From positions 1,352,636 through 1,416,635 of the forward strand of contig NZ_RJJE01000017.1 in the NCBI RefSeq assembly GCF_003721565.1: a stretch of 64,000 nt of DNA, read 5' to 3'. Below are positions 1 through 64,000 of the stretch, piece by piece. Each line of letters opens with the position of its first letter. Within the stretch, counting starts at the first letter, position 1. The notes under the pieces were generated by a model. The model saw only the letters and a list, made by a program, of their open reading frames with translations, was not told the DNA's origin and did not search any database. Position numbers and translations under genes: made by a program. This DNA comes from Rufibacter immobilis (GTDB taxonomy: Bacteria > Bacteroidota > Bacteroidia > Cytophagales > Hymenobacteraceae).

Positions 1-28
1 AAAGTACCCTTACATGAAATAGTACTGC

Positions 29-904
29 ATGAAAACATATTCCCCCCGCCTGGTCATAGCCTGCCTCTGTCTTTTTCTTTCCAGCTGCACCTCAGTCCTA
101 TATTTAGACAGAGAGGAACCCGCCATAGTGCAGATCCCCGACGAGATTGCTAGGATTCTCTTGGTTCAGCGCTATGATGCGTCTCTTCTGCCTTATAAGA
201 AAGAGCGAAAAGTTGAGGTGTTTAGAGACGGGGCCATAAACGCGATGGAAGCCGTGCGGCATGAGTTAGCCTTAGACACTACCTTTCAGGTGGTGCTGGC
301 AGATACAAGCTTGTTTTTACAGAAACCTGTTGCGGACCGGCTGATAACTAAAGCGAAGGCACAACAGCTCTGCCGCGAGTACAACGCTTCCCTCCTGCTG
401 GTGCTGGACACCTTGGATGCCTATATGGACCAGGCTTCCGTGACCCGTGAAAAGGATGAGCAAGGCAATGTCTCAAAAATCGCTGATTATTTCCTGGTGG
501 TCTCCACCAAATGGAGACTGTATACCCAAGAGGGAGAACTCTTGGATGAAGCCACGCTTACGCACAGCGAACCTTACGGCAGCCGAGGTGTTATTAGTGG
601 ATTGCTTGCCATTGGCCCAGCCATGGCAAATGCCGGCGAGGCCGTGAACCGCAATGCTGCCATCACCGGCAAAATGTACGCCGACAGGTTTTACCCTACC
701 AAATTCACCATTACCAAAGAATACTTCCACCAGAAAGAACTTGCCCAGGCAGCCGAATACATCAGGCTGTATGAGTGGGAAAAAGCTTCAGAGCTACTAG
801 TCCCGCTTGCCAAGGGAAAATCCACATCCCTAGCCGGGAAAGCCGCTTACAACCTTGCTGTTATCCATGAGGTTCAGGGTAACCTTGAAGAGGCCAGAAA
901 ATAG
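29..904 (+). CDS. DUF6340-type lipoprotein, C-terminus cut by an in-frame TAG
   Basis: The predicted product has a lipoprotein signal peptide ending in the lipobox LSSC at about residues 17-20, so it is probably anchored in the outer envelope. The body resembles the Bacteroidota DUF6340 family, with a C-terminal TPR-like helical region (AAYNLAVIHEVQGNLEEA). The biochemical role is unknown. Odd feature: the frame ends at TAG 902-904, but the same frame continues for 23 more sensible codons (AEVARKAGLKKAHFLLADL and four more) to TAA 974-976. This looks like a recent nonsense change, perhaps TGG or CAG to TAG, removing the last TPR helix. A palindromic element begins 5 bp after the downstream TAA, as it does after other genes here, which supports 974-976 as the ancestral stop. 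A sequencing error is possible. Confidence 0.8.
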   Translation: MKTYSPRLVIACLCLFLSSCTSVLYLDREEPAIVQIPDEIARILLVQRYDASLLPYKKERKVEVFRDGAINAMEAVRHELALDTTFQVVLADTSLFLQKPVADRLITKAKAQQLCREYNASLLLVLDTLDAYMDQASVTREKDEQGNVSKIADYFLVVSTKWRLYTQEGELLDEATLTHSEPYGSRGVISGLLAIGPAMANAGEAVNRNAAITGKMYADRFYPTKFTITKEYFHQKELAQAAEYIRLYEWEKASELLVPLAKGKSTSLAGKAAYNLAVIHEVQGNLEEARK

Positions 905-976
905 GCCGAAGTGGCCCGAAAAGCGGGTCTGAAGAAAGCCCATTTCCTGTTGGCTGACCTGAGCCAAACCCATTAA
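905..976 (+). pseudogene. Detached in-frame 3' tail of the DUF6340 gene
   Basis: Twenty-three codons in the same frame as the upstream lipoprotein gene continue its TPR-like helix and end at TAA 974-976. They are separated from the gene only by TAG 902-904. Without read-through or suppression they are not translated. Confidence 0.6.
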
Positions 977-980
977 AACA

Positions 981-1032
981 AAACTCCCGTTTAGGACCTG
1001 TTTTTGGAAAAACAGGTCCTAAACGGGAGTTT
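981..1032. repeat. Palindromic intergenic element, copy 1 (GGACCTG core variant)
   Basis: Perfect 52-bp inverted repeat with centre GG, lying between the convergent DUF6340 and DUF3109 genes. The core carries GGACCTG instead of GGGGCTG, and the opposite arm carries the matching CAGGTCC, so the two arms changed together. The outer arm AAACTCCC is unique to this copy. Confidence 0.9.
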
Positions 1033-1051
1033 GATTATCAAGAGGAGTATC

Positions 1052-1627
1052 TTATTTGACCAATGCTTCCTTAGCCACCAGCTCATCCAGTTCATTGAAC
1101 CATTCCTCGCCGAATTTCCGGATCAAAGGCTCGCGCAGGAACTTGTACACCGGCACGCCCAACTCCTGCCCGAAGGAACAGGCGGGGTTGCAGATTTCCC
1201 AGCGGTCGTAGTTCAGGGCCTCAAACCCGTCGTACTTCGTGATCCGGATGGGGTACAGATGGCAGGAAATGGGTTTCTTCCAGGAGATCTTACCATCCAG
1301 GTACGCCTGTTCAATGGCGCACTTGAGCGTGAGGTTATCGTCATAGATGGCGTAGGCGCACTCGCGGTCGCCAATGGTGGGCGTGCTATAGTCCCCTTCA
1401 AAGTCTTCTACGTAGAGACCTTGTTCCGTAACGGCTTTCACTCCCTCCGCAGACATGTAGGGTTTTACGTGCTCATAAACCTCGGCTAAGAGCGGGAGTT
1501 CTTCTTTGTCCAGAGGGGCGCCCAGGTCTCCTTCCACGCAGCAGGCCCCTTTGCATTTCTCTAGGTTACAGACAAAGAACTTGTCTTTGAGGTCGTCAGA
1601 GAGAACAGTATTTTGCAGTACAATCAT
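1052..1627 (-). CDS. DUF3109 family protein, Cys-rich (putative metal-binding)
   Basis: A 191-residue cytoplasmic protein of the DUF3109 family, common in Bacteroidota. Near the N-terminus it has [11 protein letters not shown], and further on C-x-L-Y-P and a CNPACSFG segment; the spaced cysteines resemble the YkgJ-type CxxC...CC arrangement of putative Fe-S or zinc proteins. Function is unknown. A TAnnTTTG -7 element lies 25 bp upstream of the ATG. It is convergent with the DUF6340 gene and divergent from the helicase gene. The family assignment is confident; metal binding is inference. Confidence 0.85.
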
Positions 1628-1651
1628 GAGCTAATTCTTTTAGCAGAAAGA

Positions 1652-1659
1652 CAAAAGTA
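1652..1659 (-). promoter_or_regulatory. Bacteroidota -7 element for the DUF3109 gene
   Basis: Reads TACTTTTG on the minus strand (consensus TAnnTTTG), about 25 bp before the ATG at 1627. No convincing -33 TTTG at 17-20 bp. Confidence 0.6.
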
Positions 1660-1714
1660 CCGCTATTTAAGTTCGGCCGCAAAGCCTTAGCGCAAAGTGT
1701 GCAAGACGGCAAAT

Positions 1715-1753
1715 GCGTTTAGCGGCTCTTTTTCTGAAAAAAGGCCCAAAACG
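1715..1753. repeat. Degenerate palindromic element
   Basis: GCGTTTAGCGGCTCTTTTT faces a decayed arm ending CCCAAAACGG. One of the few copies between divergent gene starts. Confidence 0.6.
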
Positions 1754-1912
1754 GCTGCTTCTTCCCTACCCCATCTATCACCCACCGTAAACGCGAGGCG
1801 AATGGCCCAGAACAAGAGCTTGGGTGCCTCCTCCTTTGGGCAGCGGAAGGATGGTCCAAGAAATGGAGCAGTGAATACCAAAGCTTCTGAGCAGAATGCG
1901 ACCTTTCTTTCG

Positions 1913-1920
1913 TAATTTTG
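1913..1920 (+). promoter_or_regulatory. -7 element for the PcrA-type helicase gene
   Basis: TAATTTTG matches TAnnTTTG and lies 33 bp before the ATG at 1954. It lies downstream of any longer start codon except the implausible one inside it, supporting 1954 as the start. Confidence 0.6.
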
Positions 1921-1953
1921 TGTTCCTTCTACAAGAAAGAACCTTTCGTACAC

Positions 1954-4191
1954 ATGGATTACTTAAAACTCCTGAATGAGTCACAGCGCGCTGCTGTTTT
2001 AAATACCGAAGGCCCTTGTATGATCATCGCCGGTGCGGGCTCCGGCAAGACCCGGGTGCTTACCTACCGCATCGCGCACTTGCTGGAAAAAGGCGTTGAT
2101 CCGTTTAACATCCTCTCCCTTACCTTTACCAACAAGGCCGCCAAGGAAATGCGCGGCCGGATTGAGAAAGTGGTGGGGCCCGAGGCCAAGAATCTTTGGA
2201 TGGGCACCTTCCACTCCGTCTTCTCCCGTATCCTTCGGGCCGAGGCCCAGAAGATTGGCTATCCCAGCCACTTCACCATCTATGATTCTGATGACTCTAA
2301 AACGCTCATCCGGAACATTGTGAAGGAGATGAACCTGGACGATAAGCTCTACAAACCCAATGTGGTGCTGGGCCGAATCTCGGCGGCCAAAAACAAACTC
2401 ATCTCCGTGGCGCAGTACCTGCGGGACCCCGCCATCCAGGCCGATGACGAGGCAGCGCTGAGACCTAAGATTGGGCAGATTTTCAAAACCTATGCCGAAC
2501 GTTGCTTCAAAGCCGGGGCCATGGACTTTGACGACCTTCTGTTCAACACCAACGTGCTGTTCAGAGACCACGTGGATGTGCTCAACAAATACCAGCACAT
2601 CTTCAAATACGTGATGGTAGATGAGTACCAGGATACCAACTACTCCCAGTACCTGATTACCCGCAAGCTGTCTGCCAAAGACCGCAATATCTGCGTGGTA
2701 GGTGATGATGCGCAAAGTATTTATGCCTTCCGGGGCGCAGACATCCAGAACATCCTCAACTTTGAGCGCGACTATCCGGAGCTGGAGGTGTTCAAACTGG
2801 AGCAGAACTACCGCTCTACCCAGCATATTGTGAAGGCCGCAAACTCCGTGATCAAGAATAACAAGGCGCAGCTGCGCAAGAGCGTGTTCTCTGAAAACGA
2901 GGAAGGTCAGCTGATAGACGTGATCAAAGCCAGTTCAGATAACGAGGAAGGCAAACTGGTGGCCCACGCCATCTTTGAGGAGAAAATGAACCAGCACCTC
3001 TCCTATGAAGATTTCGCCATTCTGTACCGCACCAACGCGCAAAGCCGGGCCATGGAAGAGGCCTTGCGCAAGATGAACATCAAGTACCGCATTGTAGGTG
3101 GCCTGTCTTTCTACCAGCGCAAGGAGATTAAAGACCTAATCTCGTACCTGCGTTTGGCCATCAACCACAATGATGAGCAGGCGTTGCGCCGGGTCATCAA
3201 CTACCCTAAGCGCGGTATTGGGGACACCACCATAGAGAAACTCATTGTCACGGCCAATGAAACCAACCACAGCATCTGGGAAGTAGTGAGCCACGCCAAC
3301 CAGTTGGTGGGCGGAAGAGCCGGGGCCGCCATTGATGACTTCGCCACCAAGATCAAAAGCTTTGCCGTTATAGCCGAGCAGAAAGACGCGTTTGAAGCTG
3401 CCACCTATATTGCGAAACATTCCGGGCTGGTAGATGATCTGTACGCCGATAAATCGGTGGAGGGGCTGGCCCGCTATGAGAACATCCAGGAGTTGCTGAA
3501 CGCCATCAAGGAGTTCGTGGACGATCCGGAGAAGGAAGACAAGTCGCTGGCCCTGTTCCTCCAGGACATTGCCCTGCTCACCGATGCCGACACCAAAAAG
3601 GAAGAGGAAGGCGAGTACGTGACCATGATGACCATTCACTCGGCCAAAGGTCTGGAGTTCAGGAACGTGTTCATTGTGGGCATGGAGGAAAACCTGTTCC
3701 CCAGCCAGATGATGCTGCAAAGCCGCGCCGATCTGGAAGAGGAGCGCCGTCTGTTTTACGTGGCCATTACCCGCGCCGAGAAAAAACTGACCCTCTCCTA
3801 CGCCACCAGCCGCTACCAGTGGGGTAATCTGCGGGCCGCCGAGAAGAGTCGCTTCATTGATGAGATTGACCCTACGTTCCTTAACTTCAAATTCGGGGAT
3901 GAGCGCGGGCCGTTAGAGAAAGTCCTACAGCGCAAAACCCCGGCCGCGCAGTTGATCACCCCCGCCCGCAAGCCTACTGCCGCACCGTCTTACACCCCGC
4001 CCGCTGACTTTACCCCCAGTGACACGTCTAACCTACAGGCAGGCATGCGCGTAGAGCACCCTAAGTTCGGGTTTGGCGTGGTGGCTAAAATGGACACCCA
4101 GGGCAACTCTACCAAAGCCATCATCAACTTTGAGGGTGTGGGAGAGAAAACCCTGCTCCTGAGCTTCGCCAAGCTACGTATACATGCGTAA
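1954..4191 (+). CDS. pcrA: UvrD/PcrA-family ATP-dependent DNA helicase
   Basis: A 745-residue superfamily 1A 3'-5' helicase acting in repair and clearing of replication blocks. Visible motifs: N-terminal Q-motif region (LNESQRAAV), Walker A AGAGSGKT at about residues 26-33, motif II DEYQDTN, motif III VVGDDAQSIYAFRGAD, motif IV QNYRST, motif V TIHSAKGLEF, motif VI RRLFYVAITRA. The last 50 residues (AGMRVEHPKFGFGVV...) form the Tudor-like domain that PcrA uses to bind RNA polymerase. Length is normal for PcrA. I chose ATG 1954 (MDYLKLLNESQ) because the longer frame to 1918 overlaps the -7 element and adds unconserved residues. uvrD and pcrA cannot be separated firmly from sequence alone. Confidence 0.93.
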   Translation: MDYLKLLNESQRAAVLNTEGPCMIIAGAGSGKTRVLTYRIAHLLEKGVDPFNILSLTFTNKAAKEMRGRIEKVVGPEAKNLWMGTFHSVFSRILRAEAQKIGYPSHFTIYDSDDSKTLIRNIVKEMNLDDKLYKPNVVLGRISAAKNKLISVAQYLRDPAIQADDEAALRPKIGQIFKTYAERCFKAGAMDFDDLLFNTNVLFRDHVDVLNKYQHIFKYVMVDEYQDTNYSQYLITRKLSAKDRNICVVGDDAQSIYAFRGADIQNILNFERDYPELEVFKLEQNYRSTQHIVKAANSVIKNNKAQLRKSVFSENEEGQLIDVIKASSDNEEGKLVAHAIFEEKMNQHLSYEDFAILYRTNAQSRAMEEALRKMNIKYRIVGGLSFYQRKEIKDLISYLRLAINHNDEQALRRVINYPKRGIGDTTIEKLIVTANETNHSIWEVVSHANQLVGGRAGAAIDDFATKIKSFAVIAEQKDAFEAATYIAKHSGLVDDLYADKSVEGLARYENIQELLNAIKEFVDDPEKEDKSLALFLQDIALLTDADTKKEEEGEYVTMMTIHSAKGLEFRNVFIVGMEENLFPSQMMLQSRADLEEERRLFYVAITRAEKKLTLSYATSRYQWGNLRAAEKSRFIDEIDPTFLNFKFGDERGPLEKVLQRKTPAAQLITPARKPTAAPSYTPPADFTPSDTSNLQAGMRVEHPKFGFGVVAKMDTQGNSTKAIINFEGVGEKTLLLSFAKLRIHA

Positions 4192-4244
4192 AGCGTATCA
4201 GGTAGCACATATCAAGTAGCAAGACACAGGTTGCTTTAGAAGTC

Positions 4245-4294
4245 ATTTCGCGTTTAGGGGCTGTTTTTCCAAAAAGAGCCCCTAAACGCGAAAT
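4245..4294. repeat. Palindromic intergenic element, copy 2
   Basis: Near-perfect inverted repeat with arms ATTTCGCGTTTAGGGGCT... and centre CC, 54 bp after the helicase stop. It is bracketed by a longer imperfect inverted repeat (see 4192-4331). Confidence 0.9.
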
Positions 4295-4344
4295 CTTTTA
4301 TCCTGATACTTGATACTTGCTACGTGATACCCCTAAAATTTTTC

Positions 4345-4352
4345 TAATTTTG
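4345..4352 (+). promoter_or_regulatory. -7 element for DUF4290-murA
   Basis: TAATTTTG (TAnnTTTG), 23 bp before the DUF4290 ATG; predicted to drive the DUF4290-murA pair. Confidence 0.6.
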
Positions 4353-4375
4353 ACTCAGCAACACAATCCATCTAT

Positions 4376-5029
4376 ATGGTAGCCAGTTCCACTTTTAAAC
4401 AAGAGCTTCTGCTGCGGGAGTACGGCCGCAACGTCCAGAACATAGTGCAGTACATCCTTACGGTGGAGGACAGAACCAAACGCACCCAATTGGCGCAATT
4501 GCTGGTGAACCTCATGGGCCGGCTTAACCCCAACGTGAAAGACATTCAGGATGCCCAACAGACGCTCTGGAACCACTTGTACGTGATGTCAGACGGGCAG
4601 CTGGACGTTGATGCGCCTTTCCAGCTCAGCGCAATGGAATACCTCAATGATAAACCGCAGCGCGTGGATTATCCAACCCAGAACCCCAAGTACAAGCACT
4701 ACGGCACCAATCTGGAGCGTCTGCTGGACAAAGCCAAACAAATCAACGATCCGCAGGAGCGCGAGGGAGCTATCATCTCCATTGGCAAGCTCATGAAAGT
4801 GCTGTACCGCACCTACAACAAAGACAGCGTGACAGATGAGGTGATCCTGGAGAACCTGCGCGAGTTATCTGGCGGGGAATTAGACCTGGACCCCAAGCTT
4901 CTGGAAAAAGGCAACCTGTTTGAGAGCACCATCAAAGCGCCTCAGAACCAAGGCAACAACTATCAGAACAACAACCAGAAGTACAAGAACAACCAGAACA
5001 AGAATCAGAACCGAGGCAAGAATAAATAA
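4376..5029 (+). CDS. DUF4290 domain-containing protein
   Basis: A 217-residue cytoplasmic protein of the Bacteroidota-specific DUF4290 family, recognised from the N-terminal region (LLREYGRNVQNIVQYI, RTQLAQLLVNLMGRLNP). It has no signal peptide. The last 25 or so residues are an Asn/Lys/Gln-rich disordered tail (NQGNNYQNNNQKYKNNQ) that may bind nucleic acid or partners. It ends 6 bp before the murA ATG, so the two are almost certainly co-transcribed, an arrangement that links this unknown protein to peptidoglycan precursor synthesis. Molecular function is unknown. Confidence 0.85.
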   Translation: MVASSTFKQELLLREYGRNVQNIVQYILTVEDRTKRTQLAQLLVNLMGRLNPNVKDIQDAQQTLWNHLYVMSDGQLDVDAPFQLSAMEYLNDKPQRVDYPTQNPKYKHYGTNLERLLDKAKQINDPQEREGAIISIGKLMKVLYRTYNKDSVTDEVILENLRELSGGELDLDPKLLEKGNLFESTIKAPQNQGNNYQNNNQKYKNNQNKNQNRGKNK

Positions 5030-5035
5030 GAACAC

Positions 5036-6340
5036 ATGGCTTCTTTTGAAGTAATAGGTGGCCGTCCTTTACACGGTGAAATTATCCCGCAGGGAGCAAA
5101 GAACGAGGCGCTGCAAATCCTTTGTGCCGTTCTCCTCACGCCAGAGCCAGTAACCATTTCCAATATCCCCAACATCCGGGACGTGAACAAACTCATTGAG
5201 CTGTTGCGTGACATGGGTGTGCAGGTAGAACAGACCGCGCCGGAAACTTACGTGTTCCAGGCCCAGGAGGTGAATTTGGACTATCTCACTACTGACAAAT
5301 TTATTGAGCAGGCCCGTGCCATCAGAGGTTCTGTCATGATCTTAGGGCCAATGCTGGCCCGTTTTGGCGTGGCGAAACTGCCGAAACCCGGCGGAGACAA
5401 AATTGGCCGCAGACGGCTAGACACGCACTTCATCGGGTTTGAGAAACTAGGTGCCAAGTTCACCTATGATGCCAATGACAGCTTTTACCACCTGGAAGGC
5501 AAAAATCTGAAAGGCACGTACATGCTCCTGGACGAAGCGTCCGTGACCGGAACCGCCAACATTGTAATGGCTGCCGTTCTAGCCGAAGGCATTACCACCA
5601 TCTACAACGCCGCCTGTGAGCCTTACCTACAACAGCTCTGCAAAATGCTGGTAAGAATGGGCGCCAAAATAACGGGCATAGGATCTAACCTGCTCATTAT
5701 TGAAGGCGTGGAGAAACTGGGCGGAACTGAGCACCGCATGCTGCCAGACATGATTGAGATTGGCTCTTTCATTGGTTTGGCGGGGATGACCGGTTCTGAG
5801 ATCACCATCAAAGATGCGCAGATACGGGAATTGGGTCTGATTCCAGACACGTTCCAGCGGTTAGGAATCAAAATGGAGTTCCGGGGCGATGACATCTTCA
5901 TTCCAGCCCAGGACCAATACGAGATTGACACTTACATTGACGGCAGTATCTTAACTGTTTCTGACCATACCTGGCCAGGCTTTACCCCAGACTTGCTGAG
6001 CATCGCGCTGGTGGTGGCTACCCAGGCCAAAGGAACCGTACTCATTCACCAGAAGATGTTTGAGAGCCGCCTGTTCTTCGTGGACAAACTCATTGACATG
6101 GGTGCCCAGATCATCCTCTGCGATCCGCACCGCGCCACCGTGATCGGTCAGAACAAACAAGTACCACTGCGTGGTATTTCCATGACTTCGCCAGACATTA
6201 GAGCGGGGGTTGCCCTGTTGATTGCCGCGCTTTCGGCCGAGGGCCGCAGCGTGATCCACAACATTGAGCAGATTGACCGCGGTTACCAGAACATTGACGG
6301 CCGCCTCAATGCCTTAGGTGCGCAGATTACGCGTCTCTAA
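5036..6340 (+). CDS. murA: UDP-N-acetylglucosamine 1-carboxyvinyltransferase (MurA)
   Basis: Catalyses the first committed step of peptidoglycan synthesis, transferring enolpyruvyl from PEP to UDP-GlcNAc in the cytoplasm. The 434-residue length is normal. Conserved Lys22-Asn23 (GAKNEAL) are present. The loop that carries catalytic Cys115 in E. coli reads KPGGDKIGRRRLDTH here, with Asp121 (codon 5396-5398) in the cysteine position. Asp variants are active, but the site that fosfomycin alkylates is missing, so intrinsic fosfomycin resistance of this enzyme is expected. It is the second gene after DUF4290, and a strong intrinsic terminator follows. Confidence 0.95.
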   Translation: MASFEVIGGRPLHGEIIPQGAKNEALQILCAVLLTPEPVTISNIPNIRDVNKLIELLRDMGVQVEQTAPETYVFQAQEVNLDYLTTDKFIEQARAIRGSVMILGPMLARFGVAKLPKPGGDKIGRRRLDTHFIGFEKLGAKFTYDANDSFYHLEGKNLKGTYMLLDEASVTGTANIVMAAVLAEGITTIYNAACEPYLQQLCKMLVRMGAKITGIGSNLLIIEGVEKLGGTEHRMLPDMIEIGSFIGLAGMTGSEITIKDAQIRELGLIPDTFQRLGIKMEFRGDDIFIPAQDQYEIDTYIDGSILTVSDHTWPGFTPDLLSIALVVATQAKGTVLIHQKMFESRLFFVDKLIDMGAQIILCDPHRATVIGQNKQVPLRGISMTSPDIRAGVALLIAALSAEGRSVIHNIEQIDRGYQNIDGRLNALGAQITRL

Positions 6341-6360
6341 ACCACATTTATTTTTGAGCA

Positions 6361-6395
6361 GAAAAGGAGCCCCAACAAGGCTCCTTTTCTCGTTT
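6361..6395 (+). terminator. Intrinsic terminator after murA
   Basis: GAAAAGGAGCC, a 7-nt loop, GGCTCCTTTTC, then a T-rich tract, 20 bp after the murA stop. This is a classical terminator, unlike the palindromic elements. Confidence 0.85.
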
Positions 6396-6429
6396 TAAAC
6401 GCATAACAGACAGATTTCCTCCTGCCTCT

Positions 6430-6466
6430 GGTTTGGGTTAATTTCTGGAAAAACAGCCCCTAAACG
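6430..6466. repeat. Decayed palindromic element (right arm intact)
   Basis: The right arm GGAAAAACAGCCCCTAAACG is perfect. The left arm (GGTTTGGGTTAATTTC) is recognisable only by alignment. Confidence 0.65.
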
Positions 6467-6547
6467 TAATTCTCTAACTCAATATTGTTCTTTCTTTTTG
6501 GGTTACCAACCTGATGCTGAACGCATTAAAAGGAAAATAAGACGGCT

Positions 6548-7360
6548 ATGAGAACAAACTATCAGACTTTCCTTTTCGGCGGCTTATTGCTGCTTGTGTT
6601 CTTTTTCGGGGGCTGCTCGGGCAAACAGGAAACGCCTTCTGCCAATGAGGTAGCAGCCGTTGCTCAAGCCAGCGATGCCGCCGCTCCAGACGGTGCCAAC
6701 AATGAAGCTACTCCAGCAAAGCAGATGCTCATCAAAGACGCCCAAGTCAAGTTTCAGGTAAAAGATCTGGCAAACAGCACACAACGCATTGAGAACGCCG
6801 TGAAAAAGCATAATGCCATCCTGGCTAACACCTCGCAACAACAGGCGCAAGATGAGCAGGTCATGAACTTTGAGATACGGGTGAAGCCAGAGCAGTTTAC
6901 GACTCTACTGGAGGAACTGGAAAAAGAAAGCGTAAAGCTGGAGTACCGGAATCTGGCATCTGAAGACGTAGCGGTGGAATACGTAGACGTGCAGGCACGC
7001 CTGAAAGCAAAGAGAGCAGTAGAACAGCGGTACCTGTCACTCCTGAACCAAGCCAAAAACATCAATGAAATACTAGAGGTAGAGCAGTACTTGCTGAAGG
7101 TGCGGGAAGAGATAGAAAGCGCCGATGCCCGTTTGCACTACCTGAAAAACCAAACCGCCTACAGCACCATTAAACTGGAGATATACCAGCTGGTACCCTT
7201 GAGTTTTACGGAGCGCATTGGCTTAGGCACCAGATTCTACAACGCCTTTGGCACCGGGTGGCAGATGTTCCTTTCTCTATTAGTGGGCTTGTGTTACCTC
7301 TGGCCCCTGCTTTTGCTGGGCGGCGGGTTGTACCTGCTGCGCCGCCGCAGATTAATCTGA
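6548..7360 (+). CDS. DUF4349 domain lipoprotein
   Basis: A 270-residue membrane protein. The signal peptide ends in lipobox FGGC (about residue 23), followed by an Ala/Pro-rich linker. The central part (LIKDAQVKFQVKDL...IENAVKKHNAI...NFEIRVKPEQF...LEYRNLASEDVAVEYVD) matches DUF4349, with a coiled coil (AKRAVEQRYLSLLNQAKNINEILEVE) and a C-terminal membrane segment ending in RRRRLI. Function is unknown; such proteins are predicted envelope components. The stop codon lies inside the arm of the following palindromic element. Confidence 0.85.
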   Translation: MRTNYQTFLFGGLLLLVFFFGGCSGKQETPSANEVAAVAQASDAAAPDGANNEATPAKQMLIKDAQVKFQVKDLANSTQRIENAVKKHNAILANTSQQQAQDEQVMNFEIRVKPEQFTTLLEELEKESVKLEYRNLASEDVAVEYVDVQARLKAKRAVEQRYLSLLNQAKNINEILEVEQYLLKVREEIESADARLHYLKNQTAYSTIKLEIYQLVPLSFTERIGLGTRFYNAFGTGWQMFLSLLVGLCYLWPLLLLGGGLYLLRRRRLI

Positions 7361-7412
7361 CTTTCTGTTTAGGGGCTGTTTTTCCAAAAACAGCCCCTAA
7401 ACAGAAAGTCAG
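7357..7412. repeat. Palindromic intergenic element, copy 3 (overlaps a stop codon)
   Basis: A 56-bp palindrome, centre CC, unique outer arm CTGACTTTCT. It contains the TGA (7358-7360) of the DUF4349 gene and ends 14 bp from the convergent methyltransferase stop. Confidence 0.92.
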
Positions 7413-7425
7413 CTATAAACACTGG

Positions 7426-8598
7426 TTACTCCTTTTCTCTCCTGCTGCCCCGGTAGAGCTCATACTTAAACAGGCGGCACTCAATGGGTCCATTGTAAAG
7501 CGGAATCCGGCGCGAGGGCTTCAATCCAATGTGTTTGGCGGCTTCCAGGTTACCGGTGAAAATGAAAGCGTCCCACTCCTGGAAACCACTTTTCAGGGTA
7601 TCCCCAATCATTTTGTAGAGGTCGTTGATTTCGTTCTCGTCACCAATGCGCTCTCCGTACGGCGGATTCATGACCAGAATACCTTTGTCTACGGGTTTGG
7701 TGGCTTCTTTGAAATTGAGCTCCTTCACCCGTACGTATTGGTCCAGTTCGGCAAATTCCAGGTTCTGGAAAGTGGCTTCCACAAAATCGGGATCAATGTC
7801 TGAACCGAAGATTTCCACCTCGGCGTCTGCATCTTCCTGGGCAAGCGCATCTTGGTACACCCGCTGGTAAAGGGCGGCATCATAATCTGGCCAACGCATA
7901 AACCCGAAGTCGCGGCGGTACACGCCCGGGGCAATGTTGTGCGCCAGCATGGCCGCCTCCGTCAGAAAGGTCCCTGATCCACACATGGGGTCATAGAGCG
8001 GCGATTTCCGGTCCCAACCGCTTAACAGCAAGATGCCGGCGGCCAGCACCTCGTTCAGCGGCGCCACGTTCGTCTGCTGGCGGTACCCCCGGCGGTGCAG
8101 AGAATCTCCTGATGAGTCCAAGGCCAACGTGACAATGTTCTCGTGCATGTGCAGGTTTATTCTTACGTCTGGCGTGGCGACATCTACGCTGGGGCGTTGC
8201 CCGGTTTTGTCTCTGAACTGGTCTACAATGGCATCTTTGGTCAACTGCGATACAAAAAGCGAATGTTCAAACGTAGAGCGGGACACCACCGCGTTGATCG
8301 CGAACGTATCATTCACACCCATGAACCGGCTCCAGTCCTGCTCCCGCACCTTTAGGTACAGCTCCTTCTCATCTCTGGCTTTGAACTGCGCAAACGGCTT
8401 CAGAATCCGGATGGCGGTACGGCACCAGAGATTGGCCTGGTACAACAGGTACTGGTTTCCGCTGAAGGTCACCGCCCGCACGCCCGGTTTCACATACTGG
8501 GCCCCTAAATCACGGAGTTCCTGAGCCAAGACTTCCTCCAGGCCTGCCAGGGTGGTTGCCGTCATGTTGAAATTAGCAGATGATTTAGATTTGGCCAT
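7426..8598 (-). CDS. THUMP-domain class I SAM-dependent RNA methyltransferase (RlmL/Trm14-like)
   Basis: A 390-residue predicted guanosine-N2 methyltransferase acting on rRNA or tRNA. N-terminal THUMP RNA-binding region is followed by a Rossmann methyltransferase domain with YDPMCGSGTFLTEAAM (SAM site), FGSDIDPDFV and the catalytic NPPYGERIG. ATG 8598 (MAKSKSSANFNMTATTLAGLEEVL) was chosen because the open frame upstream is AT-rich and unlike the family. By motif it belongs with the YpsC/RlmL group; the target nucleotide cannot be read from sequence. Confidence 0.88.
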   Translation of the reverse strand: MAKSKSSANFNMTATTLAGLEEVLAQELRDLGAQYVKPGVRAVTFSGNQYLLYQANLWCRTAIRILKPFAQFKARDEKELYLKVREQDWSRFMGVNDTFAINAVVSRSTFEHSLFVSQLTKDAIVDQFRDKTGQRPSVDVATPDVRINLHMHENIVTLALDSSGDSLHRRGYRQQTNVAPLNEVLAAGILLLSGWDRKSPLYDPMCGSGTFLTEAAMLAHNIAPGVYRRDFGFMRWPDYDAALYQRVYQDALAQEDADAEVEIFGSDIDPDFVEATFQNLEFAELDQYVRVKELNFKEATKPVDKGILVMNPPYGERIGDENEINDLYKMIGDTLKSGFQEWDAFIFTGNLEAAKHIGLKPSRRIPLYNGPIECRLFKYELYRGSRREKE

Positions 8599-8837
8599 AA
8601 ATGCGTACGGTTGTGCGGGTGCGGGATGAATTGTGGCGCAATTTCGGAAAAAAAAGATGGAGAAATTGTAGTTTTTAATTCCTTTCGAATTCCCTTTCGA
8701 AATATTTAAACAATTTATTTTAATGTTTAAGCGGCAGATAGAATAAAAATTTAGAAAGTTTGGGGCTAAATAGTTAACAAAAAAAAAATGTTTCCTAATA
8801 TTGGAAAACATGCCTAAACCTATCTGCATTACCTCTT

Positions 8838-10130
8838 ATGTCTAAAACCGTTTCCTCCCCTTCGGCGGGTATTGCCCCCCCACCCCAGAATAACTATGCC
8901 CGCTCCATGGCCATCATTGGGGCTTTGTTCTTTGTGTTCGGGTTTGTGACCTGGCTTAACTCAGTTCTAATTCCCTATCTCAAAATTGCCTGTGAGTTAA
9001 ATAACTTTGAGTCTTACCTGGTTGCGTTCGCTTTTTACATCGCGTATCTGGTGATGGGCATTCCGGCGGGTTGGCTGCTTAGAAAAACCGGCTACAAAAA
9101 AGGAATGTCGGCGGGTCTGCTCATTATTGCGGCTGGAGCCCTGCTCTTCGTTCCCGCGGCCATGTCGCGTACGTATGGGCTGTTTCTCTTGGGCCTTTTT
9201 GTGCAGGGAACCGGTTTAACGGTGCTTCAGGCAGCCGTGAACCCCTACGTTTCCATCATTGGTCCGGCCGAGAGTGCCGCCAAGCGCATCAGCATCATGG
9301 GTATCTGCAATAAGATTGCCGGTTCTGCCGCTCCTTATGTATTGGGTTCCATTCTTTTGGCTGGCGCCGATGACCTGGTGACCAATCTGGAGACCATGGA
9401 TCTGGCCCAACGCACCCAGGGCTTGGATGAACTTGCTTCCCGTGTGATTACTCCTTATTTGGTGATTATGGCTTCCTTGGTGGCCTTAGCCGTGTTCACG
9501 TATTTCTCTGGTTTACCTGAGGTAGACACTGAGCAGGAAGACGAAACTGTGGCCGCCGCCAACACCGGTAAAACCAGTGTGTTCCAGTTCCCGCACCTGG
9601 TGCTGGGCGCGTTGAGCTTGTTCCTGTACGTGGGTGTGGAAGTAATGGCCGGCGATACGGTTATCAGCTATGCCTCCAGCCAGGGCATTCCATTGGACGA
9701 AGCCACCCGTTTCACCTCCTTCACCCTTTGGGCCATGATTGCCGGTTACATCATTGGTATCATCGCTATTCCTAAGTACCTGAGCCAGCAGAAAGCCCTG
9801 CAAATCTGCGCGATAGTAGGCGTAATTTTCACCTTGTCTGCCATTTTCACCGATGGGTACGTTTCGGTGCTGAGCATTTCGCTGCTTGGCCTGGCCAACT
9901 CCCTCATGTGGCCCGCTATCTTCCCGCTGGCCATCGCTGATCTGGGTCGCTTCACTAAAATGGGCTCTTCCCTGTTAATTATGGGTATTGCCGGTGGTGC
10001 CTTGCTGCCCCTGCTGTATGGTTTCCTGGCCGATATTGTGAACCCGCAGCAAGCCTACTGGATGATGGCTCCTTGCTACTTGTTCATCCTGTACTTTGCC
10101 ACCAGCGGATATAAAATCAGAACTAGATAA
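8838..10130 (+). CDS. FHS-family sugar:H+ symporter (glucose/galactose/fucose MFS)
   Basis: A 430-residue inner-membrane transporter with about 12 predicted membrane helices. The N-terminal signature FFVFGFVTWLNSVLIPYLK and FYIAYLVMGIPAGWL are typical of the FucP/GluP (FHS) branch of the MFS, as is LTVLQAAVNPYVSIIGP. It imports a hexose with protons; fucose, glucose or galactose cannot be told apart. It stands alone between the methyltransferase and murB, with a possible weak -7 element (TAATATTG, 8796-8803). Confidence 0.9.
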   Translation: MSKTVSSPSAGIAPPPQNNYARSMAIIGALFFVFGFVTWLNSVLIPYLKIACELNNFESYLVAFAFYIAYLVMGIPAGWLLRKTGYKKGMSAGLLIIAAGALLFVPAAMSRTYGLFLLGLFVQGTGLTVLQAAVNPYVSIIGPAESAAKRISIMGICNKIAGSAAPYVLGSILLAGADDLVTNLETMDLAQRTQGLDELASRVITPYLVIMASLVALAVFTYFSGLPEVDTEQEDETVAAANTGKTSVFQFPHLVLGALSLFLYVGVEVMAGDTVISYASSQGIPLDEATRFTSFTLWAMIAGYIIGIIAIPKYLSQQKALQICAIVGVIFTLSAIFTDGYVSVLSISLLGLANSLMWPAIFPLAIADLGRFTKMGSSLLIMGIAGGALLPLLYGFLADIVNPQQAYWMMAPCYLFILYFATSGYKIRTR

Positions 10131-10137
10131 TATTCCA

Positions 10138-10172
10138 GTTTAGGCCTGTTTTTAGAAAAACGGCCGCTAAAC
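10138..10172. repeat. Degenerate palindromic element abutting a terminator
   Basis: GTTTAGGCCTGTTTTTAGAA with right arm CGGCCGCTAAAC, 8 bp after the sugar-transporter stop. Its last bases are also the first bases of the terminator hairpin that follows. Confidence 0.75.
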
Positions 10173-10211
10173 AGAAAGCCGCCCCTGTTGCAGGGGCGGC
10201 TTTCTGTTTTA
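10169..10211 (+). terminator. Strong intrinsic terminator after the sugar transporter
   Basis: AACAGAAAGCCGCCCCTG, loop TTG, CAGGGGCGGCTTTCTGTTTT: an 18-bp perfect stem with a T-rich right arm. Confidence 0.9.
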
Positions 10212-10255
10212 ACTTCGTCCCGGAAAAACTGTTACGCTTTCAGCACCTGTTTGCG

Positions 10256-10263
10256 TACTTTTG
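10256..10263 (+). promoter_or_regulatory. -7 element for murB
   Basis: TACTTTTG (TAnnTTTG), 26 bp before the ATG at 10289. Confidence 0.6.
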
Positions 10264-10288
10264 CGCACCATTGTACCACGCACACATT

Positions 10289-11308
10289 ATGGAAATTCAA
10301 AGAGAGGCATCGCTTCAGGCTTATAACACCTTCGGAATTGAAGCAAAGGCATCAGTACTGGCTACGTTCACGTCGGTGGAGGAACTGCGGGCACTGCTGC
10401 AGCACCCCGAGGTGCAACACCTTCCCCTGCTGGTGTTGGGCGGAGGCAGCAACGTGCTCTTCACGCAGGATATACAGGCAGCCGTTCTTCTTAACCGCAT
10501 TAAAGGCATTCGCCAAACCCCAGCCCCGGACGGAGCCCATGTACTGGTGACCTCGGGGAGCGGTGAAACCTGGCATGAACTGGTGTTGTACTCGCTGGAG
10601 CATGATTTAGGGGGCATTGAAAACCTTTCCCTTATTCCGGGCACGGTGGGGGCCGCCCCTTTGCAGAACATAGGTGCCTACGGCGTGGAGTTAAAAGACA
10701 CCTTCCACTCTCTGGAGGCGCTGGAGATTGCCACTGGCCAGTTGGTAACCTTTAACCGGGAACAGTGCGGTTTTGGCTACCGCGAGAGCGTGTTCAAAAA
10801 AGAAGCCAAGGGCCAGTTCATTGTCACTTCCGTCACTCTCCAACTCACCCGGGAGCACCAGTTCAATACGTCTTACGGAGCCATTCAGGACACGCTGGCG
10901 CAACAGCAGGTGAGTGAGTTGAGCATCAGAGCTATTAGTGATGCGGTGTGCCATATCAGGAGAAGCAAGTTGCCAGATCCGGCGCAGATTGGAAACGCGG
11001 GCTCTTTCTTCAAGAACCCAGAGATACCGGCGGCTCAGTTTGCCCAGCTGAAAGCAGAATACACTTCTATGCCCGGTTATGCCATTGATGAGGAAACGGT
11101 CAAAGTACCAGCGGGCTGGCTCATTGAGCAGTGCGGCTGGAAAGGCAAAGTACTAGGCAAACATGGCGTGCACAAAGACCAAGCCCTGGTTCTGGTGAAT
11201 TACGGCGGTGCATCTGGTAATGAGGTAAAAGCTCTGGCCTACGAGATCATTGCCTCTGTGCAGGAGAAATTTGGGATTACGCTTACGCCTGAGGTAAACA
11301 TCATCTAA
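10289..11308 (+). CDS. murB: UDP-N-acetylenolpyruvoylglucosamine reductase (MurB)
   Basis: An FAD- and NADPH-dependent cytoplasmic enzyme that reduces the MurA product to UDP-MurNAc. It has 339 residues, typical of type I MurB. Visible: YNTFGIEA at the N-terminus, FAD-binding GGGSNVLF, GGIENLSLIPGTVGAAPLQNIGAYG, catalytic-serine motif GNAGSFFKNP, and the C-terminal Glu in TPEVNII. ATG 10289 is preferred over an upstream in-frame ATG at 10271, which would place only 8 bp after the -7 element. It is unlinked to murA but lies 4 kb from it. Confidence 0.95.
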   Translation: MEIQREASLQAYNTFGIEAKASVLATFTSVEELRALLQHPEVQHLPLLVLGGGSNVLFTQDIQAAVLLNRIKGIRQTPAPDGAHVLVTSGSGETWHELVLYSLEHDLGGIENLSLIPGTVGAAPLQNIGAYGVELKDTFHSLEALEIATGQLVTFNREQCGFGYRESVFKKEAKGQFIVTSVTLQLTREHQFNTSYGAIQDTLAQQQVSELSIRAISDAVCHIRRSKLPDPAQIGNAGSFFKNPEIPAAQFAQLKAEYTSMPGYAIDEETVKVPAGWLIEQCGWKGKVLGKHGVHKDQALVLVNYGGASGNEVKALAYEIIASVQEKFGITLTPEVNII

Positions 11309-11318
11309 AGTGAGTTAA

Positions 11319-11370
11319 ACTCCATAGAAAAGGGGAACCGGCAATTACCGGTTCCCCTTTTCTATGGAGT
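11319..11370 (+). terminator. Long hairpin terminator after murB
   Basis: ACTCCATAGAAAAGGGGAACCGG and its complement around CAATTA form a 23-bp perfect stem 11 bp after the murB stop. It is symmetrical enough to work for mutS2 in the other direction. Confidence 0.85.
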
Positions 11371-11373
11371 TAC

Positions 11374-11409
11374 GTTTAGGGGCTATTTTTGGAAAAAGAG
11401 CCTCTAAAC
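11374..11409. repeat. Palindromic intergenic element, copy 4
   Basis: GTTTAGGGGCTATTTTTGGA with right arm GAGCCTCTAAAC; two mismatches between arms, 5 bp from the mutS2 stop. Confidence 0.85.
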
Positions 11410-11413
11410 AGGT

Positions 11414-13822
11414 TTATTTCAAAACGATGACAGAGACGCCGTCTCCGCCGCGCTCAATGTGCTCATCACTCACGCTGGCCACTTCTCTGAGCGTACGCAC
11501 GTAATCCCGGATGATCTGCTTCAGGATGCCGTTGCCGCGCCCGTGGATGATCTTCACTTCGGGCATGCCCAACATGATGGCATCGTCCATAAAATTCATC
11601 ACGGTGGTCAAGGCTTCTTCGGCGCGCTGGCCGCGCACATCCAGGGTGTACTGGAAATCGGCCATGCGCTGGGTCACATCCAGGCCTTTGGAAGGAACGG
11701 TAGCGGTGGCTGCCTCTTTCTCCTTTTTGGCTTTTTCACGCACCACGTTCGGGTCTGGGCGCTCCAGTTTCTCCAGCTTCACAATGGTCTTGAGGCCGCC
11801 AAAGCTGACTTCAGCGGTTTTGCCTTTGATGGCGAGCAGCTCACCTACGGAATCCTGTCCTATCAAAGCCACGCGCTCACCGGGCTGCAACGGGCCGATA
11901 GGCACCGAGCCGCTCCGCCGGAAGACCGGTTTGGGTTCTGGCGTAAGTTTCTCCTTGAACGCGTCTAATTGCTGCCGGGCCGCCTTGGTCTGCTCCTTAT
12001 CTGCTTGGCTGCGCTTGATCTGCTCAATGGTGCTCTCAATCTGCTGGTTGGCATCTTTCAGGAGCAGTTTGGCCTGTCCTTTGGCCGTCCGGATGATGTC
12101 CTGCTTGCTTTCCTCCAGGTGCTGCTTCAGGGCCGAGTATTCCTCTACCGCTTTCTGCAGTTTGCGTTCCTGCTTGGCGATGGCTGCATTTTGGCGCTCA
12201 AAATCCGTTTTCTCCTGCTCCAGTTGCTCCAGCAGCTTGTCATACCTGATCTTCTCCTTCCCTACCAGCGTACCCGCCTTCTCAATGATGTTCTTCGGCA
12301 AGCCGATTTTACGGGCGATTTCCAGCGCGAAGGAAGAACCAGGTTTGCCAATCTCCAGCTGGTACAGCGGCTGCAGCTCCGCCGGATTGTACCGCATGGC
12401 GCCGTTCACGATGCCTTCGTTTTTCTCCGCGAAGTTCTTGAGGTTGGTGTAGTGGGTGGTGATCACGCCAAATACTTTTTGCTGGTGCAACTGCCCCAGC
12501 ACCGCCTCGGCTATGGCTCCACCCAGCACAGGCTCCGTACCCGTCCCGAACTCGTCAATGAGCACCAATGATTTTTTATCGGCTAGCAGCACAAACTGCT
12601 TCATGTTCTGCAGGTGCGAGCTGTACGTACTCAGATCATTTTCAATGGATTGCTCATCGCCCATATCCAGGAAAATGTCATGGAATAAACCGGCCTCAGA
12701 ACCTTCGGCCACCGGAATGAGCAAGCCGCACTGCAGCATATATTGCAAAAGCCCCGCCGTTTTCATGGCCACCGATTTACCCCCGGCGTTGGGTCCTGAG
12801 ATTAACAGAATGCGTTGGTCCTGCTCCAGTTCCAAGGAAAGGGGCACTGCTTGCTTACCCTGGGCCTGCAAAGTTAGGTGCAGGATAGGGTGCCGGGCAT
12901 TCTTCCACTTCATGAGAGGGCGCTTGTGCAGCTCCGGCATGATAGCTCCTAGTCTGTTGGCCACCACCGCCTTGGCTCTGATGAAATCCAGCAGGGACAA
13001 AAACTGATACGCTCTCTTTAAGGCCGGCAGATGGTGCCGGATCTGATTGGTAACCGCCGTAAGCAAACGGATAAGCTCCCGGTGATACGCGTTCTCCAGG
13101 TCTTTGATGTCATTGTTCAGCTCAAAAACGCTCTCAGGCTCCAGATAAACCGTTTGGCCGGTTGCCGATTCATCATGGATCAGGCCTTTGATGCGGCGCT
13201 TATATTCTGCAATTACTGGTATCACTAACCGACCGCCGCGTACGGTAGGCTCCGCATCGGCGGGAGTCCAGCCTTCGTTCTTGGCATGGCGCATGATGCT
13301 GCTGATCTGCTTGCGCAACTGCGTCTGCTGACCAATAAGGTCGCGCTTCACGCGCTGGAGCTCCGGCGAGGCATCATCTTTCACGTTGCCGCTGTCGTCT
13401 ACCAGTTTCTCCAGGGCTGCCACCAGCTGACGGTCTACCTCCACGCCTTCGGTCAAAGCTTTCAGGGCCGAGTACTCACCTTCCTCAGCCTCCACAAAGA
13501 AGCCCAGCGCCTGCCGGATGGCTCGCAAAGACATTTTCACCTCATACACGCCCCGCACCTCCAGAAAAGCTCCTTCCAGAGCGGCCCGGTTCAGGTGCTC
13601 GGTTACGTCAAAATAGTATTGGGAAGGGAAGTCTTCGCCGGCGCGCAAAATGTTGGCAAACTCATGCGTTTGCTGCAACAGCCGCTGCACCAGATCAAAC
13701 CGATCCAGAAACGACACGCGCTCCACGAATTTACGTCCCAACGGACTCAAACAGGCCTCAGCCAACATCTCTCTGATCTGACTGAACCCTATCTTCTGTT
13801 CAAAATTTGATGGATATATCAA
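11414..13822 (-). CDS. mutS2: Endonuclease MutS2
   Basis: An 802-residue cytoplasmic MutS2 protein, implicated in suppressing homologous recombination and in ribosome-collision rescue in other bacteria. The core and clamp regions are followed by an ATPase with Walker A SGPNAGGKSVAMKT and DEFGTGTEP (Walker B). A long charged coiled coil comes next, and a C-terminal Smr nuclease domain with LDVRG and HGRGNG. The start is TTG at 13822 (MIYPSNFEQKIGF): it aligns with the family start, no ATG is nearby upstream, and a -7 element lies 52 bp before it. Confidence 0.93.
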   Translation of the reverse strand: MIYPSNFEQKIGFSQIREMLAEACLSPLGRKFVERVSFLDRFDLVQRLLQQTHEFANILRAGEDFPSQYYFDVTEHLNRAALEGAFLEVRGVYEVKMSLRAIRQALGFFVEAEEGEYSALKALTEGVEVDRQLVAALEKLVDDSGNVKDDASPELQRVKRDLIGQQTQLRKQISSIMRHAKNEGWTPADAEPTVRGGRLVIPVIAEYKRRIKGLIHDESATGQTVYLEPESVFELNNDIKDLENAYHRELIRLLTAVTNQIRHHLPALKRAYQFLSLLDFIRAKAVVANRLGAIMPELHKRPLMKWKNARHPILHLTLQAQGKQAVPLSLELEQDQRILLISGPNAGGKSVAMKTAGLLQYMLQCGLLIPVAEGSEAGLFHDIFLDMGDEQSIENDLSTYSSHLQNMKQFVLLADKKSLVLIDEFGTGTEPVLGGAIAEAVLGQLHQQKVFGVITTHYTNLKNFAEKNEGIVNGAMRYNPAELQPLYQLEIGKPGSSFALEIARKIGLPKNIIEKAGTLVGKEKIRYDKLLEQLEQEKTDFERQNAAIAKQERKLQKAVEEYSALKQHLEESKQDIIRTAKGQAKLLLKDANQQIESTIEQIKRSQADKEQTKAARQQLDAFKEKLTPEPKPVFRRSGSVPIGPLQPGERVALIGQDSVGELLAIKGKTAEVSFGGLKTIVKLEKLERPDPNVVREKAKKEKEAATATVPSKGLDVTQRMADFQYTLDVRGQRAEEALTTVMNFMDDAIMLGMPEVKIIHGRGNGILKQIIRDYVRTLREVASVSDEHIERGGDGVSVIVLK

Positions 13823-13873
13823 GTCTATTGTTTTTTTCTTAGTTCTATTCCTCTGGTTTTAAGCCCGATTTCG

Positions 13874-13881
13874 CAAAAGTA
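13874..13881 (-). promoter_or_regulatory. -7 element for mutS2
   Basis: TACTTTTG on the minus strand, 52 bp before the TTG start; supports that start. Confidence 0.6.
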
Positions 13882-14007
13882 GCTTAAATACGGCATTGAC
13901 CAGCATTGTAGAACATGGTTCAGGTGCGGGATGTTCCTTATTCAGGGAAAAATTTACCGTCTTCTTTATGTTACTACTTAACATATATAAACCACTAAAG
14001 ACACAAA

Positions 14008-14787
14008 TCAGAACTTCTCCTCTATTCCTAAACCAAACAAGGCGTAGTCATACTTCACGGGATCTGTGGGATCAAACTGCCGGAGGTTCTGGGTAAGTTC
14101 CTCGGCCATGGCCCAATCTGATTGGGTTCGCTGGATCAAACCCAAACGCCGGGCCACCCGCTGCACGTGCACATCGCAGGGACAAACCAGATCAGCGGGC
14201 GACATCTGCTGCCAAATCCCGAAGTCTACTCCCCTACTATCTTGCCGCACCATCCAGCGCAGGTACATATTGATGCGCTTGCACGCCGACTTTTTGGCTG
14301 GGGTGGAGATATGCTTGCGGGTGCGGTGCGGTGCCTCAGGCAAAGAGAATATCAAGTTATAGAAGTATTCTAACCGCGCTTTCTGGTCTTTCAGTGGATG
14401 GGCAGGATCTCCCAGAAAAGCTTCTTCCAAACTTTGGTGCCGCTCATAGAACCACCGGAAGAAGTAGACCAGGTACAGTAGATCAGTGTCATTGAACGTG
14501 CGGTGCTTGAACCCTAGCAGTTGCTTCAGATCATCGTCCTGGTGCTGCGTGATGTATTGGAAAGGCGCGTTGTCCATGCGCTGGAGCAGTTCACGGCATT
14601 TATTGATGATGGTTTTGCGCTGCCCCCACGCCAGAATGGCCGCAAAGAATCCGGCAATCTCAATGTCCTGCTTCTGGCTGAACAGATGCGGAATGGAAAC
14701 CGGATCTGGCGCAATGAAAGCGGTGGTGTTGTAGCGGAGGTAACGGTCGTCCAGCAGGGCTTTGACCTGGGCAGGCGTGTATGACAT
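14008..14787 (-). CDS. TIGR02757 (DUF2400) family protein
   Basis: A 259-residue protein of the TIGR02757 family, widespread in Bacteroidota. Recognisable segments are PDPVSIPHLF, AGFFAAILAWGQRKTIINKC, CKRINMYLRWMVRQ, GVDFGIWQQMSPADLVCPCDVHV and the C-terminal YDYALFGLGIEEKF. The LRWMVR...DLVCPCDVH portion recalls helix-hairpin-helix DNA glycosylase-like folds, but no function is established. It lies downstream of the LysM gene on the same strand, separated by a terminator. Confidence 0.85.
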   Translation of the reverse strand: MSYTPAQVKALLDDRYLRYNTTAFIAPDPVSIPHLFSQKQDIEIAGFFAAILAWGQRKTIINKCRELLQRMDNAPFQYITQHQDDDLKQLLGFKHRTFNDTDLLYLVYFFRWFYERHQSLEEAFLGDPAHPLKDQKARLEYFYNLIFSLPEAPHRTRKHISTPAKKSACKRINMYLRWMVRQDSRGVDFGIWQQMSPADLVCPCDVHVQRVARRLGLIQRTQSDWAMAEELTQNLRQFDPTDPVKYDYALFGLGIEEKF

Positions 14788-14824
14788 AAAAGAATAGGGT
14801 CTACTTTTAATAAAGGTGTAACGG

Positions 14825-14876
14825 AAAAAGAGGCAAAAAACGGGAGCCAGTTACGCTCCGTTTTTTGCCTCTTTTT
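14825..14876 (-). terminator. Terminator after the LysM gene
   Basis: A stem of GGCAAAAAACGGGAGC against GCTCCGTTTTTTGCC with one bulge and a 6-nt loop. Read on the minus strand it ends in a T-run. It fuses directly to the half element at 14871-14896. Confidence 0.8.
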
Positions 14877-14896
14877 GGAAAAACAGCCGCTAAACG
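14871..14896. repeat. Half palindromic element fused to a terminator
   Basis: Only the right arm is present (GGAAAAACAGCCGCTAAACG), starting 2 bp from the LysM stop and running into the terminator stem; the left arm appears to have been replaced by the terminator. Confidence 0.7.
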
Positions 14897-14897
14897 C

Positions 14898-15890
14898 TTA
14901 GGGCATGTAAGATACCTCCACCCTGAATCGTTTGTCAACGGCGCCAATTTGCTGGCAGGCCTTTTTGGAGAGCTTCACTAATACTTTATCGTTTTCACCG
15001 GTGGCGGGCAGTTTCCCAATCACGCGCACGTAAACGGTCTGGTCATTCATAGGGTTCTTTACCGCCATAATGGTTCCTACGGGAGCCGTTTTGTGCAGGG
15101 CCAGGAACTTGTTGGCGTCTGAGCGCTGCTCAATCTGTTCGGCCATGCCGCTTTCATTTACTCTTGAAACATATTCAGAGGTTTTGGAAGCGGGTTTATC
15201 ATCATCAGCTTCGGCTGTTTTGGCTGGCGCAGCCGGAGTAGCCGGTGCCGAAGCCACCGGAGCAGCGGCAGGGGCTGGTTTCTTAGCGGTGGTTACCACG
15301 TCATCAGATTCGGGCACATAGACCTTGGCGCTGGCCGCTGTCTGCGCCGGGGCTTTCGCGCCCACGCCTACAATGAGGTTCTGGCCCACTTTCACGGTAT
15401 TGGTAGGCAGCTTGTTCCAGCCCTTGATGTCCTCTACGGTTACTTCATGTTGCTTGGCAATGGAAAACAGCGTCTGGCGGGCCTGCACCTTGTGCATCTT
15501 ATTGCCTTTGGCATCTATCTCATAAGTGTGATTAGCCGCAGGACTGGCAGTTGCTGGAGCTGGGGTCGCGGCGGCCGGGGTAGCGGCTACGGTACTGCTG
15601 GAAGAGTTACCGGTGCTGGTACTGGCCGTTTTCATGGGAATCAGGACGGTTTGCCCTACCAACAGCGCTTTGTTCACGCTCTTGTTCGCCTCCACAATCT
15701 GGTTAACTGAAACGCCATACTTGCGCGACAAGGCATATAAAGTTTCGCCGGGGGTTACTTTGTGGGTGATAAAGGTTTTTCCGTTCTGCACTTTCACCCC
15801 GGTGGAGTCGCGGGGGAACAGGGTCTCAGCGGAGACGGTACCGTACGAAACCAAAAGGCAACCAAAAACAAATACAAACTTCTTCAACAT
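14898..15890 (-). CDS. Secreted LysM protein with RlpA-like C-terminus
   Basis: A 330-residue exported protein: signal peptide (residues 1-21, cleavage near VSA-ET), LysM 1 at about 41-86 (THKVTPGETLYALSRKYGVSV), LysM 2 at about 132-176 (HKVQARQTLFSIAKQHEVTV). A Pro/Ala/Lys linker follows, then a C-terminal domain (ANKFLALHKTAPVGTIMAVKNP...VYVRVIGKLP) resembling the RlpA double-psi barrel. LysM binds peptidoglycan glycan; RlpA-like domains bind or cleave denuded glycan. Whether this one is enzymatic is unknown. The linkers are Ala-rich low complexity. Confidence 0.85.
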   Translation of the reverse strand: MLKKFVFVFGCLLVSYGTVSAETLFPRDSTGVKVQNGKTFITHKVTPGETLYALSRKYGVSVNQIVEANKSVNKALLVGQTVLIPMKTASTSTGNSSSSTVAATPAAATPAPATASPAANHTYEIDAKGNKMHKVQARQTLFSIAKQHEVTVEDIKGWNKLPTNTVKVGQNLIVGVGAKAPAQTAASAKVYVPESDDVVTTAKKPAPAAAPVASAPATPAAPAKTAEADDDKPASKTSEYVSRVNESGMAEQIEQRSDANKFLALHKTAPVGTIMAVKNPMNDQTVYVRVIGKLPATGENDKVLVKLSKKACQQIGAVDKRFRVEVSYMP

Positions 15891-16207
15891 GAACTCAACT
15901 ACTTTAAATCAACTACAATAACGTAAGGCCTTTACAACTCTTATTCTAAAAGCTCCGTACTTCCTAAAAAAGTCTGCTTTTCAACAGGCCTGTCTTGTCA
16001 TGCCCCATCTGGGAGGGGATGTCTCTTACTGAACAGCCGCGAGGGTGTAAGTTACAAAAATTTCAGAAACCCACGGTCTGCTCCTTTTCCGCCTTACCCC
16101 AAGCCCAACAAGATAAATTTCGCGTTTAGCGGCCGTTTTTCCAGAATCAGCGCCAAACCAGATTCCCCTACCCCCATTAGTGTCTGCACTTCCCGGTGGG
16201 CGATGTC
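15891..16207. other. Intergenic region between LysM and topB
   Basis: A 317-bp gap with no credible gene. It holds one degenerate palindromic element (16124-16158) downstream of topB; the LysM promoter should lie near its right end but no clear TAnnTTTG is seen. Confidence 0.6.
16124..16158. repeat. Degenerate palindromic element downstream of topB
   Basis: GTTTAGCGGCCGTTTTTCC facing CAGCGCCAAAC; 50 bp after the topB stop. Confidence 0.6.
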
Positions 16208-18676
16208 TTAGTCAAATAGGTACACTACCTTATATTCTTCGTTCAGCTTAAGGGCCGCCTCAAAAGTATTGCCGGTTTTGGGCGAGGTAAACCCTTTGAT
16301 CTTGCCGGTTTTCCCTTTGAGCACCAAGGCTTTGATGTGGGTGTCTGAGAGCGTTTTCCCATGGATCTCAAACGGTACCGTAAACTGACAACCTTCCCGG
16401 AAGCGGCTACAGCCATAGGCCGTTTTGCCTTTGAGCATTTGCCCCTGGCTGCACTTGGGGCAGATCATGACCATCGGCTTTTGCTCTTTGGGCTCCGCCT
16501 TTTCCAGTTGAAGCGCATGGGTGGAGGATAAAGTAAACGCCGCGTCATACTTCTCGCCGGTGGCCTCATCCACAAATCCTTTCACCACCGGGCTTTTGCC
16601 CTTCTTTAGGAGCGACTGCACCTGTTTCTCCGTCAGGGGTTTTCCGCTGAACGTCATGGGCAGCCGGAACTGGCACCCTTCCCTAAAACGGGCGCAACCG
16701 TAGGCCTGGCTCCCCTTCAGGATGTGACCAGTGCCGCAGGCGGGGCAGTTCCCCAGACCAGCCGGAGCCGCCGGGGCGTTTAGGGGCTCTTTTTTCTTTT
16801 TTTCGCCTTTTCTGGCGGGCTCTTTCTCCGGTGCCTTGGCCGAAGCTTCTGCGGCGGGCTGCAAAGTAACGGTATGGTGGTCTTGCTTTACCTCCTGCAC
16901 CATCTCCCAGACCAGTTGTTTCAACTCATGCAGGAAATCATCGGCCTTGAACTCCCCTCCCTCAATCTGCCGCAGTTTTTTCTCCCACTGCCCGGTCATC
17001 TCGGCAGACTTGAGCGTAGGGTTCTTGATTACCTGGATCAGATCAATGCCCATTTGGGTGGGCAGGATTTTCTTCTTCTCCTTCCGGATGTAGTTGCGCT
17101 TGAACAAGGTTTCAATGATGGCCGCGCGGGTGGAAGGCCGGCCTATCCCGTTTTCCTTGAGCGCCTCCTTGAGTTCATCGTCCTCTACCTGCTTACCGGC
17201 AGTTTCCATGGAGCGCAGCAACGTTGCCTCGGTAAAATCTTTGGGCGGACTGGTGGATTTACGTTCCAGCAGCGGCTCATGCGGCCCCCGTTCCCCCGCC
17301 TCAAAGTGAGGCAGCACGGCCAGTTCTTCTTCCTTCTCCTCGCCCTCCGCGGTTGGTTTGGCCGCCGGTTTAGGGGTTGTGGTATTTTCTTCGGGTCCGT
17401 AGACCACGCGCCAGCCGGGCTCCAGAATTTGCTTCCCTTTCGCCCGGAACGCATGCTGTGCCGCCTCCCCGTTTACCACGGTGTTGCTCACAATACAATC
17501 TGGGTAGAAGGCCGCAATGAAACGTTTGGTCACAATGTCAAACACCTTGGCCTCCGTTCCGTAAAGGCTGCGGGCATCTGTGCCGGTGGGAATAATGGCG
17601 TGGTGGTCAGTTACTTTATTATTGTTGAACACCTTCGCCGATTTCCTGATTTTCTTGCCCAGCAGTTCCTGCGTGAGGTGCTGGTACTGGTGCAGGCCGC
17701 TTAAAATGCCGGGGATCTTGGGGTAAATATCATCGGGTAGGAAAGTGGTATCTACCCGGGGGTAACTGACTACCTTCTTCTCGTAGAGACTCTGCACGGT
17801 CTTCAACGTCTCATCTGCTGACAGACCGAACTTGTTGTTGCACTCCACCTGCAAAGAGGTAAGGTCAAAGAGACGCGGGGCACTCTCGGTGCCGCGTTTG
17901 GTTTCCACGTCCTTGATCTCAAACTCGGCGGGTTTGATCTGCTCCAGTACCGCCTGGGCTTTGGCTTCGTCTTTAAAGCGACCCGAGGTGCTGCTGAAGG
18001 TTACTTCCCGGTAAACCGTTTTCAGTTCCCAGAACGGTTCAGACTTAAAGTTGAGGATCTCCAGGTGCCGGTGCACAATCATGGCCAGGGTAGGCGTTTG
18101 CACCCGGCCCAAAGAGAGCAGTTGCCTTCCCTGGGCGTATTTCAAGGTAAACAGCCGGGTGGCATTAATTCCCAGCAACCAGTCCCCAATGGCACGGCTT
18201 TTACCGGCGTGGTAGAGCTGGTCAAACTCTTTTCCCTCCCGCAGTTGGGCAAATCCCTGCCGGATGGCTTCCTCCGTGAGCGAAGAAATCCAGAGGCGCT
18301 TAAAGGGTTTGCGGTACTTGGCCTGGTGCAAAACCCACCGCTGAATGACCTCGCCCTCCTGCCCCGCATCACCGCAGTTAATCACTTCCTCGGCGGTCTC
18401 CAGCAGCTTTTTAATCACGTTGAACTGCTGTTCTACCCCTTTGTTGCCAATGAGTTTAATGTCAAAGCGGTCTGGCACCAGCGGCAGGTCTGGCAGGTGC
18501 CACCGCTTCCAGTGGGGGTTATAGTCATCTGGTTCGCAGAGCTGGCAAAAGTGCCCGAAGGTCCAGGTAACCTGGTATCCGTTTCCCTCATAAAAGCCGT
18601 CGCGCTTGGTTTTGGCACCAAGGACTTGGGCAATTTCACGGGCTACACTTGGTTTTTCGGCGATGCAGAGTTTCAA
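16208..18676 (-). CDS. topB: DNA topoisomerase III-type (type IA)
   Basis: An 822-residue type IA topoisomerase that relaxes or decatenates DNA through a 5'-phosphotyrosine link. It has N-terminal TOPRIM (LCIAEKPSVAREIA; NCGDAGQEGEVIQRW), SLGRVQTPTLAM, and catalytic Tyr in VSYPRVDTTFLPDD. The C-terminus has two zinc-ribbon-like repeats (CPACGTGHILKGSQAYGC, CPKCSQGQMLKGKTAYGC). I assign a TTG start at 18676 because homology begins there (LKLCIAEKPS) and because a -7 element at 18712-18719 lies inside the longer frame to 18748. The linker before the zinc repeats carries a half copy of the intergenic palindrome. Confidence 0.93.
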   Translation of the reverse strand: MKLCIAEKPSVAREIAQVLGAKTKRDGFYEGNGYQVTWTFGHFCQLCEPDDYNPHWKRWHLPDLPLVPDRFDIKLIGNKGVEQQFNVIKKLLETAEEVINCGDAGQEGEVIQRWVLHQAKYRKPFKRLWISSLTEEAIRQGFAQLREGKEFDQLYHAGKSRAIGDWLLGINATRLFTLKYAQGRQLLSLGRVQTPTLAMIVHRHLEILNFKSEPFWELKTVYREVTFSSTSGRFKDEAKAQAVLEQIKPAEFEIKDVETKRGTESAPRLFDLTSLQVECNNKFGLSADETLKTVQSLYEKKVVSYPRVDTTFLPDDIYPKIPGILSGLHQYQHLTQELLGKKIRKSAKVFNNNKVTDHHAIIPTGTDARSLYGTEAKVFDIVTKRFIAAFYPDCIVSNTVVNGEAAQHAFRAKGKQILEPGWRVVYGPEENTTTPKPAAKPTAEGEEKEEELAVLPHFEAGERGPHEPLLERKSTSPPKDFTEATLLRSMETAGKQVEDDELKEALKENGIGRPSTRAAIIETLFKRNYIRKEKKKILPTQMGIDLIQVIKNPTLKSAEMTGQWEKKLRQIEGGEFKADDFLHELKQLVWEMVQEVKQDHHTVTLQPAAEASAKAPEKEPARKGEKKKKEPLNAPAAPAGLGNCPACGTGHILKGSQAYGCARFREGCQFRLPMTFSGKPLTEKQVQSLLKKGKSPVVKGFVDEATGEKYDAAFTLSSTHALQLEKAEPKEQKPMVMICPKCSQGQMLKGKTAYGCSRFREGCQFTVPFEIHGKTLSDTHIKALVLKGKTGKIKGFTSPKTGNTFEAALKLNEEYKVVYLFD
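16776..16796. repeat. Half palindromic element inside topB
   Basis: Left-arm sequence GCGTTTAGGGGCTCTTTTTT lies in the topB coding sequence, where it encodes the KKKEPLNAP stretch of a low-complexity linker. There is no right arm. The core 9-mer GTTTAGGGG recurs in the same gene at 17368. Confidence 0.6.
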
Positions 18677-18989
18677 GGCTATGTAAAGGAAAGCAGGTAA
18701 AAAACGAACCCCAAAGGTACGCAAAACCGAGGGCTTTGCCCAACGCAAACCTCGGCCGCCACATATATAACATTACCTATATTATAAAATTTCCTCACTG
18801 AAAAAGCGGTTTACTTTAGCAATTATTTATCAAACACTTATACTCCTTAATCGCTTTCTCAAGCCCAGAGGCGCTTCCACACATTTTAGTATTTCTACTT
18901 AACCATGCCAAAATGCCCCCGTATATAATAGCCGGTGCCTTTGGTGGCATCAGGAGAAACCATCATTCACCTTAAACTAAAAAACAACT
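18677..18989. other. Divergent intergenic region topB / low-complexity gene
   Basis: A 313-bp AT-rich gap holding the topB -7 element near its left end. No TAnnTTTG match is evident before the ATG at 18990. Nothing else is seen. Confidence 0.6.
18712..18719 (-). promoter_or_regulatory. -7 element for topB
   Basis: TACCTTTG on the minus strand, 36 bp before the TTG start. Its position rules out the more upstream ATG at 18748. Confidence 0.65.
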
Positions 18990-20363
18990 ATGAGAAATCA
19001 CGGAAATTCAGGGTACGATACCTTTAACACGTATCGTTCTGGACATGAAAACACCAATCGTAGTGAATGGGGCAGCTTAGGTAACCGTACCGAAGGGCAT
19101 GGCGATAAAGACTATCAATCGTATGGCGGTAGCATGAACCGCGGCAATACCGGAGACCGGGGCGAAAGCAATTTCAGCAGCCGTGGTTCTGTGTTCAGTG
19201 GCAACAACGGCGACAGATCAGAAAGCCACTACAGCAGCCAAGGTTCTAACTACGGCGGAAACCAATACCGTTCAGGAAACCAGAGCGGCAACCAAGACAG
19301 CCGCGGCATGAGCGGCGGACAATACGGAAACTCTAGCGGCTGGAGCGGCCATTCCATGCAAGGTAACTCTATGCAGGGCAACTCCATGCAAAACAGAGGC
19401 GGCTCCTTCAACCAGGGAAGCTCTAACTATGGCTCTTCTATGGGCAGCGGTTACGGTTCTTCTATGAGCGGTCAGAACAGCATGAACACCGGTGGTTATG
19501 GTGCTTATGGCTCCGGCTCTAACCAAGGTTCATCCAACTATGGCTCTTCTAACAACTATGGCTCACGCGGAGGTTCTTCGTACGGGCAGAGTGGTTCTTC
19601 CAACACAGGAGGCTCTTCTTCTAACATAGGTACATATGGCGGTGCCCGTTCTGGCTATGCCGGCTCTTCTTCCGGCAATACGTCTGGCGGCGCTATGGAC
19701 AGAGGCAATGCTTACAGCAATTACGGCGATTCAAATGACTACAGAGGATCAAACTCAGGCTACGGCTCTTCCAACTACGGAAGCTCCCGCGGCGGACAAT
19801 CTTCCGGCTCCTCCAATTACGGAGGATCTTATGGCCACAGCGGGTCTTCGTATGGGAACAATTCCGAGTCTTCTTATGGGCAGTCTTCCAGAGGCGGTTC
19901 TGGATACGGAATGAGTTCTGGAATGGGCGGCGGTTCCAACTCCTGGAACAATGACCGTAACTCCAGCGGCTCCGGTAACATGTACGGCACCAACAACCAA
20001 AGCAGCAACCGCGGCATGGGCGGCTGGATGAACAACGACAATGACCAAGACCATGCCCGCTACAGCCACGGCAACGCCATGGAGAACCGTTATTCAGATG
20101 ACTACAGCCATCCTAACAACGGCAACAGCCGCCAGAGCGGAGTGGGCGGCCATTATGACCAAGACCGCTATTCGCAAAACAGAAGCCATGAGCACAATAA
20201 TGATGAAGACCAGGGCTTCTTTGAGAGAATAGGAAACGGTATCAAAGATGCCTGGAACAGCATTGCCGGCGACGATGATTATGATACCAACAACAACCGC
20301 CGTAATTCTGCCGGCGGGCCTCCTTACAACTACGGTTCCGGCTCTAACAATGCCGGCTGGTAA
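18990..20363 (+). CDS. Gly/Ser/Asn/Tyr-rich low-complexity (prion-like) protein
   Basis: A 457-residue protein without signal peptide or membrane helix. Residues about 60-380 are almost entirely Gly, Ser, Asn, Tyr, Gln and some Arg/Met, in irregular SNYGSS, GSSYG, YGSSN units and a triple GNSMQ block. The ends differ: an Asp/His/Arg-rich N-terminus and a C-terminal segment (DQGFFERIGNGIKDAWNSIAG, then acidic DDDYD) that could be an amphipathic helix. Composition resembles eukaryotic FUS-type disordered domains. I do not recognise a family; a stress, surface or condensate-forming role would be inference. The reading frame is intact and ends at a strong terminator, so it is probably expressed. 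Confidence 0.75.
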   Translation: MRNHGNSGYDTFNTYRSGHENTNRSEWGSLGNRTEGHGDKDYQSYGGSMNRGNTGDRGESNFSSRGSVFSGNNGDRSESHYSSQGSNYGGNQYRSGNQSGNQDSRGMSGGQYGNSSGWSGHSMQGNSMQGNSMQNRGGSFNQGSSNYGSSMGSGYGSSMSGQNSMNTGGYGAYGSGSNQGSSNYGSSNNYGSRGGSSYGQSGSSNTGGSSSNIGTYGGARSGYAGSSSGNTSGGAMDRGNAYSNYGDSNDYRGSNSGYGSSNYGSSRGGQSSGSSNYGGSYGHSGSSYGNNSESSYGQSSRGGSGYGMSSGMGGGSNSWNNDRNSSGSGNMYGTNNQSSNRGMGGWMNNDNDQDHARYSHGNAMENRYSDDYSHPNNGNSRQSGVGGHYDQDRYSQNRSHEHNNDEDQGFFERIGNGIKDAWNSIAGDDDYDTNNNRRNSAGGPPYNYGSGSNNAGW

Positions 20364-20380
20364 TTTTCCTCCTTTGGAAC

Positions 20381-20414
20381 CAAAAAGCCCCACCAAACGG
20401 TGGGGCTTTTTGTA
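20381..20414 (+). terminator. Intrinsic terminator after the low-complexity gene
   Basis: CAAAAAGCCCCACC, loop AAAC, GGTGGGGCTTTTTG; 18 bp after the stop and symmetrical enough to serve the convergent carbonic anhydrase gene. Confidence 0.9.
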
Positions 20415-20444
20415 AACAACTAAACCTACAATGAGCTCTTTCGG

Positions 20445-21107
20445 CTATTGCATACCGTAGATGTGCTCGTATCTCTTCATCACATTGGTGGTCTGCACGT
20501 TCAGGTCACGCAGAATTCCTTCTCTGATGTCGTACACCAGGCCGTACAGTTGTGGCGGCTCCTCCTCTTTAAGGGCGTTCTGAATGATAGAAGTTTTTGA
20601 CAGGTTAATCACCTGCTCTATCACGTTTAGTTCCACCAGTCTACGGAAACGCTGTTCCTCATCTGTAATGAAGTTGAACTCATCTTCATGTAAACGGATC
20701 ACGTCTTTGATGTTGGTGAGCCAGTTGTCAATGAGGCCGAACTGTTTGTCGCTCATGGCGGCGGCAACGCCTCCGCAACCGTAGTGCCCTACTACCATGA
20801 TGTGCTTCACTTTTAACACCTCCACGGCGTACTGCAACACAGAAAGCAGGTTGGCGTCTGTATGCACTACCATGTTGGCAATGTTCCGGTGCACAAACAT
20901 CTCGCCGGGGGCAGTACCGGAGATTTGGCTGGCAGGCACACGGCTGTCTGAACAACCAATGAACAGGTATTTAGGAGCCTGGCCTTTGGCAGAACGCTCA
21001 AAGAACTCAGGGTCGTCTTCCCGCTTTTTCTCTACCCAGTTGCGGTTTCCTTCAAAAATACGCTGCATGTCTGGGTGCACAGGTCTATTATTATTCTGGT
21101 TTTCCAT
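20445..21107 (-). CDS. can: Beta-class carbonic anhydrase
   Basis: A 220-residue zinc enzyme interconverting CO2 and bicarbonate. Zinc ligands are visible as Cys52 and Asp54 with Arg56 (GCSDSRVP), and His108 and Cys111 (GHYGCGG). No signal peptide, so cytoplasmic. It starts 19 bp after the SulP stop, so the two form an operon; the pairing suggests the SulP protein moves bicarbonate. The symbol is given by analogy to E. coli Can. Confidence 0.92.
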   Translation of the reverse strand: MENQNNNRPVHPDMQRIFEGNRNWVEKKREDDPEFFERSAKGQAPKYLFIGCSDSRVPASQISGTAPGEMFVHRNIANMVVHTDANLLSVLQYAVEVLKVKHIMVVGHYGCGGVAAAMSDKQFGLIDNWLTNIKDVIRLHEDEFNFITDEEQRFRRLVELNVIEQVINLSKTSIIQNALKEEEPPQLYGLVYDIREGILRDLNVQTTNVMKRYEHIYGMQ

Positions 21108-21126
21108 GTTAAGTTTTAATTAATGA

Positions 21127-22689
21127 TTAGTGCATGTCAATGGTAGAGACAGAGGGGATATCGCGCAAAGTGAGCCGAATATCTTTCTCTTTGGCTACGG
21201 TTTTAAAATTCTCGATGGCTTCCAGCACATCGTAATCTATGTAAGTAGACTGAGAGCCGTCAATGACTACGTCACTGTTCTCTGGCAGATGTTCTAAGGT
21301 AAGCGCCACGCTGGCCTTGTTCAGGAACGTAACGTTCTCGCTCAGTTTAATGTGAATGGTTTCCTGCCCGTTGGAGCTGTCCCGCTTGAAGAAGTACGGC
21401 GACTTGTAGTTTGCTTTCAGGATGTAGAACACACCCACTACCAACCCGATGGAGATACCTTTAAGCAAGTCTGTGAAGAGAATGGCTACAATGGTGATGA
21501 TGAAAGGCAGGAACTGGTCTAACCCTAATTTCCACTGGGTTTTGTAGAGGGCCGGCTTTGTCAATTTAAAACCTACCACCAATAATACGGCGGCCAAAGC
21601 GGCCAAAGGCACCAGACGCAGCACACTGGTCAGGAACAAAATACTCAGCAACAGAAACACACCGTGAAAGAAGCTGGACATTTTAGACTGCGCACCCGCA
21701 TTAAGGTTGGCAGAGCTCCTTACAATTACAGCCGTGAGAGGAATACCCCCAATCAAACCACTAACCATGTTCCCTACCCCTTGCGCTTTTAATTCTCTGT
21801 TGTTAGGGGTGCGGCGTTTATGCGGATCAAGTTTGTCAACCGCTTCCACACTCAATAAACTCTCTAAGCTAGCCACAATGGCCAGGGTTGCTCCAATCAC
21901 ATACACATCTGGGTTAGTGAAGGCAGACCAGTCTGGGAAACGGAGCTCGTTAAACAAAGCGGCTGCGCTGGTAATGTCTGGCAACTGTACCAAGTGCGTG
22001 TCTGCAATAGTGAAGACAGGCATAGAGTTCTGGAACAGCAGGTTCAAGCCAATGGAAACTAGTACCGCAATCAAAGCCCCAGGAATCAGTTTAAATACCT
22101 TGATGCGCTGCATGAACGGACGGTCCCAGAGAACCAGGATGGCCAGCGAAACAATACCTACTATCAATGAACCTACCTGCAGCTTATTACTGAAGGCATA
22201 GGCAATTTCTGAGAAGGTATTGCGGCCGTCTGGCTGGAAGAAATCCATATCGCCCAGGAAGTCTTCGTCAGCGCCCAGGAAGTGAGGAATCTGTTTCAGG
22301 ATAAGGATGAGACCAATGGCGGCCAGCATTCCTTTAATAACCGATGAGGGGAAATATAGGCCAATGATACCCGCCTTGAGGTAACCTAACGCTATCTGGA
22401 GAACACCGCAAATAACCACGGCCAGCAAGAAGACCTCATAGCTGCCCAGTTGGGTGATCCCGTTTAGAACAATAACTGTTAAACCCGCGGCCGGACCGCT
22501 CACGCTCAAATGGGAGCCGCTCAGCCAAGATACTACTAAACCACCCGTTACCCCCGCAATAAGCCCGGCGAAGAGCGGTGCCCCTGAGGCCAGTGAAATT
22601 CCCAGACACAAGGGCAAAGCCACCAGGAAGACCACTAAGCCGGCAGAAAGGTCTTTTCCGACGTTATCAAATAACCCTTTTTCTTTCAT
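21127..22689 (-). CDS. SulP-family anion transporter with STAS domain
   Basis: A 520-residue inner-membrane transporter with 10-14 predicted helices (starting KDLSAGLVVFLVALPLCLGISLASG) and a short C-terminal STAS-like domain (FLNKASVALTLEHLPENSDVVIDGSQS). The family carries sulfate, bicarbonate or other anions; the co-transcribed carbonic anhydrase points to bicarbonate (BicA-like). ATG 22689 (MKEKGLFDNVG) is preferred to a GTG three codons upstream. Substrate remains inference. Confidence 0.9.
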   Translation of the reverse strand: MKEKGLFDNVGKDLSAGLVVFLVALPLCLGISLASGAPLFAGLIAGVTGGLVVSWLSGSHLSVSGPAAGLTVIVLNGITQLGSYEVFLLAVVICGVLQIALGYLKAGIIGLYFPSSVIKGMLAAIGLILILKQIPHFLGADEDFLGDMDFFQPDGRNTFSEIAYAFSNKLQVGSLIVGIVSLAILVLWDRPFMQRIKVFKLIPGALIAVLVSIGLNLLFQNSMPVFTIADTHLVQLPDITSAAALFNELRFPDWSAFTNPDVYVIGATLAIVASLESLLSVEAVDKLDPHKRRTPNNRELKAQGVGNMVSGLIGGIPLTAVIVRSSANLNAGAQSKMSSFFHGVFLLLSILFLTSVLRLVPLAALAAVLLVVGFKLTKPALYKTQWKLGLDQFLPFIITIVAILFTDLLKGISIGLVVGVFYILKANYKSPYFFKRDSSNGQETIHIKLSENVTFLNKASVALTLEHLPENSDVVIDGSQSTYIDYDVLEAIENFKTVAKEKDIRLTLRDIPSVSTIDMH

Positions 22690-22854
22690 ACGATTCACAC
22701 TTTTTGATTTACCAACCTGGCAAACCTTATCTCAGTTTATTAGAATGTTACAGTGTAAAAGTCAAGAAAGAGTATTAAGACCGAATTAAAACGACATTAA
22801 AATTTGATTAAAAACAACTTAAGGTCGATTTTCCTCTCTGCCTACAATTATGTG

Positions 22855-22889
22855 GTTTAGGCTTAATTACGGAAAAAGAGCCGCTAAAC
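22855..22889. repeat. Decayed palindromic element
   Basis: GTTTAGGCTTAATTACGGAA with right arm GAGCCGCTAAAC. Confidence 0.6.
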
Positions 22890-22989
22890 AGGTTATTAAA
22901 GAAAGAATGGGGCCACTTTCCTGGCTTCCGCAATTGCGGCCCTGTTCTGTTCTAAAGTGGCCTTGCGTTCCACCTGTTCCTGTTGGGCC

Positions 22990-23039
22990 GAAGGGCGTTT
23001 AGGGGCTGTTTTTGGAAAAACAGCCCCTAAACGCCCTTC
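22990..23039. repeat. Palindromic intergenic element, copy 5
   Basis: A perfect 50-bp palindrome, centre GG, unique outer arm GAAGGGC, 26 bp after the histidine kinase stop. Confidence 0.95.
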
Positions 23040-23064
23040 TATATTAAAAGCACGTGGAGCCAGT

Positions 23065-24450
23065 CTACAACAGATACGTCACCATCAATTTAGGCAGCGT
23101 GATGGTGACCTGAGTTCCCTTATGCAGGATGGAGTTCACTTCTATAGAACCTTTGTGCAACTGAACGATCTTCTCCGCCAGAGGTAAACCAATGCCGTGC
23201 CCCGAAATATCACGCACGCTCTCGGCCCGGAAGAACGGCACAAACACCTTGCGCACATCTTCCGGCGACATGCCTATGCCATGGTCCTGCACGCGCAGCA
23301 CCAGTGACTTTGGCTGCACCTCAATACTCGCTGATACCATTGGGTTACCGGCCGAAAATTTATAGGCGTTCTCCAACACGTTCACCGTCGCAATCAGCAG
23401 CAGTGCCTCGTTCCCCCGCACCACTAGTTCTTTGTCATCTTCGGGGAGGTTCACGAAGTCTACCTCCAATAACATTTTAGGCTGACGTTTACGGGCTTCG
23501 GCGCAGGCCTGCCACACCAGCTCGTCCAGGCGCAGGTTGGTCATGGGCACTTTGGAGGAATCTGCGCTGGCTTGCACCATTTGCAGCAACCCATTGGAAA
23601 GTTGAGCCAGCAGAAGGGCATCTTCCAAAGTGGACTTGAGCACCCGCTCGTACTCCTCAGGCTGGCGCTTGTTCATGAGGGCCACCTGTAACTCACCTAT
23701 CATGGCGGTGAGGGGTGTGCGCAGCTCATGCGAAGCATTGGACACAAAGGTTTTCTGGGCTTCAAAGGCTGTCTCCAACCGGTTTAACAGGTTGTTGAAG
23801 GTTTGGGCCAGCAGGGCTACCTCATCCTCGCCGTCGGCTTGGGTAAGGCGGGTGTGCAGGTCAGAGGCGTTGATTTTCTCCACTTCAGACACCACCCGAA
23901 GAAAAGGTTTGAGGGCGGCTCTGGAGAATGCCATTCCGCTCAGCACTACCGTTACCAGCGCCAGCACAAAGCCGGTAATGAGCAGGGTGCGCAGGTGCTG
24001 CAGTTTGTTGAGGTTGTACAAGTCAATGGAAGACGCAAACACAAAGTACACCTGGTTGCGGTGCAGGTACTGAATGCCTACTGTCTGCCGGTCTCCTTGC
24101 TCCGCGTGCACCGTTCCCTTTTCCTGCATCTGCTTGAGCAGAGAGGCCGGAATCTTCACTTCTTCTTCGCCGTCTGAGAAGACAAGTCGGTGCTGCCGGT
24201 CATACACCCGCACCGCCTCGCGGGGAAGCATCTGGAAATACAGCCGCTGGTCCAGGGCATGCTGCTGTTGGCTCACCGTGTCGGCGTCCAGCACGTAATG
24301 TGCCGTGGCGAAGGCCCGGTTCAGAATACGCCCATAGAAATCATTCTTGCGGTACAGCGAGCTGAAGTAATAGACCGAAATGGAGAAAAAAAGCAGTATA
24401 CCGGTAAAAATACCGGTGAACTGCAGCGTGAGTCTGGTTTTTATTTTCAT
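23065..24450 (-). CDS. HAMP sensor histidine kinase
   Basis: A 461-residue membrane kinase. Transmembrane segments lie at about residues 10-30 and 154-176, bracketing a roughly 120-residue periplasmic sensor. HAMP follows, then HisKA with His241 in NASHELRTPLTAM, and HATPase with N-box (NVLENAYKFS), QDHGIGMS and GHGIGLPLAEKIV. It overlaps the response regulator gene by 4 bp, so the pair forms one two-component system; the CusS/ArlS-like layout does not show the signal. Confidence 0.92.
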   Translation of the reverse strand: MKIKTRLTLQFTGIFTGILLFFSISVYYFSSLYRKNDFYGRILNRAFATAHYVLDADTVSQQQHALDQRLYFQMLPREAVRVYDRQHRLVFSDGEEEVKIPASLLKQMQEKGTVHAEQGDRQTVGIQYLHRNQVYFVFASSIDLYNLNKLQHLRTLLITGFVLALVTVVLSGMAFSRAALKPFLRVVSEVEKINASDLHTRLTQADGEDEVALLAQTFNNLLNRLETAFEAQKTFVSNASHELRTPLTAMIGELQVALMNKRQPEEYERVLKSTLEDALLLAQLSNGLLQMVQASADSSKVPMTNLRLDELVWQACAEARKRQPKMLLEVDFVNLPEDDKELVVRGNEALLLIATVNVLENAYKFSAGNPMVSASIEVQPKSLVLRVQDHGIGMSPEDVRKVFVPFFRAESVRDISGHGIGLPLAEKIVQLHKGSIEVNSILHKGTQVTITLPKLMVTYLL

Positions 24451-25130
24451 TTCTCCTCCATCTCCTTCAGTACATAGCCCATTCCCACCAAGGTATGGAT
24501 CAGTTTGGGCGAGAAATCTTTATCAATTTTTTTCCGGAGGAAGTTGATGTAGACGTCAATGACGTTGCTGCCGGTGTCAAAAGAGGTTTCCCAAACCTGC
24601 TCTATGATGTCTACCCGCGAAACCACGCGTTCTTTGTTGCGCAAGAGGTATTGCAACAGGGCAAATTCGCGGGCGGTAAGGGAGATGGGCACGCCGTTGC
24701 GGTGCACGGTCTTCTTCTGCACGTCCAACTCCAGGTCGGCCACTTTGAGCACCTCAGTACCTACACTCTCCTGCGACCGCCGCGTAAGCGCCCTTATTCT
24801 GGCAAGCAACTCCTGAAACTCAAAGGGCTTGACCAGGTAGTCATCGGCCCCGGAGTCCAGCCCCAGAATTTTGTCTTCGGTGCTGCCCAGGGCGGTGAGC
24901 ATGAGTATGGGCACTGCTATGTTTTGCTGCCGGATGAGTTTGCACACCTCCACCCCGTTCATGCGGGGCAGGATCACGTCCAAAATAACCAGATCATACT
25001 CATTATCTATCGCCAGTTTGGCACCGTAGAACCCGTCATAGGCCTGCTCCACGTCATACATCTGCTCTTCCAGCCCTTTCTTGATGAATGCGCTTACTTT
25101 GGGTTCGTCTTCAATGAGCAGTATTTTCAT
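24447..25130 (-). CDS. OmpR-family response regulator
   Basis: A 227-residue DNA-binding regulator: receiver domain with acidic pair Glu7-Asp8 and phospho-acceptor Asp51 (LVILDVILPRMNG), Lys in LVKPF, then an OmpR/PhoB winged helix (LTAREFALLQYLLRNKERVVSR...VDVYINFLRKKI). It precedes and overlaps its kinase by 4 bp. Targets are unknown; the MFS exporter downstream of its start is divergent in function but lies next upstream in the genome. Confidence 0.93.
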   Translation of the reverse strand: MKILLIEDEPKVSAFIKKGLEEQMYDVEQAYDGFYGAKLAIDNEYDLVILDVILPRMNGVEVCKLIRQQNIAVPILMLTALGSTEDKILGLDSGADDYLVKPFEFQELLARIRALTRRSQESVGTEVLKVADLELDVQKKTVHRNGVPISLTAREFALLQYLLRNKERVVSRVDIIEQVWETSFDTGSNVIDVYINFLRKKIDKDFSPKLIHTLVGMGYVLKEMEEK

Positions 25131-25158
25131 GGTCTACAGAGGGGAACGGTGCGGGAAG

Positions 25159-25166
25159 CAAAAATA
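25159..25166 (-). promoter_or_regulatory. -7 element for the two-component operon
   Basis: TATTTTTG on the minus strand, 29 bp before the regulator ATG. Confidence 0.6.
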
Positions 25167-25249
25167 GGGAGAAATGATATGTCTCCTAGAAATTTAGCGC
25201 CTACTGCTTCTTTGAAACCATGTATGTTACGGCAAAAGTGGCATTTCAT

Positions 25250-25289
25250 GCGTTTAGGGGCTGTTTTTGGAAAAACAGCCCCTAAACGC
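25250..25289. repeat. Palindromic intergenic element, copy 6
   Basis: A perfect 40-bp palindrome, centre GG, with only GC as extra arm; 25 bp after the Bcr/CflA stop. It shows the bare core. Confidence 0.95.
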
Positions 25290-25313
25290 GGTCTACATCA
25301 ATCTTACTATTAT

Positions 25314-26537
25314 CTACAGTTCCGGTGCGGTGCTGGCCAGGTTACGGTAGTTGGTGGCGCTACGCTGGCCCATGAAATAGATCAGGATCCCGATGATGGT
25401 GCAGGAAGTCATCACCCCTACCATGGGTAGCGCCGTGTTATTGTGCAGCACACTCACCGCCCCCGACACCAAAGCCCCTATTCCCATTCTGAAGCTTCCG
25501 CCCAACGCCGAGGCACTCCCAGCAAACTTGGAGAAAGGAGCCAATGACAAAGCCGAGGCGTTGGGCGCCGTGAGCCCCTGCCCCAGCAGAAACAGGAACA
25601 ACACCACAATCAATCCGGTTTTGCCATACCAGCCCGCGTACACGCCTGTCACCATGAGCGCGCCCACCACCGTTTGGAACACCAGCCCCATTTTGATGAT
25701 CTGGTCGCTTCTCAGCTTCTTGAGTAACAGGTGGTTGAACTGAGGTGAGCCGATCATGGCAATGGACAACACCGCGAAAATCCAGCCGTATTCCTGCTCG
25801 CTCACCTTATAGATGTTCATGAACACGTCTGGCGAGCCCGAGATGTATGCGAACGGGGCCGCCGAGGCAATACCGCCCACCAAGGTGTACACCAGAAACT
25901 GAGGATTGCGCAGCACCGTGAGGAAGTTACCCAGCACCGCCCTAGGCTTGAGCGACATGGTAGGATCTGGCCCTTTCCCCTGGGGCAGGGCGAACAGAAT
26001 GCCCACCAAGATGAAAAGGGTGATTGCGGCCAGCACGTAGAAAACCGAGTGCCAGCCGAAAGCCGCCGTCATGTACCCGCCCACGGTGGGCGCAATCATG
26101 GGCGACACGGCAATTACCAGAATAAGCCAGGAGAACACCTTGGCCGTTTCAGTGACCGGGAAAAGGTCCCGCACCAGTGCCTGCCCCGCCACCATTCCGG
26201 CGCAGCCGCCTACGGCCTGCAGAAAGCGCATGGCAATGAGCATGTCTGAGGAGTGGGCTAGGGCACAGCCAATGGAAGCCACAATGTACACCCCCAGCCC
26301 CGCGTACAGCGGATATTTTCTCCCGAAGCGGTCCAGCAACGGCCCATACAGCAACTGTCCCGCCGAAATCCCAATCAGGTAGGCGGTGAGCGAAAGCTGC
26401 ACTTTGGAGATGGTGGTGTTGAGGTCTTCGGCAATGGCCGGAAACCCGGGTAAATACATGTCAATGGAGAAAGGGCTAATGGTGGAAAGAGAGCCCAGAA
26501 TAAGGATAATGATAAAATATTGTTTACGCGTCATCAT
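25314..26537 (-). CDS. Bcr/CflA-family MFS drug exporter
   Basis: A 407-residue inner-membrane protein with about 12 helices. The DHA1 (Bcr/CflA) signature appears as LSTISPFSIDMYLPGFPAI, QLLYGPLLDRFGRK and RFLQAVGGCAGMVAGQALVRDL. It probably exports small hydrophobic compounds by proton antiport; the substrate is unknown. A second in-frame ATG lies one codon in. Confidence 0.9.
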   Translation of the reverse strand: MMTRKQYFIIILILGSLSTISPFSIDMYLPGFPAIAEDLNTTISKVQLSLTAYLIGISAGQLLYGPLLDRFGRKYPLYAGLGVYIVASIGCALAHSSDMLIAMRFLQAVGGCAGMVAGQALVRDLFPVTETAKVFSWLILVIAVSPMIAPTVGGYMTAAFGWHSVFYVLAAITLFILVGILFALPQGKGPDPTMSLKPRAVLGNFLTVLRNPQFLVYTLVGGIASAAPFAYISGSPDVFMNIYKVSEQEYGWIFAVLSIAMIGSPQFNHLLLKKLRSDQIIKMGLVFQTVVGALMVTGVYAGWYGKTGLIVVLFLFLLGQGLTAPNASALSLAPFSKFAGSASALGGSFRMGIGALVSGAVSVLHNNTALPMVGVMTSCTIIGILIYFMGQRSATNYRNLASTAPEL

Positions 26538-26556
26538 AACTGTCAGCCAAATTCGG

Positions 26557-26564
26557 CAAAGGTA
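26557..26564 (-). promoter_or_regulatory. -7 element for the Bcr/CflA gene
   Basis: TACCTTTG on the minus strand, 20 bp before the ATG. Confidence 0.6.
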
Positions 26565-26663
26565 CGCTTCTACGGGGGCCGAAGCCTGATAAACTGCACC
26601 CCAGCCTGGTACCCTTCATGAAACTAAGCTCTATAGTACGCGATTAAATCCCAGAAGGCCGGC

Positions 26664-26700
26664 TGTTTTGGCCCTGTTTCTGGAAAAACGGCCGCTAAAC
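26664..26700. repeat. Degenerate palindromic element
   Basis: GTTTTGGCCCTGTTTCTGGA with right arm CGGCCGCTAAAC, between glgP and the exporter gene. Confidence 0.65.
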
Positions 26701-26762
26701 GCAAATCCCTAGAAGAAAGCGCCCCATTTCTGGCAAGGGCCCGGGCAGGCTTGGGCCGCTGT

Positions 26763-26808
26763 CATTAAAAGAAACGGCGGAGAGCGCTTTCCCAAGCACT
26801 TTCCGCCG
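26763..26808 (-). terminator. Intrinsic terminator after glgP
   Basis: A 13-14 bp stem (CGGCGGAGAGCGCTT against AAGCACTTTCCGCCG, one mismatch) followed on the minus strand by GTTTCTTTTAATGAC; 26 bp after the stop. Confidence 0.8.
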
Positions 26809-26833
26809 CCAAAGATTCTCTCTTGTTGAGGCT

Positions 26834-28492
26834 TTATTTACCGTTCTGATACATGAGTTGGTAGTATTCATCTGCCATGCGCTCAGACCCAAAATACGCC
26901 ACCACGTCTTGCATGCTCTGTTTCATAATGTTCACCCACTTCTTCCGGTCATGGTAGTAGGTAGGGATGATCTCCGTCTCCAGAATCTGCATCATGTTGG
27001 TGTAGTCCACCTTGTCCTGCTCATAGTCTGGGAGGGTAGTGTCTACAATGGGGAACAGGAAGCTGTTTTGCCCGTGCCGGCCAAACTCCGGAATCCAGCC
27101 GTCTTGTACCGAGAAGTTGATGGCCCCGTTCATGGCGGCGGTCATGCCACTGGTCCCTGAGGCTTCCCTGGGTCGGCGTGGGGTGTTGAGCCAGATATCG
27201 GCGCCCTGCTTCAGCTTGGCAGATAGATCCAGCTCATAGCCGGTGAGTACCGCCACGTTGTTCTTCTGGTGCGAAATCTCAATGAGTTTGTTGAAGATAC
27301 TGATGGCGCCGTAGTCAAACGGATAGGGTTTACCCGCCCAAATCACCTGCACGGGCTGCTCAGAATGGTTGATGAGCTCAAAGAACCGGTGCAGGTCATA
27401 GAGCAACAGATCGGCGCGTTTGTAGGCGGCAAAGCGGCGGGCCCAAACAATGGTGAGCACATCGGTCCGGAAGAGCTTGCCGGTTTGGTCGGCCACTAGC
27501 TCAAACAGGGGCTTCTTCATCTCGGCCTTGTAACGCAGGAGACCTTCGTCGTCATTGGCCTCCAGCAGTTGCCGCAGCCTGGGGTTTTGCCAGTAAGAGA
27601 TGTTCTGCGAGTTGGTGATGGATTTGATCTCACAGATGCCCTCGTTGCCGTGCCACATCTCCCTGGACACCTCGCCGTGCAGCTTAGAAACCCCGTTGGC
27701 GACTTTAGAGAGGCGCAGGGCCGTTAAGGTGTAGTTGAGCGACGGGCCGTATACCCCACTGATCTGGCGCGCCTCCTCCACGGGCAAAGTTCCGAAGAAG
27801 GACATTTTGGCCAGCAGATCTACGTCATGCTCTTCATTGCCGGCTTTCTCCGGGGTGTGGGTGGTAAACACCAGGCGTTTCTTCACCTCGTGCACATCAC
27901 GGTATTTGTCAAAAAGATGGAAGACCATGGGCAGCGCGTGCGCTTCGTTCATGTGGTAAATAGCCGCGCCTCCCAAGGTTTCCACCACTTTAGTGCCCCC
28001 AATGCCCAAGACAATGCTCTGGGCGATGCGGGTGGGCAGTTCAGGGTCATATAGGCGGTGGGTGATGGTCCGGCTCAGGTAATCGTTCTCCGGAATATCT
28101 GTGGTGAGGAAGTACATGGGCACCGTCCCGAAGGTATCGGCGGGCAGCACCAGCGCCTTCACCCATACAGGGTTGTTATGGATGTTGACCTGCACCATAA
28201 TGCCCGTGTCTTCCAGAAAAGAGTAGTATTTCTTCTGGAACTGCACCGCCATGAATTGGTCATCGTTGCGCACCTGGTCATAGTAGCCGTGCCGCCAAAG
28301 AATGCCAATGCCAATCATGTTCTGCCGCAGCTCGTAGGCGCTGCGCATGTGCGAACCCGCCAGATACCCTAGCCCGCCCGAGTAAATCTTAAGCGCCTGA
28401 TGGATGCCAAACTCCATGCTGAAGTACGCCACGCGCTCACTGTATTTCTCATTGATGGTATACGGATGATACCATTTGCTGTAGTTCCCCAT
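26834..28492 (-). CDS. glgP: Alpha-glucan phosphorylase (GT35, short form)
   Basis: A 552-residue cytoplasmic enzyme releasing glucose-1-phosphate from glycogen or maltodextrin. It matches the short TIGR02094-type family: RVAYFSMEFGIHQALKIYSGGLGYLAGSH at the N-terminus, YHMNEAHALP, VFTTHTPEKAGNEEHD, a nucleotide-sugar-like WARRFAAYKRADLL, and the PLP-proximal RPREASGTSGMTAAMNGAINFS. The length fits the 550-residue form without the DUF3417 N-terminal domain. It stands alone, followed by its own terminator. Confidence 0.9.
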   Translation of the reverse strand: MGNYSKWYHPYTINEKYSERVAYFSMEFGIHQALKIYSGGLGYLAGSHMRSAYELRQNMIGIGILWRHGYYDQVRNDDQFMAVQFQKKYYSFLEDTGIMVQVNIHNNPVWVKALVLPADTFGTVPMYFLTTDIPENDYLSRTITHRLYDPELPTRIAQSIVLGIGGTKVVETLGGAAIYHMNEAHALPMVFHLFDKYRDVHEVKKRLVFTTHTPEKAGNEEHDVDLLAKMSFFGTLPVEEARQISGVYGPSLNYTLTALRLSKVANGVSKLHGEVSREMWHGNEGICEIKSITNSQNISYWQNPRLRQLLEANDDEGLLRYKAEMKKPLFELVADQTGKLFRTDVLTIVWARRFAAYKRADLLLYDLHRFFELINHSEQPVQVIWAGKPYPFDYGAISIFNKLIEISHQKNNVAVLTGYELDLSAKLKQGADIWLNTPRRPREASGTSGMTAAMNGAINFSVQDGWIPEFGRHGQNSFLFPIVDTTLPDYEQDKVDYTNMMQILETEIIPTYYHDRKKWVNIMKQSMQDVVAYFGSERMADEYYQLMYQNGK

Positions 28493-28715
28493 AGAAAAGT
28501 AACGCTGATCGTTTAAAAATTGATTACAAAACCCACCCGGTCACCCAGACTGGAGCAGGCTCCTAAAGCATCGTATTAATACTAGGCAATATTCGGTTCT
28601 GTTGCAAACCCGCGCGTATATAAACGCTTCACAAGATGCACTTTAGGCATCACAGCCTCTTTTCTGCCGCCGCCTCTCTCTCCATGACTTGTCCTTCACG
28701 TTTTCAATTGATTCC

Positions 28716-28751
28716 GTTTAGGGGCTCTTTTTGGAAAAACAGCCCCTAAAC
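28716..28751. repeat. Palindromic intergenic element, copy 7
   Basis: The bare 36-bp core with one arm mismatch (GGCTCTTTTT against AAAAACAGCC) and no outer extension. Confidence 0.9.
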
Positions 28752-28860
28752 ACATTTCCGCGCCTACGGTTGCAAACAGGTTAAGATTGGTTCAGTTACA
28801 GGATATGTAGGTTCAGCAGCAGAACTCCACAGCGCAGGTTCCTGGGCATGCACCTACATG

Positions 28861-28912
28861 GCATCGGCGTTTAGGGGCCGTTTTTGGAAAAACAGCCCCT
28901 AAACGCCGATGC
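28861..28912. repeat. Palindromic intergenic element, copy 8
   Basis: A 52-bp palindrome, centre GG, unique outer arm GCATCGGC, one internal wobble (GGCCG against CAGCC); 52 bp after the cupin-gene stop. Confidence 0.93.
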
Positions 28913-28963
28913 ACTCCAGCAAAAGCTTCCGCTAGATCAATAAAAATTAGGACAGATGGTCTG

Positions 28964-29467
28964 TTACCGCCCGAAGTCATCCTGCACACGCACGATGTCG
29001 TCCTCATTGGAAGGATTGGCTGCGTCTGTGTGCTGCCAGATTTCGGCCAGAACGCCCCACTCTTCCAGGCCCACCAGGCGGTGGCGCTCCGATTGCCGCA
29101 AGGTGATGAGGGCGCCTGGCTCCAGCCGCTGCAGTTCGCCTTCCTCATCGGTGGGGCTGGTTACTACGCCCACTTTGCCTTTCACCACTTTCCAAATCTC
29201 GGCGCGGCGGTGGTGGTATTGCCAAGACAGTCTTTTCTCTGGGGCCACCACCAGAATCTTGGGGCTCAACTTGCCGGAGATTTTCAACTCCTCCACGGAG
29301 ATGCCGTCAAAATATGTATTGGCGAACTCTTGGGCCTGGGCCTCATCAATGACAAAGAAACCGCCCCAGGGCCGGGTCTGGTCCTGGCTGGCAATGGTAA
29401 AACCCTTCGCCGTCAGTTCCTGCTCTATCTCTTTGAAAAGTGTTTGTTTTTGATCTTGGGTAGACAT
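28964..29467 (-). CDS. Cupin protein related to type II phosphomannose isomerase C-terminal domain
   Basis: A 167-residue single-cupin protein. Motifs include RPWGGFFVID, KILVVAPEKRLSWQYHHRRAEIWKVVKGKVGV and LITLRQSERHRLVGLEEWGVLAEIW, which match the mannose-6-phosphate isomerase domain of bifunctional ManC-type enzymes. Metal ligands are probably the HH and Glu of YHHRRAEIW and a later His. Probably a sugar-phosphate isomerase or sugar-nucleotide enzyme; no pyrophosphorylase domain is present. Some databases label such proteins phosphoheptose isomerase, so the substrate is uncertain. Confidence 0.8.
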   Translation of the reverse strand: MSTQDQKQTLFKEIEQELTAKGFTIASQDQTRPWGGFFVIDEAQAQEFANTYFDGISVEELKISGKLSPKILVVAPEKRLSWQYHHRRAEIWKVVKGKVGVVTSPTDEEGELQRLEPGALITLRQSERHRLVGLEEWGVLAEIWQHTDAANPSNEDDIVRVQDDFGR

Positions 29468-29936
29468 AGAAAATTCAATGCGTTAGAAGTAATCCGGCAA
29501 TTTAGCAGAGCTACCTGAATTTCCCAGCATTCCCGCTCCAGTTTGGTGAAGGAGCAAGGCTGAATTGCCTACACACCAATCCAACCTGCTCCTTTACACT
29601 AAGACCAACAAACAAAAATCCTATACCATATCCTTTCCCAACACAGGCAACTACTACAAATGATGCAAATTAAAATTTAACCATCTTTACTTTTAGAAAA
29701 ATCTATTTGCTGCTACACCGCCACAGCATCTTCAAAACCACGCTATAGGCATTGATTTTTAGAAAAACACCAAAACAACAATACATAATCTCCTAAAGAA
29801 CAGATGTTTAACAAATAAAACACACGATTAACTTACCAAAAAAGCAGCAAACAGATGTATCTCTTCCTTCCTTTCAAAAGTGTTCTGAGCAGAAATATAG
29901 GATAAAGTGATATTAAGTTGTTTGAAGAATGAAATT

Positions 29937-29960
29937 TATAACTTAATACAATAAGTTATA
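29937..29960. promoter_or_regulatory. Operator-like dyad TATAACTTA-N6-TAAGTTATA
   Basis: A perfect 9-bp inverted repeat with 6-bp spacer, overlapping the first four bases of the -7 element at 29957-29964. The position would let a bound dimer block RNA polymerase. Confidence 0.6.
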
Positions 29961-29964
29961 TTTG
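29957..29964 (+). promoter_or_regulatory. -7 element for the 116-aa gene
   Basis: TATATTTG (TAnnTTTG), 37 bp before the ATG at 30001. Confidence 0.65.
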
Positions 29965-30000
29965 CATTAAACATTACAGCACCAAACCAAAGAAGCTTAC

Positions 30001-30351
30001 ATGGGAAATATTTACATTTCAAGCTTTAACCCTGAAGACTCCCTTACAAGGGAAGATCTTTTAATTAATTTGTTGGAAGTGCTCCATTCTGACAGGTATG
30101 AGCGAGGCGAAGGCGTGGAAGAGGTTTTGTCTATCACGGACCAGTACCGGAAGCTGCTGACGGACCGGCTTTCCCCTGAGGACACCGAAGGATACCAGTG
30201 CATTCTCTGGAACCTTGATTCGCTCCACCAGGAGGCCAACAACATGCTGCACAATCCCAACCATGATTTGTTTCTTTACCTGAAGGCTTACCATACCCTG
30301 AGAGACAATTTGCAGAACATGTTCCCCTCGTGCCAAATGATAGCCATGTAG
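30001..30351 (+). CDS. Hypothetical 116-residue protein, possibly repressed
   Basis: A small, soluble, helix-predicted acidic protein with no signal peptide; I do not recognise a family. Segments such as DLLINLLEVLHSDRYERGEGVEEVL and LHQEANNMLHNPNHDLFLYLKAYHTLRDNL suggest a helical bundle. It has its own TAnnTTTG promoter overlapped by a perfect dyad and its own terminator, so it is a monocistronic, probably regulated gene. Neighbours (cupin, cysM) do not suggest a role. Confidence 0.75.
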   Translation: MGNIYISSFNPEDSLTREDLLINLLEVLHSDRYERGEGVEEVLSITDQYRKLLTDRLSPEDTEGYQCILWNLDSLHQEANNMLHNPNHDLFLYLKAYHTLRDNLQNMFPSCQMIAM

Positions 30352-30423
30352 CAGCCACCCGGTTGTGCCTAATTTCTTGGCGCTGCTAACAGGTACAATT
30401 TCCCGCACACCCATTCGCTTTTT

Positions 30424-30460
30424 AAAGTCGCTCTAGGCTCCCCTTAGAAGCGGCTTTTTT
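30424..30460 (+). terminator. Intrinsic terminator after the 116-aa gene
   Basis: AAAGTCGCT pairs with AGCGGCTTT (one G-U) around a 16-nt loop, followed by a T-run. Confidence 0.7.
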
Positions 30461-30514
30461 ATGTAGCCTTGTTTCCTCCTGGCTGGTGATCTGTACTCTT
30501 TGCCTGCCCACTCC

Positions 30515-30522
30515 TATCTTTG
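30515..30522 (+). promoter_or_regulatory. Candidate -7 element for cysM
   Basis: TATCTTTG (TAnnTTTG), 110 bp before the cysM ATG, implying a long leader containing the small frame at 30530-30586. Confidence 0.45.
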
Positions 30523-30529
30523 TTCTTTC

Positions 30530-30586
30530 ATGGCTTTCCTAATGCAGCATCTCTCGTATAGGTATATAGAGCAAGACCCACTGTAG
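30530..30586 (+). CDS. Possible 18-codon leader frame before cysM
   Basis: ATG...TAG encodes MAFLMQHLSYRYIEQDPL, located between the candidate cysM promoter and cysM, 46 bp before its ATG. No cysteine codons, so not an obvious Cys attenuator. It may be chance. Confidence 0.2.
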   Translation: MAFLMQHLSYRYIEQDPL

Positions 30587-30632
30587 GCTTTTCGCCTCTA
30601 TTAGGCAGCCCCTGACATAAGAAAAGAACAAC

Positions 30633-31526
30633 ATGACCATATTTGACCTCATTGGCAACACCCCGTTGGTGGAGCTCAGGAACATTCCCCCTACCCCCAA
30701 GGTGAAAATCTACGCCAAATTGGAGGGCCAGAACCCAGCCGGAAGCGTGAAAGACCGCCCTGCTTACCACATGATCAAGAGCGCCTTGGAACGGGGCGAC
30801 ATCAAAGTGGGCGACCGCTTGGTGGAGGCCACCAGCGGGAACACCGGCATTGCCCTGGCCATGGCGGCGCAGGCGCTGGGGCTGAAGATCACCCTCATTA
30901 TGCCCGACAACTCTACCGCTGAGCGGGTCAAAGCCATGGAGGCCTACGGCGCTGACCTCATTCTTACCCCTGCGGCCAAAACCATAGAGTACTCCCGGGA
31001 ACTGGCCGATGAGATGGCGGCCAACCAAGGCTACTACCTGCTTAACCAGTTTTCCAACCCTGACAACTATCTGGCGCACTACAACAGCACCGGTCCCGAG
31101 ATCTGGAAAGACACCCAAGGTAAGATTACGCACTTTGTCTCAGCCATGGGCACAACGGGCACTATTATGGGCGTTTCCAGGTACCTGAAGGAACAAAACG
31201 CCAGGGTGCAGATTGTGGGCACCCAACCCACGCAAGGCTCCAATATACCGGGCATCCGGCGTTGGTCGCCGGAGTTCCTGCCGAAGATATACGAACCGGA
31301 GCGTGTAGACCGCATCATGGACGTGAGCGATCTGGAGGCCACCGCCATGACCCGCCGACTAGCCTTGGAGGAAGGAATTTTAGCTGGCATGAGCTCCGGG
31401 GGCGCCTTACACGCCAGCCTTCGGTTAGCCCAAGAGTTGGAGGAAGGAGTCATCGTGTTTATCGCCTGTGACCGCGGAGACCGTTATTTGAGCACCAATC
31501 TCTTCGGCAAGGACAATCAGGTTTAA
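30633..31526 (+). CDS. cysM: Cysteine synthase B (O-acetylserine sulfhydrylase)
   Basis: A 297-residue PLP enzyme forming cysteine from O-acetylserine and sulfide or thiosulfate. PLP lysine lies in NPAGSVKDRPA, with TSGNTGIALAMAA, phosphate-binding GTTGTIMGV and the C-terminal SSGGALHASL. The CysM-type RRWSPEFLP segment separates it from CysK; CysM enzymes can use thiosulfate. That fits the Crp/Fnr-YeeE sulfur-import genes directly downstream. Confidence 0.92.
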   Translation: MTIFDLIGNTPLVELRNIPPTPKVKIYAKLEGQNPAGSVKDRPAYHMIKSALERGDIKVGDRLVEATSGNTGIALAMAAQALGLKITLIMPDNSTAERVKAMEAYGADLILTPAAKTIEYSRELADEMAANQGYYLLNQFSNPDNYLAHYNSTGPEIWKDTQGKITHFVSAMGTTGTIMGVSRYLKEQNARVQIVGTQPTQGSNIPGIRRWSPEFLPKIYEPERVDRIMDVSDLEATAMTRRLALEEGILAGMSSGGALHASLRLAQELEEGVIVFIACDRGDRYLSTNLFGKDNQV

Positions 31527-31538
31527 TGACCCATTTCT

Positions 31539-31574
31539 GTTTTAGCCCTTTTTTCAGAAAAAGAGCCCCTAAAC
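31539..31574. repeat. Degenerate palindromic element
   Basis: GTTTTAGCCCTTTTTTCAGA with right arm AGAGCCCCTAAAC, 13 bp after the cysM stop. Confidence 0.65.
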
Positions 31575-31614
31575 ACCCTGTCCACAAATCCTCACTCTTT
31601 TGATTAAGCGCTAC

Positions 31615-32262
31615 ATGCCAAACGAACTTCCTACACTTCTTCAGGCTACGTTTCCACAACTGGAGCCAACCTTGCTGCTGGAAATTGCGCGGGAGGGAAA
31701 GGTAAAACAGCTGGAACCCGGACAAGAAGTTCTCCGGACTGGCCAGTACTTGCCATCCAATATTTTGGTATTGAACGGGCTGGTGAAAGTGTACCGTCAG
31801 GATGAAGAGGGAAATGAATTTCTGCTGTACTACCTGGAGGGCGGCAACGCCTGCGCCCTTTCCCTCATGTGCACCGCCAGAAATGAACAAAGCCAGGTCA
31901 TGGCCAAAGCCGTCACGGCGTCTGAGTTATTGCTGATTCCGGCGCAGGTTTCTGAGCAGTGGCTGGCCAGGTACCGTAGCTGGCACAACTTCGTGATTGC
32001 ATCTTACCGGGAACGGTTCGATGAGCTGCTGCAAACTTTTGACAGCATTGTGTTCAAAGGCTTAGACGAGCGGCTGGTCTTCTACCTGAAACGCCACCTG
32101 AAAGCAGTGGGCCCGCAGGTGCGCCTCTCCCACCAACAGATCGCCGAAGAACTGAACAGCTCCCGCGAGGTCATCTCCAGGCTATTGAAAAAGCTGGAAC
32201 AGAAGGGCGCCGTGCTCCTTCACCGCAACTCCATTGAGATCTTGGACCTGGAAGACCTTTAA
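31615..32262 (+). CDS. Crp/Fnr-family transcriptional regulator
   Basis: A 215-residue regulator: N-terminal cyclic-nucleotide-binding-type barrel (LEPGQEVLRTGQYLPSNILVL, YYLEGGNACALSLMC) and a C-terminal winged helix (RLSHQQIAEELNSSREVISRLLKKLEQKGAV). There is no N-terminal FNR-type cysteine cluster. ATG 31615 is preferred to a TTG five codons upstream. It lies 250 bp before yeeE/yedE-type genes whose promoter carries a GTGAC-N4-GTCAC dyad, so it probably controls them, sensing sulfur or redox state; the signal is inference. Confidence 0.9.
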   Translation: MPNELPTLLQATFPQLEPTLLLEIAREGKVKQLEPGQEVLRTGQYLPSNILVLNGLVKVYRQDEEGNEFLLYYLEGGNACALSLMCTARNEQSQVMAKAVTASELLLIPAQVSEQWLARYRSWHNFVIASYRERFDELLQTFDSIVFKGLDERLVFYLKRHLKAVGPQVRLSHQQIAEELNSSREVISRLLKKLEQKGAVLLHRNSIEILDLEDL

Positions 32263-32324
32263 CTTCAGCATTTCTTTTAGTGCCTACGGGATTAAATTTT
32301 GCTCTAACCTTAATGTTTATTTAC

Positions 32325-32338
32325 GTGACAAAAGTCAC
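32325..32338. promoter_or_regulatory. Crp/Fnr-type operator GTGAC-N4-GTCAC
   Basis: A perfect 5-bp inverted repeat with a 4-bp AAAA spacer, the geometry of FNR sites. Its centre is about 42 bp before the start site predicted from the -7 element at 32361-32368, the class II activator position. Confidence 0.65.
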
Positions 32339-32360
32339 TGAACCCCCTCTGCCTTCTCCC

Positions 32361-32368
32361 TACTTTTG
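32361..32368 (+). promoter_or_regulatory. -7 element for the YeeE/YedE genes
   Basis: TACTTTTG (TAnnTTTG) with no -33 TTTG, consistent with activator dependence. Confidence 0.65.
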
Positions 32369-32511
32369 CTTTGCACTTAGCCCAAACGGTTAAAGGCTAA
32401 CGCTGAATCTACGGTTCATCTATGTAAATCGTGAAGAAGCAATACTTTTTATGAATAATAAAAGCTGATCACCCTGTGGAGAAATATACTTCTTCATTTT
32501 AATCTGAGACT

Positions 32512-33069
32512 ATGTTAGAAATACTTCGCCAGCCTTGGCCCTGGTATGTTTCTGGGGCTGTCATTGCCCTGGTCATGATTTTGCTCCTGTTCTTCGGGAA
32601 ATCGTTTGGGTTTTCGTCTAATTTCAGGACCATCTGCGCCGCCTGTGGGGCCGGCAAACACGTTCCGCTTTTTGACTTTAACTGGAAAACTCAGATCTGG
32701 AACCTCTTGTTTCTGGTGGGCGCTGTTCTGGGCGGCGCTATATCCTCTACGGTTATCGCTTCTGACCAAGCGGTGCAAATCTCACAAGCCACTATTCAGG
32801 ATTTACAGGCACTTGGCTTTGCTCCGCCGCAAGGGCTGCAGCCCGATGAGTTATTTGGTTTAGAAACGATCTTCCACCTCAAGAATATTTGGATCATGCT
32901 GGGCGGGGGCTTCCTCATCGGGTTCGGGACGAGATATGCCGGGGGCTGCACATCGGGGCACGCTATCAGCGGCTTGTCTGACCTGCAGTGGCCTTCGCTG
33001 GTGGCGGTCATTGGGTTCTTTGTAGGTGGTCTTATCATGACGCACCTGCTCTTCCCGCTTATTTTTTAA
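32512..33069 (+). CDS. YeeE/YedE-family sulfur transporter, first subunit
   Basis: A 185-residue membrane protein with about 4 helices. Conserved Cys-containing motifs are visible: CAACGAG near residue 40-45 and the family hallmark GTRYAGGCTSGHAISGLS. E. coli-type YeeE (TsuA) imports thiosulfate through such cysteines; here the transporter is split across two genes. It precedes the DUF6691-type half by 33 bp. Confidence 0.9.
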   Translation: MLEILRQPWPWYVSGAVIALVMILLLFFGKSFGFSSNFRTICAACGAGKHVPLFDFNWKTQIWNLLFLVGAVLGGAISSTVIASDQAVQISQATIQDLQALGFAPPQGLQPDELFGLETIFHLKNIWIMLGGGFLIGFGTRYAGGCTSGHAISGLSDLQWPSLVAVIGFFVGGLIMTHLLFPLIF

Positions 33070-33102
33070 GGTATCAATTTTCAGCAGCTAAAACTGTAAT
33101 CT

Positions 33103-33516
33103 ATGCAAGGAATCAAATATATCTTAATCGGGATCCTCTTCGGGATAGTGATGAGCAAGTCTGAGGCGATCTCATGGTACCGCATCCAGGAGATGTTCCG
33201 GTTCCAGTCGTTCCACATGTATGGCATTATTGGCACCGCGGTGATGCTGGGCACTTTGGCGGTTTGGCTGATCAAGAAGTACAGGGTACGTGATTCTCAA
33301 GGCAATCTTATTAGCTTTCCTCCCAAAGAGAAGTCGGTGCCCCGCTATTTGCTGGGAGGAATCATTTTTGGTTTGGGCTGGGCTTTGGTGGGCGCGTGCC
33401 CCGGCCCTTTGTTTGTGAACCTGGGGGCTGGGTACTGGTCAATTTTGTTGGCTATTGCGGGGGCTTTGGCAGGCACTTATGTGTACGGTTTGCTGAGGAA
33501 CAAGCTTCCCCATTAA
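33103..33516 (+). CDS. YeeE/YedE (DUF6691-type) sulfur transporter, second subunit
   Basis: A 137-residue membrane protein with about 4 helices, the companion half of the split YeeE transporter: signature YLLGGIIFGLGWALVGACPGPLFVNLGAGY with the single conserved Cys. It forms an operon with the gene 33 bp upstream. It probably imports thiosulfate or another reduced sulfur species feeding CysM. Confidence 0.9.
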   Translation: MQGIKYILIGILFGIVMSKSEAISWYRIQEMFRFQSFHMYGIIGTAVMLGTLAVWLIKKYRVRDSQGNLISFPPKEKSVPRYLLGGIIFGLGWALVGACPGPLFVNLGAGYWSILLAIAGALAGTYVYGLLRNKLPH

Positions 33517-33523
33517 GTATTCC

Positions 33524-33581
33524 GCGGCGTTTGCGTTTAGGGGCTGTTTTTGGAAAAACAGCCCCTAAACGCAAACGCCGC
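33524..33581. repeat. Palindromic intergenic element, copy 9 (within a likely gene cluster)
   Basis: A perfect 58-bp palindrome, centre GG, unique outer arm GCGGCGTTTGC, 8 bp after the second YeeE stop and before tlpA on the same strand. Confidence 0.95.
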
Positions 33582-33622
33582 TAAACCAGCTCCTATATCT
33601 ATTCAGCCTTTACTTAATCACC

Positions 33623-34249
33623 ATGAACAAAAGCACTTTTTCCTTCCGGTCTATCCCGGGCTGGGCCTACACAGTAGCGTTGGTGGGAGTATTGTATTTA
33701 ACCGGCCTTCATACTGAAGTTATTGGTCAGGTTCAGCGTCTTTTATTGGCAACAGGACTCAAAGAGGCGGAAGTGTCTGCCCCAGTCACTGCTGTTTCCT
33801 CAGACTCCGAGTCAGCGGCTTCCACTTCGTTTAAAAGAGCGGGCACTGGTTTTGAGATGGTGCGGCTAGACGGCACCCCGGTCAATTTTGAGAGCCTGCA
33901 CGGGAAAGTGATATTCCTCAATGTATGGGCCACCTGGTGCCCGCCCTGCGTAGCGGAGATGCCCAATATTCAGAGCCTGTACGAAAAGGTAGGTTCAGAG
34001 AAGATTGCCTTTGTCATGCTCTCCGTAGATGAAGGCGGTCTGGCCAAGGTGCAGAAATATATTCAGAAGAAAGGCTATACCTTCCCGGTCTACTTACTTG
34101 CCAGCGCTATGCCGCAGGAGTTTGAAAGCGCTTCCATCCCCACCACCTTTATTATTTCCCCGGCCGGTAAAATTATGCACACGCAGGTTGGTTTAGCCCA
34201 ATATGATACAGAGGAAGTGCGCAACTACCTTCTGAACTTAGCAAAATAG
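33623..34249 (+). CDS. TlpA-family thioredoxin-like protein
   Basis: A 208-residue protein with an N-terminal membrane anchor (about residues 12-28) and a periplasmic thioredoxin domain. The active site is CPPC within NVWATWCPPCVAEMPN, with a cis-Pro in SIPTTFIIS. Such proteins reduce periplasmic disulfides. Its place after the sulfur-import genes suggests a link to sulfur or cysteine redox, but a palindromic element separates it from them. Confidence 0.9.
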   Translation: MNKSTFSFRSIPGWAYTVALVGVLYLTGLHTEVIGQVQRLLLATGLKEAEVSAPVTAVSSDSESAASTSFKRAGTGFEMVRLDGTPVNFESLHGKVIFLNVWATWCPPCVAEMPNIQSLYEKVGSEKIAFVMLSVDEGGLAKVQKYIQKKGYTFPVYLLASAMPQEFESASIPTTFIISPAGKIMHTQVGLAQYDTEEVRNYLLNLAK

Positions 34250-34307
34250 CCCTTTGTCCTTAAAGAGTGTAAATTTCCAATCGTATCCTTTAGCCTGTAT
34301 CTTAAGC

Positions 34308-34359
34308 TATCAAACAACAAGCCCCGAGATTATTTGCTCTCGGGGCTTGTTGTTTGATA
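34308..34359. terminator. Bidirectional terminator between tlpA and the acetylesterase gene
   Basis: A 21-bp perfect stem (TATCAAACAACAAGCCCCGAG) with an 8-nt loop, between convergent genes. Confidence 0.88.
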
Positions 34360-34416
34360 AGACTTATCCACCCTATCATTCCTGCCAATACCTGGAACTA
34401 AAGTGGGCTAGACAAA

Positions 34417-36375
34417 TTAGTTATCGGTGCGGAAAGGGGAAGCCGGCAAGCCTTCTTTGTTGTATAAATTGGCCCCGTCTGGGTTATCGGCCCATGCGTA
34501 ACGCACAAACTTGGGGGCAGTAACCTCATCGCTCCAGACCACCACTTTATCGCCCTCAATGCGGGCATTAGCCCAGACAAACTTCTTGTCGGCCCCGGCA
34601 ATGGCAAACTGAGTGAGCTCCTCGCCATCTATGGAGACAAGCCCGCTCCCTACGTGGGCAAAGCTCAAGACGATCTTGTTTCCCTCAATCTTTGAGGATT
34701 GGTAAAGCGGACCAGAAGAAACAATTTTCTTATCGGCGTACACTAATTTCTGGGCAGCCAGCGCCAAGCGTTCCCCCACGTCTTTCTTGTTGTCTGGGTG
34801 AATGTCGTTCCACTCGCCTAGTTCTATGGTCACGGCCATGGCTGTGTTGGGCACCGCCAAAGTCTGCAGCGCCGCCTCCCGCATCAATGCCCAGTTGCTC
34901 TCAGACGGAAGGTAATTCACCTCCATAAAATTGGGAAGCTGTACATAGAGGAAAGGCAAATTGCCCTGCTGCCATTTGTTGCGCCAGTCAGCGATCAAGG
35001 CGGGCAACAGCTTTTTGTATTCAGTGGGGTTTCCGGCATTGCTTTCCCCTTGGTACCACAAAATTCCTTTAAGGGTGTAATCAGTAGCAGGAGCCACCAT
35101 GGCGTTGTACAGGGCGGTAGGTTGGTTCTGGACATTGATTCCTCCTCCGGTTCCGGTACCTGGGCGGTAAACCTCCCCCACCTTATACTGCCACGTTCCT
35201 TTCAGGTCTAGGGTCTGCCCGTTCGCTTCCAGGTAATAAGGTTTGTCTGGGATAAAGCCCCCTTTGCCCCCATGGTTGATTACCCGCACCACAAAGAGGT
35301 TCTTACCAGGTTTGAGGGTGCCAGCCGGTAATGTGTATCTTCTCTGAGGGTATTGATACGTAGTGTTTCCCACCTGTTTTCCATTCACATATAAGGCATC
35401 TGCATCCACAATCCGGCCCAGAAAAGCCTTGGCCGGCATGCCCGCCATAGAGGCGGGTACCTCTATTTCTTTACGGTACCATACCACGCCGTTCAGGTCT
35501 TTTATGCCTTGGTCTTCCCAGTAGCCCGGAATATTGATGTTGCGCCATCCTTTGGGAGTGTAAGAAGGGGCAAACCATTTCACTGGTCCCGTAAGCCCTT
35601 TATCCTGCTCCACCTTTAGCCGGTTAGCGGCGGCAGCGGCCATCGCCTGGCGCTGGATAGGGTTTACATAACTGGTATCTCGGTTTTTATTGATGGTAGC
35701 CAGAATAGCCGGGAACTCCTTTAAGCCTTCCTCACTGGTCCAGGCTTCTATGGGCGTGCCTCCTACACTAGCGTTAATCAACCCAATGGGAATCTGATAA
35801 CGCTCATAAAGTTTACGGGCGAAGAAATAGGCCACCGCCGAGAAATTATTGACATCCTGTGGATTGGCAGATTTCCAGGCGGATGGCGGCAGGTCCTGCG
35901 CAGGTCCTGCCAGATTGGTGGCAGTAGGTATCCAGAAATGACGAATCTGTGGGTAGTTCGCCGTGGCAATATCTTGGGCATACGTGATGTTGTGCAAAGA
36001 CATCTGGTGCACCATATTGGATTGACCGGAGCACAAGAAAACATCACCTACTAAGACATCATTGACTTTGAGCTGATTGCTTGCCTTGATGTCTATGGTG
36101 TAGGGTCCTCCGGCCGGTAAGGGCGACAAGACCACTTTCCATTTCCCGTCGGCACCAGTAATGGCTTTGTAGCTTTTACCCTTGAAGCTTACAGTGACTT
36201 TCTCGCCGGGGGAAGCCCAACCCCAGATGTTAGTTTTGGCGTTGCGCTGCAATACCATTCCGTCACTGACGAGCTGGGGCAACCTCACCTGACTGAACGA
36301 TTCCAGTTGGAACAAACACAGCAACACAAAGGCTAAACGCCTGATGCTTTCAGGTTGAATGATTCTCCTTGACAT
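34417..36375 (-). CDS. Sialate O-acetylesterase (SGNH/GDSL-like)
   Basis: A 652-residue secreted enzyme: signal peptide (to about FSQ, residue 29), SGNH block I CSGQSNM, YQGESNA, and the catalytic pair in DIHPDNKK near residue 530; a beta-sandwich insert splits the hydrolase domain as is usual in the family. It removes O-acetyl groups from sialic acids or other acetylated sugars. It begins the glycan-degrading region and is divergent from the CE15 gene. Confidence 0.9.
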   Translation of the reverse strand: MSRRIIQPESIRRLAFVLLCLFQLESFSQVRLPQLVSDGMVLQRNAKTNIWGWASPGEKVTVSFKGKSYKAITGADGKWKVVLSPLPAGGPYTIDIKASNQLKVNDVLVGDVFLCSGQSNMVHQMSLHNITYAQDIATANYPQIRHFWIPTATNLAGPAQDLPPSAWKSANPQDVNNFSAVAYFFARKLYERYQIPIGLINASVGGTPIEAWTSEEGLKEFPAILATINKNRDTSYVNPIQRQAMAAAAANRLKVEQDKGLTGPVKWFAPSYTPKGWRNINIPGYWEDQGIKDLNGVVWYRKEIEVPASMAGMPAKAFLGRIVDADALYVNGKQVGNTTYQYPQRRYTLPAGTLKPGKNLFVVRVINHGGKGGFIPDKPYYLEANGQTLDLKGTWQYKVGEVYRPGTGTGGGINVQNQPTALYNAMVAPATDYTLKGILWYQGESNAGNPTEYKKLLPALIADWRNKWQQGNLPFLYVQLPNFMEVNYLPSESNWALMREAALQTLAVPNTAMAVTIELGEWNDIHPDNKKDVGERLALAAQKLVYADKKIVSSGPLYQSSKIEGNKIVLSFAHVGSGLVSIDGEELTQFAIAGADKKFVWANARIEGDKVVVWSDEVTAPKFVRYAWADNPDGANLYNKEGLPASPFRTDN

Positions 36376-36773
36376 ATTTTAGTTTATGGTGTACTTCAGA
36401 AACTCTACTCTAATATTACTATATTACTAACTCATGCTATCGGTTGCAAGCGCTATACTAGATACATCACCTACTTCTGTTTTAAAAAGTGTAATCAAAA
36501 ATTATTTTTATTGAAACCGATTGCAATTATCACAAAAATATCATATTTTCAATTAATAAAACATAAAATATAGTTAATAAGCTTTCTTTCAGCGGCATTA
36601 AAAGGGTTGTAGGCAAGGAAGCTTCCATGAGCAAAACTGATAAAAGCATTGCCAATAGTTGCCGGTGAAAGGTGCTGAGTAGGCAGTGGTTAAGAGAACC
36701 AAGGAATACCCCCAATCACGAGTATTAGTTGATTATCCTTTTCAAATATTTTTTAACCATTAAAGCCAAAAAG
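36376..36773. other. Divergent intergenic region, acetylesterase / CE15 esterase
   Basis: A 398-bp AT-rich gap. It contains CGGTTGCAA (36441-36449) and CGATTGCAA (36518-36526), two similar 9-mers in the same orientation that resemble LacI-type half sites. No -7 element match or gene is supported. Confidence 0.5.
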
Positions 36774-39485
36774 ATGAAAGCAAAAATTACGCTCTTAGCC
36801 CTTCTTCTTACCATCTTTTGCCAAGGACTACAAGCACAGATCCCCCTTGTGTATACCGTTGAGAATACCGGCGCCGGCTACACTCCACCTCCCCTGCCCT
36901 CCTTTGACCAACTACCTGCCATAGAACCCTTAACCGACCCTTTCATGTGGTCAGACGGGAGCGGACGCTCCACCAATTTCAAAGATTGGGCACGAAGGCG
37001 CAATGAAATAAGGGCAGAAATTGAACATTACGAAATAGGTAAAAAACCCACGCGACCTGAAACCATTACCGCTTCCTTCGCGCCCAGCACCAATGGCGGG
37101 GTTCTTACAGTGAACGTTACGGTAAATGGTCAGACCCTTACCTTAACATCACAGATTTCCCTGCCTGCGGGTAGTGGCCCTTTCCCCGCGGTTATTGGGA
37201 TGAACAGCCCCACCGGCAGCCTCCCCTCTGATATCTTCACCAACCGGAACGTTGCCCGTATCACCTACAATCACAACCAGGTCACCACCTACTACGGGGC
37301 CTCCTTGTCAGATCCGTACTACCGCCTGTACCCCGATCAAAACCTTAGCAATGCCGGACAATACAGCGCCTGGGCCTGGGGCGTAAGCCGCCTCATAGAT
37401 GGTTTGGAACTAGTTCAATCTACTTTGCCCATTGACTTGAAGCACCTGGCAGTAACCGGTTGCTCCTACGCAGGTAAAATGGCACTCTTCTCCGGAGCCC
37501 TAGATGAAAGGATTGCGCTTACCATTGCGCAGGAATCCGGTGGAGGTGGTGCTCCAGCCTGGAGAGTGTCAGAAACTTTAGGCAGCGTGGAAAAGTTAGG
37601 TGCCACTGACTACAACTGGTTTAAGGATGATATGCGCCAGTTTGCCGGCAGCAACGTTTCCAAACTGCCGCATGATCACCATGAATTAATGGCCATGATA
37701 GCTCCCAGAGCATTATTGGTGACGGGTAATACAGATTTTGAATGGTTAGCGAATCCCTCAGCGTATGTATCTGCCAGAGCCACCCACGAAGTGTATAAAA
37801 CCTTAGGCATAGGAGACAGATTTGGTTTCTTTATAGATGGGGGGCACGGTCACTGTGCTATTCCTACGGGCCAACGCCCCGCTATTGAAGCCTTCGTTGA
37901 GAAGTTCCTCTTAGGTAATACCAGTGCCAATACCAATGTAATGGTACACCCTTACGCAGGAATTGATCACGAGCGCTGGTATAAGTGGTGGGGTACCGGA
38001 AAACCTGTTTTACCCGCAGAACCCCTTGGCAGGAGAATTTGGTTGGAAGCTGAATGCGCCACAGTAGGTTCAGACTGGAATACAGTAACGGACACAAATG
38101 CTGCCAATGGAAGCTACGTTACCGTTAAACCTGGTCTTAATAGTACCGCTGCGGCACCTTCCGGCGCAGGCGCTACCGTTGTATTCCCTTTTACAATTGA
38201 CAGCGCAGCCACCTATAATTTTGTAGCCAGACTTAATGCACCCACCGCCAATGATGACAGTTACTGGATTAAAATAGACAATGGCCCTTTTGTAACCGTA
38301 AATGGACTTGCCACCTCTGGCTGGCAATGGGTAAGAGTATCTAGTGCCAATCTTAGTCCCGGGCAACACACCATTACCATTGCCTACCGCGAAGACGGAG
38401 CCCATTTAGATAAACTCTTGGTCACTACCTCCGGGGCTACAATCACAGGACTAGGATCACCGAGTATCAATTGCGGCCAAGCCCCTGCCATTACTCCTGG
38501 TCAGACATTTAAAGTTAGTGAATCAGCTGCCAACAATACGTCTATTGGCCATGTGCTGGCAACAGATCCTGATACGGCTACAGTGCTTCAACAATGGCAG
38601 ATCACAGGTGGTACAGGGGCTTCCATATTTGCCATTGATGCCACTACCGGCCAATTAACTGTGGCAGACAATTCTTCGTTAGATTTTGAGTCCTCCACAC
38701 GATCTTATACACTCAACGTAACCGTTACAGACGGATATTTCACAAGTGCCGCGAAAACTGTTACCATCAATCTGACCAACGCAAATGACAATGCTCCTGT
38801 TGTTTCCTCTGGCGTGAGCTTCTCGTTTAATGATGCCACCTGCAATGAATTGGGCGGCATCACTGCATCTGACGCCGACGACACCAATGAGCCAGGCTTC
38901 ACCACTTTCCAGAACTGGCAAATTGTGGGAGGAACCGGAGCCGGTAAATTCACCATTGATTCTCAAACGGGCGTAGTTTCAATTGGTACATTGTCACATA
39001 GAGACCTAAACCAAAGTAGCTACACTTTATCTGTGGTAGTGAGTGACGGCCTTCATACAAGCAGCCCCCAAACAGTAATGGTCACACTTCCTGCCAAAGT
39101 CACGATCTGCCACAAAGGCCAGTTGATCACTATTTCTAAACTAGCCCTTGTTTCTCATTTACAACATGGTGATTGTGTTGGAGCCTGTGGAGATGGCTCA
39201 ACAAATACACAGCGCCTTGCAGTTGCATCTGCACAAGCACTGCAGGATGATGCTGTACTAATATTCCCAAATCCTGCCATTGAAAACATCAATATTATGC
39301 TTGGGGCAAATAGCAGAAATATCCAAAAGATTCAGCTACTTGATCTTACCGGAAGGGTGGTTACAGAGACATTGGTGGGAGAGGCATCCATTGCCTCCAT
39401 TCCTAGAAAAAATCTGCGCGCTGGTACTTACTTAATCCGTTTGCAAGGCGACACTGTTACTACTCAAAAAATAATAATTCAATAA
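36774..39485 (+). CDS. Secreted multidomain CE15 glucuronoyl esterase with T9SS sorting domain
   Basis: A 903-residue protein. Signal peptide ends near LQA-QIP (residue 22). Residues about 30-420: CE15 4-O-methyl-glucuronoyl methylesterase fold with nucleophile Ser231 (TGCSYAGKMALFSGALDERIALTIAQESG) and catalytic His in GHGHC. Then a galactose-binding CBM (WLEAECATVGSDW...), two cadherin-like repeats, a short KVTICHKGQ...HLQHGDCVGAC Cys motif seen in Bacteroidota secreted proteins, and a C-terminal T9SS type A domain (FPNPAIENINI...GTYLIRLQGD). It cleaves lignin-glucuronoxylan esters, probably at the cell surface or outside. Start chosen at MKAKITLL. Confidence 0.9.
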   Translation: MKAKITLLALLLTIFCQGLQAQIPLVYTVENTGAGYTPPPLPSFDQLPAIEPLTDPFMWSDGSGRSTNFKDWARRRNEIRAEIEHYEIGKKPTRPETITASFAPSTNGGVLTVNVTVNGQTLTLTSQISLPAGSGPFPAVIGMNSPTGSLPSDIFTNRNVARITYNHNQVTTYYGASLSDPYYRLYPDQNLSNAGQYSAWAWGVSRLIDGLELVQSTLPIDLKHLAVTGCSYAGKMALFSGALDERIALTIAQESGGGGAPAWRVSETLGSVEKLGATDYNWFKDDMRQFAGSNVSKLPHDHHELMAMIAPRALLVTGNTDFEWLANPSAYVSARATHEVYKTLGIGDRFGFFIDGGHGHCAIPTGQRPAIEAFVEKFLLGNTSANTNVMVHPYAGIDHERWYKWWGTGKPVLPAEPLGRRIWLEAECATVGSDWNTVTDTNAANGSYVTVKPGLNSTAAAPSGAGATVVFPFTIDSAATYNFVARLNAPTANDDSYWIKIDNGPFVTVNGLATSGWQWVRVSSANLSPGQHTITIAYREDGAHLDKLLVTTSGATITGLGSPSINCGQAPAITPGQTFKVSESAANNTSIGHVLATDPDTATVLQQWQITGGTGASIFAIDATTGQLTVADNSSLDFESSTRSYTLNVTVTDGYFTSAAKTVTINLTNANDNAPVVSSGVSFSFNDATCNELGGITASDADDTNEPGFTTFQNWQIVGGTGAGKFTIDSQTGVVSIGTLSHRDLNQSSYTLSVVVSDGLHTSSPQTVMVTLPAKVTICHKGQLITISKLALVSHLQHGDCVGACGDGSTNTQRLAVASAQALQDDAVLIFPNPAIENINIMLGANSRNIQKIQLLDLTGRVVTETLVGEASIASIPRKNLRAGTYLIRLQGDTVTTQKIIIQ

Positions 39486-39490
39486 TTACC

Positions 39491-39543
39491 TCATTAGTCA
39501 AACAAAAAGGCGCGGATTAAGCGCCTTTTTGTTTGACTAATGA
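39491..39543 (+). terminator. Intrinsic terminator after the CE15 gene
   Basis: TCATTAGTCAAACAAAAAGG through CGC, a 7-nt loop, then the complement ending in TTTTTGTTTGACTAATGA. Confidence 0.88.
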
Positions 39544-39712
39544 ATTTAAATCTGAATAAATAAAAGTACAAAAAACAGCCCACTGCTTACCCAGAATACT
39601 AGAACGCTTAAGTCTGCATTGAGGCAAGAAGCCCTTTGGGTAATAGCTTTAGCCAAAGCGGAGGGCTATGCCATTATTCCTTCAACATCTTCAGGTCCAG
39701 CCCCAAATTTTT

Positions 39713-39738
39713 TGACTTCCAACTACGGCTGGAAGTCA
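39713..39738. promoter_or_regulatory. Inverted repeat TGACTTCCA-N8-TGGAAGTCA
   Basis: A perfect 9-bp dyad upstream of the GH92 gene; either an operator or a small hairpin. Confidence 0.35.
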
Positions 39739-40005
39739 TTTGCTTTTAAGTCAATGATAAGTGACTGAAGAAAGTAGCGTTGGTTCTTGAGATGGAAGCT
39801 ATTATTCTTGATACATTTACATTACGTGATGTCATACGGTGCTTTGTAATGTAATCAGGAAAACTGTTCCTTGCCATGAAGCTTACTCTCTACGCAATAT
39901 TCTCTTTTTTCCTCTTGATTTCTATTCATGTCCAACACTGCCAACAACACCTTGATTGCTCCTGCCTAACCAGTTAGTCCATTGCAAAACAATAAACTCA
40001 CCCAC

Positions 40006-42300
40006 GTGAAAGTTTTTTTAAAATTCCGCTTTACACTTACTGCACTGTTAAGTATAGCAGTCATGGCCTGCTCTAAGATAAACCAGAACAAGAGTTCCTC
40101 CTCTTCTTCCCTTACGCAGTGGGTAGATCCTTATATAGGCACCAGCTTTCATGGGCATGTGTTCATGGGGGCCAATGTTCCCTTTGGAGCGGTGCAACTT
40201 GGGCCCACCAATATGTCACATGGTTGGGACTGGTGCTCTGGCTATCATTACTCAGATTCTACCATTGTGGGATTTGCCCACACCCATCTCAGCGGCACTG
40301 GCATTGGCGATTTAGGTGATATCCTGGTGATGCCTACCGTTGGAGAAGTGACCTTAGTACGTGGCAGTCTTAGCATCCCCAACAGCGGCTACTACTCTTT
40401 GTTCTCCCATGAAGAGGAACAAGCCAAACCAGGTTACTATGCTGTAAAGCTCAAGCGCTATAACATTAAGGCAGAACTGACAGCTACAGAACGGGTAGGT
40501 CTGCACCAATACACCTTTCCGCAGTCAGACCAGGCAAGTATTCTCTTTGACCTGAAAGAAGGAATTGGCTGGGATAACCCTACAGAAACCTATATAAAGC
40601 AAATCAATGACACTACGCTGGCGGGCTATCGTTTTTCAAATGGCTGGGCCAACGATCAGCGGGTATATTTCACCGCTGTCTTCTCTAAACCCATTGAAAA
40701 GTTTGAAAGCTTTCAGGTGTATGACACTGCCGCCACATCTCCAACGCCCGCCGGAAAAGGCACCCGCATTAAAGGCATCGCACGTTTTAAAACCAAGTCA
40801 GGCGAAAAAGTATTACTTAAAGTAGGGATCTCCCCGGTTAGTTCTGAAAATGCGCTGGCCAACATCCAGGCCGAAGTGCCGCACTGGAATTTTAACCAAA
40901 TAGTACGCGAAGCAGACGACAACTGGAACAAGGAGTTGCAGAAGATCCGGATAGAAACTACTGACAAGGCCCAAGCCCGTACTTTTTATACCGCCTTATA
41001 CCATACTATGATGGCTCCTTCTATCTTCAATGACCACAACGGAGACTACCGAGGAACAGATAAGAAAGTATATCCTAAAGCCAACTTCACCAACCTCACC
41101 ACTTTTTCCCTCTGGGACACCTATCGGGCGGCGCACCCCTTGTATACAATCTTACAGGTAAACCGAGTGAATGACATGGTCAATTCTATGTTGGCCATTT
41201 ACCAGCAACAGGGCAAACTGCCCGTCTGGCATTTGATGGGCAATGAAACGAACACGATGGTGGGTTACAGTGGCGTACCGGTAGTGGCAGATGCTATCAT
41301 GAAAGGCTTTGACGGCTTTGACAAAAAACTAGCCTATGAAGCCATGAAAGCCACTGCCTTGGGCAATGAGTTTGGTCTAAGAAAAGTAAAGGAACTTGGT
41401 TTTATTCCCGCCGATGATGAAGTGGAGAGTGTAGCCAAAGGTTTAGAATATGCCATTAGTGATTGGTGCATTGCCTTGGTGGCAAAAAAACTGGGCAAGG
41501 AAGAAGACTACCAGTACTTCAGCACGCGTGGAAAGAACTATCAAAACTATTTTGATAAACAAACCCGCTTCATGCGCGGGAGAATTTCTCAGGACAGTTG
41601 GCGCACCCCCTTTGATCCCTTCAAATCTGAACACAGGAAAGACGACTATGCCGAAGGAAATTCTTGGCAGTACACCTGGCTGGTGCCCCAAGATGTGGAA
41701 GGCTTGGTAAATTTGATGGGTGGCCCTAAACCATTCGCCCTTAAGCTAGACTCACTGTTCAAGATCCAGGGAGATATGGGCGAAGGCGCTTCTAATGATA
41801 TTACAGGCCTGATTGGTCAATATGCCCATGGAAATGAGCCCAGCCACCACATTACCTATCTGTACCTTTACGTTGGCCAACCTTGGAAGACTGCCGAGCA
41901 TGTACGCTTCATTATGCAACATATGTACACAGACAAGCCAGATGGTATTATTGGCAACGAAGATGTGGGGCAAATGTCATCTTGGTACATTCTCTCAACG
42001 TTGGGATTTTATCCTGTTAATCCTGCCAATGGAGCCTATGTCTTTGGAAGTCCGGCGGTAAAACAAGCCGTCCTTCAATTACCCAACGGAAAAAAGCTGA
42101 AAATATCAGCCCCATTGAGTAGCCAGGAAAACATCTACATTCAAAGTGTCACCCTCAATGGCAAACCATATACTAAGACTTATATTCTGCACAAAGACTT
42201 GATGCAAGGCGGCACCTTATTTTTTGAAATGGGCAACAAACCCAGCGCTTCCTGGGGAGTTTCCAAGGAAGACTGGGCTACTTCAACGCCTGCTTATTAG
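40006..42300 (+). CDS. GH92 alpha-mannosidase lipoprotein
   Basis: A 764-residue GH92 enzyme, a Ca-dependent exo-alpha-mannosidase family acting on high-mannose N-glycans (alpha-1,2, 1,3, 1,4 or 1,6 linkages). Lipobox VMAC about residue 20 makes it a lipoprotein. GH92 motifs: WVDPYIGT, GHVFMGANVPFGAVQLGP, EGNSWQYTWLVPQDV, and GNEPSHHITYLY, which carries catalytic residues; EDVGQMSSWYILSTLGFYPVNP near the end. I take GTG 40006, giving a clean signal peptide; a TTG at 39982 is possible. It works with GH125 and the glycosylasparaginase nearby. Confidence 0.93.
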   Translation: MKVFLKFRFTLTALLSIAVMACSKINQNKSSSSSSLTQWVDPYIGTSFHGHVFMGANVPFGAVQLGPTNMSHGWDWCSGYHYSDSTIVGFAHTHLSGTGIGDLGDILVMPTVGEVTLVRGSLSIPNSGYYSLFSHEEEQAKPGYYAVKLKRYNIKAELTATERVGLHQYTFPQSDQASILFDLKEGIGWDNPTETYIKQINDTTLAGYRFSNGWANDQRVYFTAVFSKPIEKFESFQVYDTAATSPTPAGKGTRIKGIARFKTKSGEKVLLKVGISPVSSENALANIQAEVPHWNFNQIVREADDNWNKELQKIRIETTDKAQARTFYTALYHTMMAPSIFNDHNGDYRGTDKKVYPKANFTNLTTFSLWDTYRAAHPLYTILQVNRVNDMVNSMLAIYQQQGKLPVWHLMGNETNTMVGYSGVPVVADAIMKGFDGFDKKLAYEAMKATALGNEFGLRKVKELGFIPADDEVESVAKGLEYAISDWCIALVAKKLGKEEDYQYFSTRGKNYQNYFDKQTRFMRGRISQDSWRTPFDPFKSEHRKDDYAEGNSWQYTWLVPQDVEGLVNLMGGPKPFALKLDSLFKIQGDMGEGASNDITGLIGQYAHGNEPSHHITYLYLYVGQPWKTAEHVRFIMQHMYTDKPDGIIGNEDVGQMSSWYILSTLGFYPVNPANGAYVFGSPAVKQAVLQLPNGKKLKISAPLSSQENIYIQSVTLNGKPYTKTYILHKDLMQGGTLFFEMGNKPSASWGVSKEDWATSTPAY

Positions 42301-42498
42301 CTTCTATCTACAAGAGAAGACCCACATTTAAATCGGGGTCTTTAACTTCAATTAAGCTGCTGTTTTTGAAGTATATCTTCTAGTTACTAGAGTTAAGCCC
42401 ATTTCTTTTTGCCCCAATTTCCTATAGAAGAAAAACAATTTCCATTTTGCCACTTCAAACTGCTCTGAGATGTTGACAAAGTAATTGCTTTTCCTCAT

Positions 42499-43284
42499 TC
42501 AAGTTGCCTCCTCACTAGATAGCTCATCTAGTAGCTGCCGAATTTTCCTAACTTGTTCTACATCTGCAATCATTTGTTCGAACTCAGACAAAGGACTATT
42601 GCCAGACATAGGCGGATAGTCTTTCTGGAAGACCATTTCTCCCTGCACCCGCCGGCGTACAGAGGCATGTACTTCATTCACTCCTGTACTCTGTATAATC
42701 TCCTTTACATTTTCAGGGGTAACCCCACCACCCGGCATAATTTTCATTTTTTCACCAGCCTGTACTTGTAGTTCTTTTAATAGAGACACTCCTTGCAGAG
42801 CGGTTTCCTGTTGACCCGAAGTGAGCAGCCGATCAATGTTGAGCTGTAGTAGTTGGTCCAGAGCTTCTAATGGGTTTCTAGCAAGATCGAATGCCCTATG
42901 AAAAGTCACACGTAAAGAGCCTGCCGCATTTATCAGCTCTTCTGTCTGGGCTATGTCTATATCCCCGTGTTTTGTTAGAAGGCCAATCACCACGCCATCG
43001 GCCCCTACCTTTTGGCAAACTTGAATATCACGCTTCATGATTTCCATTTCTTCTTTGGAGTAAAGAAAATCACCTCTGCGCGGTCTGATCAATACATGAA
43101 TTGGAATAGAAATCTTTTCCCTTACTAAACTAATCATGCCGGCGCTGGGCGTGGTGCCGCCACATGCCAGATAATCACAGAGCTCTATTCGTTGAGCCCC
43201 GCCTTGTTCAGCAGCCACCGCAGAGGCCACTGAATCCACGCAAATTTCCAGAGAATATCTTGGTTTAGAACTTGCTTTTCCCAT
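42499..43284 (-). CDS. cutC: CutC-family TIM-barrel protein
   Basis: A 261-residue cytoplasmic CutC protein (SLEICVDSVASAVAAEQGGAQRIELCDYLACGGTTPSAGMI, VLIRPRRGDFLYS, GVNEVHASVRR). Originally linked to copper tolerance, the family's true activity is doubtful. It overlaps the glycosylasparaginase gene by 20 bp and so is in its operon; in Bacteroidota such placement near glycosidases hints at a role in carbohydrate or amino-sugar metabolism rather than copper. Confidence 0.88.
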   Translation of the reverse strand: MGKASSKPRYSLEICVDSVASAVAAEQGGAQRIELCDYLACGGTTPSAGMISLVREKISIPIHVLIRPRRGDFLYSKEEMEIMKRDIQVCQKVGADGVVIGLLTKHGDIDIAQTEELINAAGSLRVTFHRAFDLARNPLEALDQLLQLNIDRLLTSGQQETALQGVSLLKELQVQAGEKMKIMPGGGVTPENVKEIIQSTGVNEVHASVRRRVQGEMVFQKDYPPMSGNSPLSEFEQMIADVEQVRKIRQLLDELSSEEAT

Positions 43285-44242
43285 CTATCAACTTTTTGCC
43301 AGCAGCATCATGAATAGCATAATTAAAGCCTTTATGGATGCAATAACCTCCGTACTCGCCTCTCTTGTTGAGCGCAATAAACCCTACCTGCAGATCTTTC
43401 ACATCTTTGTGCTTGGCAATGATGCGCTCCACCGCCAACCGGCAGGCATTTTCTGGCGAATTTCCCTGACGCATTAATTCTACCACTAAATGACTGCCCA
43501 CCATCCTTACCACAGCTTCACCTAAGCCAGTAGCTGTGGCGGCACCTACTTCATTGTCCACGAACAAGCCAGCCCCTATGATTGGTGAATCTCCTACCCG
43601 ACCGTGCATTTTGTAAGCCGCCCCACTGGTGGTACAGGCGCCCGCCAGGTCACCGTTGGCGTCTAAAGCCAACATGCCTATGGTATCATGGTTTTCAATA
43701 TTGATAACCGGTTTATATTTAGATTCTTTCAGCCAGTTCTTCCAGTCTTTTTCAGACTCTGGGGTAAGCAAATGCTCTTTTTTGAATCCTTTTGAAATGG
43801 CAAAATCGTAGGCGCCCTGCCCCACCAGCATGACGTGCGGGGTTTCTTCCATTACTTTACGGGCCACCGAAATGGGGTGCTTAATGTGCTGCAGAAAAGC
43901 CACCGCTCCGCAGTTGCTGTCCTTGTCCATGATACACGCATCTAGGGTTACTTTTCCTTCACGGTCTGGGTAGCCACCGTAGCCAACGGTACGCACGTTA
44001 GGGTCAGCTTCTGGTACTCTCACTCCCGCTTCCACGGCATCTAAGGCATTGCCGTTTTTAGAAAGAATTTTCCAGGCGGCTTCATTGGCAGGAATACCAT
44101 GGTCCCAGGTAGAGATCACAATTGGTTTAGTGGCCGCGGCAGTACTCAATGAACCACCAAAAACTCTCTCTAAATGAAATCCTCCGCCCAAAAAAGTAGC
44201 CCCTAGGGCTGATAACTTGATAAAGTTACGTCTGCTGCTCAT
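43265..44242 (-). CDS. N4-(beta-N-acetylglucosaminyl)-L-asparaginase (glycosylasparaginase)
   Basis: A 325-residue Ntn hydrolase that splits GlcNAc-Asn, the last step in N-glycoprotein breakdown. It has a Tat-type signal (SRRNFIKLSALGATFLGGG). The autoproteolysis and catalytic site is Thr187 in NHDTIGMLALD; downstream substrate residues lie in GRVGDSPIIGAGL and GLGEAV. The precursor should self-cleave into alpha and beta chains. It is flanked by cutC (20-bp overlap) and GH125, and with the mannosidases completes an N-glycan pathway. Confidence 0.92.
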   Translation of the reverse strand: MSSRRNFIKLSALGATFLGGGFHLERVFGGSLSTAAATKPIVISTWDHGIPANEAAWKILSKNGNALDAVEAGVRVPEADPNVRTVGYGGYPDREGKVTLDACIMDKDSNCGAVAFLQHIKHPISVARKVMEETPHVMLVGQGAYDFAISKGFKKEHLLTPESEKDWKNWLKESKYKPVINIENHDTIGMLALDANGDLAGACTTSGAAYKMHGRVGDSPIIGAGLFVDNEVGAATATGLGEAVVRMVGSHLVVELMRQGNSPENACRLAVERIIAKHKDVKDLQVGFIALNKRGEYGGYCIHKGFNYAIHDAAGKKLIDGKSKF

Positions 44243-44348
44243 GTGCTGTCTTGCAGTTAGTTTTTATTGTCTATTCTGTGAAAATGATTTATGCCCACCT
44301 CCTTACTATTTACATTGAATCTCCTCCTAAATAGAATCTTACTCATCC

Positions 44349-44384
44349 GTTTAGGGGCTGTTTTTAAAAAATAAACCCTAAAAC
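44349..44384. repeat. Degenerate palindromic element
   Basis: GTTTAGGGGCTGTTTTTAAA with right arm AAACCCTAAAAC; 18 bp after the GH125 stop. Confidence 0.7.
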
Positions 44385-44401
44385 AAGCGACCCAGCTTTG
44401 G

Positions 44402-45832
44402 CTATGAAGCCTTTAAGAGGTGGGGGCGTTCAGCGTGAAGCTTCAAGATAAGCTCGCCAAACAAGGTATTCGCCCAGGCAAACCACTTTCTGGTGAAATT
44501 TTCCGGATTATCTTTATGGAAGGTTTCATGCATGAATCCGGTACCTGCGTGTGTAGTTTTAAGGGTTTGCAGGCACTCTTTTATTTCAGCATCTGACTGG
44601 CTGGTCATGGCCTGCATAATGATACTCATAGGCCAGATCATCCCAGGGCCTACGTGCGGACCACCAATGCCTTTCCCGGCTTTGCCCTCGAAGAACCACG
44701 GGTTATCTTTACTCAAGACAAACGAACGAGTATTCTGATACACAGGGTCCTGCAGGGAACAAGCACCCAGGTACGGCATGGCCAGCAAGCTGGGAATGTT
44801 GGCATCATCCATAAAAAGTTTATTACCAAAGCCATCTACTTCAAAAGGGAAAACTTTTCCATACCTGAGGTGATCAGCTATGGCATATTGTTGTAAGGCT
44901 TTCTCTACTTCAGTAGCCAGCGCTGTACATTCTGCAGCAAAGGCGGCGTCTTTGGCAATATTCTGGCTCATCTCGGCCAATTGCCGCAAAGACACCACCG
45001 CGAAATAGTTGGAGGGCACCAGAAATAGGTAAATTGTAGAGTCGTCTGAAGGGCGAAACGTGGAGCAGATTAGGCCCACCGGGTTGATAGGATTGCCGTA
45101 CCCAGCACCAGATACCGTGTCAGTTTGTCTGGGTGTAGTGCGCTGAAAGGTGTAAGGGCCCTTGCCCTCTTTGCGCTGCTGTTCTTTAAAAGTTCTTACC
45201 ACCAATCCCATGGCTTTCTGCCAGTCTGCGTCAAAGCAGCTAATGTCACCGGTAGTTTTCCAGTAATGGTACGCCAAACGAATAGGATAACAAAGGGAAT
45301 CTATTTCCCATTTACGCTCATGCAATTCAGGCCTCATGGTGGTTAGGTCTGAGGCCCACTCGCTCCCTTTAGGCCCATTGTTGAAGGCATTGGCATAGGG
45401 ATCTATCAAGATGCATTGCACTTGCCGGTTGATGACACCCGCCACCAACTTCTGCAACTTCTTCTCTTCTTTAGTAAATGGCAGATACGGCCACACCTGC
45501 GCCGTAGAGTCTCGGAGCCACATGGCTTCAATGTCACCAGTAATGACAAACGTGTCCGGTTTGCCATTGACCTCACGGTAGGAGACAGTTGTATCTAAGG
45601 TATTGGGAAAACAGTTCTCAAAAAGCCAGGCAAGCTCTTGGTCACCAATGGCCTTCTTCACATCGGCCAGCTTTTTTTCAATGACTTTGCTGGAGAAATG
45701 CCGCTGGTTTATTGGAGGCCGTTTGCTGGTGAACGCCTCATAGTTAGCTAAGGCATTGAAAGGAAGCCCCATGGCGGCAACGCCCAAGGCAGCAAAACTG
45801 CTTTTTTTAACAAACTCTCTTCGCGTGGTCAT
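44402..45832 (-). CDS. GH125 exo-alpha-1,6-mannosidase
   Basis: A 476-residue GH125 enzyme. It has a Tat-type signal (TTRREFVKKSSFAALGVAAMGL) for export folded. Family motifs: FITGDIEAMWLRDSTAQVWPYL (acid catalyst region), ANAFNNGPKGSEWASDLT, ERKWEIDSLCYPIRLAYHYW, DDANIPSLLAMPYLG, GGPHVGPGMIWPMSIIMQA. Characterised members remove alpha-1,6-mannose from N-glycan cores without a metal, complementing GH92. It begins the minus-strand run GH125, glycosylasparaginase, cutC. Confidence 0.93.
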   Translation of the reverse strand: MTTRREFVKKSSFAALGVAAMGLPFNALANYEAFTSKRPPINQRHFSSKVIEKKLADVKKAIGDQELAWLFENCFPNTLDTTVSYREVNGKPDTFVITGDIEAMWLRDSTAQVWPYLPFTKEEKKLQKLVAGVINRQVQCILIDPYANAFNNGPKGSEWASDLTTMRPELHERKWEIDSLCYPIRLAYHYWKTTGDISCFDADWQKAMGLVVRTFKEQQRKEGKGPYTFQRTTPRQTDTVSGAGYGNPINPVGLICSTFRPSDDSTIYLFLVPSNYFAVVSLRQLAEMSQNIAKDAAFAAECTALATEVEKALQQYAIADHLRYGKVFPFEVDGFGNKLFMDDANIPSLLAMPYLGACSLQDPVYQNTRSFVLSKDNPWFFEGKAGKGIGGPHVGPGMIWPMSIIMQAMTSQSDAEIKECLQTLKTTHAGTGFMHETFHKDNPENFTRKWFAWANTLFGELILKLHAERPHLLKAS

Positions 45833-46118
45833 ACTTTATGAATATAAAGCATATTAAAAAGAAGTACCTGTTTTGAGAAAAAGTTTATCAAATATTTCCA
45901 ATAAATGCTTTCTCTATGCTTGGCCTGTATCTTAGAGGAGTATCTATTACTCTCAATTTATTATAAAATTAATTGAGCATAACTCTATGAAGATCAGATT
46001 CTTCAAGCACATCATTTTTATCATACCGCATGGCATTAATTAATTACCCGCCTCTAGGCAGATGTCTCATTGTAAATTGAGTGCTGAAATTCAATTATGT
46101 GCTGATGATAGGCAAATA

Positions 46119-46154
46119 AAAAAGCCACCTACAAGTTTTACCTCGTAAGTGGCT
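46119..46154 (-). terminator. Terminator after the tRNA gene
   Basis: AGCCACCTAC against GTAAGTGGCT (one mismatch), followed on the minus strand by a T-run (TTTTTTATTTGCC). Confidence 0.75.
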
Positions 46155-46164
46155 GATTATGAAG

Positions 46165-46238
46165 TGGGCCCACTTGGAATCGAACCAAGCACCTACTGAT
46201 TATGAGTCAGTTGCTCTAACCGAATGAGCTATAGGCCC
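46165..46238 (-). tRNA. tRNA with CAT anticodon (Met, or Ile2 if lysidine-modified)
   Basis: A 74-nt cloverleaf read on the minus strand: acceptor GGGCCTA with TGGGCCC, D-arm AGCTCATTCGGTTAGAGC, anticodon arm ACTGA-CTCATAA-TCAGT, T-arm CTTGG-TTCGATT-CCAAG, discriminator A; CCA is not encoded. Elongator Met and Ile2 cannot be separated confidently by eye; the GGGCC acceptor resembles Bacteroidota isoleucine tRNAs. A 3' fragment of nearly the same sequence lies at 48138-48165 on the opposite strand. Confidence 0.92.
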
Positions 46239-46319
46239 GTCCAAACCTTTGTTCTTTGATTTGGTGGTGCAATTCTACAAATTTGTGTTTGAAATCGCAA
46301 AACAAAGCACTCATTTATC

Positions 46320-46964
46320 GTGGACTTTTCTTCTATCAAAAATATCATCTTCGATTTAGGCGGAGTGATCATCAACATTGACTACGCCAAAAGCACCGAT
46401 GCACTTAGAGCCTTCACCGCTTCTGAAACGCAGGTAGACTTCAGCCAAAAGGCTCAGTCAGAACTGTTTGACCTCTATGAACGCGGCGATATCTCAGATG
46501 CGGAGTTCCGGGAAGGGCTAAGAAAAGAGTATGGCATCAATGCCACAGACGCCCAGATTGACCAAGCCTGGAACACCATGCTGCTGGACATCCCGGCCGA
46601 ACGGATTGAGTTGCTGCGGGCTCTCAAAAAGCATTACCGCCTGTATTTACTGAGCAACACCAACGCCATTCATATGGTGGCTTTCAATAAGATTGTGTCA
46701 GACAGCTACGGGATCCCTAGTTTAGATGAGCTTTTTGACAAGCCGTATTACTCCCACCTGGTGAGAAAACGCAAGCCGGGCGCCGAAGTCTTTGAACACA
46801 TTCTAGCCGAAAATAGACTGAAGGCCGAAGAAACCTTGTTTATTGATGACAGCATCCAACACATTGTAGGTGCCCAGCAAGTAGGTCTGCAAACCATCCA
46901 CCTCGCTCCCCCCCTCACCATTAACCAAGTGCTGAAGGAGGCCTTGCCGGAGCATGGCGCGTAA
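46320..46964 (+). CDS. HAD-family phosphatase (subfamily IA)
   Basis: A 214-residue cytoplasmic hydrolase with HAD motif I IIFDLGGVIINID (Asp nucleophile), motif II LLSNTN, motif III Lys in VRKRKPGAEVFEHIL, motif IV FIDDS. The second motif-I acidic residue is replaced as in other YihX/epoxide-hydrolase-like HADs. It probably dephosphorylates small sugar or nucleotide phosphates. It starts at GTG 46320 and overlaps the site-2 protease gene by 11 bp. Confidence 0.88.
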   Translation: MDFSSIKNIIFDLGGVIINIDYAKSTDALRAFTASETQVDFSQKAQSELFDLYERGDISDAEFREGLRKEYGINATDAQIDQAWNTMLLDIPAERIELLRALKKHYRLYLLSNTNAIHMVAFNKIVSDSYGIPSLDELFDKPYYSHLVRKRKPGAEVFEHILAENRLKAEETLFIDDSIQHIVGAQQVGLQTIHLAPPLTINQVLKEALPEHGA

Positions 46965-48078
46965 AATTGCCCTACACCTCTTCCTATTTGTGCTCACGCT
47001 GGTTACCACCACCCTGGCAGGGGCCGAATGGCGCTACGGGAAAATGTATCTATATGGCCCCGAAGGCTTCACCTGGCAGCTCACCATCTCCTTACCTGAG
47101 GTAGTGGGTGGCCTGGCCTTTTCCCTGGCATTCCTGGGGTTCTTGAGTGTGCACGAATTTGGGCATTACCTTACGGCCCGTTTCTATAAAGTACGGGTGA
47201 CCTTGCCCTATTACATCCCGGTTTGGCTGGGGGTCACATTTGGCATAGGTACCATGGGGGCCTTCATTAAAATCAAAGACCGCATTTTCTCCCGCAAAGA
47301 ATTCTTTGACATAGGAATTGCCGGACCCTTGGCCGGATTTGTGGTGGCCGTGGGCTTGTTGGTGTATGGCTTCACGCACCTGCCCCCGCTGGAGTACTTG
47401 TACCAGATACATCGCCACTACCGCCTCTGGGGCGAAAGTTACGCGCTGTACGCCTACGGCAGGCCCGATGACCTGGCTTTGGGGCCCAACCTTCTGTTCT
47501 GGTTTTTCGAGCGTTGGCTCGCGGACCCGGCCCTGCTGCCCAGCCGATACGAGATGACGCATTACCCTTTTCTGTTTGCGGGCTTCCTGTCCTTGTTCTT
47601 CACGGCCCTTAACCTGCTGCCCATTGGCCAGTTAGACGGCGGGCACATTCTGTACGGCATGGTGGGCTACGAACGGTTCAACAAATGGTCACCGGTGCTG
47701 TTTACGGTCTTTATTTTTTATGCCGGTTTGGGCCTTCTCCCACTGGAGGTGAACTGGGAAGAGGACTGGTGGCTTTGGGCAGGATACGGGATGTATCTCT
47801 TCATTGTGTTCCGGCCGATGTTTCCAGAGATACGTAGAGGTATCCTAGTAGCGGCCGGAGTCCTGTGCGCGCAGATAACGTTACAACTCATTTGGCCCGA
47901 GGCACAGGGCTACAACGGCTGGCTTATCTTCGGGCTTGTTCTCTCCAGGGCTCTGGGTATTTTCCATCCGCCCAGCCCCAATGAAGCCCCTCTGGGCAGA
48001 GGGCGCAAAATATTGGGTTACGTGGCCCTGCTAGTGTTCCTCCTCAGCTTCAGCCCTGCCCCTTTCGTGATTGACTAA
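46954..48078 (+). CDS. Site-2 protease family zinc metalloprotease
   Basis: A 374-residue membrane protease. Zinc motif VHEFGH gives His67, Glu68 and His71 in a membrane helix; the third ligand is the Asp of LLPIGQLDGGH. About 8 membrane segments in all. Site-2 proteases cut transmembrane substrates such as anti-sigma factors; the substrate is unknown. It lacks a PDZ domain, resembling the plant EGY-like or FtsH-independent group. It is translated with the HAD gene. Confidence 0.9.
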   Translation: MARKIALHLFLFVLTLVTTTLAGAEWRYGKMYLYGPEGFTWQLTISLPEVVGGLAFSLAFLGFLSVHEFGHYLTARFYKVRVTLPYYIPVWLGVTFGIGTMGAFIKIKDRIFSRKEFFDIGIAGPLAGFVVAVGLLVYGFTHLPPLEYLYQIHRHYRLWGESYALYAYGRPDDLALGPNLLFWFFERWLADPALLPSRYEMTHYPFLFAGFLSLFFTALNLLPIGQLDGGHILYGMVGYERFNKWSPVLFTVFIFYAGLGLLPLEVNWEEDWWLWAGYGMYLFIVFRPMFPEIRRGILVAAGVLCAQITLQLIWPEAQGYNGWLIFGLVLSRALGIFHPPSPNEAPLGRGRKILGYVALLVFLLSFSPAPFVID

Positions 48079-48086
48079 ACCTTTGC

Positions 48087-48121
48087 GTTTAGGGGCTCTT
48101 TTTTCGAAAAACGGTCTAAAC
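48087..48121. repeat. Degenerate palindromic element
   Basis: GTTTAGGGGCTCTTTTTTCG with right arm ACGGTCTAAAC; 9 bp after the site-2 protease stop. Confidence 0.7.
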
Positions 48122-48137
48122 CACAAACAATAATATA

Positions 48138-48165
48138 GTCTTTGGTTCGATTTCAAGTGGGCCCA
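48138..48165 (+). pseudogene. tRNA 3' fragment (T-arm and acceptor), copy of the 46165 tRNA
   Basis: From 48141 a 25-nt stretch matches the T-arm plus acceptor 3' strand of the 46165-46238 tRNA at 23 positions, ending TGGGCCCA. It is on the opposite strand to that tRNA and lacks the 5' half. Confidence 0.65.
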
Positions 48166-48231
48166 ACAGAAAACCAGCCAATTAAAAGTATCAGATCACA
48201 TTGATTAGCTAATGCTTGCTTATCAGTTCGA

Positions 48232-48270
48232 AGCAGTAGGTCTTTGGTTGGAATCCAGACGGGATCACTT
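48232..48270 (+). pseudogene. Second tRNA-like 3' half remnant
   Basis: CAGTAGGTCTTTGGTTGGAA followed by TCCAGACGGGATCA has an intact T-stem (TTTGG/CCAGA) with the invariant TTCGAAT loop altered to TTGGAAT. No matching acceptor 5' strand was found. Confidence 0.4.
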
Positions 48271-48319
48271 AAAAAAGACTTTTTGCCTTTTCACCAACTG
48301 AGGCTGTAGAACTTATAGA

Positions 48320-48381
48320 AAACGAGGATTCCGTTTAGGGGCTGTTTTTGGAAAAACAGCCCCTAAACGGAATCCTCGTTT
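48320..48381. repeat. Palindromic intergenic element, copy 10 (longest)
   Basis: A perfect 62-bp palindrome, centre GG, with the longest unique outer arm (AAACGAGGATTCC), 20 bp after the rhodanese stop. Confidence 0.96.
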
Positions 48382-48400
48382 CAGGCGCAGTTGTTAAGAA

Positions 48401-48706
48401 CTAAGCCTCGTTATAGGCCAACATTCCGCCTAAGACATTGCGCACGTTGGTAAAGCCTTGCTGCTGCATGATGGCCTGGGCCGTGGCCGACCGTTTTCCG
48501 GAGCGGCAGTGTACCAGAATCTCCTGGTCTTTGTATTCCTCCAGCTCATGCAGGCGCTCGGGCAAAGAACCCAGCGGAATCAGTTTACTACCGGCAATGC
48601 TCTGCTCCTCATGTTCCCAAGGCTCACGTACATCCAGCAGGATGGGCGTTTCATTATTGGCCAAACGTTGTTTCAATTCAGCGGCGGTGATATCAGAAGT
48701 AATCAT
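48401..48706 (-). CDS. Rhodanese-domain protein (sulfurtransferase-like)
   Basis: A 101-residue single rhodanese domain with active-site Cys67 in VHCRSGKRS and LLDVREPWEHEEQSI. No signal peptide, so cytoplasmic. It carries sulfane sulfur as a persulfide, or acts as a general transferase. It overlaps the upstream T9SS-protein gene by 4 bp and is the last gene of the ddl-PASTA operon; why it sits there is unclear. Confidence 0.9.
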   Translation of the reverse strand: MITSDITAAELKQRLANNETPILLDVREPWEHEEQSIAGSKLIPLGSLPERLHELEEYKDQEILVHCRSGKRSATAQAIMQQQGFTNVRNVLGGMLAYNEA

Positions 48707-50535
48707 TTTAGAAGGATTAATTTTGCGGTCCTAAGTTGGTCACCTTTTCGGGCTTTTACAAGATAAATTCCTGCGGGCAGCGAAGCCTGTACCTGTAGCG
48801 CCTGGGTAGGCGGCACTTTTCCCCACACCTGCAGCGACTGCCCCTGCGGCGAATACAGTTCTACCTGGTCATAGCCCTGCTGCAAGTAAAAAGAACCCGA
48901 TGTAGTTGGATTAGGGTATAAAAGCGGCTTCGCCTGCGTCAGACTTTCCTCCTCAACGGCGGTCAGCGTACCGGCCATCACGGGTCTAATCAGGACTGCC
49001 CCTCCCAGATCCGGCACCGCCTGCCATGCCGCCGTACCATTCATGGCGAACAGCTTTCCATTGGCATTCTCATTCAAATCAAACCCTACGTTCACGAAGG
49101 TTCCGCCCGTAGGCTGCCTATATCCCACAAAAAACCTGCCCTGCACTTCCACCTGCCGCTCCAGAACGATGTCTAGCCAATTGTTCAGCCCAACTGTCTG
49201 CGGTACCGTGAACCGCTGCTCATGTAACGGCTGACGGGCCGGCTGACCGTTGTCATCTGCCCAAAGGCGAAGGAAAAGCTCTGTACCGGGGGTATTGGTG
49301 CCCGTAAAGTAAATCCGGACGGTCTTGATTCTATCTGGTTTACTTAACTCAAACTGGTAGGCTAACTGCACCGCGTTGCTGGAAGGGAAGCTAAAACCGG
49401 TCTCGGCGGAGCCATCGTCATAGGCATAGAAATCCTGCAATGAGGTCTCTCGGCGAAGGGTATCGTTGTAGCGGGTGTAGAAATTGGGCTCTCTTGTGTT
49501 CAGGAACAAAACTGTTTCTAAAACATGCGGCTGCGTATGGCGGCTCAGAAACGGAACTGATGGCGACCCCGCCACCGGCTGGCTGGCTCCGGCACTTACT
49601 GGTGCACTGCCCCGCAGAAAAGTATCAACGGCGGCGGTGGTTAGGTTCCTACTGTAGGCCCTCCAACTAATGGCCGCCGGTAAATTGCTCAGGTTATTGA
49701 AAGACGCACCCACTTCTGATCTCACCTCATTGCCAGGGTTCTCCAGGAACTGCCAAATGGGCATGGCCGTGTACCGGCGCAGCAAAGAGGGCAAACGTTG
49801 GGTAAAAGCGGCATCTGTGGTCTGCAGTTGCCCCAAACGGCGATTCCGGTCCAGGTACACGTAATCCAGGTGCCACACGTCCCGCAGACCGTTTCTGGAG
49901 CCGCTACTCACCCACCTGAACTGAAAACCGTCATAGAAATAGCGGCTTTCCTTCAGGGCCACCATCACCGGCGCGAAATTGGTACTGCGTCCGGCTCCTT
50001 TCTGCGACCACACCGGCGACCAGGTTCCGCTGGCATCTCTGAACTCCAGCTGCAAGTAATAGAGCATGCTCCCAGAGAAATCAGGCGCGTCTACCAAACC
50101 ACCGGCTTGCCAGTAAAAACTTAAGTACAGGGAGTCTTCAGGCTGAAAGGAACTTAAGGCGATGGCCTTTGAGGTGAGCGTATCTGTGGGACCAGTGGTA
50201 TTGGCGCTGCCGTAGGGCTGACCGTTAGCCTGAAGGCCATCAAAAGTAGCCGCAAAGATGGTGGGCGGGTTTGCCGCCAACCGATTGGTGACGTTGACGT
50301 TTCCGCCGGGAAGCCATCGGCGGGAATCTGGCCCGCCTTCGCCACTGGCAAAATCATCAAAAAAAGGAAGGACTAAGGTTTCGCCGTCTAAGGGCTGTGG
50401 GGTAAGATCAGACCGGCCCGGCCCCTTTCCTCCAGCTACATGGGGCGGGGCACTGTTCAGGGGTGTCAATAGCTGCCCCTGGGCCGACCATCCCCCCAAG
50501 AAAATCAACAGAAAGATGGTCAGCCACTGGTGCAT
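48703..50535 (-). CDS. Secreted T9SS type A sorting-domain protein
   Basis: A 610-residue exported protein: signal peptide (cleavage near AQG-QLL, residue 20), a long beta-rich region (LVLPFFDDFASGEGGPDSRRW...) typical of Bacteroidota surface proteins of unknown function, and a C-terminal T9SS type A domain (YPNPTTSGSFYLQQGYDQVELYSPQG...GIYLVKARKGD). It is secreted by the type IX system and probably anchored or released. It lies 6 bp after the PASTA gene, in the same operon. Confidence 0.82.
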   Translation of the reverse strand: MHQWLTIFLLIFLGGWSAQGQLLTPLNSAPPHVAGGKGPGRSDLTPQPLDGETLVLPFFDDFASGEGGPDSRRWLPGGNVNVTNRLAANPPTIFAATFDGLQANGQPYGSANTTGPTDTLTSKAIALSSFQPEDSLYLSFYWQAGGLVDAPDFSGSMLYYLQLEFRDASGTWSPVWSQKGAGRSTNFAPVMVALKESRYFYDGFQFRWVSSGSRNGLRDVWHLDYVYLDRNRRLGQLQTTDAAFTQRLPSLLRRYTAMPIWQFLENPGNEVRSEVGASFNNLSNLPAAISWRAYSRNLTTAAVDTFLRGSAPVSAGASQPVAGSPSVPFLSRHTQPHVLETVLFLNTREPNFYTRYNDTLRRETSLQDFYAYDDGSAETGFSFPSSNAVQLAYQFELSKPDRIKTVRIYFTGTNTPGTELFLRLWADDNGQPARQPLHEQRFTVPQTVGLNNWLDIVLERQVEVQGRFFVGYRQPTGGTFVNVGFDLNENANGKLFAMNGTAAWQAVPDLGGAVLIRPVMAGTLTAVEEESLTQAKPLLYPNPTTSGSFYLQQGYDQVELYSPQGQSLQVWGKVPPTQALQVQASLPAGIYLVKARKGDQLRTAKLILLK

Positions 50536-50541
50536 AAGGTA

Positions 50542-51330
50542 TTATTGTACGGGAGCTACCGGCTGAGGCCCGGCCACCCAAAGGTCAATCAATTCTCCGG
50601 TTCTGATCATGGCCCCCTCACCGGCTATGGGGCGCTGCTTTAATACGGTTCCGTCTGCTTCCCCGTTGGGGGCTGCCATGTAAATAACGCTGCCAACCTG
50701 CAAACCTTGCCCGGTGACTACCATGGTGGCCTCATCAATGGGCATTCCCACCAGCTCCGGCACCTCTAACTCAGTATTACCCAAACCGTTTCCTACCTCC
50801 AGATCAATGCGGGAACCTTTGGCTACCGGGTCACCGGGTTTAATGTCTTTGCCGTTGTGCAGCTGCCGTAGTACCGCGTTGAGCGCCAGGTCTGGCACGT
50901 ATTTGATCTCCCCCAGGTTCAAGTCATAGCTTTTCAAAATCATCTCGGCGTTTTTCACTGAACCGTCAATGAGTTTGGGCATTTTAATGAGCGGCGGGTT
51001 CTTCATGTTGATGCTCACGTAAATCTTGCGGCCCTGCTTTACTTTCTCACCCGCTTTAGGCTCTTGCGTGATCACGGAGAAAGGAGCTTTGCCCTGCTCA
51101 TAGGTTGAATCACTCACGTAGTAGCGCAAGTCTTTATCTGCCAGAAAATCTTCCAGCTCCTCTACGCTCATTCCCGCCAGGTTAGGCACCGAGATAGTTT
51201 CGCCGTGGTTGGTGGTGCTGGGCAGGTACACAAAGAAAAACAGGAACATCAGCAGCAGCACAATGGCCACCATAATGGCCAGGTGCTTGAACACGTCCCC
51301 CAGGGACTGGGCTTTCAGGAAAGAGCTCAT
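50542..51330 (-). CDS. Membrane-anchored protein with three PASTA domains
   Basis: A 262-residue protein with a short cytoplasmic N-terminus, one membrane helix (about residues 16-36) and three extracytoplasmic PASTA domains (ISVPNLAGMSVEELEDFL; IKMPKLIDGSVKNAEMILK; LEVPELVGMPIDEATMVV). PASTA domains bind muropeptides or unlinked peptidoglycan. There is no kinase or transpeptidase domain. It starts 4 bp after the Ddl stop, which fits a cell-wall role. Confidence 0.9.
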   Translation of the reverse strand: MSSFLKAQSLGDVFKHLAIMVAIVLLLMFLFFFVYLPSTTNHGETISVPNLAGMSVEELEDFLADKDLRYYVSDSTYEQGKAPFSVITQEPKAGEKVKQGRKIYVSINMKNPPLIKMPKLIDGSVKNAEMILKSYDLNLGEIKYVPDLALNAVLRQLHNGKDIKPGDPVAKGSRIDLEVGNGLGNTELEVPELVGMPIDEATMVVTGQGLQVGSVIYMAAPNGEADGTVLKQRPIAGEGAMIRTGELIDLWVAGPQPVAPVQ

Positions 51331-51334
51331 TTAA

Positions 51335-54034
51335 CTAAGAGATAACTTTTTTGGTGCGCTCCATGCCAAACTGCAGGATGCGGTCAATGAAATCATAGGG
51401 TTTGTAGCCGTTGATGGCGGTCTGGTGGAAGATACACGTGGCCGGCGTCATGCCCGGCAGCGAGTTCACTTCTATGATGATGGTCTCCACCTTTCCGTCC
51501 TGGTGCACGCGCACGAAGGCATCTATGCGGGCATATCCTTCAATGCGCAGAATCTCGGCTACCCGCTTTAAGTCCTGTTTCACCTGGTCTGAGATGCGCT
51601 GGCGCTCAGCTGGGTCTTTGGCGTAGCGGGCGGGCGTAATGTTCTGCCCTTCACCTGCCAAAAACTTTTCCTCCAGACTCAGCACTTCTCCTTCGGCCAA
51701 CGCTTCTGAGGCTTCAAATATTTCATACTGGGTGCGGCCGTCAGGGCCGTAGCCCGTGAGCAACCCTCCGGTAATCTCCAGGAAATGCTTCGCGCCTTCG
51801 GCTGAGATCAGGTTTTCTATCAGGAAATATCCCTTCAGCGGCACTTCTTCCTTGAAACTCAGCTTAAGCACGCGCGCCGGGGTTTCCGGTATCTCTATGG
51901 AATTCCGGAAAATCAGCTCCGCGAAAGCCTCCAGTTCCTCCCGGGTCTTAATCTTCTTCACCGCCGAAGAACAGCCGTCATCGGCAGGTTTGGCAATGAA
52001 CGGATACCCGAAACGCTCTTCAATCTGCGCAAAGAATGCCGCTTGGTTCTCCTGCCAGTCTTTCTTGAAGGCCAGCATGTGGTCGGCCACCGGAATCCCG
52101 TTCTGGCGCAGGATCTTGTTGGTCTCAAACTTGTTGATGGTCACCTGCGAGCTCTGAATACCAGACCCGTTGTACGGAATCTGGAATTTCTCCAGCTCGG
52201 TCTGCAGCACGCCATCTTCGCCGGGTCTGCCATGCAGGGCAATGAACACCGCATCCACTAAACTGCGCAGCTGCTCATACGTCAGGCACTGTGGCTTCTG
52301 CAAGGAATTACCGGCGTACAGGCTGGTAATGCCCTTGGCTTCTTCCTTAATCTGCGCCAGCACGGGGTGCGTAGGCACGCCCGCTTCCGAGGCCTCAATC
52401 TTCTCCTTGATGTCATCGGCATTGTCCTTCAACATGATGTTGATAGGAATCTGGTAGAGCTGGTGCGTCTCGTCGTTGCCGGTCAGGAAGATGGGAATGG
52501 GTTCGTATTTGGTAGACGAGGAAAGTTTCTCGTAGATGTTGCGGCCGCTTTCCACGGAGATATGGCGCTCAGACGAGTAACCGCCCATGATCACGCCCAC
52601 CCGCAGTTTATCGTGGCGGTGCGCGCGCTCATCGGCCATGGCCGTTTCCAGTTTTCTCAGCAACCCTATTAAATAGGATGTGTTCTTTCCAGATTTCACC
52701 CGCTCGGCCAGAGACGTTCTAATGATATAGGTCAGGAACTGCGACGGATTCAAGCCAATTTCGGCGGCCTGGTGGAAGAAGAACGACGAAGGCAGCATGC
52801 CGCTGGTGGTGTTGGGGTCGTTCAGGAAAATCTGTCCGTCCTGAGTAATGAAACCGTCCAGACGGGCGTACACGTTGAAGCCCAGACTGGTGTAGAGACG
52901 TTCGCACTCCTGCCGGATCTGCTGAATCTGCTCCGTAGGCAGGTCAATGGGCGTAATTTTGCGGCTCAGGCCGGGCAGGTATTTAGAACGGTAGTCAAAA
53001 ACCTCTCCCCCTTTTCTGATTTCTGTGGGCGGCAGCGCAATGGGTTGCCCCTGCTGGTCCTGCACCACAATGCAGGAGAACTCGCGCCCGTTGATGAAGG
53101 CCTCAATGAGCACCTGCGTCTCGCTCTCCACGTTGGTGAGGGTGAGCGTTTCGGGGCCGTTTTCCGTAAAAGTGGCCGAAAGTAGCGCCAGCAGTTCCTC
53201 GGGCGCATAAATCAGTTTCCCGTCCTGGGTTTGTACCGGCAAGCCGATGCCCTCCCTAATGTCGGTGAGGGTTTTGATGAAGTTCAGTTGCTGCGCCGCG
53301 CTTTTCCCGTTCCACTCGCTTTTCTGGATGGTGAGCGAGAACAGGCTGCGCGCCACGGCTTCCTCAAACAGCTGTACATTCTTCTCTTTGATGATAGACA
53401 CGCCAATGGAAGAGCCCTGGTGCGGCGCCTTGAGCACGAGCGGCAAGCCCAAATCAGCCACCAAACCCTCTAACAAAGCGGCCTTGTCCTTGGTAGCGTG
53501 CCAGTCCTGTAAGTTCAGGATGCGGTAATCTGGCGTGGCGAAACCGTGCTGCTGCAATAACGCTTTCTGCGCGATCTTGTCAATCCCGATGGCCGAAGGC
53601 AAAATACCCGAGCCGGAATACGGAATGCCGTACCACTCCAGCAAGCCCTGGATGCTGCCGTCTTCGCCGTACGGCCCGTGCAGGGTCAGGAACGCGAAAT
53701 CAAACAGCTGCTTGAACTGGTGCGGGTAAATGCGTTTGCCCACTTTGGCGGCAATCTGGTCCAGTTCCTCCTCGGTCAGTTTGCCAAGGGACTCCAGGTA
53801 CATCTGCAGGCCGTGCTCCGTGGTGGGCAGCACGTCTACCGGCGGATAAAAATCGCGGATGGTTCCTTTGTAGATGTAGTGCCAGTCTAGCAGGATAAAA
53901 TTCCCCAGGCTGTCGGCAAAAACAGGTACGGCCTCAAACAGAGACTTATCTAAATTATCGAAGACGGTGCGGCCGCCGGCGAAAGAGATTTCGCGCTCCC
54001 GGGACGGCCCCCCAAAGATGATTCCAATTTTCAT
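51335..54034 (-). CDS. ddl: Tandem (double-length) D-alanine--D-alanine ligase
   Basis: An 899-residue protein of two consecutive Ddl-like ATP-grasp units, about twice the usual 310-370 residues. Unit 1 (residues 1 to about 470) has GIIFGGPSREREISFAGG, HGPYGEDGSIQGLLEWYGIPYSGSG, KAPHQGSSIG and NDPNTTSGM. Unit 2 (about 485-899) has VIMGGYSSERHISVESG, HGRPGEDGVLQTELEKFQIPYNGSG and the canonical IIIEVNSLPGMTPATC, but its KPADDGCSSAV loop and central domain differ. The metal-site Glu-x-Asn is Asp-x-Asn in unit 1. Ddl joins two D-Ala for the peptidoglycan stem. A -7 element ends 6 bp before the ATG, so the transcript may be leaderless. First gene of an operon with PASTA, T9SS and rhodanese genes. 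Confidence 0.85.
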   Translation of the reverse strand: MKIGIIFGGPSREREISFAGGRTVFDNLDKSLFEAVPVFADSLGNFILLDWHYIYKGTIRDFYPPVDVLPTTEHGLQMYLESLGKLTEEELDQIAAKVGKRIYPHQFKQLFDFAFLTLHGPYGEDGSIQGLLEWYGIPYSGSGILPSAIGIDKIAQKALLQQHGFATPDYRILNLQDWHATKDKAALLEGLVADLGLPLVLKAPHQGSSIGVSIIKEKNVQLFEEAVARSLFSLTIQKSEWNGKSAAQQLNFIKTLTDIREGIGLPVQTQDGKLIYAPEELLALLSATFTENGPETLTLTNVESETQVLIEAFINGREFSCIVVQDQQGQPIALPPTEIRKGGEVFDYRSKYLPGLSRKITPIDLPTEQIQQIRQECERLYTSLGFNVYARLDGFITQDGQIFLNDPNTTSGMLPSSFFFHQAAEIGLNPSQFLTYIIRTSLAERVKSGKNTSYLIGLLRKLETAMADERAHRHDKLRVGVIMGGYSSERHISVESGRNIYEKLSSSTKYEPIPIFLTGNDETHQLYQIPINIMLKDNADDIKEKIEASEAGVPTHPVLAQIKEEAKGITSLYAGNSLQKPQCLTYEQLRSLVDAVFIALHGRPGEDGVLQTELEKFQIPYNGSGIQSSQVTINKFETNKILRQNGIPVADHMLAFKKDWQENQAAFFAQIEERFGYPFIAKPADDGCSSAVKKIKTREELEAFAELIFRNSIEIPETPARVLKLSFKEEVPLKGYFLIENLISAEGAKHFLEITGGLLTGYGPDGRTQYEIFEASEALAEGEVLSLEEKFLAGEGQNITPARYAKDPAERQRISDQVKQDLKRVAEILRIEGYARIDAFVRVHQDGKVETIIIEVNSLPGMTPATCIFHQTAINGYKPYDFIDRILQFGMERTKKVIS

Positions 54035-54039
54035 TAGGG

Positions 54040-54047
54040 CAAAGATA
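54040..54047 (-). promoter_or_regulatory. -7 element for the ddl operon
   Basis: TATCTTTG on the minus strand ends 6 bp before the ATG at 54034, so transcription would begin at or next to the start codon. Confidence 0.6.
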
Positions 54048-54144
54048 CAGATTTTGGTCTTTCGTTTCTATGGGTTGGGTTTTAGTTCTTGCGCCGACCT
54101 ACAGGTTGATCTAAGGCGCCTGATACTCTGCCGCTTGCACGCGG

Positions 54145-54181
54145 GCGTTTAGCGGCTCTTTTTCCAAAAAAAGGCCCAAAC
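54145..54181. repeat. Degenerate palindromic element
   Basis: GCGTTTAGCGGCTCTTTTTC with right arm AAGGCCCAAAC; outer GCGGG/CCCCGC also nearly pairs. Confidence 0.6.
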
Positions 54182-54295
54182 TAGCCCCGCCCCGTTAAAA
54201 CCTGGAAAGCAATGCGGCAAATTTGGCCTAAGCCTTTCCTCCCTGCTGCTGAACCAGTTCCAGAGTAAAACCCTGATGGATATCTTGGTGGGTAC

Positions 54296-54343
54296 GCTGG
54301 CGTTTAGGGGCTCTTTTTCTAAAAACAGCCCCTAAACGCCAGC
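54296..54343. repeat. Palindromic intergenic element, copy 11
   Basis: A 48-bp palindrome, centre CT, unique outer arm GCTGGC, one mismatch (CTCTTTTT against AAAAACAG). Confidence 0.92.
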
Positions 54344-54380
54344 TTGCGTATAATGCGGGAAGCAACTTCAGAACAATCCT

Positions 54381-54388
54381 TATATTTG
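54381..54388 (+). promoter_or_regulatory. -7 element for pgk
   Basis: TATATTTG (TAnnTTTG), 51 bp before the ATG. Confidence 0.65.
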
Positions 54389-54438
54389 TCGGGCCTGATA
54401 GGTCAGGAAACCGTAGCTAGAAACCAAATTACCAGACT

Positions 54439-55647
54439 ATGATAACCATTGAGCAATACAACTTCCGGGGCAAGCGCGCCTTGGTTCGGGTTGATTTCAA
54501 CGTTCCCCTCAACAGCAATTTTGAGATTACTGATGACACCCGCATCAGAGCGGCCGTGCCCACCATCAAGAAGATCCTGAACGACGGCGGTTCCGTGGTG
54601 CTCATGTCGCACCTGGGCAGACCCAAAGGCGGTCCGGAAGAAAAATATTCGCTCAAGCACTTACTTAAACCACTGGAGAACGTGTTCCAGACCCAGGTGA
54701 AATTCTCCCCGGACTGTATTGGCGCCGAGGCCGTTGAAATGGCCGCCAATCTGCAACCCGGTGAGATTCTGCTGCTGGAGAACCTGCGTTTCCACAAAGA
54801 GGAAGAGCAAGGCAACCAGGCTTTCGCCGAAAAACTGAGCCTGCTGGGCGAGGTGTACGTGAACGATGCCTTCGGGACAGCCCACCGCGCCCACGCCTCC
54901 ACCGCCATCGTGGCAGATTATTTCCCCCATGACAAAGTGTGCGGTTCTGTGATGCAGGCCGAGTTAGACAATGCCCAACGCGTACTGAGCTACGCAGACC
55001 GCCCATACACCGCTATTATGGGAGGCGCCAAAATCTCTGACAAAATCCTGGTGATTGAGCAGCTCCTGGACCGCGTGGACAACCTCATCATTGGCGGCGG
55101 CATGAGCTACACGTTTGCCAAAGCCCAGGGCGGCACCATCGGGAATTCGCTGCTGGAGGAAGACAAGCAGCAACTCACCCTTGACCTGCTCAAGAAAGCC
55201 GAAGAGAAAGGCGTGAAAATCTACCTGCCCACGGACACCGTCATTGCCGATGCCTTTGACAACAACGCCAGCACCCAGGTAGTATCTAGCGGCACCATTC
55301 CAGACGGCTGGATGGGCTTAGACATAGGACCCGATACCCGCGCCCAATTCGCGGAAGTGGTTCGTAACTCCAAAACCATCCTCTGGAACGGTCCTATGGG
55401 CGTGTTTGAGTTCGAGAACTTCGCAATAGGCACCAAAACCATTGCCGAGGCAGTGGTAGACGCCACCAAAAACGGAGCCTATTCCCTCATTGGCGGCGGT
55501 GACTCTGCGGCAGCGGTAACCCAAATGGGCCACGCCAATGATGTGTCCTATGTGTCTACCGGTGGCGGTGCTTTGCTGGAATACATGGAAGGCAAGCAAC
55601 TGCCTGGCGTGATTGCGCTGCAAGTGGAAGAAACTCCATTAACTTAA
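54439..55647 (+). CDS. pgk: Phosphoglycerate kinase
   Basis: A 402-residue glycolytic enzyme moving phosphate between 1,3-bisphosphoglycerate and ADP. Family motifs: [71 protein letters not shown] and the nucleotide loop [10 protein letters not shown]. Normal length. It has its own promoter and terminator, so it is monocistronic. Confidence 0.97.
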
Positions 55648-55661
55648 TCTCGCTTTCACTC

Positions 55662-55714
55662 TCCAAAAGCAGAAGGGGCAGCCAATTGATTTGGCCGCCC
55701 CTTCTGCTTTTGGA
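55662..55714 (+). terminator. Intrinsic terminator after pgk
   Basis: TCCAAAAGCAGAAGGGGC... with a 4-nt loop and one internal mismatch; the arm ends TTCTGCTTTTGGA. Confidence 0.9.
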
Positions 55715-55792
55715 ACCATTCAAACCTAAGATATCCTCACCATTTGAGCATAATCTTTGTCTTTATTTAACATATTATAACAACCAAAGATA

Positions 55793-57706
55793 CTACTTCC
55801 CTTTCCGCTCCAGATTGCCGTTGGCGGCATACTGTACCAGACCGCTTTCCAACATTTCCTGTAGCAGGTCTCCCAGCAGTTCCTGCTCTGAGGAACTGAA
55901 GTGCATGGCAATGGATTTGGGGTGCAGCGGGGTTTCTTTCAGGTGGCTCAGCACCCGGGCTTCCATGTGCAGCTTGTTCTCAGCCAGCTTCTTCTTTTTC
56001 TTCTGGGCCAGGCAATAGTCGCAGATGCGGCAGGGTTCAGTGGACTGCTCCCCAAAGTAGGCCAGAATTTGCAGCGTGCGGCACTGCTTTCTGTTCTGCA
56101 TGAACGCAACCACCGCCTGGGCCTTGCCCACGGCCCGCTCCCGGAACAGCTGGAGGCGCTTGTGGTCTATGGGTAAAGCATCGGCACTGAAGCGGGGGGC
56201 GGTGAACTGTACCTGCGGACCGTCATGCTGCGGTTCATACACCAGTACCTTACGCTGGTGCAGGTGCTGTAACTGTTGCCGAATGCTGGCCTCCGGCAAA
56301 GCAAGGTGCTTGGCCAGCCCGGCTTCAGAGATCTTCACGAAGTCGCGGAACATTTCCCCGCCGTACAACCGCAGCAAACCTTTGATGATGGGCTCCAGCG
56401 TTTCGTTCAGGATCTGAAATTCGTACAGCTGGGTGTTGCTGAGCAGAAAACTCACTTTAGACGGACTATAGAAACCCTCGTTCAGTTGCAGCAGCCCTTC
56501 GCTCTCCAGTTGTTTCAGGGAATAATGCGCCTCAACCGGCGATAATTGGTACGTGCGGCAGAAATGGGCCAAATCAAAGTCAAAGGATTGGAAAGCGCCG
56601 CTGCCGGTGGCCAATTGGTAGAAGTTCGCCAGCGCCTGGTACACGCGTTTCACGGTTTCCACGGGCGGGTAGGCTTCCTCGGTTTTCTTGAGCAGCAAAG
56701 GTGCGTCTTCAGGGCCTAACAATACGGTGGCATAGCTGTATTTCCCGTCGCGTCCGGCGCGTCCCACCTCCTGGTAGTACGCTTCTAAAGAATCAGGAAG
56801 GTCCAGGTGCACCACCAGCCGTACATCGGGTTTGTCAATCCCCATCCCGAAGGCATTCGTAGCCACTATCACCCGCACGCGGTCCTGTATCCAGTCGGTT
56901 TGGGCGGTGGCGCGGGTCTGGTGGGGCAATCCGGCGTGGTAGGCGGCGGCTTTCACGCCCTGCTTCTGGAGCCACTGGGCCAGCTCCAGGGTACGGCGGC
57001 GGTTGCGCACGTACACAATGGCCGTACCCGGCATCTTCTGCAAAATCTCGCGCAGGCGGCCTTCTTTGTCCTCCGTGGGCAGTACGCTGTACGAAAGATT
57101 CTTGCGGGCGAAACTCTGCTGGAACACCTGCTGCTTCCTGAACTGAAGTTTCTCCTGAATGTCGGTTTTCACGGCTTCGGTGGCCGAGGCCGTCAGGGCC
57201 AGCACCGGAATGGCAGGCAACACTTCGCGCAGCTTCGCAATCTCTAAATAAGGAGGCCGAAAATCGTAGCCCCACTGCGAGATACAGTGGGCCTCATCTA
57301 CGGCAATGAGGTTCACGTTCATGCGCTTGACGCGGGCCAGAAACAGCTCAGTCTGCAAACGTTCCGGCGAGAGGTACAGGAACTTGGTGACACCAAACAC
57401 GCAGTTGTCCAGAATGAGGTCACGTTCGCGCTCCGGCTGCCCCGCGTGCAACGCCGCCGCCGAAATACCCCGTTTCTTCAGGTTCTCCACCTGGTCTTTC
57501 ATGAGTGCGATAAGCGGCGACACCACCAGGCAAACCCCTTCCATGGCCATGGCCGGCACCTGAAAACAAACCGACTTGCCGCCGCCCGTAGGCAGAATGG
57601 CCAGTGTGTCGTTACCCGCCAGCACTGAGTTGATGATGTCTTCCTGCCCCGGCCTGAACGCCTCGTGCCCCCAATACTGCTTTAAAATTGCCTGAATGTC
57701 TGCCAT
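55793..57706 (-). CDS. recQ: ATP-dependent DNA helicase RecQ
   Basis: A 637-residue 3'-5' superfamily 2 helicase for recombination and fork repair. Motif I LPTGGGKS, DEAHCISQWGYDFR (motif II with aromatic-rich loop), FGMGIDKPDVR (motif V) and GRAGRDG (motif VI) are present, followed by the RecQ-Ct zinc ligands (KQCRTLQ...CRICDYC) and winged helix. No HRDC domain is evident at the C-terminus, so it is the short form. A -7 element ends 9 bp before the ATG. Confidence 0.95.
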   Translation of the reverse strand: MADIQAILKQYWGHEAFRPGQEDIINSVLAGNDTLAILPTGGGKSVCFQVPAMAMEGVCLVVSPLIALMKDQVENLKKRGISAAALHAGQPERERDLILDNCVFGVTKFLYLSPERLQTELFLARVKRMNVNLIAVDEAHCISQWGYDFRPPYLEIAKLREVLPAIPVLALTASATEAVKTDIQEKLQFRKQQVFQQSFARKNLSYSVLPTEDKEGRLREILQKMPGTAIVYVRNRRRTLELAQWLQKQGVKAAAYHAGLPHQTRATAQTDWIQDRVRVIVATNAFGMGIDKPDVRLVVHLDLPDSLEAYYQEVGRAGRDGKYSYATVLLGPEDAPLLLKKTEEAYPPVETVKRVYQALANFYQLATGSGAFQSFDFDLAHFCRTYQLSPVEAHYSLKQLESEGLLQLNEGFYSPSKVSFLLSNTQLYEFQILNETLEPIIKGLLRLYGGEMFRDFVKISEAGLAKHLALPEASIRQQLQHLHQRKVLVYEPQHDGPQVQFTAPRFSADALPIDHKRLQLFRERAVGKAQAVVAFMQNRKQCRTLQILAYFGEQSTEPCRICDYCLAQKKKKKLAENKLHMEARVLSHLKETPLHPKSIAMHFSSSEQELLGDLLQEMLESGLVQYAANGNLERKGK

Positions 57707-57714
57707 AGATCACC

Positions 57715-57722
57715 CAAAAATA
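57715..57722 (-). promoter_or_regulatory. -7 element for recQ
   Basis: TATTTTTG on the minus strand, 9 bp before the ATG, giving a leader of only a few bases. Confidence 0.6.
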
Positions 57723-57806
57723 CGAAATAGTTGCCAGCCATGGGCACCACCGGAGCCTCGCCAACCTTTGAGAAGAAGCAGGGCAAGGGCAATCCACCAG
57801 AGCAGC

Positions 57807-57854
57807 TTTTCTGTTTAGGGGCCGTTTTTCCAAAATTGGCCCTAAAACAGAAAA
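57807..57854. repeat. Palindromic intergenic element, copy 12 (imperfect), joined to a terminator
   Basis: TTTTCTGTTTAGGGGCC with right arm GGCCCTAAAACAGAAAA; two single-base offsets. Its outer T-run on the minus strand forms the U-tract of the hairpin at 57855-57871. Confidence 0.8.
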
Positions 57855-57871
57855 CCCGGCCAAGGGCCGGG
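57855..57871 (-). terminator. GC hairpin terminator for the ERF-like gene
   Basis: CCCGGCC-AAG-GGCCGGG, with the palindromic element supplying a T-rich tail on the minus strand; 32 bp after the stop. Confidence 0.75.
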
Positions 57872-57902
57872 CTTCTGTACATTCAATCTATTTTGATACG
57901 TA

Positions 57903-58724
57903 TTACGCAGCGGCAGATTGCTCGTGCTCGCGGTCTTCAATCACTTTCTTCAGCTTCTGGATAGACTGCTTGGCGCGTTCTTCGTCCAGTTTGTTGATGT
58001 TGAGGAGCATCTTGGTTTTCTCCTGCCGGGTAATCACCGGGTTGTTCAGCAGACGGATGATTTCCTCTTTCTGCTTGGCTGTGGCATACTTCACCACAGT
58101 TTCCTCGGCCACCGGGGCAACAGGAGTAGCTACAGCCGGAGCTGCTTCGGCGGCAGGTTCTGCCGGAACGGCTTTCATGGTTTTAGCGGCGGCTGGCTTA
58201 GCGGCTTGTTCCACCTTCGGCTCCGTCACGTTGCCTTGGTAATCCATTTCCTCAGCGGGAGTTGGCTCATATCCGGCCGCCCTGATGATCCAGGCCAAGG
58301 CGTTGCGGTACGCTTTCCCGATGGCTCTGGTCTGGGCCATAGAGGCAATGGCGTATTCCTGGTAATATTTCCGGCCCTGCTCCTTGTTAGAACAGATGGC
58401 AAAACCAGCGCCCACAATTTGCTCAGAACGCAGGTTCAACAGATTTACCTTCGCCAGATATTTGATCTCTGTGGAGTCGCTCATGTTGGTGAGTTCGTCT
58501 ACCACCGGCAGAATACCCAAACGCGAACCAGCGTACTGCCAGCCTTCTACGTTCACATATTCTTTGCCCTGTATATTCTGGAAAAGTCTGTTCTCTTTGA
58601 TGAACTTGGCTAAGTCAACGGCCAAGTGCATCGTCTCATCTGAACGAGAGATATCAAAGCTCTCGATTTTATGCTTCTTCAGCACTTTCTCCTCGTTGTT
58701 TGCTTGATTCATTTTCGTCTGCAT
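57903..58724 (-). CDS. Putative ERF-like ssDNA-annealing/recombination protein
   Basis: A 273-residue cytoplasmic protein with no firm database family that I can name. The core (VEGWQYAGSRLGILPVV... YAIASMAQTRAIGKAYRNALAWIIRAAGYEPTPAEEMD) resembles phage ERF/RAD52-like annealing proteins, which carry SMAQTRA...AL and AGYEATPAEEM. After a Pro/Ala/Lys linker, a C-terminal TAKQKEEIIRLLNNPVITRQEK helix is like the small domain attached to phage RecT/ERF proteins. No other phage genes are near, so it is either a domesticated phage gene or an unknown recombination helper; recQ is 190 bp away. ATG 58724 has an AAAGGA just before it; 58712 is possible. Confidence 0.5.
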   Translation of the reverse strand: MQTKMNQANNEEKVLKKHKIESFDISRSDETMHLAVDLAKFIKENRLFQNIQGKEYVNVEGWQYAGSRLGILPVVDELTNMSDSTEIKYLAKVNLLNLRSEQIVGAGFAICSNKEQGRKYYQEYAIASMAQTRAIGKAYRNALAWIIRAAGYEPTPAEEMDYQGNVTEPKVEQAAKPAAAKTMKAVPAEPAAEAAPAVATPVAPVAEETVVKYATAKQKEEIIRLLNNPVITRQEKTKMLLNINKLDEERAKQSIQKLKKVIEDREHEQSAAA

Positions 58725-59228
58725 TTCCTTTAGTTTCAGTTCAGATTCATAACAGGCCAAGTAGCGTAAAAGTGCCACCAACGCAGATTTTATACTAATA
58801 TTATACTCCTGTAAATCAGTAAGTTACATACTATTGCTAAAATATTTTTAGCAAACACATAAACCCTTGATTAGTAAACGAATAACCTGACTATTCCCAC
58901 CAAAGAAATCGTTCCTAAACAAACCAAACCGAAAGTGGCTGCTCAATAACAGTATTGCGTTTTGAGGCTGTTTTTCTAAAAACAGCCTCAAAACGCAAGC
59001 CTAGCTTTTAAGCCTTCCGCTTGCAGTACTGCTTCAGTTTTGCCCAATCTGCCCCAGTTCTCCCCCACTCCCCCTCCACAAGTTGGGGAAAAATTCCACA
59101 GTTTTCCGGCGGCGTGGCTTAGAGCGAAAGCTCATAAATCACTATATACCAATACATTAAACAAAGCATGCATTTTCTGGCACGGCGCTGGCTAATAGGA
59201 AGACAGTCAACCAATAAAACATACTACT
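58725..59228. other. Divergent intergenic region ERF-like / PepSY-like
   Basis: A 504-bp gap with one palindromic element (58955-58998). No convincing TAnnTTTG or gene was found. Confidence 0.6.
58955..58998. repeat. Palindromic intergenic element, copy 13 (GAGGCTG variant)
   Basis: A perfect 44-bp palindrome with core TTTTGAGGCTG, centre CT; the opposite arm carries matching CAGCCTCAAAA. It lies between divergent genes. Confidence 0.92.
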
Positions 59229-59567
59229 ATGAAGAAAGTTATCTTATCAGCCTTCGGATTTATTTTATTTGCCGCCGTTTCTACCAACGCTCAGACGCAG
59301 ACCACACAAGGACAGACCCAAGCTGCCCCGGCAACCCAAACTCCGGCCACGGCTGCACAAGAAACCAAGACTTCAGTGAAAGTTGAAGAACTTCCTGCCG
59401 CAGTAAAAACTGCCCTTACCGCAGATTCTGGCCTCAAAGAGTGGACTCCAGTAGCCGCCACTTTGGTGAAAGATGCTGCTGGCAAGGAATACTATAGCAT
59501 TGAAATGAAAAAAGGCGAAGAGAAAGGCGCCATCAAATTAGACAAAGACGGCAACCAGGTGAAATAA
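59229..59567 (+). CDS. Small secreted PepSY-like protein
   Basis: A 112-residue periplasmic protein: signal peptide ending near TNA-QTQ (residue 21), a Gln/Thr/Ala-rich linker, and one PepSY-like (BLIP-fold) domain (VEELPAAVKTALTADSGLKEWTPVAATLVKDAAGKEYYSIEMKKG...IKLDKDGNQVK). Function is unknown; such domains often inhibit proteases or act as sensors. It has its own terminator and lies next to the NtrC-type regulator gene. Confidence 0.82.
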   Translation: MKKVILSAFGFILFAAVSTNAQTQTTQGQTQAAPATQTPATAAQETKTSVKVEELPAAVKTALTADSGLKEWTPVAATLVKDAAGKEYYSIEMKKGEEKGAIKLDKDGNQVK

Positions 59568-59611
59568 CCTTTCCCCTTTGGCTAACCAAGCCCGTACACA
59601 ATGAAACTATG

Positions 59612-59649
59612 AAATAAAGAAAGCCGGGTTTTCCCGGCTTTCTTTATTT
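59612..59649 (+). terminator. Intrinsic terminator after the PepSY-like gene
   Basis: AAATAAAGAAAGCCGGG, short loop, CCCGGCTTTCTTTATTT. Confidence 0.9.
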
Positions 59650-59652
59650 TTG
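59645..59652 (+). promoter_or_regulatory. Possible -7 element for the NtrC-type gene
   Basis: TATTTTTG, formed by the right arm of the terminator, 23 bp before the ATG; may be coincidental. Confidence 0.35.
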
Positions 59653-59674
59653 CCTTCTCAGGACAAACAGCAGC

Positions 59675-61003
59675 ATGGCGCGGATACTACTGGTAGAAGA
59701 TGATCTCACTTTTTCCTTGATACTGGAAAACTTCCTCAAGAAGCAGGGCTATCTGGTAGAAGTGGCGCATCGGGTAAAAGACGGCCTCAAGTTGGTCAAG
59801 TCGAATTCCTTCCAACTGCTGCTGCTGGATTACCGCCTGCCAGACGGCACCGGTCTTGAGCTTCTCCAGGCCTGCCAAGCCGAAGATACCCCGCCCCCCG
59901 TGATCATGATGACCAGTTTTCAGGATGTGGGCACTGCCGTACGGGCCATGCGCCTGGGCGCCTTTGACTACATCACCAAACCCGTGAACCCAGACGAACT
60001 GCTCATGGTGGTACAGGAAGCGCTGCAGGAGAAGGTAAAGCCAGAGGCAACTACTTCCCCCAAAGCCGCCGCCTTTATTACCGGCAACAGCCCCATTGCC
60101 CAGCAACTGCACGACATGATCACCTTAGTGGCCCCCACCGACATGTCTGTTTTGGTGCAGGGCGAAAGCGGAACCGGGAAAGAATACGTGGCTCGCACCA
60201 TCCATGAACACAGCAAACGTGCCCAGGCGCCTTTCATCGCCATTGACTGCGGCGCTATTTCGGGGGAGATTGCCAACAGCGAGTTGTTTGGCCACCTGAA
60301 AGGCGCTTTCACCGGGGCCATGCAAGACAAGAAAGGATTGTTTGAGGCGGCGCAGGGCGGAACGCTTTTCCTGGACGAAGTGGGTAACCTGAGCTACGAA
60401 ATCCAGATGAAGCTGCTGCGGGCCTTGCAGGAACGGGTAGTGCAGCCGCTGGGCTCCACCGCCTCCATTCCGGTGGACGTGCGCGTGATCGCCGCCACCA
60501 ACGATGACCTGATTAACAGCGTGAAAAACGGCGACTTCCGGGAAGACCTCTACCACCGCCTCAACGAGTTCAAACTACAGGCGCCCGCCCTGCGAACCCG
60601 CGGCCAGGACCTTTTCCTATTCGTGGACCATTTTATCAGTCAAGCCAACGCCGAGCTGGACCGCCACGTGCAAAGCCTCTCGCCAGAGGTACGGGAAATC
60701 TTCCGGAACTACGGTTGGCCGGGCAATCTGCGGGAATTGAAGAACGTGGTGAAACGGGCCGTGCTGCTCACCCCCACCGAGGAAATCCAGAAACAGGCAC
60801 TGCCCGAGGAAATGTACCAATTGGCCACCACCCCGCGCCCAGAAGGCCCCGACCTGAAAGCGATGCAGGAAGCCAACGAGCGCGAACTCATCCTGAAAAC
60901 CCTGCAAGAGGTCCGCTACAACAAATCAAAAGCGGCCCGCCTGCTCAACATTGACCGCAAAACCCTCTACCTCAAGCTACAGAAATACAACCTGTTGGAG
61001 TAA
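59675..61003 (+). CDS. NtrC-family sigma-54-dependent response regulator
   Basis: A 442-residue regulator: receiver domain with Asp52 (LLLLDYRLPDG), AAA+ ATPase with Walker A GESGTGKE, sigma-54 contact loop GAFTGA, Walker B GTLFLDEVG, and a C-terminal Fis-type helix-turn-helix (NKSKAARLLNIDRKTLYLKLQKY). It activates sigma-54 promoters after phosphorylation. The convergent hybrid kinase is the likely partner, and the PepSY-like gene is a candidate neighbour in the same response; partner choice is inference. Confidence 0.93.
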   Translation: MARILLVEDDLTFSLILENFLKKQGYLVEVAHRVKDGLKLVKSNSFQLLLLDYRLPDGTGLELLQACQAEDTPPPVIMMTSFQDVGTAVRAMRLGAFDYITKPVNPDELLMVVQEALQEKVKPEATTSPKAAAFITGNSPIAQQLHDMITLVAPTDMSVLVQGESGTGKEYVARTIHEHSKRAQAPFIAIDCGAISGEIANSELFGHLKGAFTGAMQDKKGLFEAAQGGTLFLDEVGNLSYEIQMKLLRALQERVVQPLGSTASIPVDVRVIAATNDDLINSVKNGDFREDLYHRLNEFKLQAPALRTRGQDLFLFVDHFISQANAELDRHVQSLSPEVREIFRNYGWPGNLRELKNVVKRAVLLTPTEEIQKQALPEEMYQLATTPRPEGPDLKAMQEANERELILKTLQEVRYNKSKAARLLNIDRKTLYLKLQKYNLLE

Positions 61004-61018
61004 CAGAAGCCAGGTTTG

Positions 61019-61056
61019 CGTTTAGAGCCTGTTTTTTGAAAAACAGGCCCTAAACG
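61019..61056. repeat. Palindromic intergenic element, copy 14
   Basis: CGTTTAGAGCCTGTTTTTTG with right arm AAAAACAGGCCCTAAACG; one mismatch, 15 bp after the NtrC-type stop. Confidence 0.85.
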
Positions 61057-61100
61057 AATAATCTGCCCATGCCCTACTCAAGGGGAACCGCTTAGACCAA

Positions 61101-61142
61101 GTTGCCGGATTTGCCCTGATTCCGGAAAAATGGCCGCTAAAC
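61101..61142. repeat. Decayed palindromic element
   Basis: The right arm CCGGAAAAATGGCCGCTAAAC is clear; the left arm is barely visible. 8 bp from the hybrid kinase stop. Confidence 0.55.
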
Positions 61143-61149
61143 GCACCAG

Positions 61150-63705
61150 CTACACTACCATCTCCGCCAGGGCATCGGCTTGCTCCTGCACCTGTACTTT
61201 CATGTTGGAGACCATTTCACGCAGAGCCAGAATCTCCGGCTGTAAAGCCGCCAGCGGGGTCTGCTGGCGCAGTGCAATCTCCATTTTTCTAAGGTTGGCC
61301 GCCAGCTCTTCTGCCCCCAGTTGCGCGGTACGGCCCGCCAGTTTGTGCAGTGTTTCCCGCACCTGTTCGGCTTGGTGGTGAGTGAGAGAAGCAGAAAGAC
61401 CATCAAGATCCTGTTCGGTTTCAGAGACAAACTGTTGCAGCACCGCCTTCAGGATTTCGTCATCGTGGCCTATCATCTGGCGGAGCGGGCTAAGGTTAAA
61501 AGCAACTTCCCCGGGTAGGGCAACAGTTTCAGGCTGCGGCATCGGGGTCGATATTTTACCGTTGACCAAGGCCATCAGTTCCACCTCCCGGAAGGGTTTC
61601 ATGAGCAGTCCGTCAAAGCCGTGGTCCAGTATATGCTGGCGTTCTTCGGGCAGGGCCTCGGCGGTGAGCGCGAAAATCTGGAGGTTCCGTTTTCCGGTTT
61701 TCCGCAGCGCCTGGCACAACTCCAAACCGTTGATCTCCGGCATCCGGATGTCCAGGAGCACCAATTGCACCGCCTCGTCCCACTCCTGCCGCAAGAGCAA
61801 CGCCGCCTCCGAGGTGCAGGTAAAGTCAATGCCGTTTTTCTGAAAGATGGAGCCGCACAATTGCAGGATAAAAGCATCATCGTCTACCACCAGCACTTTT
61901 CCGGTCTTGAGCCCCGGCACGTTGTGAGCCAAAGGCAAGGCCGAGTGCACGCGTTCTTCCTGCCTTACTTGCCCATACGGGAGACTGATTCTGAAGACCG
62001 ATCCCCGGCCTTCGGAGCTTTGCACCGTCACCGTTCCTCCCTGCCCTTCCGCCAGGGCTTTGACAATGCTCAGGCCCAGTCCCGTGCCGCCGCGGGTGCG
62101 CACCACGGTGGCATCGGCTTGCTCAAAGGACTGGAAGATGGTGTCCAACTTATGCGCCGGAATGCCCACGCCGGTATCACTTACCTCAAACACCAAGCCC
62201 GCCGCCTCGGCATCTGCTTCAGGGAAAACCCTGAGGGTGACACCTCCGGCATCTGTGAACTTGATGGCGTTGCCAAGCAGGTTGTAGAGCATCTGGCGCA
62301 GCCGAAACGGATCGCCCAGGTACTGCGGGTTTCCTTCCAGGGCACACGCCAGTTTCAGGGACAGAAGCTTCTGATCAGCAGACAGCTGCATGGCCTCCAG
62401 TACCTCCGTCACCAGAGACTTCACCGCAAACGGACGCTGCTCAAAGGAGAATTTACCGGAGACAATGCGGCTGTAGTCCAGCACCTCGTTCACAATGTGC
62501 AGCAGGTGCTCAGAGGATTGGTAGATGGCGTCAATGGCCTTGCGCGAGGGCCGCTGCTGGCTTCTGATCTGCTCAGAAAAGCCCAGAATGGTTTGCAGCG
62601 GCGTTCTGATATCGTGGCTCATGTTGGCCAGAAAGCGCTGTTTCACCTGCCCCAGCTGTTCAGCTTCCTCTTTGGCGGCAATGAGCTGTTTGCGGTATTT
62701 GTTGCTGCGCGAGATGTCCAGAAATATCAGGAACACCAGGAGCACCGTGCCCAGCGAGAACAGCACCATGATGTGGTCTATGCGCCCAATGCTGCCGTTC
62801 ACCACGCCTTTGGCGGCCTGTTGGTTTTGGTGCATGGCGGCCAGTTCCTCTTCCTCAAACGTGCGCAGAATCAGGAGCAGTTGGTTGTGCAGCTGGCTGT
62901 TGGCGGTAATCCACTGCATTTCTCGGTTCAGGAGCTGGGTGGAGCGCTGGTGGTGCTCCTGCTCCACGCGCCGCATCATTTTCTCCACTTTCCAGAGGGC
63001 GCTGTCTTGTCGGGCCACCGAAAGCGTGTCTATCTGCACCTGCAGTTCCTCCTCCACTTGCTTGAGGGCCGGGGGCAGGTTTTCCTCCTTGCGTCCACCA
63101 AAGATTCGGCTGAAAAAAGAGGGCTTCTGTTTTCCGGCCGGGGCCGATGCGCTCTCCTCCGAGGGCAGAATGGTAGTGGTGGTGATTTTCTTGCTGGCTG
63201 TGACCACCGTACTGTCTACGTGGGGTTTGCTGCTAGCCAATACTCGGGAGATGGAGGCAATGCGGCGCGAAAGGGCCTCGTTGTGGATCATGGCACCGCG
63301 CAGGCTCAGGTATTCGGCGAAAAGTTTCTCGCGTTTCAGCAGTTTAGTTTCCATGGAGTCCAGCAGCTGCAATTGCTGGGTATTGCCGGCGCTGTAGTGC
63401 CTGAGGGTGTCCAAAGTACTCTGGAGCGAGTCTATTTCCTTTTTGAAGAGGTGCCGCTGCTGCGAACCACGGTTGGCGTGCGCCCGCTGCAATTGGTCTA
63501 ACTGGGTAAGCCGCTGGAAAAGAACGTTCACCGTACGCAGTTTCTCATTGGGCGCCGACACCTGGTCTACCGTCTGTAAGATGTCTTTGAACCCCTTCTG
63601 GGTGATGGACCAGGACATGGCCACCGCCAGCGCACCTAACAGAACCGCGGCAATGATCTTGCCCCTGATGGAATGCAGGGAGAATGTATTTTTGACTTGG
63701 GGCAT
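61150..63705 (-). CDS. Hybrid sensor histidine kinase with REC and HPt domains
   Basis: An 851-residue membrane kinase. N-terminal helix (residues about 16-33) and a second near 300-320 flank a long extracytoplasmic coiled-coil-rich sensor. The HisKA box is FLANMSHDIRTPLQTILGF, followed by HATPase motifs (NLLGNAIKFTDAG, DTGVGIP, GTGLGLSIVKAL), a receiver (KVLVVDDDAFI...LDIRMPEINGLEL) and an HPt with phospho-His in TLHKLAGRTAQLGAEEL. This is a full phosphorelay protein that could pass phosphate to the adjacent NtrC-type receiver. There is no other obvious signal-binding domain. Confidence 0.93.
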   Translation of the reverse strand: MPQVKNTFSLHSIRGKIIAAVLLGALAVAMSWSITQKGFKDILQTVDQVSAPNEKLRTVNVLFQRLTQLDQLQRAHANRGSQQRHLFKKEIDSLQSTLDTLRHYSAGNTQQLQLLDSMETKLLKREKLFAEYLSLRGAMIHNEALSRRIASISRVLASSKPHVDSTVVTASKKITTTTILPSEESASAPAGKQKPSFFSRIFGGRKEENLPPALKQVEEELQVQIDTLSVARQDSALWKVEKMMRRVEQEHHQRSTQLLNREMQWITANSQLHNQLLLILRTFEEEELAAMHQNQQAAKGVVNGSIGRIDHIMVLFSLGTVLLVFLIFLDISRSNKYRKQLIAAKEEAEQLGQVKQRFLANMSHDIRTPLQTILGFSEQIRSQQRPSRKAIDAIYQSSEHLLHIVNEVLDYSRIVSGKFSFEQRPFAVKSLVTEVLEAMQLSADQKLLSLKLACALEGNPQYLGDPFRLRQMLYNLLGNAIKFTDAGGVTLRVFPEADAEAAGLVFEVSDTGVGIPAHKLDTIFQSFEQADATVVRTRGGTGLGLSIVKALAEGQGGTVTVQSSEGRGSVFRISLPYGQVRQEERVHSALPLAHNVPGLKTGKVLVVDDDAFILQLCGSIFQKNGIDFTCTSEAALLLRQEWDEAVQLVLLDIRMPEINGLELCQALRKTGKRNLQIFALTAEALPEERQHILDHGFDGLLMKPFREVELMALVNGKISTPMPQPETVALPGEVAFNLSPLRQMIGHDDEILKAVLQQFVSETEQDLDGLSASLTHHQAEQVRETLHKLAGRTAQLGAEELAANLRKMEIALRQQTPLAALQPEILALREMVSNMKVQVQEQADALAEMVV

Positions 63706-63791
63706 GCTTTTGTCTGTTTAGTGAAACCAGCCTCAGCTGCGAGCCTTACGTAAAGATAGGCATAATCTATGAACTGGCGCGGAACTCCGAT

Positions 63792-64000
63792 TCAGCGCAC
63801 TTTGGGAACGTTGCCGCTGAGTTGCCAGGCTCCGTTTTCTTCCAGCACGTGCACCTGGTACCCCGCCGCCGCCAACTCCCGCGCCTTGCGTTGGGTGTAC
63901 CCTCTGGAATTGGTTTGGTCCAGGATAACGTACCCGCACCTGAAAGAGTGCCGCAAACGGTCTGGAGTAGCCCATACGTTCCCCTGCAACACCAAAACAT
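63792..64000 (-). CDS. C-terminal fragment of a ComEC/Rec2-like DNA-uptake protein (partial)
   Basis: About 69 residues of a minus-strand gene that continues beyond the window. It reads LVLQGNVWATPDRLR...CGYVILDQTNSRGYTQRKARELAAAGYQVHVLEENGAWQLSGNVP, resembling the end of the metallo-beta-lactamase-like domain of ComEC, where a VILDGSNS-like strand and a final GAW are usual. Only the end is visible, so the call is tentative. Confidence 0.45.
   Translation of the reverse strand, partial: VLVLQGNVWATPDRLRHSFRCGYVILDQTNSRGYTQRKARELAAAGYQVHVLEENGAWQLSGNVPKVR

Follow-up and report, generated by a model that had tools for sequence, protein, structure and literature searches.

All 16 genomes of the genus Rufibacter that we compared carry a 36-nt palindrome, formed by GTTTNNGSSCTGTTTT, then NNNN, and then the complement. 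The reading that we tentatively favour is that of a genus-specific, DNA-level site which may mark where protein-coding genes have their 3' ends and be read by a putative factor. The evidence is drawn from its copies in a 64-kb stretch of the Rufibacter immobilis genome (hereafter the window), from its range and placement across the genus, from its inheritance between species, and from tests for terminator function and mobility.

Copies in the window and structure of the palindrome

With up to 3 mismatches allowed, a 17-nt half-core matched the window at 42 places (shuffles averaged 0.29 and never exceeded 2), and a search with the full palindrome listed 30 candidates at up to 12 mismatches of 34. 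Fourteen of these are intergenic with at most 4 mismatches, and 12 further intergenic copies with 6–12 mismatches were retained, the weakest being 61107–61142, which has 12 mismatches but one half still good; four candidates at 11–12 mismatches, three within coding sequence and one in a gap, were discarded. This reproduces the tally of an earlier sequence-only reading of the window: 14 good intergenic copies, 12 decayed ones and a half copy in topB. The host gene of the half copy, 16208–18748(-), encodes a bacterial topoisomerase (PF01131, E 1.8e-116). Copies are dispersed at about one per 2.4 kb, as that reading stated, and form no regularly spaced array, for which reason a CRISPR repeat was rejected.

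Copy 1, 981..1032 (core 989–1024): good, 8-nt arms; convergent gap
Copy 2, 1716..1753 (core 1717–1752): asymmetric, decayed; divergent gap
Copy 3, 4245..4294 (core 4252–4287): good, 7-nt arms; tandem gap, stop 60 nt before
Copy 4, 6430..6465: asymmetric, good right half
Copy 5, 7357..7412 (core 7367–7402, exact): 10-nt arms, the left one taking in the stop codon of 6548–7360(+); convergent gap
Copy 6, 10137..10172: asymmetric; adjoins inverted repeat 10169–10209
Copy 7, 11374..11409: good; convergent gap, inverted repeat 11318–11371 alongside
Copy 8, 14859..14896: asymmetric; 2 nt past the stop of 14898–15890(-)
Copy 9, 16124..16159: asymmetric; downstream of the topoisomerase gene
Lone half copy, 16778..16794 (+): 1 mismatch; within the topoisomerase gene
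Copy 10, 22855..22889: decayed, good right half
Copy 11, 22990..23039 (core 22997–23032, exact): 7-nt arms; stop 32 nt before
Copy 12, 25250..25289: exact core, 2-nt arms; stop 26 nt before
Copy 13, 26665..26700: asymmetric
Copy 14, 28716..28751: good, without paired arms
Copy 15, 28861..28912: good, 8-nt arms
Copy 16, 31538..31575: asymmetric; stop 12 nt before
Copy 17, 33524..33581: exact core, 11-nt arms; stop 18 nt before; predicted RNA fold -52.6 kcal/mol
Copy 18, 44349..44383: good; stop 18 nt before
Copy 19, 48087..48121: decayed; convergent gap, stop 8 nt before
Copy 20, 48320..48381: exact core, 32 nt past the stop of 48401–48706(-), 13-nt arms; convergent gap
Copy 21, 54147..54182: asymmetric; divergent gap
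Copy 22, 54296..54343: good, 6-nt arms; divergent gap
Copy 23, 57813..57847: decayed; second hairpin-like stretch directly after (by eye)
Copy 24, 58955..58998: good, 4-nt arms; divergent gap; halves changed alike, so that pairing is kept
Copy 25, 61019..61056: good; convergent gap, stop 16 nt before
Copy 26, 61106..61143: decayed, right half alone good; stop 7 nt before

The arms are indeed copy-specific, pairing perfectly for 0–13 nt past the core in the window copies; across 189 copies in 464 kb, arms pair more than shuffled partners do as far as about 9–12 nt from the core. The centre dinucleotides first listed (GG, CC, CT and TG) all occur, but the fuller set adds AG, CA, GA, CG and TC. 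The half-site consensus starts with GTTT in 16/16 genomes, ten of them sampled by only 4–14 copies, and in none of the 16 does it hold a GTAG/GTGG or CGTC tetranucleotide at the palindrome end. Species dialects of the half-site are seen across the genus, and 56 of 189 R. immobilis copies are mixed, with one half in the species' own dialect and one closer to the general form of the genus. Left-right covariation stood above all 500 shuffles in three genomes (G012, G017 and G048) and did not do so in R. immobilis (G000), G022 or G042. Half-sites outside palindromes are rare (8/195, of which 5 in genes), and no orientation bias of the better half was found when looked for.

Range, gene-end placement and inheritance

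The sequence-only reading had proposed to weigh the genome-wide copy number against chance, which it far exceeds: when up to 3 mismatches are allowed, the R. immobilis genome (4.77 Mb) has 715 copies and a control none. This strict form occurs in 11 of 15 relatives, the 15 having 0–101 copies each, while a degenerate form is found in 16/16 genus genomes (39–1803 copies with up to 3 mismatches allowed) and, with up to 2 allowed, in 0/287 genomes from elsewhere in the order, bearing out the suggestion that the element is lineage-specific. The accompanying check against described families returned from Rfam, at gathering score, only a tRNA in the window, and an Rfam RNA family was rejected. Among the literature matches listed, no title names the element, and papers containing both 'Rufibacter' and 'palindrom' concern, as listed, other organisms; 'undescribed' here means absent from the literature covered, since most subscription journals lie outside that coverage.

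Placement follows gene ends in R. immobilis and in five other well-sampled genomes. The best tandem-gap copies lie nearer the stop in 43/46 cases, at a median of 28 nt; convergent gaps, the most favoured setting, are occupied in 39/55 cases, divergent gaps are sparser, and only 7 of 193 R. immobilis copies fall in coding sequence.

Copy-number agreement and constraint were measured in the closest species pair, G042 and G051, the sole pair used for constraint and one whose copies are of the degenerate kind. The two share the same copy number in 37 of 46 occupied syntenic gaps. In a set of 112 orthologous pairs of copies, 38% differ by no more than 5 nt in their distance to the stop (17% when shuffled), and core letters at orthologous sites are no more alike than those of random copies (11.3 vs 11.0 of 36). 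Between G042 and G051, five Ts per half-site, T2–T4 and T14–T15, about one helical turn apart, are constrained: their divergence is 39/902 = 0.043, against 0.173 in the overall surroundings and 0.099 in TTTT/AAAA context outside elements (p 2.5e-6, which is too small because both species of the pair were counted). GC stem positions diverge at 0.207 and are thus unconstrained, so that selection there is not on stem strength, while the free positions of the element, at 0.317, change faster than intergenic DNA at 0.173. Whole-element identity (0.822) is no better than that of the flanks (0.810 and 0.802). Single-sided changes outnumber paired double changes by 106 to 3 (28 copies). The number of differences in a copy is close to Poisson-distributed (46 copies, mean 6.02, variance 6.47); wholesale copy-to-copy replacement was rejected for G042/G051 on this lack of overdispersion and on the lack of left/right clustering, a test that is silent on G000 and G012, neither of which has a close relative in the genome set. 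Adjacent differences were also commoner inside elements than in flanks (0.45 vs 0.31).

Terminator, mobility and uptake readings

The label 'terminator-like', which the sequence-only reading had offered, is consistent with the placement but not with several properties of the element as a class. As a class, elements have no U-tract after the stem (G000 and G012: T fraction 0.12 and 0.14 in the 5 nt after the core, rising to no more than 0.33 and 0.39 in the first 40 nt), and none lies within 100 nt behind 11 tRNA/tmRNA genes, which have classical terminators instead (by eye). In lineages picked after copy numbers were seen, element mismatches showed no significant strand asymmetry (G:U 141 vs A:C 114, p 0.10), whereas 243 classical terminators of the same genomes, a positive control, gave 130 vs 50 (p 2e-9; difference in bias, p 4e-4). 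The arms alone gave 16 vs 7 (p 0.09), and one small cell 8 vs 1 (p 0.04), both in the direction expected for RNA; with the outcome absent or weak in three tests and the control positive, an RNA hairpin signature was rejected. In R. immobilis, the element passes the terminator test by itself at 14 of 95 tandem ends and at 12 of 57 convergent ones. Within convergent gaps of 80–120 nt, 17/68 ends with an element have a separate classical terminator, as do 24/28 without (p 4e-8, too small because both ends of each gap were counted), self-terminating elements being scored as having no separate terminator. This exclusion was not seen in gaps longer than 180 nt or in tandem gaps, and crowding may therefore account for part of it.

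The claim that target-site direct repeats are lacking holds for lengths of 5–8 nt: at mirrored offsets, 5-mers were repeated in 0/127 (shuffled mean 2.5), 6-mers in 1/127 (0.6), and 7 and 8 nt in 0/127 each, on which counts a MITE with target duplication was rejected. At 4 nt a slight excess remains, with repeats in 16/127 where shuffling averaged 9.2, a count still inside the shuffled range, as the highest of 200 shuffles reached 17. A transposase search covering the Y1/RAYT families found a RAYT gene in R. immobilis (NCBIfam REP_Tyr_transpos, 98.7 bits, cut-off 80) about 0.8 kb from an exact copy. Of 24 RAYT loci in the genus (20 different genes), only L200 has an element on each side at up to about 125 nt, such distances being rough because the open frame was mis-set in several. 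All nine loci shown in detail carry inverted repeats of other kinds, four of them on both flanks (partly by eye). RAYT homologues occur in 55/84 genomes outside the genus, and are thus common in element-free genera, while G017 has 719 copies and no RAYT above cut-off; on these three grounds RAYT mobilisation was rejected. The description 'REP/MITE-like' therefore stands as to density and 3'-end placement, but its mechanistic side is unsupported, as RAYT genes lie mostly beside other repeats, target-site duplication is not clear, and positions are vertically inherited and constrained.

These results bear on three alternatives. It is somewhat unlikely that the element is a REP-like selfish palindrome, spread by a trans-acting enzyme and tolerated after stops, where no promoter is harmed; dialects would then be successive amplification waves, and arms would form during insertion or through fold-back repair afterwards. 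The abundance of near-identical R. immobilis copies beside the few of that form in relatives, the mixed-dialect halves, orthologous cores no more alike than random ones, the rapid change of free positions, the elements beside L200 and the slight 4-nt excess all argue for such spread. They are met by the other inspected RAYT loci, which lack the arrangement of L200 and, where shown in detail, carry other repeats, by the frequency of RAYT homologues where the element is missing, by the lack of 5–8-nt duplications, and by copies that are mostly common to G042 and G051, with constrained Ts and nothing to suggest wholesale replacement. A second possibility is an RNA stem-loop at mRNA 3' ends that would be transcribed from both directions, fold into a very stable hairpin and end or protect the message, Rho termination and 3' trimming being possible earlier steps. 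We regard this as rather unlikely: single-sided changes predominate, constraint falls on AT and not GC stem positions, and the class lacks both a U-tract and a significant G:U excess where terminators test positive, even though the after-stop placement, paired arms and stable predicted folds (four copies, -32 to -53 kcal/mol, z -8 to -11) would suit it, as would the minority of self-sufficient terminators, the fewer separate terminators in short convergent gaps and the classical terminators behind all 11 stable RNA genes. That the element is a DNA uptake signal of the DUS/USS kind, spreading through biased transformation, is very improbable given how few half-sites stand outside palindromes, although a 12-letter half-site in hundreds of copies with species dialects recalls the DUS of Neisseriaceae as presented in the available part of PMC3630211.

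Comparison with known systems gives a similarly divided picture. REP-type palindromes have proposed roles in termination, mRNA stability and supercoiling, according to the portion of PMC3733652 at hand. Like REP, PU, BIME and REPIN sequences, the element is short, high-copy, intergenic and palindromic; unlike REP/REPIN, it has no GTAG/GTGG or CGTC tag, has two symmetrical ends, vertically kept sites, constrained Ts and variable pairing arms, and is not the usual neighbour of RAYT genes. In E. coli, REPs favour gene 3' ends and avoid divergent gaps. The Bacteroidetes tnpA-REP subclass 2.6, in the accessible text of PMC6006769, has NHLH and YIHQNP motifs, both present in the R. immobilis RAYT, and 'atypical secondary structures'; phylum and dispersal of structures through the genome agree, but the structures beside RAYT genes here are mostly other sequences than the element. 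The element resembles intrinsic (Rho-independent) terminators in forming a stem-loop after stops, with some copies that end T-rich and pass the test, and differs from them in that its T run is central and not after the stem, its core sequence is conserved, and it neither has the G:U signature nor was found behind the tRNA/tmRNA genes that were inspected. In Neisseriaceae and Pasteurellaceae, DNA uptake sequences are likewise short repeated motifs with dialects, here genus-wide, but are largely single copies, in genes too, whereas the element comes as palindromic pairs with few lone half-sites.

A putative gene-end boundary site

The DNA-level boundary site that we tentatively prefer is argued for by presence throughout the genus and restriction to it, by 3'-end placement with vertical inheritance of positions, by constraint on T2–4 and T14–15 but not on the GC stem, by mismatches without the strand asymmetry of terminators and halves without orientation bias, and by the fewer classical terminators in short convergent gaps with an element. 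Against it count the paired arms and left-right covariation, which require a folded strand where a plain protein site does not, conservation of the whole element at the level of its flanks with the T positions alone better, the RNA-ward lean of G:U mismatches in the arms and in the small cell, and the minority of elements that pass the classical terminator test unaided. We infer that a symmetrical, dimeric or tetrameric, DNA-binding factor would read the T steps and, bound at the gene end, would block RNA polymerase read-through from either side and/or hold the supercoils that collide between convergent genes. In some lineages the sites are now near-perfect palindromes with paired copy-specific arms, and these arms would be secondary, arising when a strand folds back in replication and copies one flank onto the other.

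What is unusual is that hundreds of dispersed palindromes keep their places across species while their letters change set-wide in each. This combination suggests either that a global gene-end factor co-evolves with the sites it reads or that a selfish repeat has persisted for long under constraint from the host. More specifically, although we think it rather doubtful, a putative protein factor unique to the genus may underlie a bidirectional gene-end boundary system behind hundreds to more than 1000 genes, which would have replaced intrinsic terminators at roughly one in two of those mRNA ends that have room for a site, drift in specificity giving rise to the species dialects. The element is also relevant to the ways in which bacterial transcription may be brought to an end other than by intrinsic or Rho termination.

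Copy number and taxonomic range

Half-core matches at three or fewer mismatches numbered 42 in the window, against a shuffle mean of 0.29, and the by-eye count of the sequence-only reading was borne out: there are 14 good intergenic palindromes (at most 4 mismatches of 34), 12 decayed ones and a half copy in the topoisomerase gene, a count that leaves out four weaker palindrome candidates. The genome containing the window (G000; 4.77 Mb, 17 contigs) has 715 copies at three or fewer mismatches, against none in the control. Few half-sites lie outside palindromes. Coordinates of that half copy and of one further feature of the window are:

16778-16794: near-perfect lone half-site in the topoisomerase gene
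51335-54034, minus strand: protein of 899 aa holding two N-terminal and four C-terminal stretches of D-Ala-D-Ala ligase, apparently a fused tandem ligase

The G000-type core, at three or fewer mismatches, was found in 12 of 200 family genomes, namely G000 and 11 of its 15 genus relatives (6-101 copies in the relatives), and in none of the 184 family genomes outside the genus; an exact core scan of named genomes matched Rufibacter sp. XAAS-G3-1, R. sediminis, R. latericius and Sabulibacter ruber. Genus relatives share the architecture of the element and differ in its letters. When 291 genomes from across the order (115 genera in all) were scanned for a degenerate form, GTTTNNGSSCTGTTTT-NNNN-complement, at two or fewer mismatches, it occurred in the four that belong to the genus (810, 708, 398 and 22 copies) and was absent from the other 287; at three or fewer mismatches it was present in 16 of 16 genus genomes with 39 to 1803 copies each (controls 0). 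Strict counts within the genus include 39 (G048), 67 (G006) and 1803 (G060); the low value in G048 is due to its dialect, that is, its species-specific half-site letters, since a looser search finds 36 copies in 100 kb, and G006 is sparse by looser search too (4 copies in 40 kb). In 289 kb sampled from five other family genera, all 26 palindromes were of kinds other than the element, many being, by eye, ordinary terminator-like hairpins.

Placement at genes and inheritance between species

With genes called by a simple hexamer script, the 193 copies (at most 10 mismatches) in a 464-kb sample of G000 fell into tandem gaps (119), convergent gaps (42), divergent gaps (21), coding sequence (7) and stretch ends (4). 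Density per kb was 4.7 in convergent, 2.5 in tandem and 1.2 in divergent gaps, of which 39/55, 102/205 and 20/56 respectively were occupied; tandem gaps below 50 nt were almost without elements (1/38), and divergent gaps held 5 of the 75 best copies. The upstream stop was closer than the downstream start in 43 of the 46 tandem copies among these 75, which lie at a median of 28 nt past the stop. This pattern recurs in G012, G022, G017, G048 and G042. Samples from the ten remaining relatives cover 20-40 kb each, too thin for judging any single genome; in some of these, such as G037 (1/5) and G027 (0/2), few tandem copies lie nearer the stop.

Element presence agreed above expectation (odds ratio 2.5, p 7.5e-4) across 264 of 519 reciprocal orthologue pairs, namely those in which both gaps measure 80 nt or more. 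Where both sides carry a copy (112 pairs), stop-to-element distance differed by no more than 5 nt in 38% of cases (17% when shuffled), and flank identity was 0.336 against 0.293; core letters were no closer than those of random copies (11.3 vs 11.0 differences of 36). For G017-G022 (13 pairs) distance agreement was 69% vs 14% and flank identity 0.40 vs 0.30, with cores as different as random copies (8.8 vs 8.8). Pairs including G000 (47) gave a distance agreement of 45% vs 26%, and the effect was not significant in the remaining 52 (p 0.15). No pair found was closer than G042-G051 (87.7% identity in a 2-kb gene region, median protein identity 94.7%); among the 85 syntenic gaps compared between these two, each 60-700 nt long, 39 were empty in both genomes, 37 had equal copy number and 9 differed.

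Constraint within the element and its relation to terminators

Between G042 and G051 the whole element is not better conserved than its flanks (identity 0.822 vs 0.810 and 0.802). Half-site positions T2, T3, T4, T14 and T15, however, diverged at 39/902 (0.043), against 0.099 for T/A within TTTT/AAAA elsewhere in those gaps (p 2.5e-6); all other gap positions diverged at 0.173 and the GC-rich stem positions of the element at 0.207. The count covers 101 instances, excluding those with more than six gapped columns, and enters each shared site from both species, which makes its p values too small. Entering each site once, over 28 ungapped copies, gave an agreeing result (T positions 0.00-0.09). 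The search pattern weights its fixed T, C and G letters equally, so detection did not create the difference between T and GC positions. Changes per copy were Poisson-like. Since the T positions are constrained and the GC stem is not, the kept feature is a sequence whose T steps are spaced by about one helical turn, rather than stem strength. The free positions (5, 6, 17 and 18) diverged at 0.317, almost twice the rate of the intergenic DNA around the element, which may reflect local mutability of the hairpin.

An element acting as an RNA hairpin predicts an excess of G:U over A:C mismatches in the transcribed orientation. No significant excess was seen in all near-stop tandem copies (226 vs 198, p 0.19) or in the well-paired copies from lineages where perfect copies are abundant (141 vs 114, p 0.10), whereas those classical terminators (Rho-independent hairpin with T run) of these genomes that do not overlap an element gave 130 vs 50 (n=243, p 2e-9), a ratio different from that of the element (p 4e-4). 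The hairpin may still have an RNA role, because the arms alone gave 16 vs 7 (p 0.09) and one small cell of the well-paired-copy test 8 vs 1 (p 0.04).

No T run follows the elements as a class, although the element itself passes the test for a classical terminator at 14/95 tandem and 12/57 convergent element ends in G000. All 11 tRNA/tmRNA genes in scanned stretches of four species, some mutually orthologous, are followed by a classical terminator by reading, and the first 100 nt behind each of them are free of elements (nearest case 105 nt). In convergent gaps of 80-120 nt, a separate classical terminator was found at 17/68 gene ends with an element vs 24/28 without (p 4e-8), and in those of 120-180 nt at 18/48 vs 22/30 ends (p 0.003); its frequency did not differ with and without an element in longer convergent gaps or at tandem ends (57/268 vs 51/250). 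In the five other family genera the same test found a terminator at 17/40 convergent and 17/79 tandem ends. Some elements abut a terminator-like hairpin, with a GTTT/AAAC edge in common:

window 10137-10209: element and hairpin
window 57807-57870: element and hairpin
L233 (a separate locus) 1244-1310: element and hairpin

One of these elements lies in IMGVR_UViG_2839759663_000002, the only contig of a viral collection to match the degenerate pattern exactly.

Arms, dialects and candidate movers

Arm pairing beyond the core exceeded a shuffled-partner null over roughly the first 9-12 nt in G000. In G012, G022, G017 and G048 the excess extended over roughly 5-9 nt, and in G042 there was none. 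Perfect extensions reach 19 nt; in G000 those of at least 10 nt occur in 11/49 copies with at most one mismatch vs 8/140 remaining copies. Of 189 G000 copies, 56 combine a half close to the G000 dialect (GTTTAGGGGCTG) with one that more nearly matches the form general to the genus (GTTTTNGGCCT), and the better half has no orientation relative to transcription. Left-right covariation of the halves exceeded 500 shuffles in G012, G017 and G048, and did not in G000, G022 and G042. The paired arms and half-matching copies show that the sites of some lineages are also shaped by a second process. Perfect arms would be accounted for by fold-back template switching; a slow REP-like copying process is a possible alternative.

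REP-associated transposases (RAYT), one of which is encoded in G000 between a dnaE-like and a thioredoxin gene (neighbours named by reading translations), were rejected as movers of the element: homologues occur in 70/100 family genomes, 55 of these outside the genus; G017, within it, has none above the family cut-off; elements lie close on both sides at one locus only (L200) among 24 RAYT loci (20 genes); and other inverted repeats stand at nine RAYT loci displayed. Genus RAYT genes carry their own short inverted flanking repeats, which vary by gene (loci L207, L208, L197, L199 and L205; partly by eye). Examples, also partly by eye, are:

TTCCGGATTT/AATCCGGAA
GGCGCGGAAGT/ACTTCCGTGCC
GTGCGTAGAG/CTCTACGCAC

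These may be the atypical structures adjoining Bacteroidetes RAYT genes that a survey reports (PMC6006769).

Overall, the palindrome has the behaviour of a sequence-specific, strand-symmetric site that works at the level of DNA, lies where protein-coding genes end (3') and has been held in place across the divergence of the genus. A putative factor would bind it, and drift in the specificity of that factor would account for the dialects, slow REP-like copying being a possible alternative here too; the palindrome would have a putative role as a boundary.
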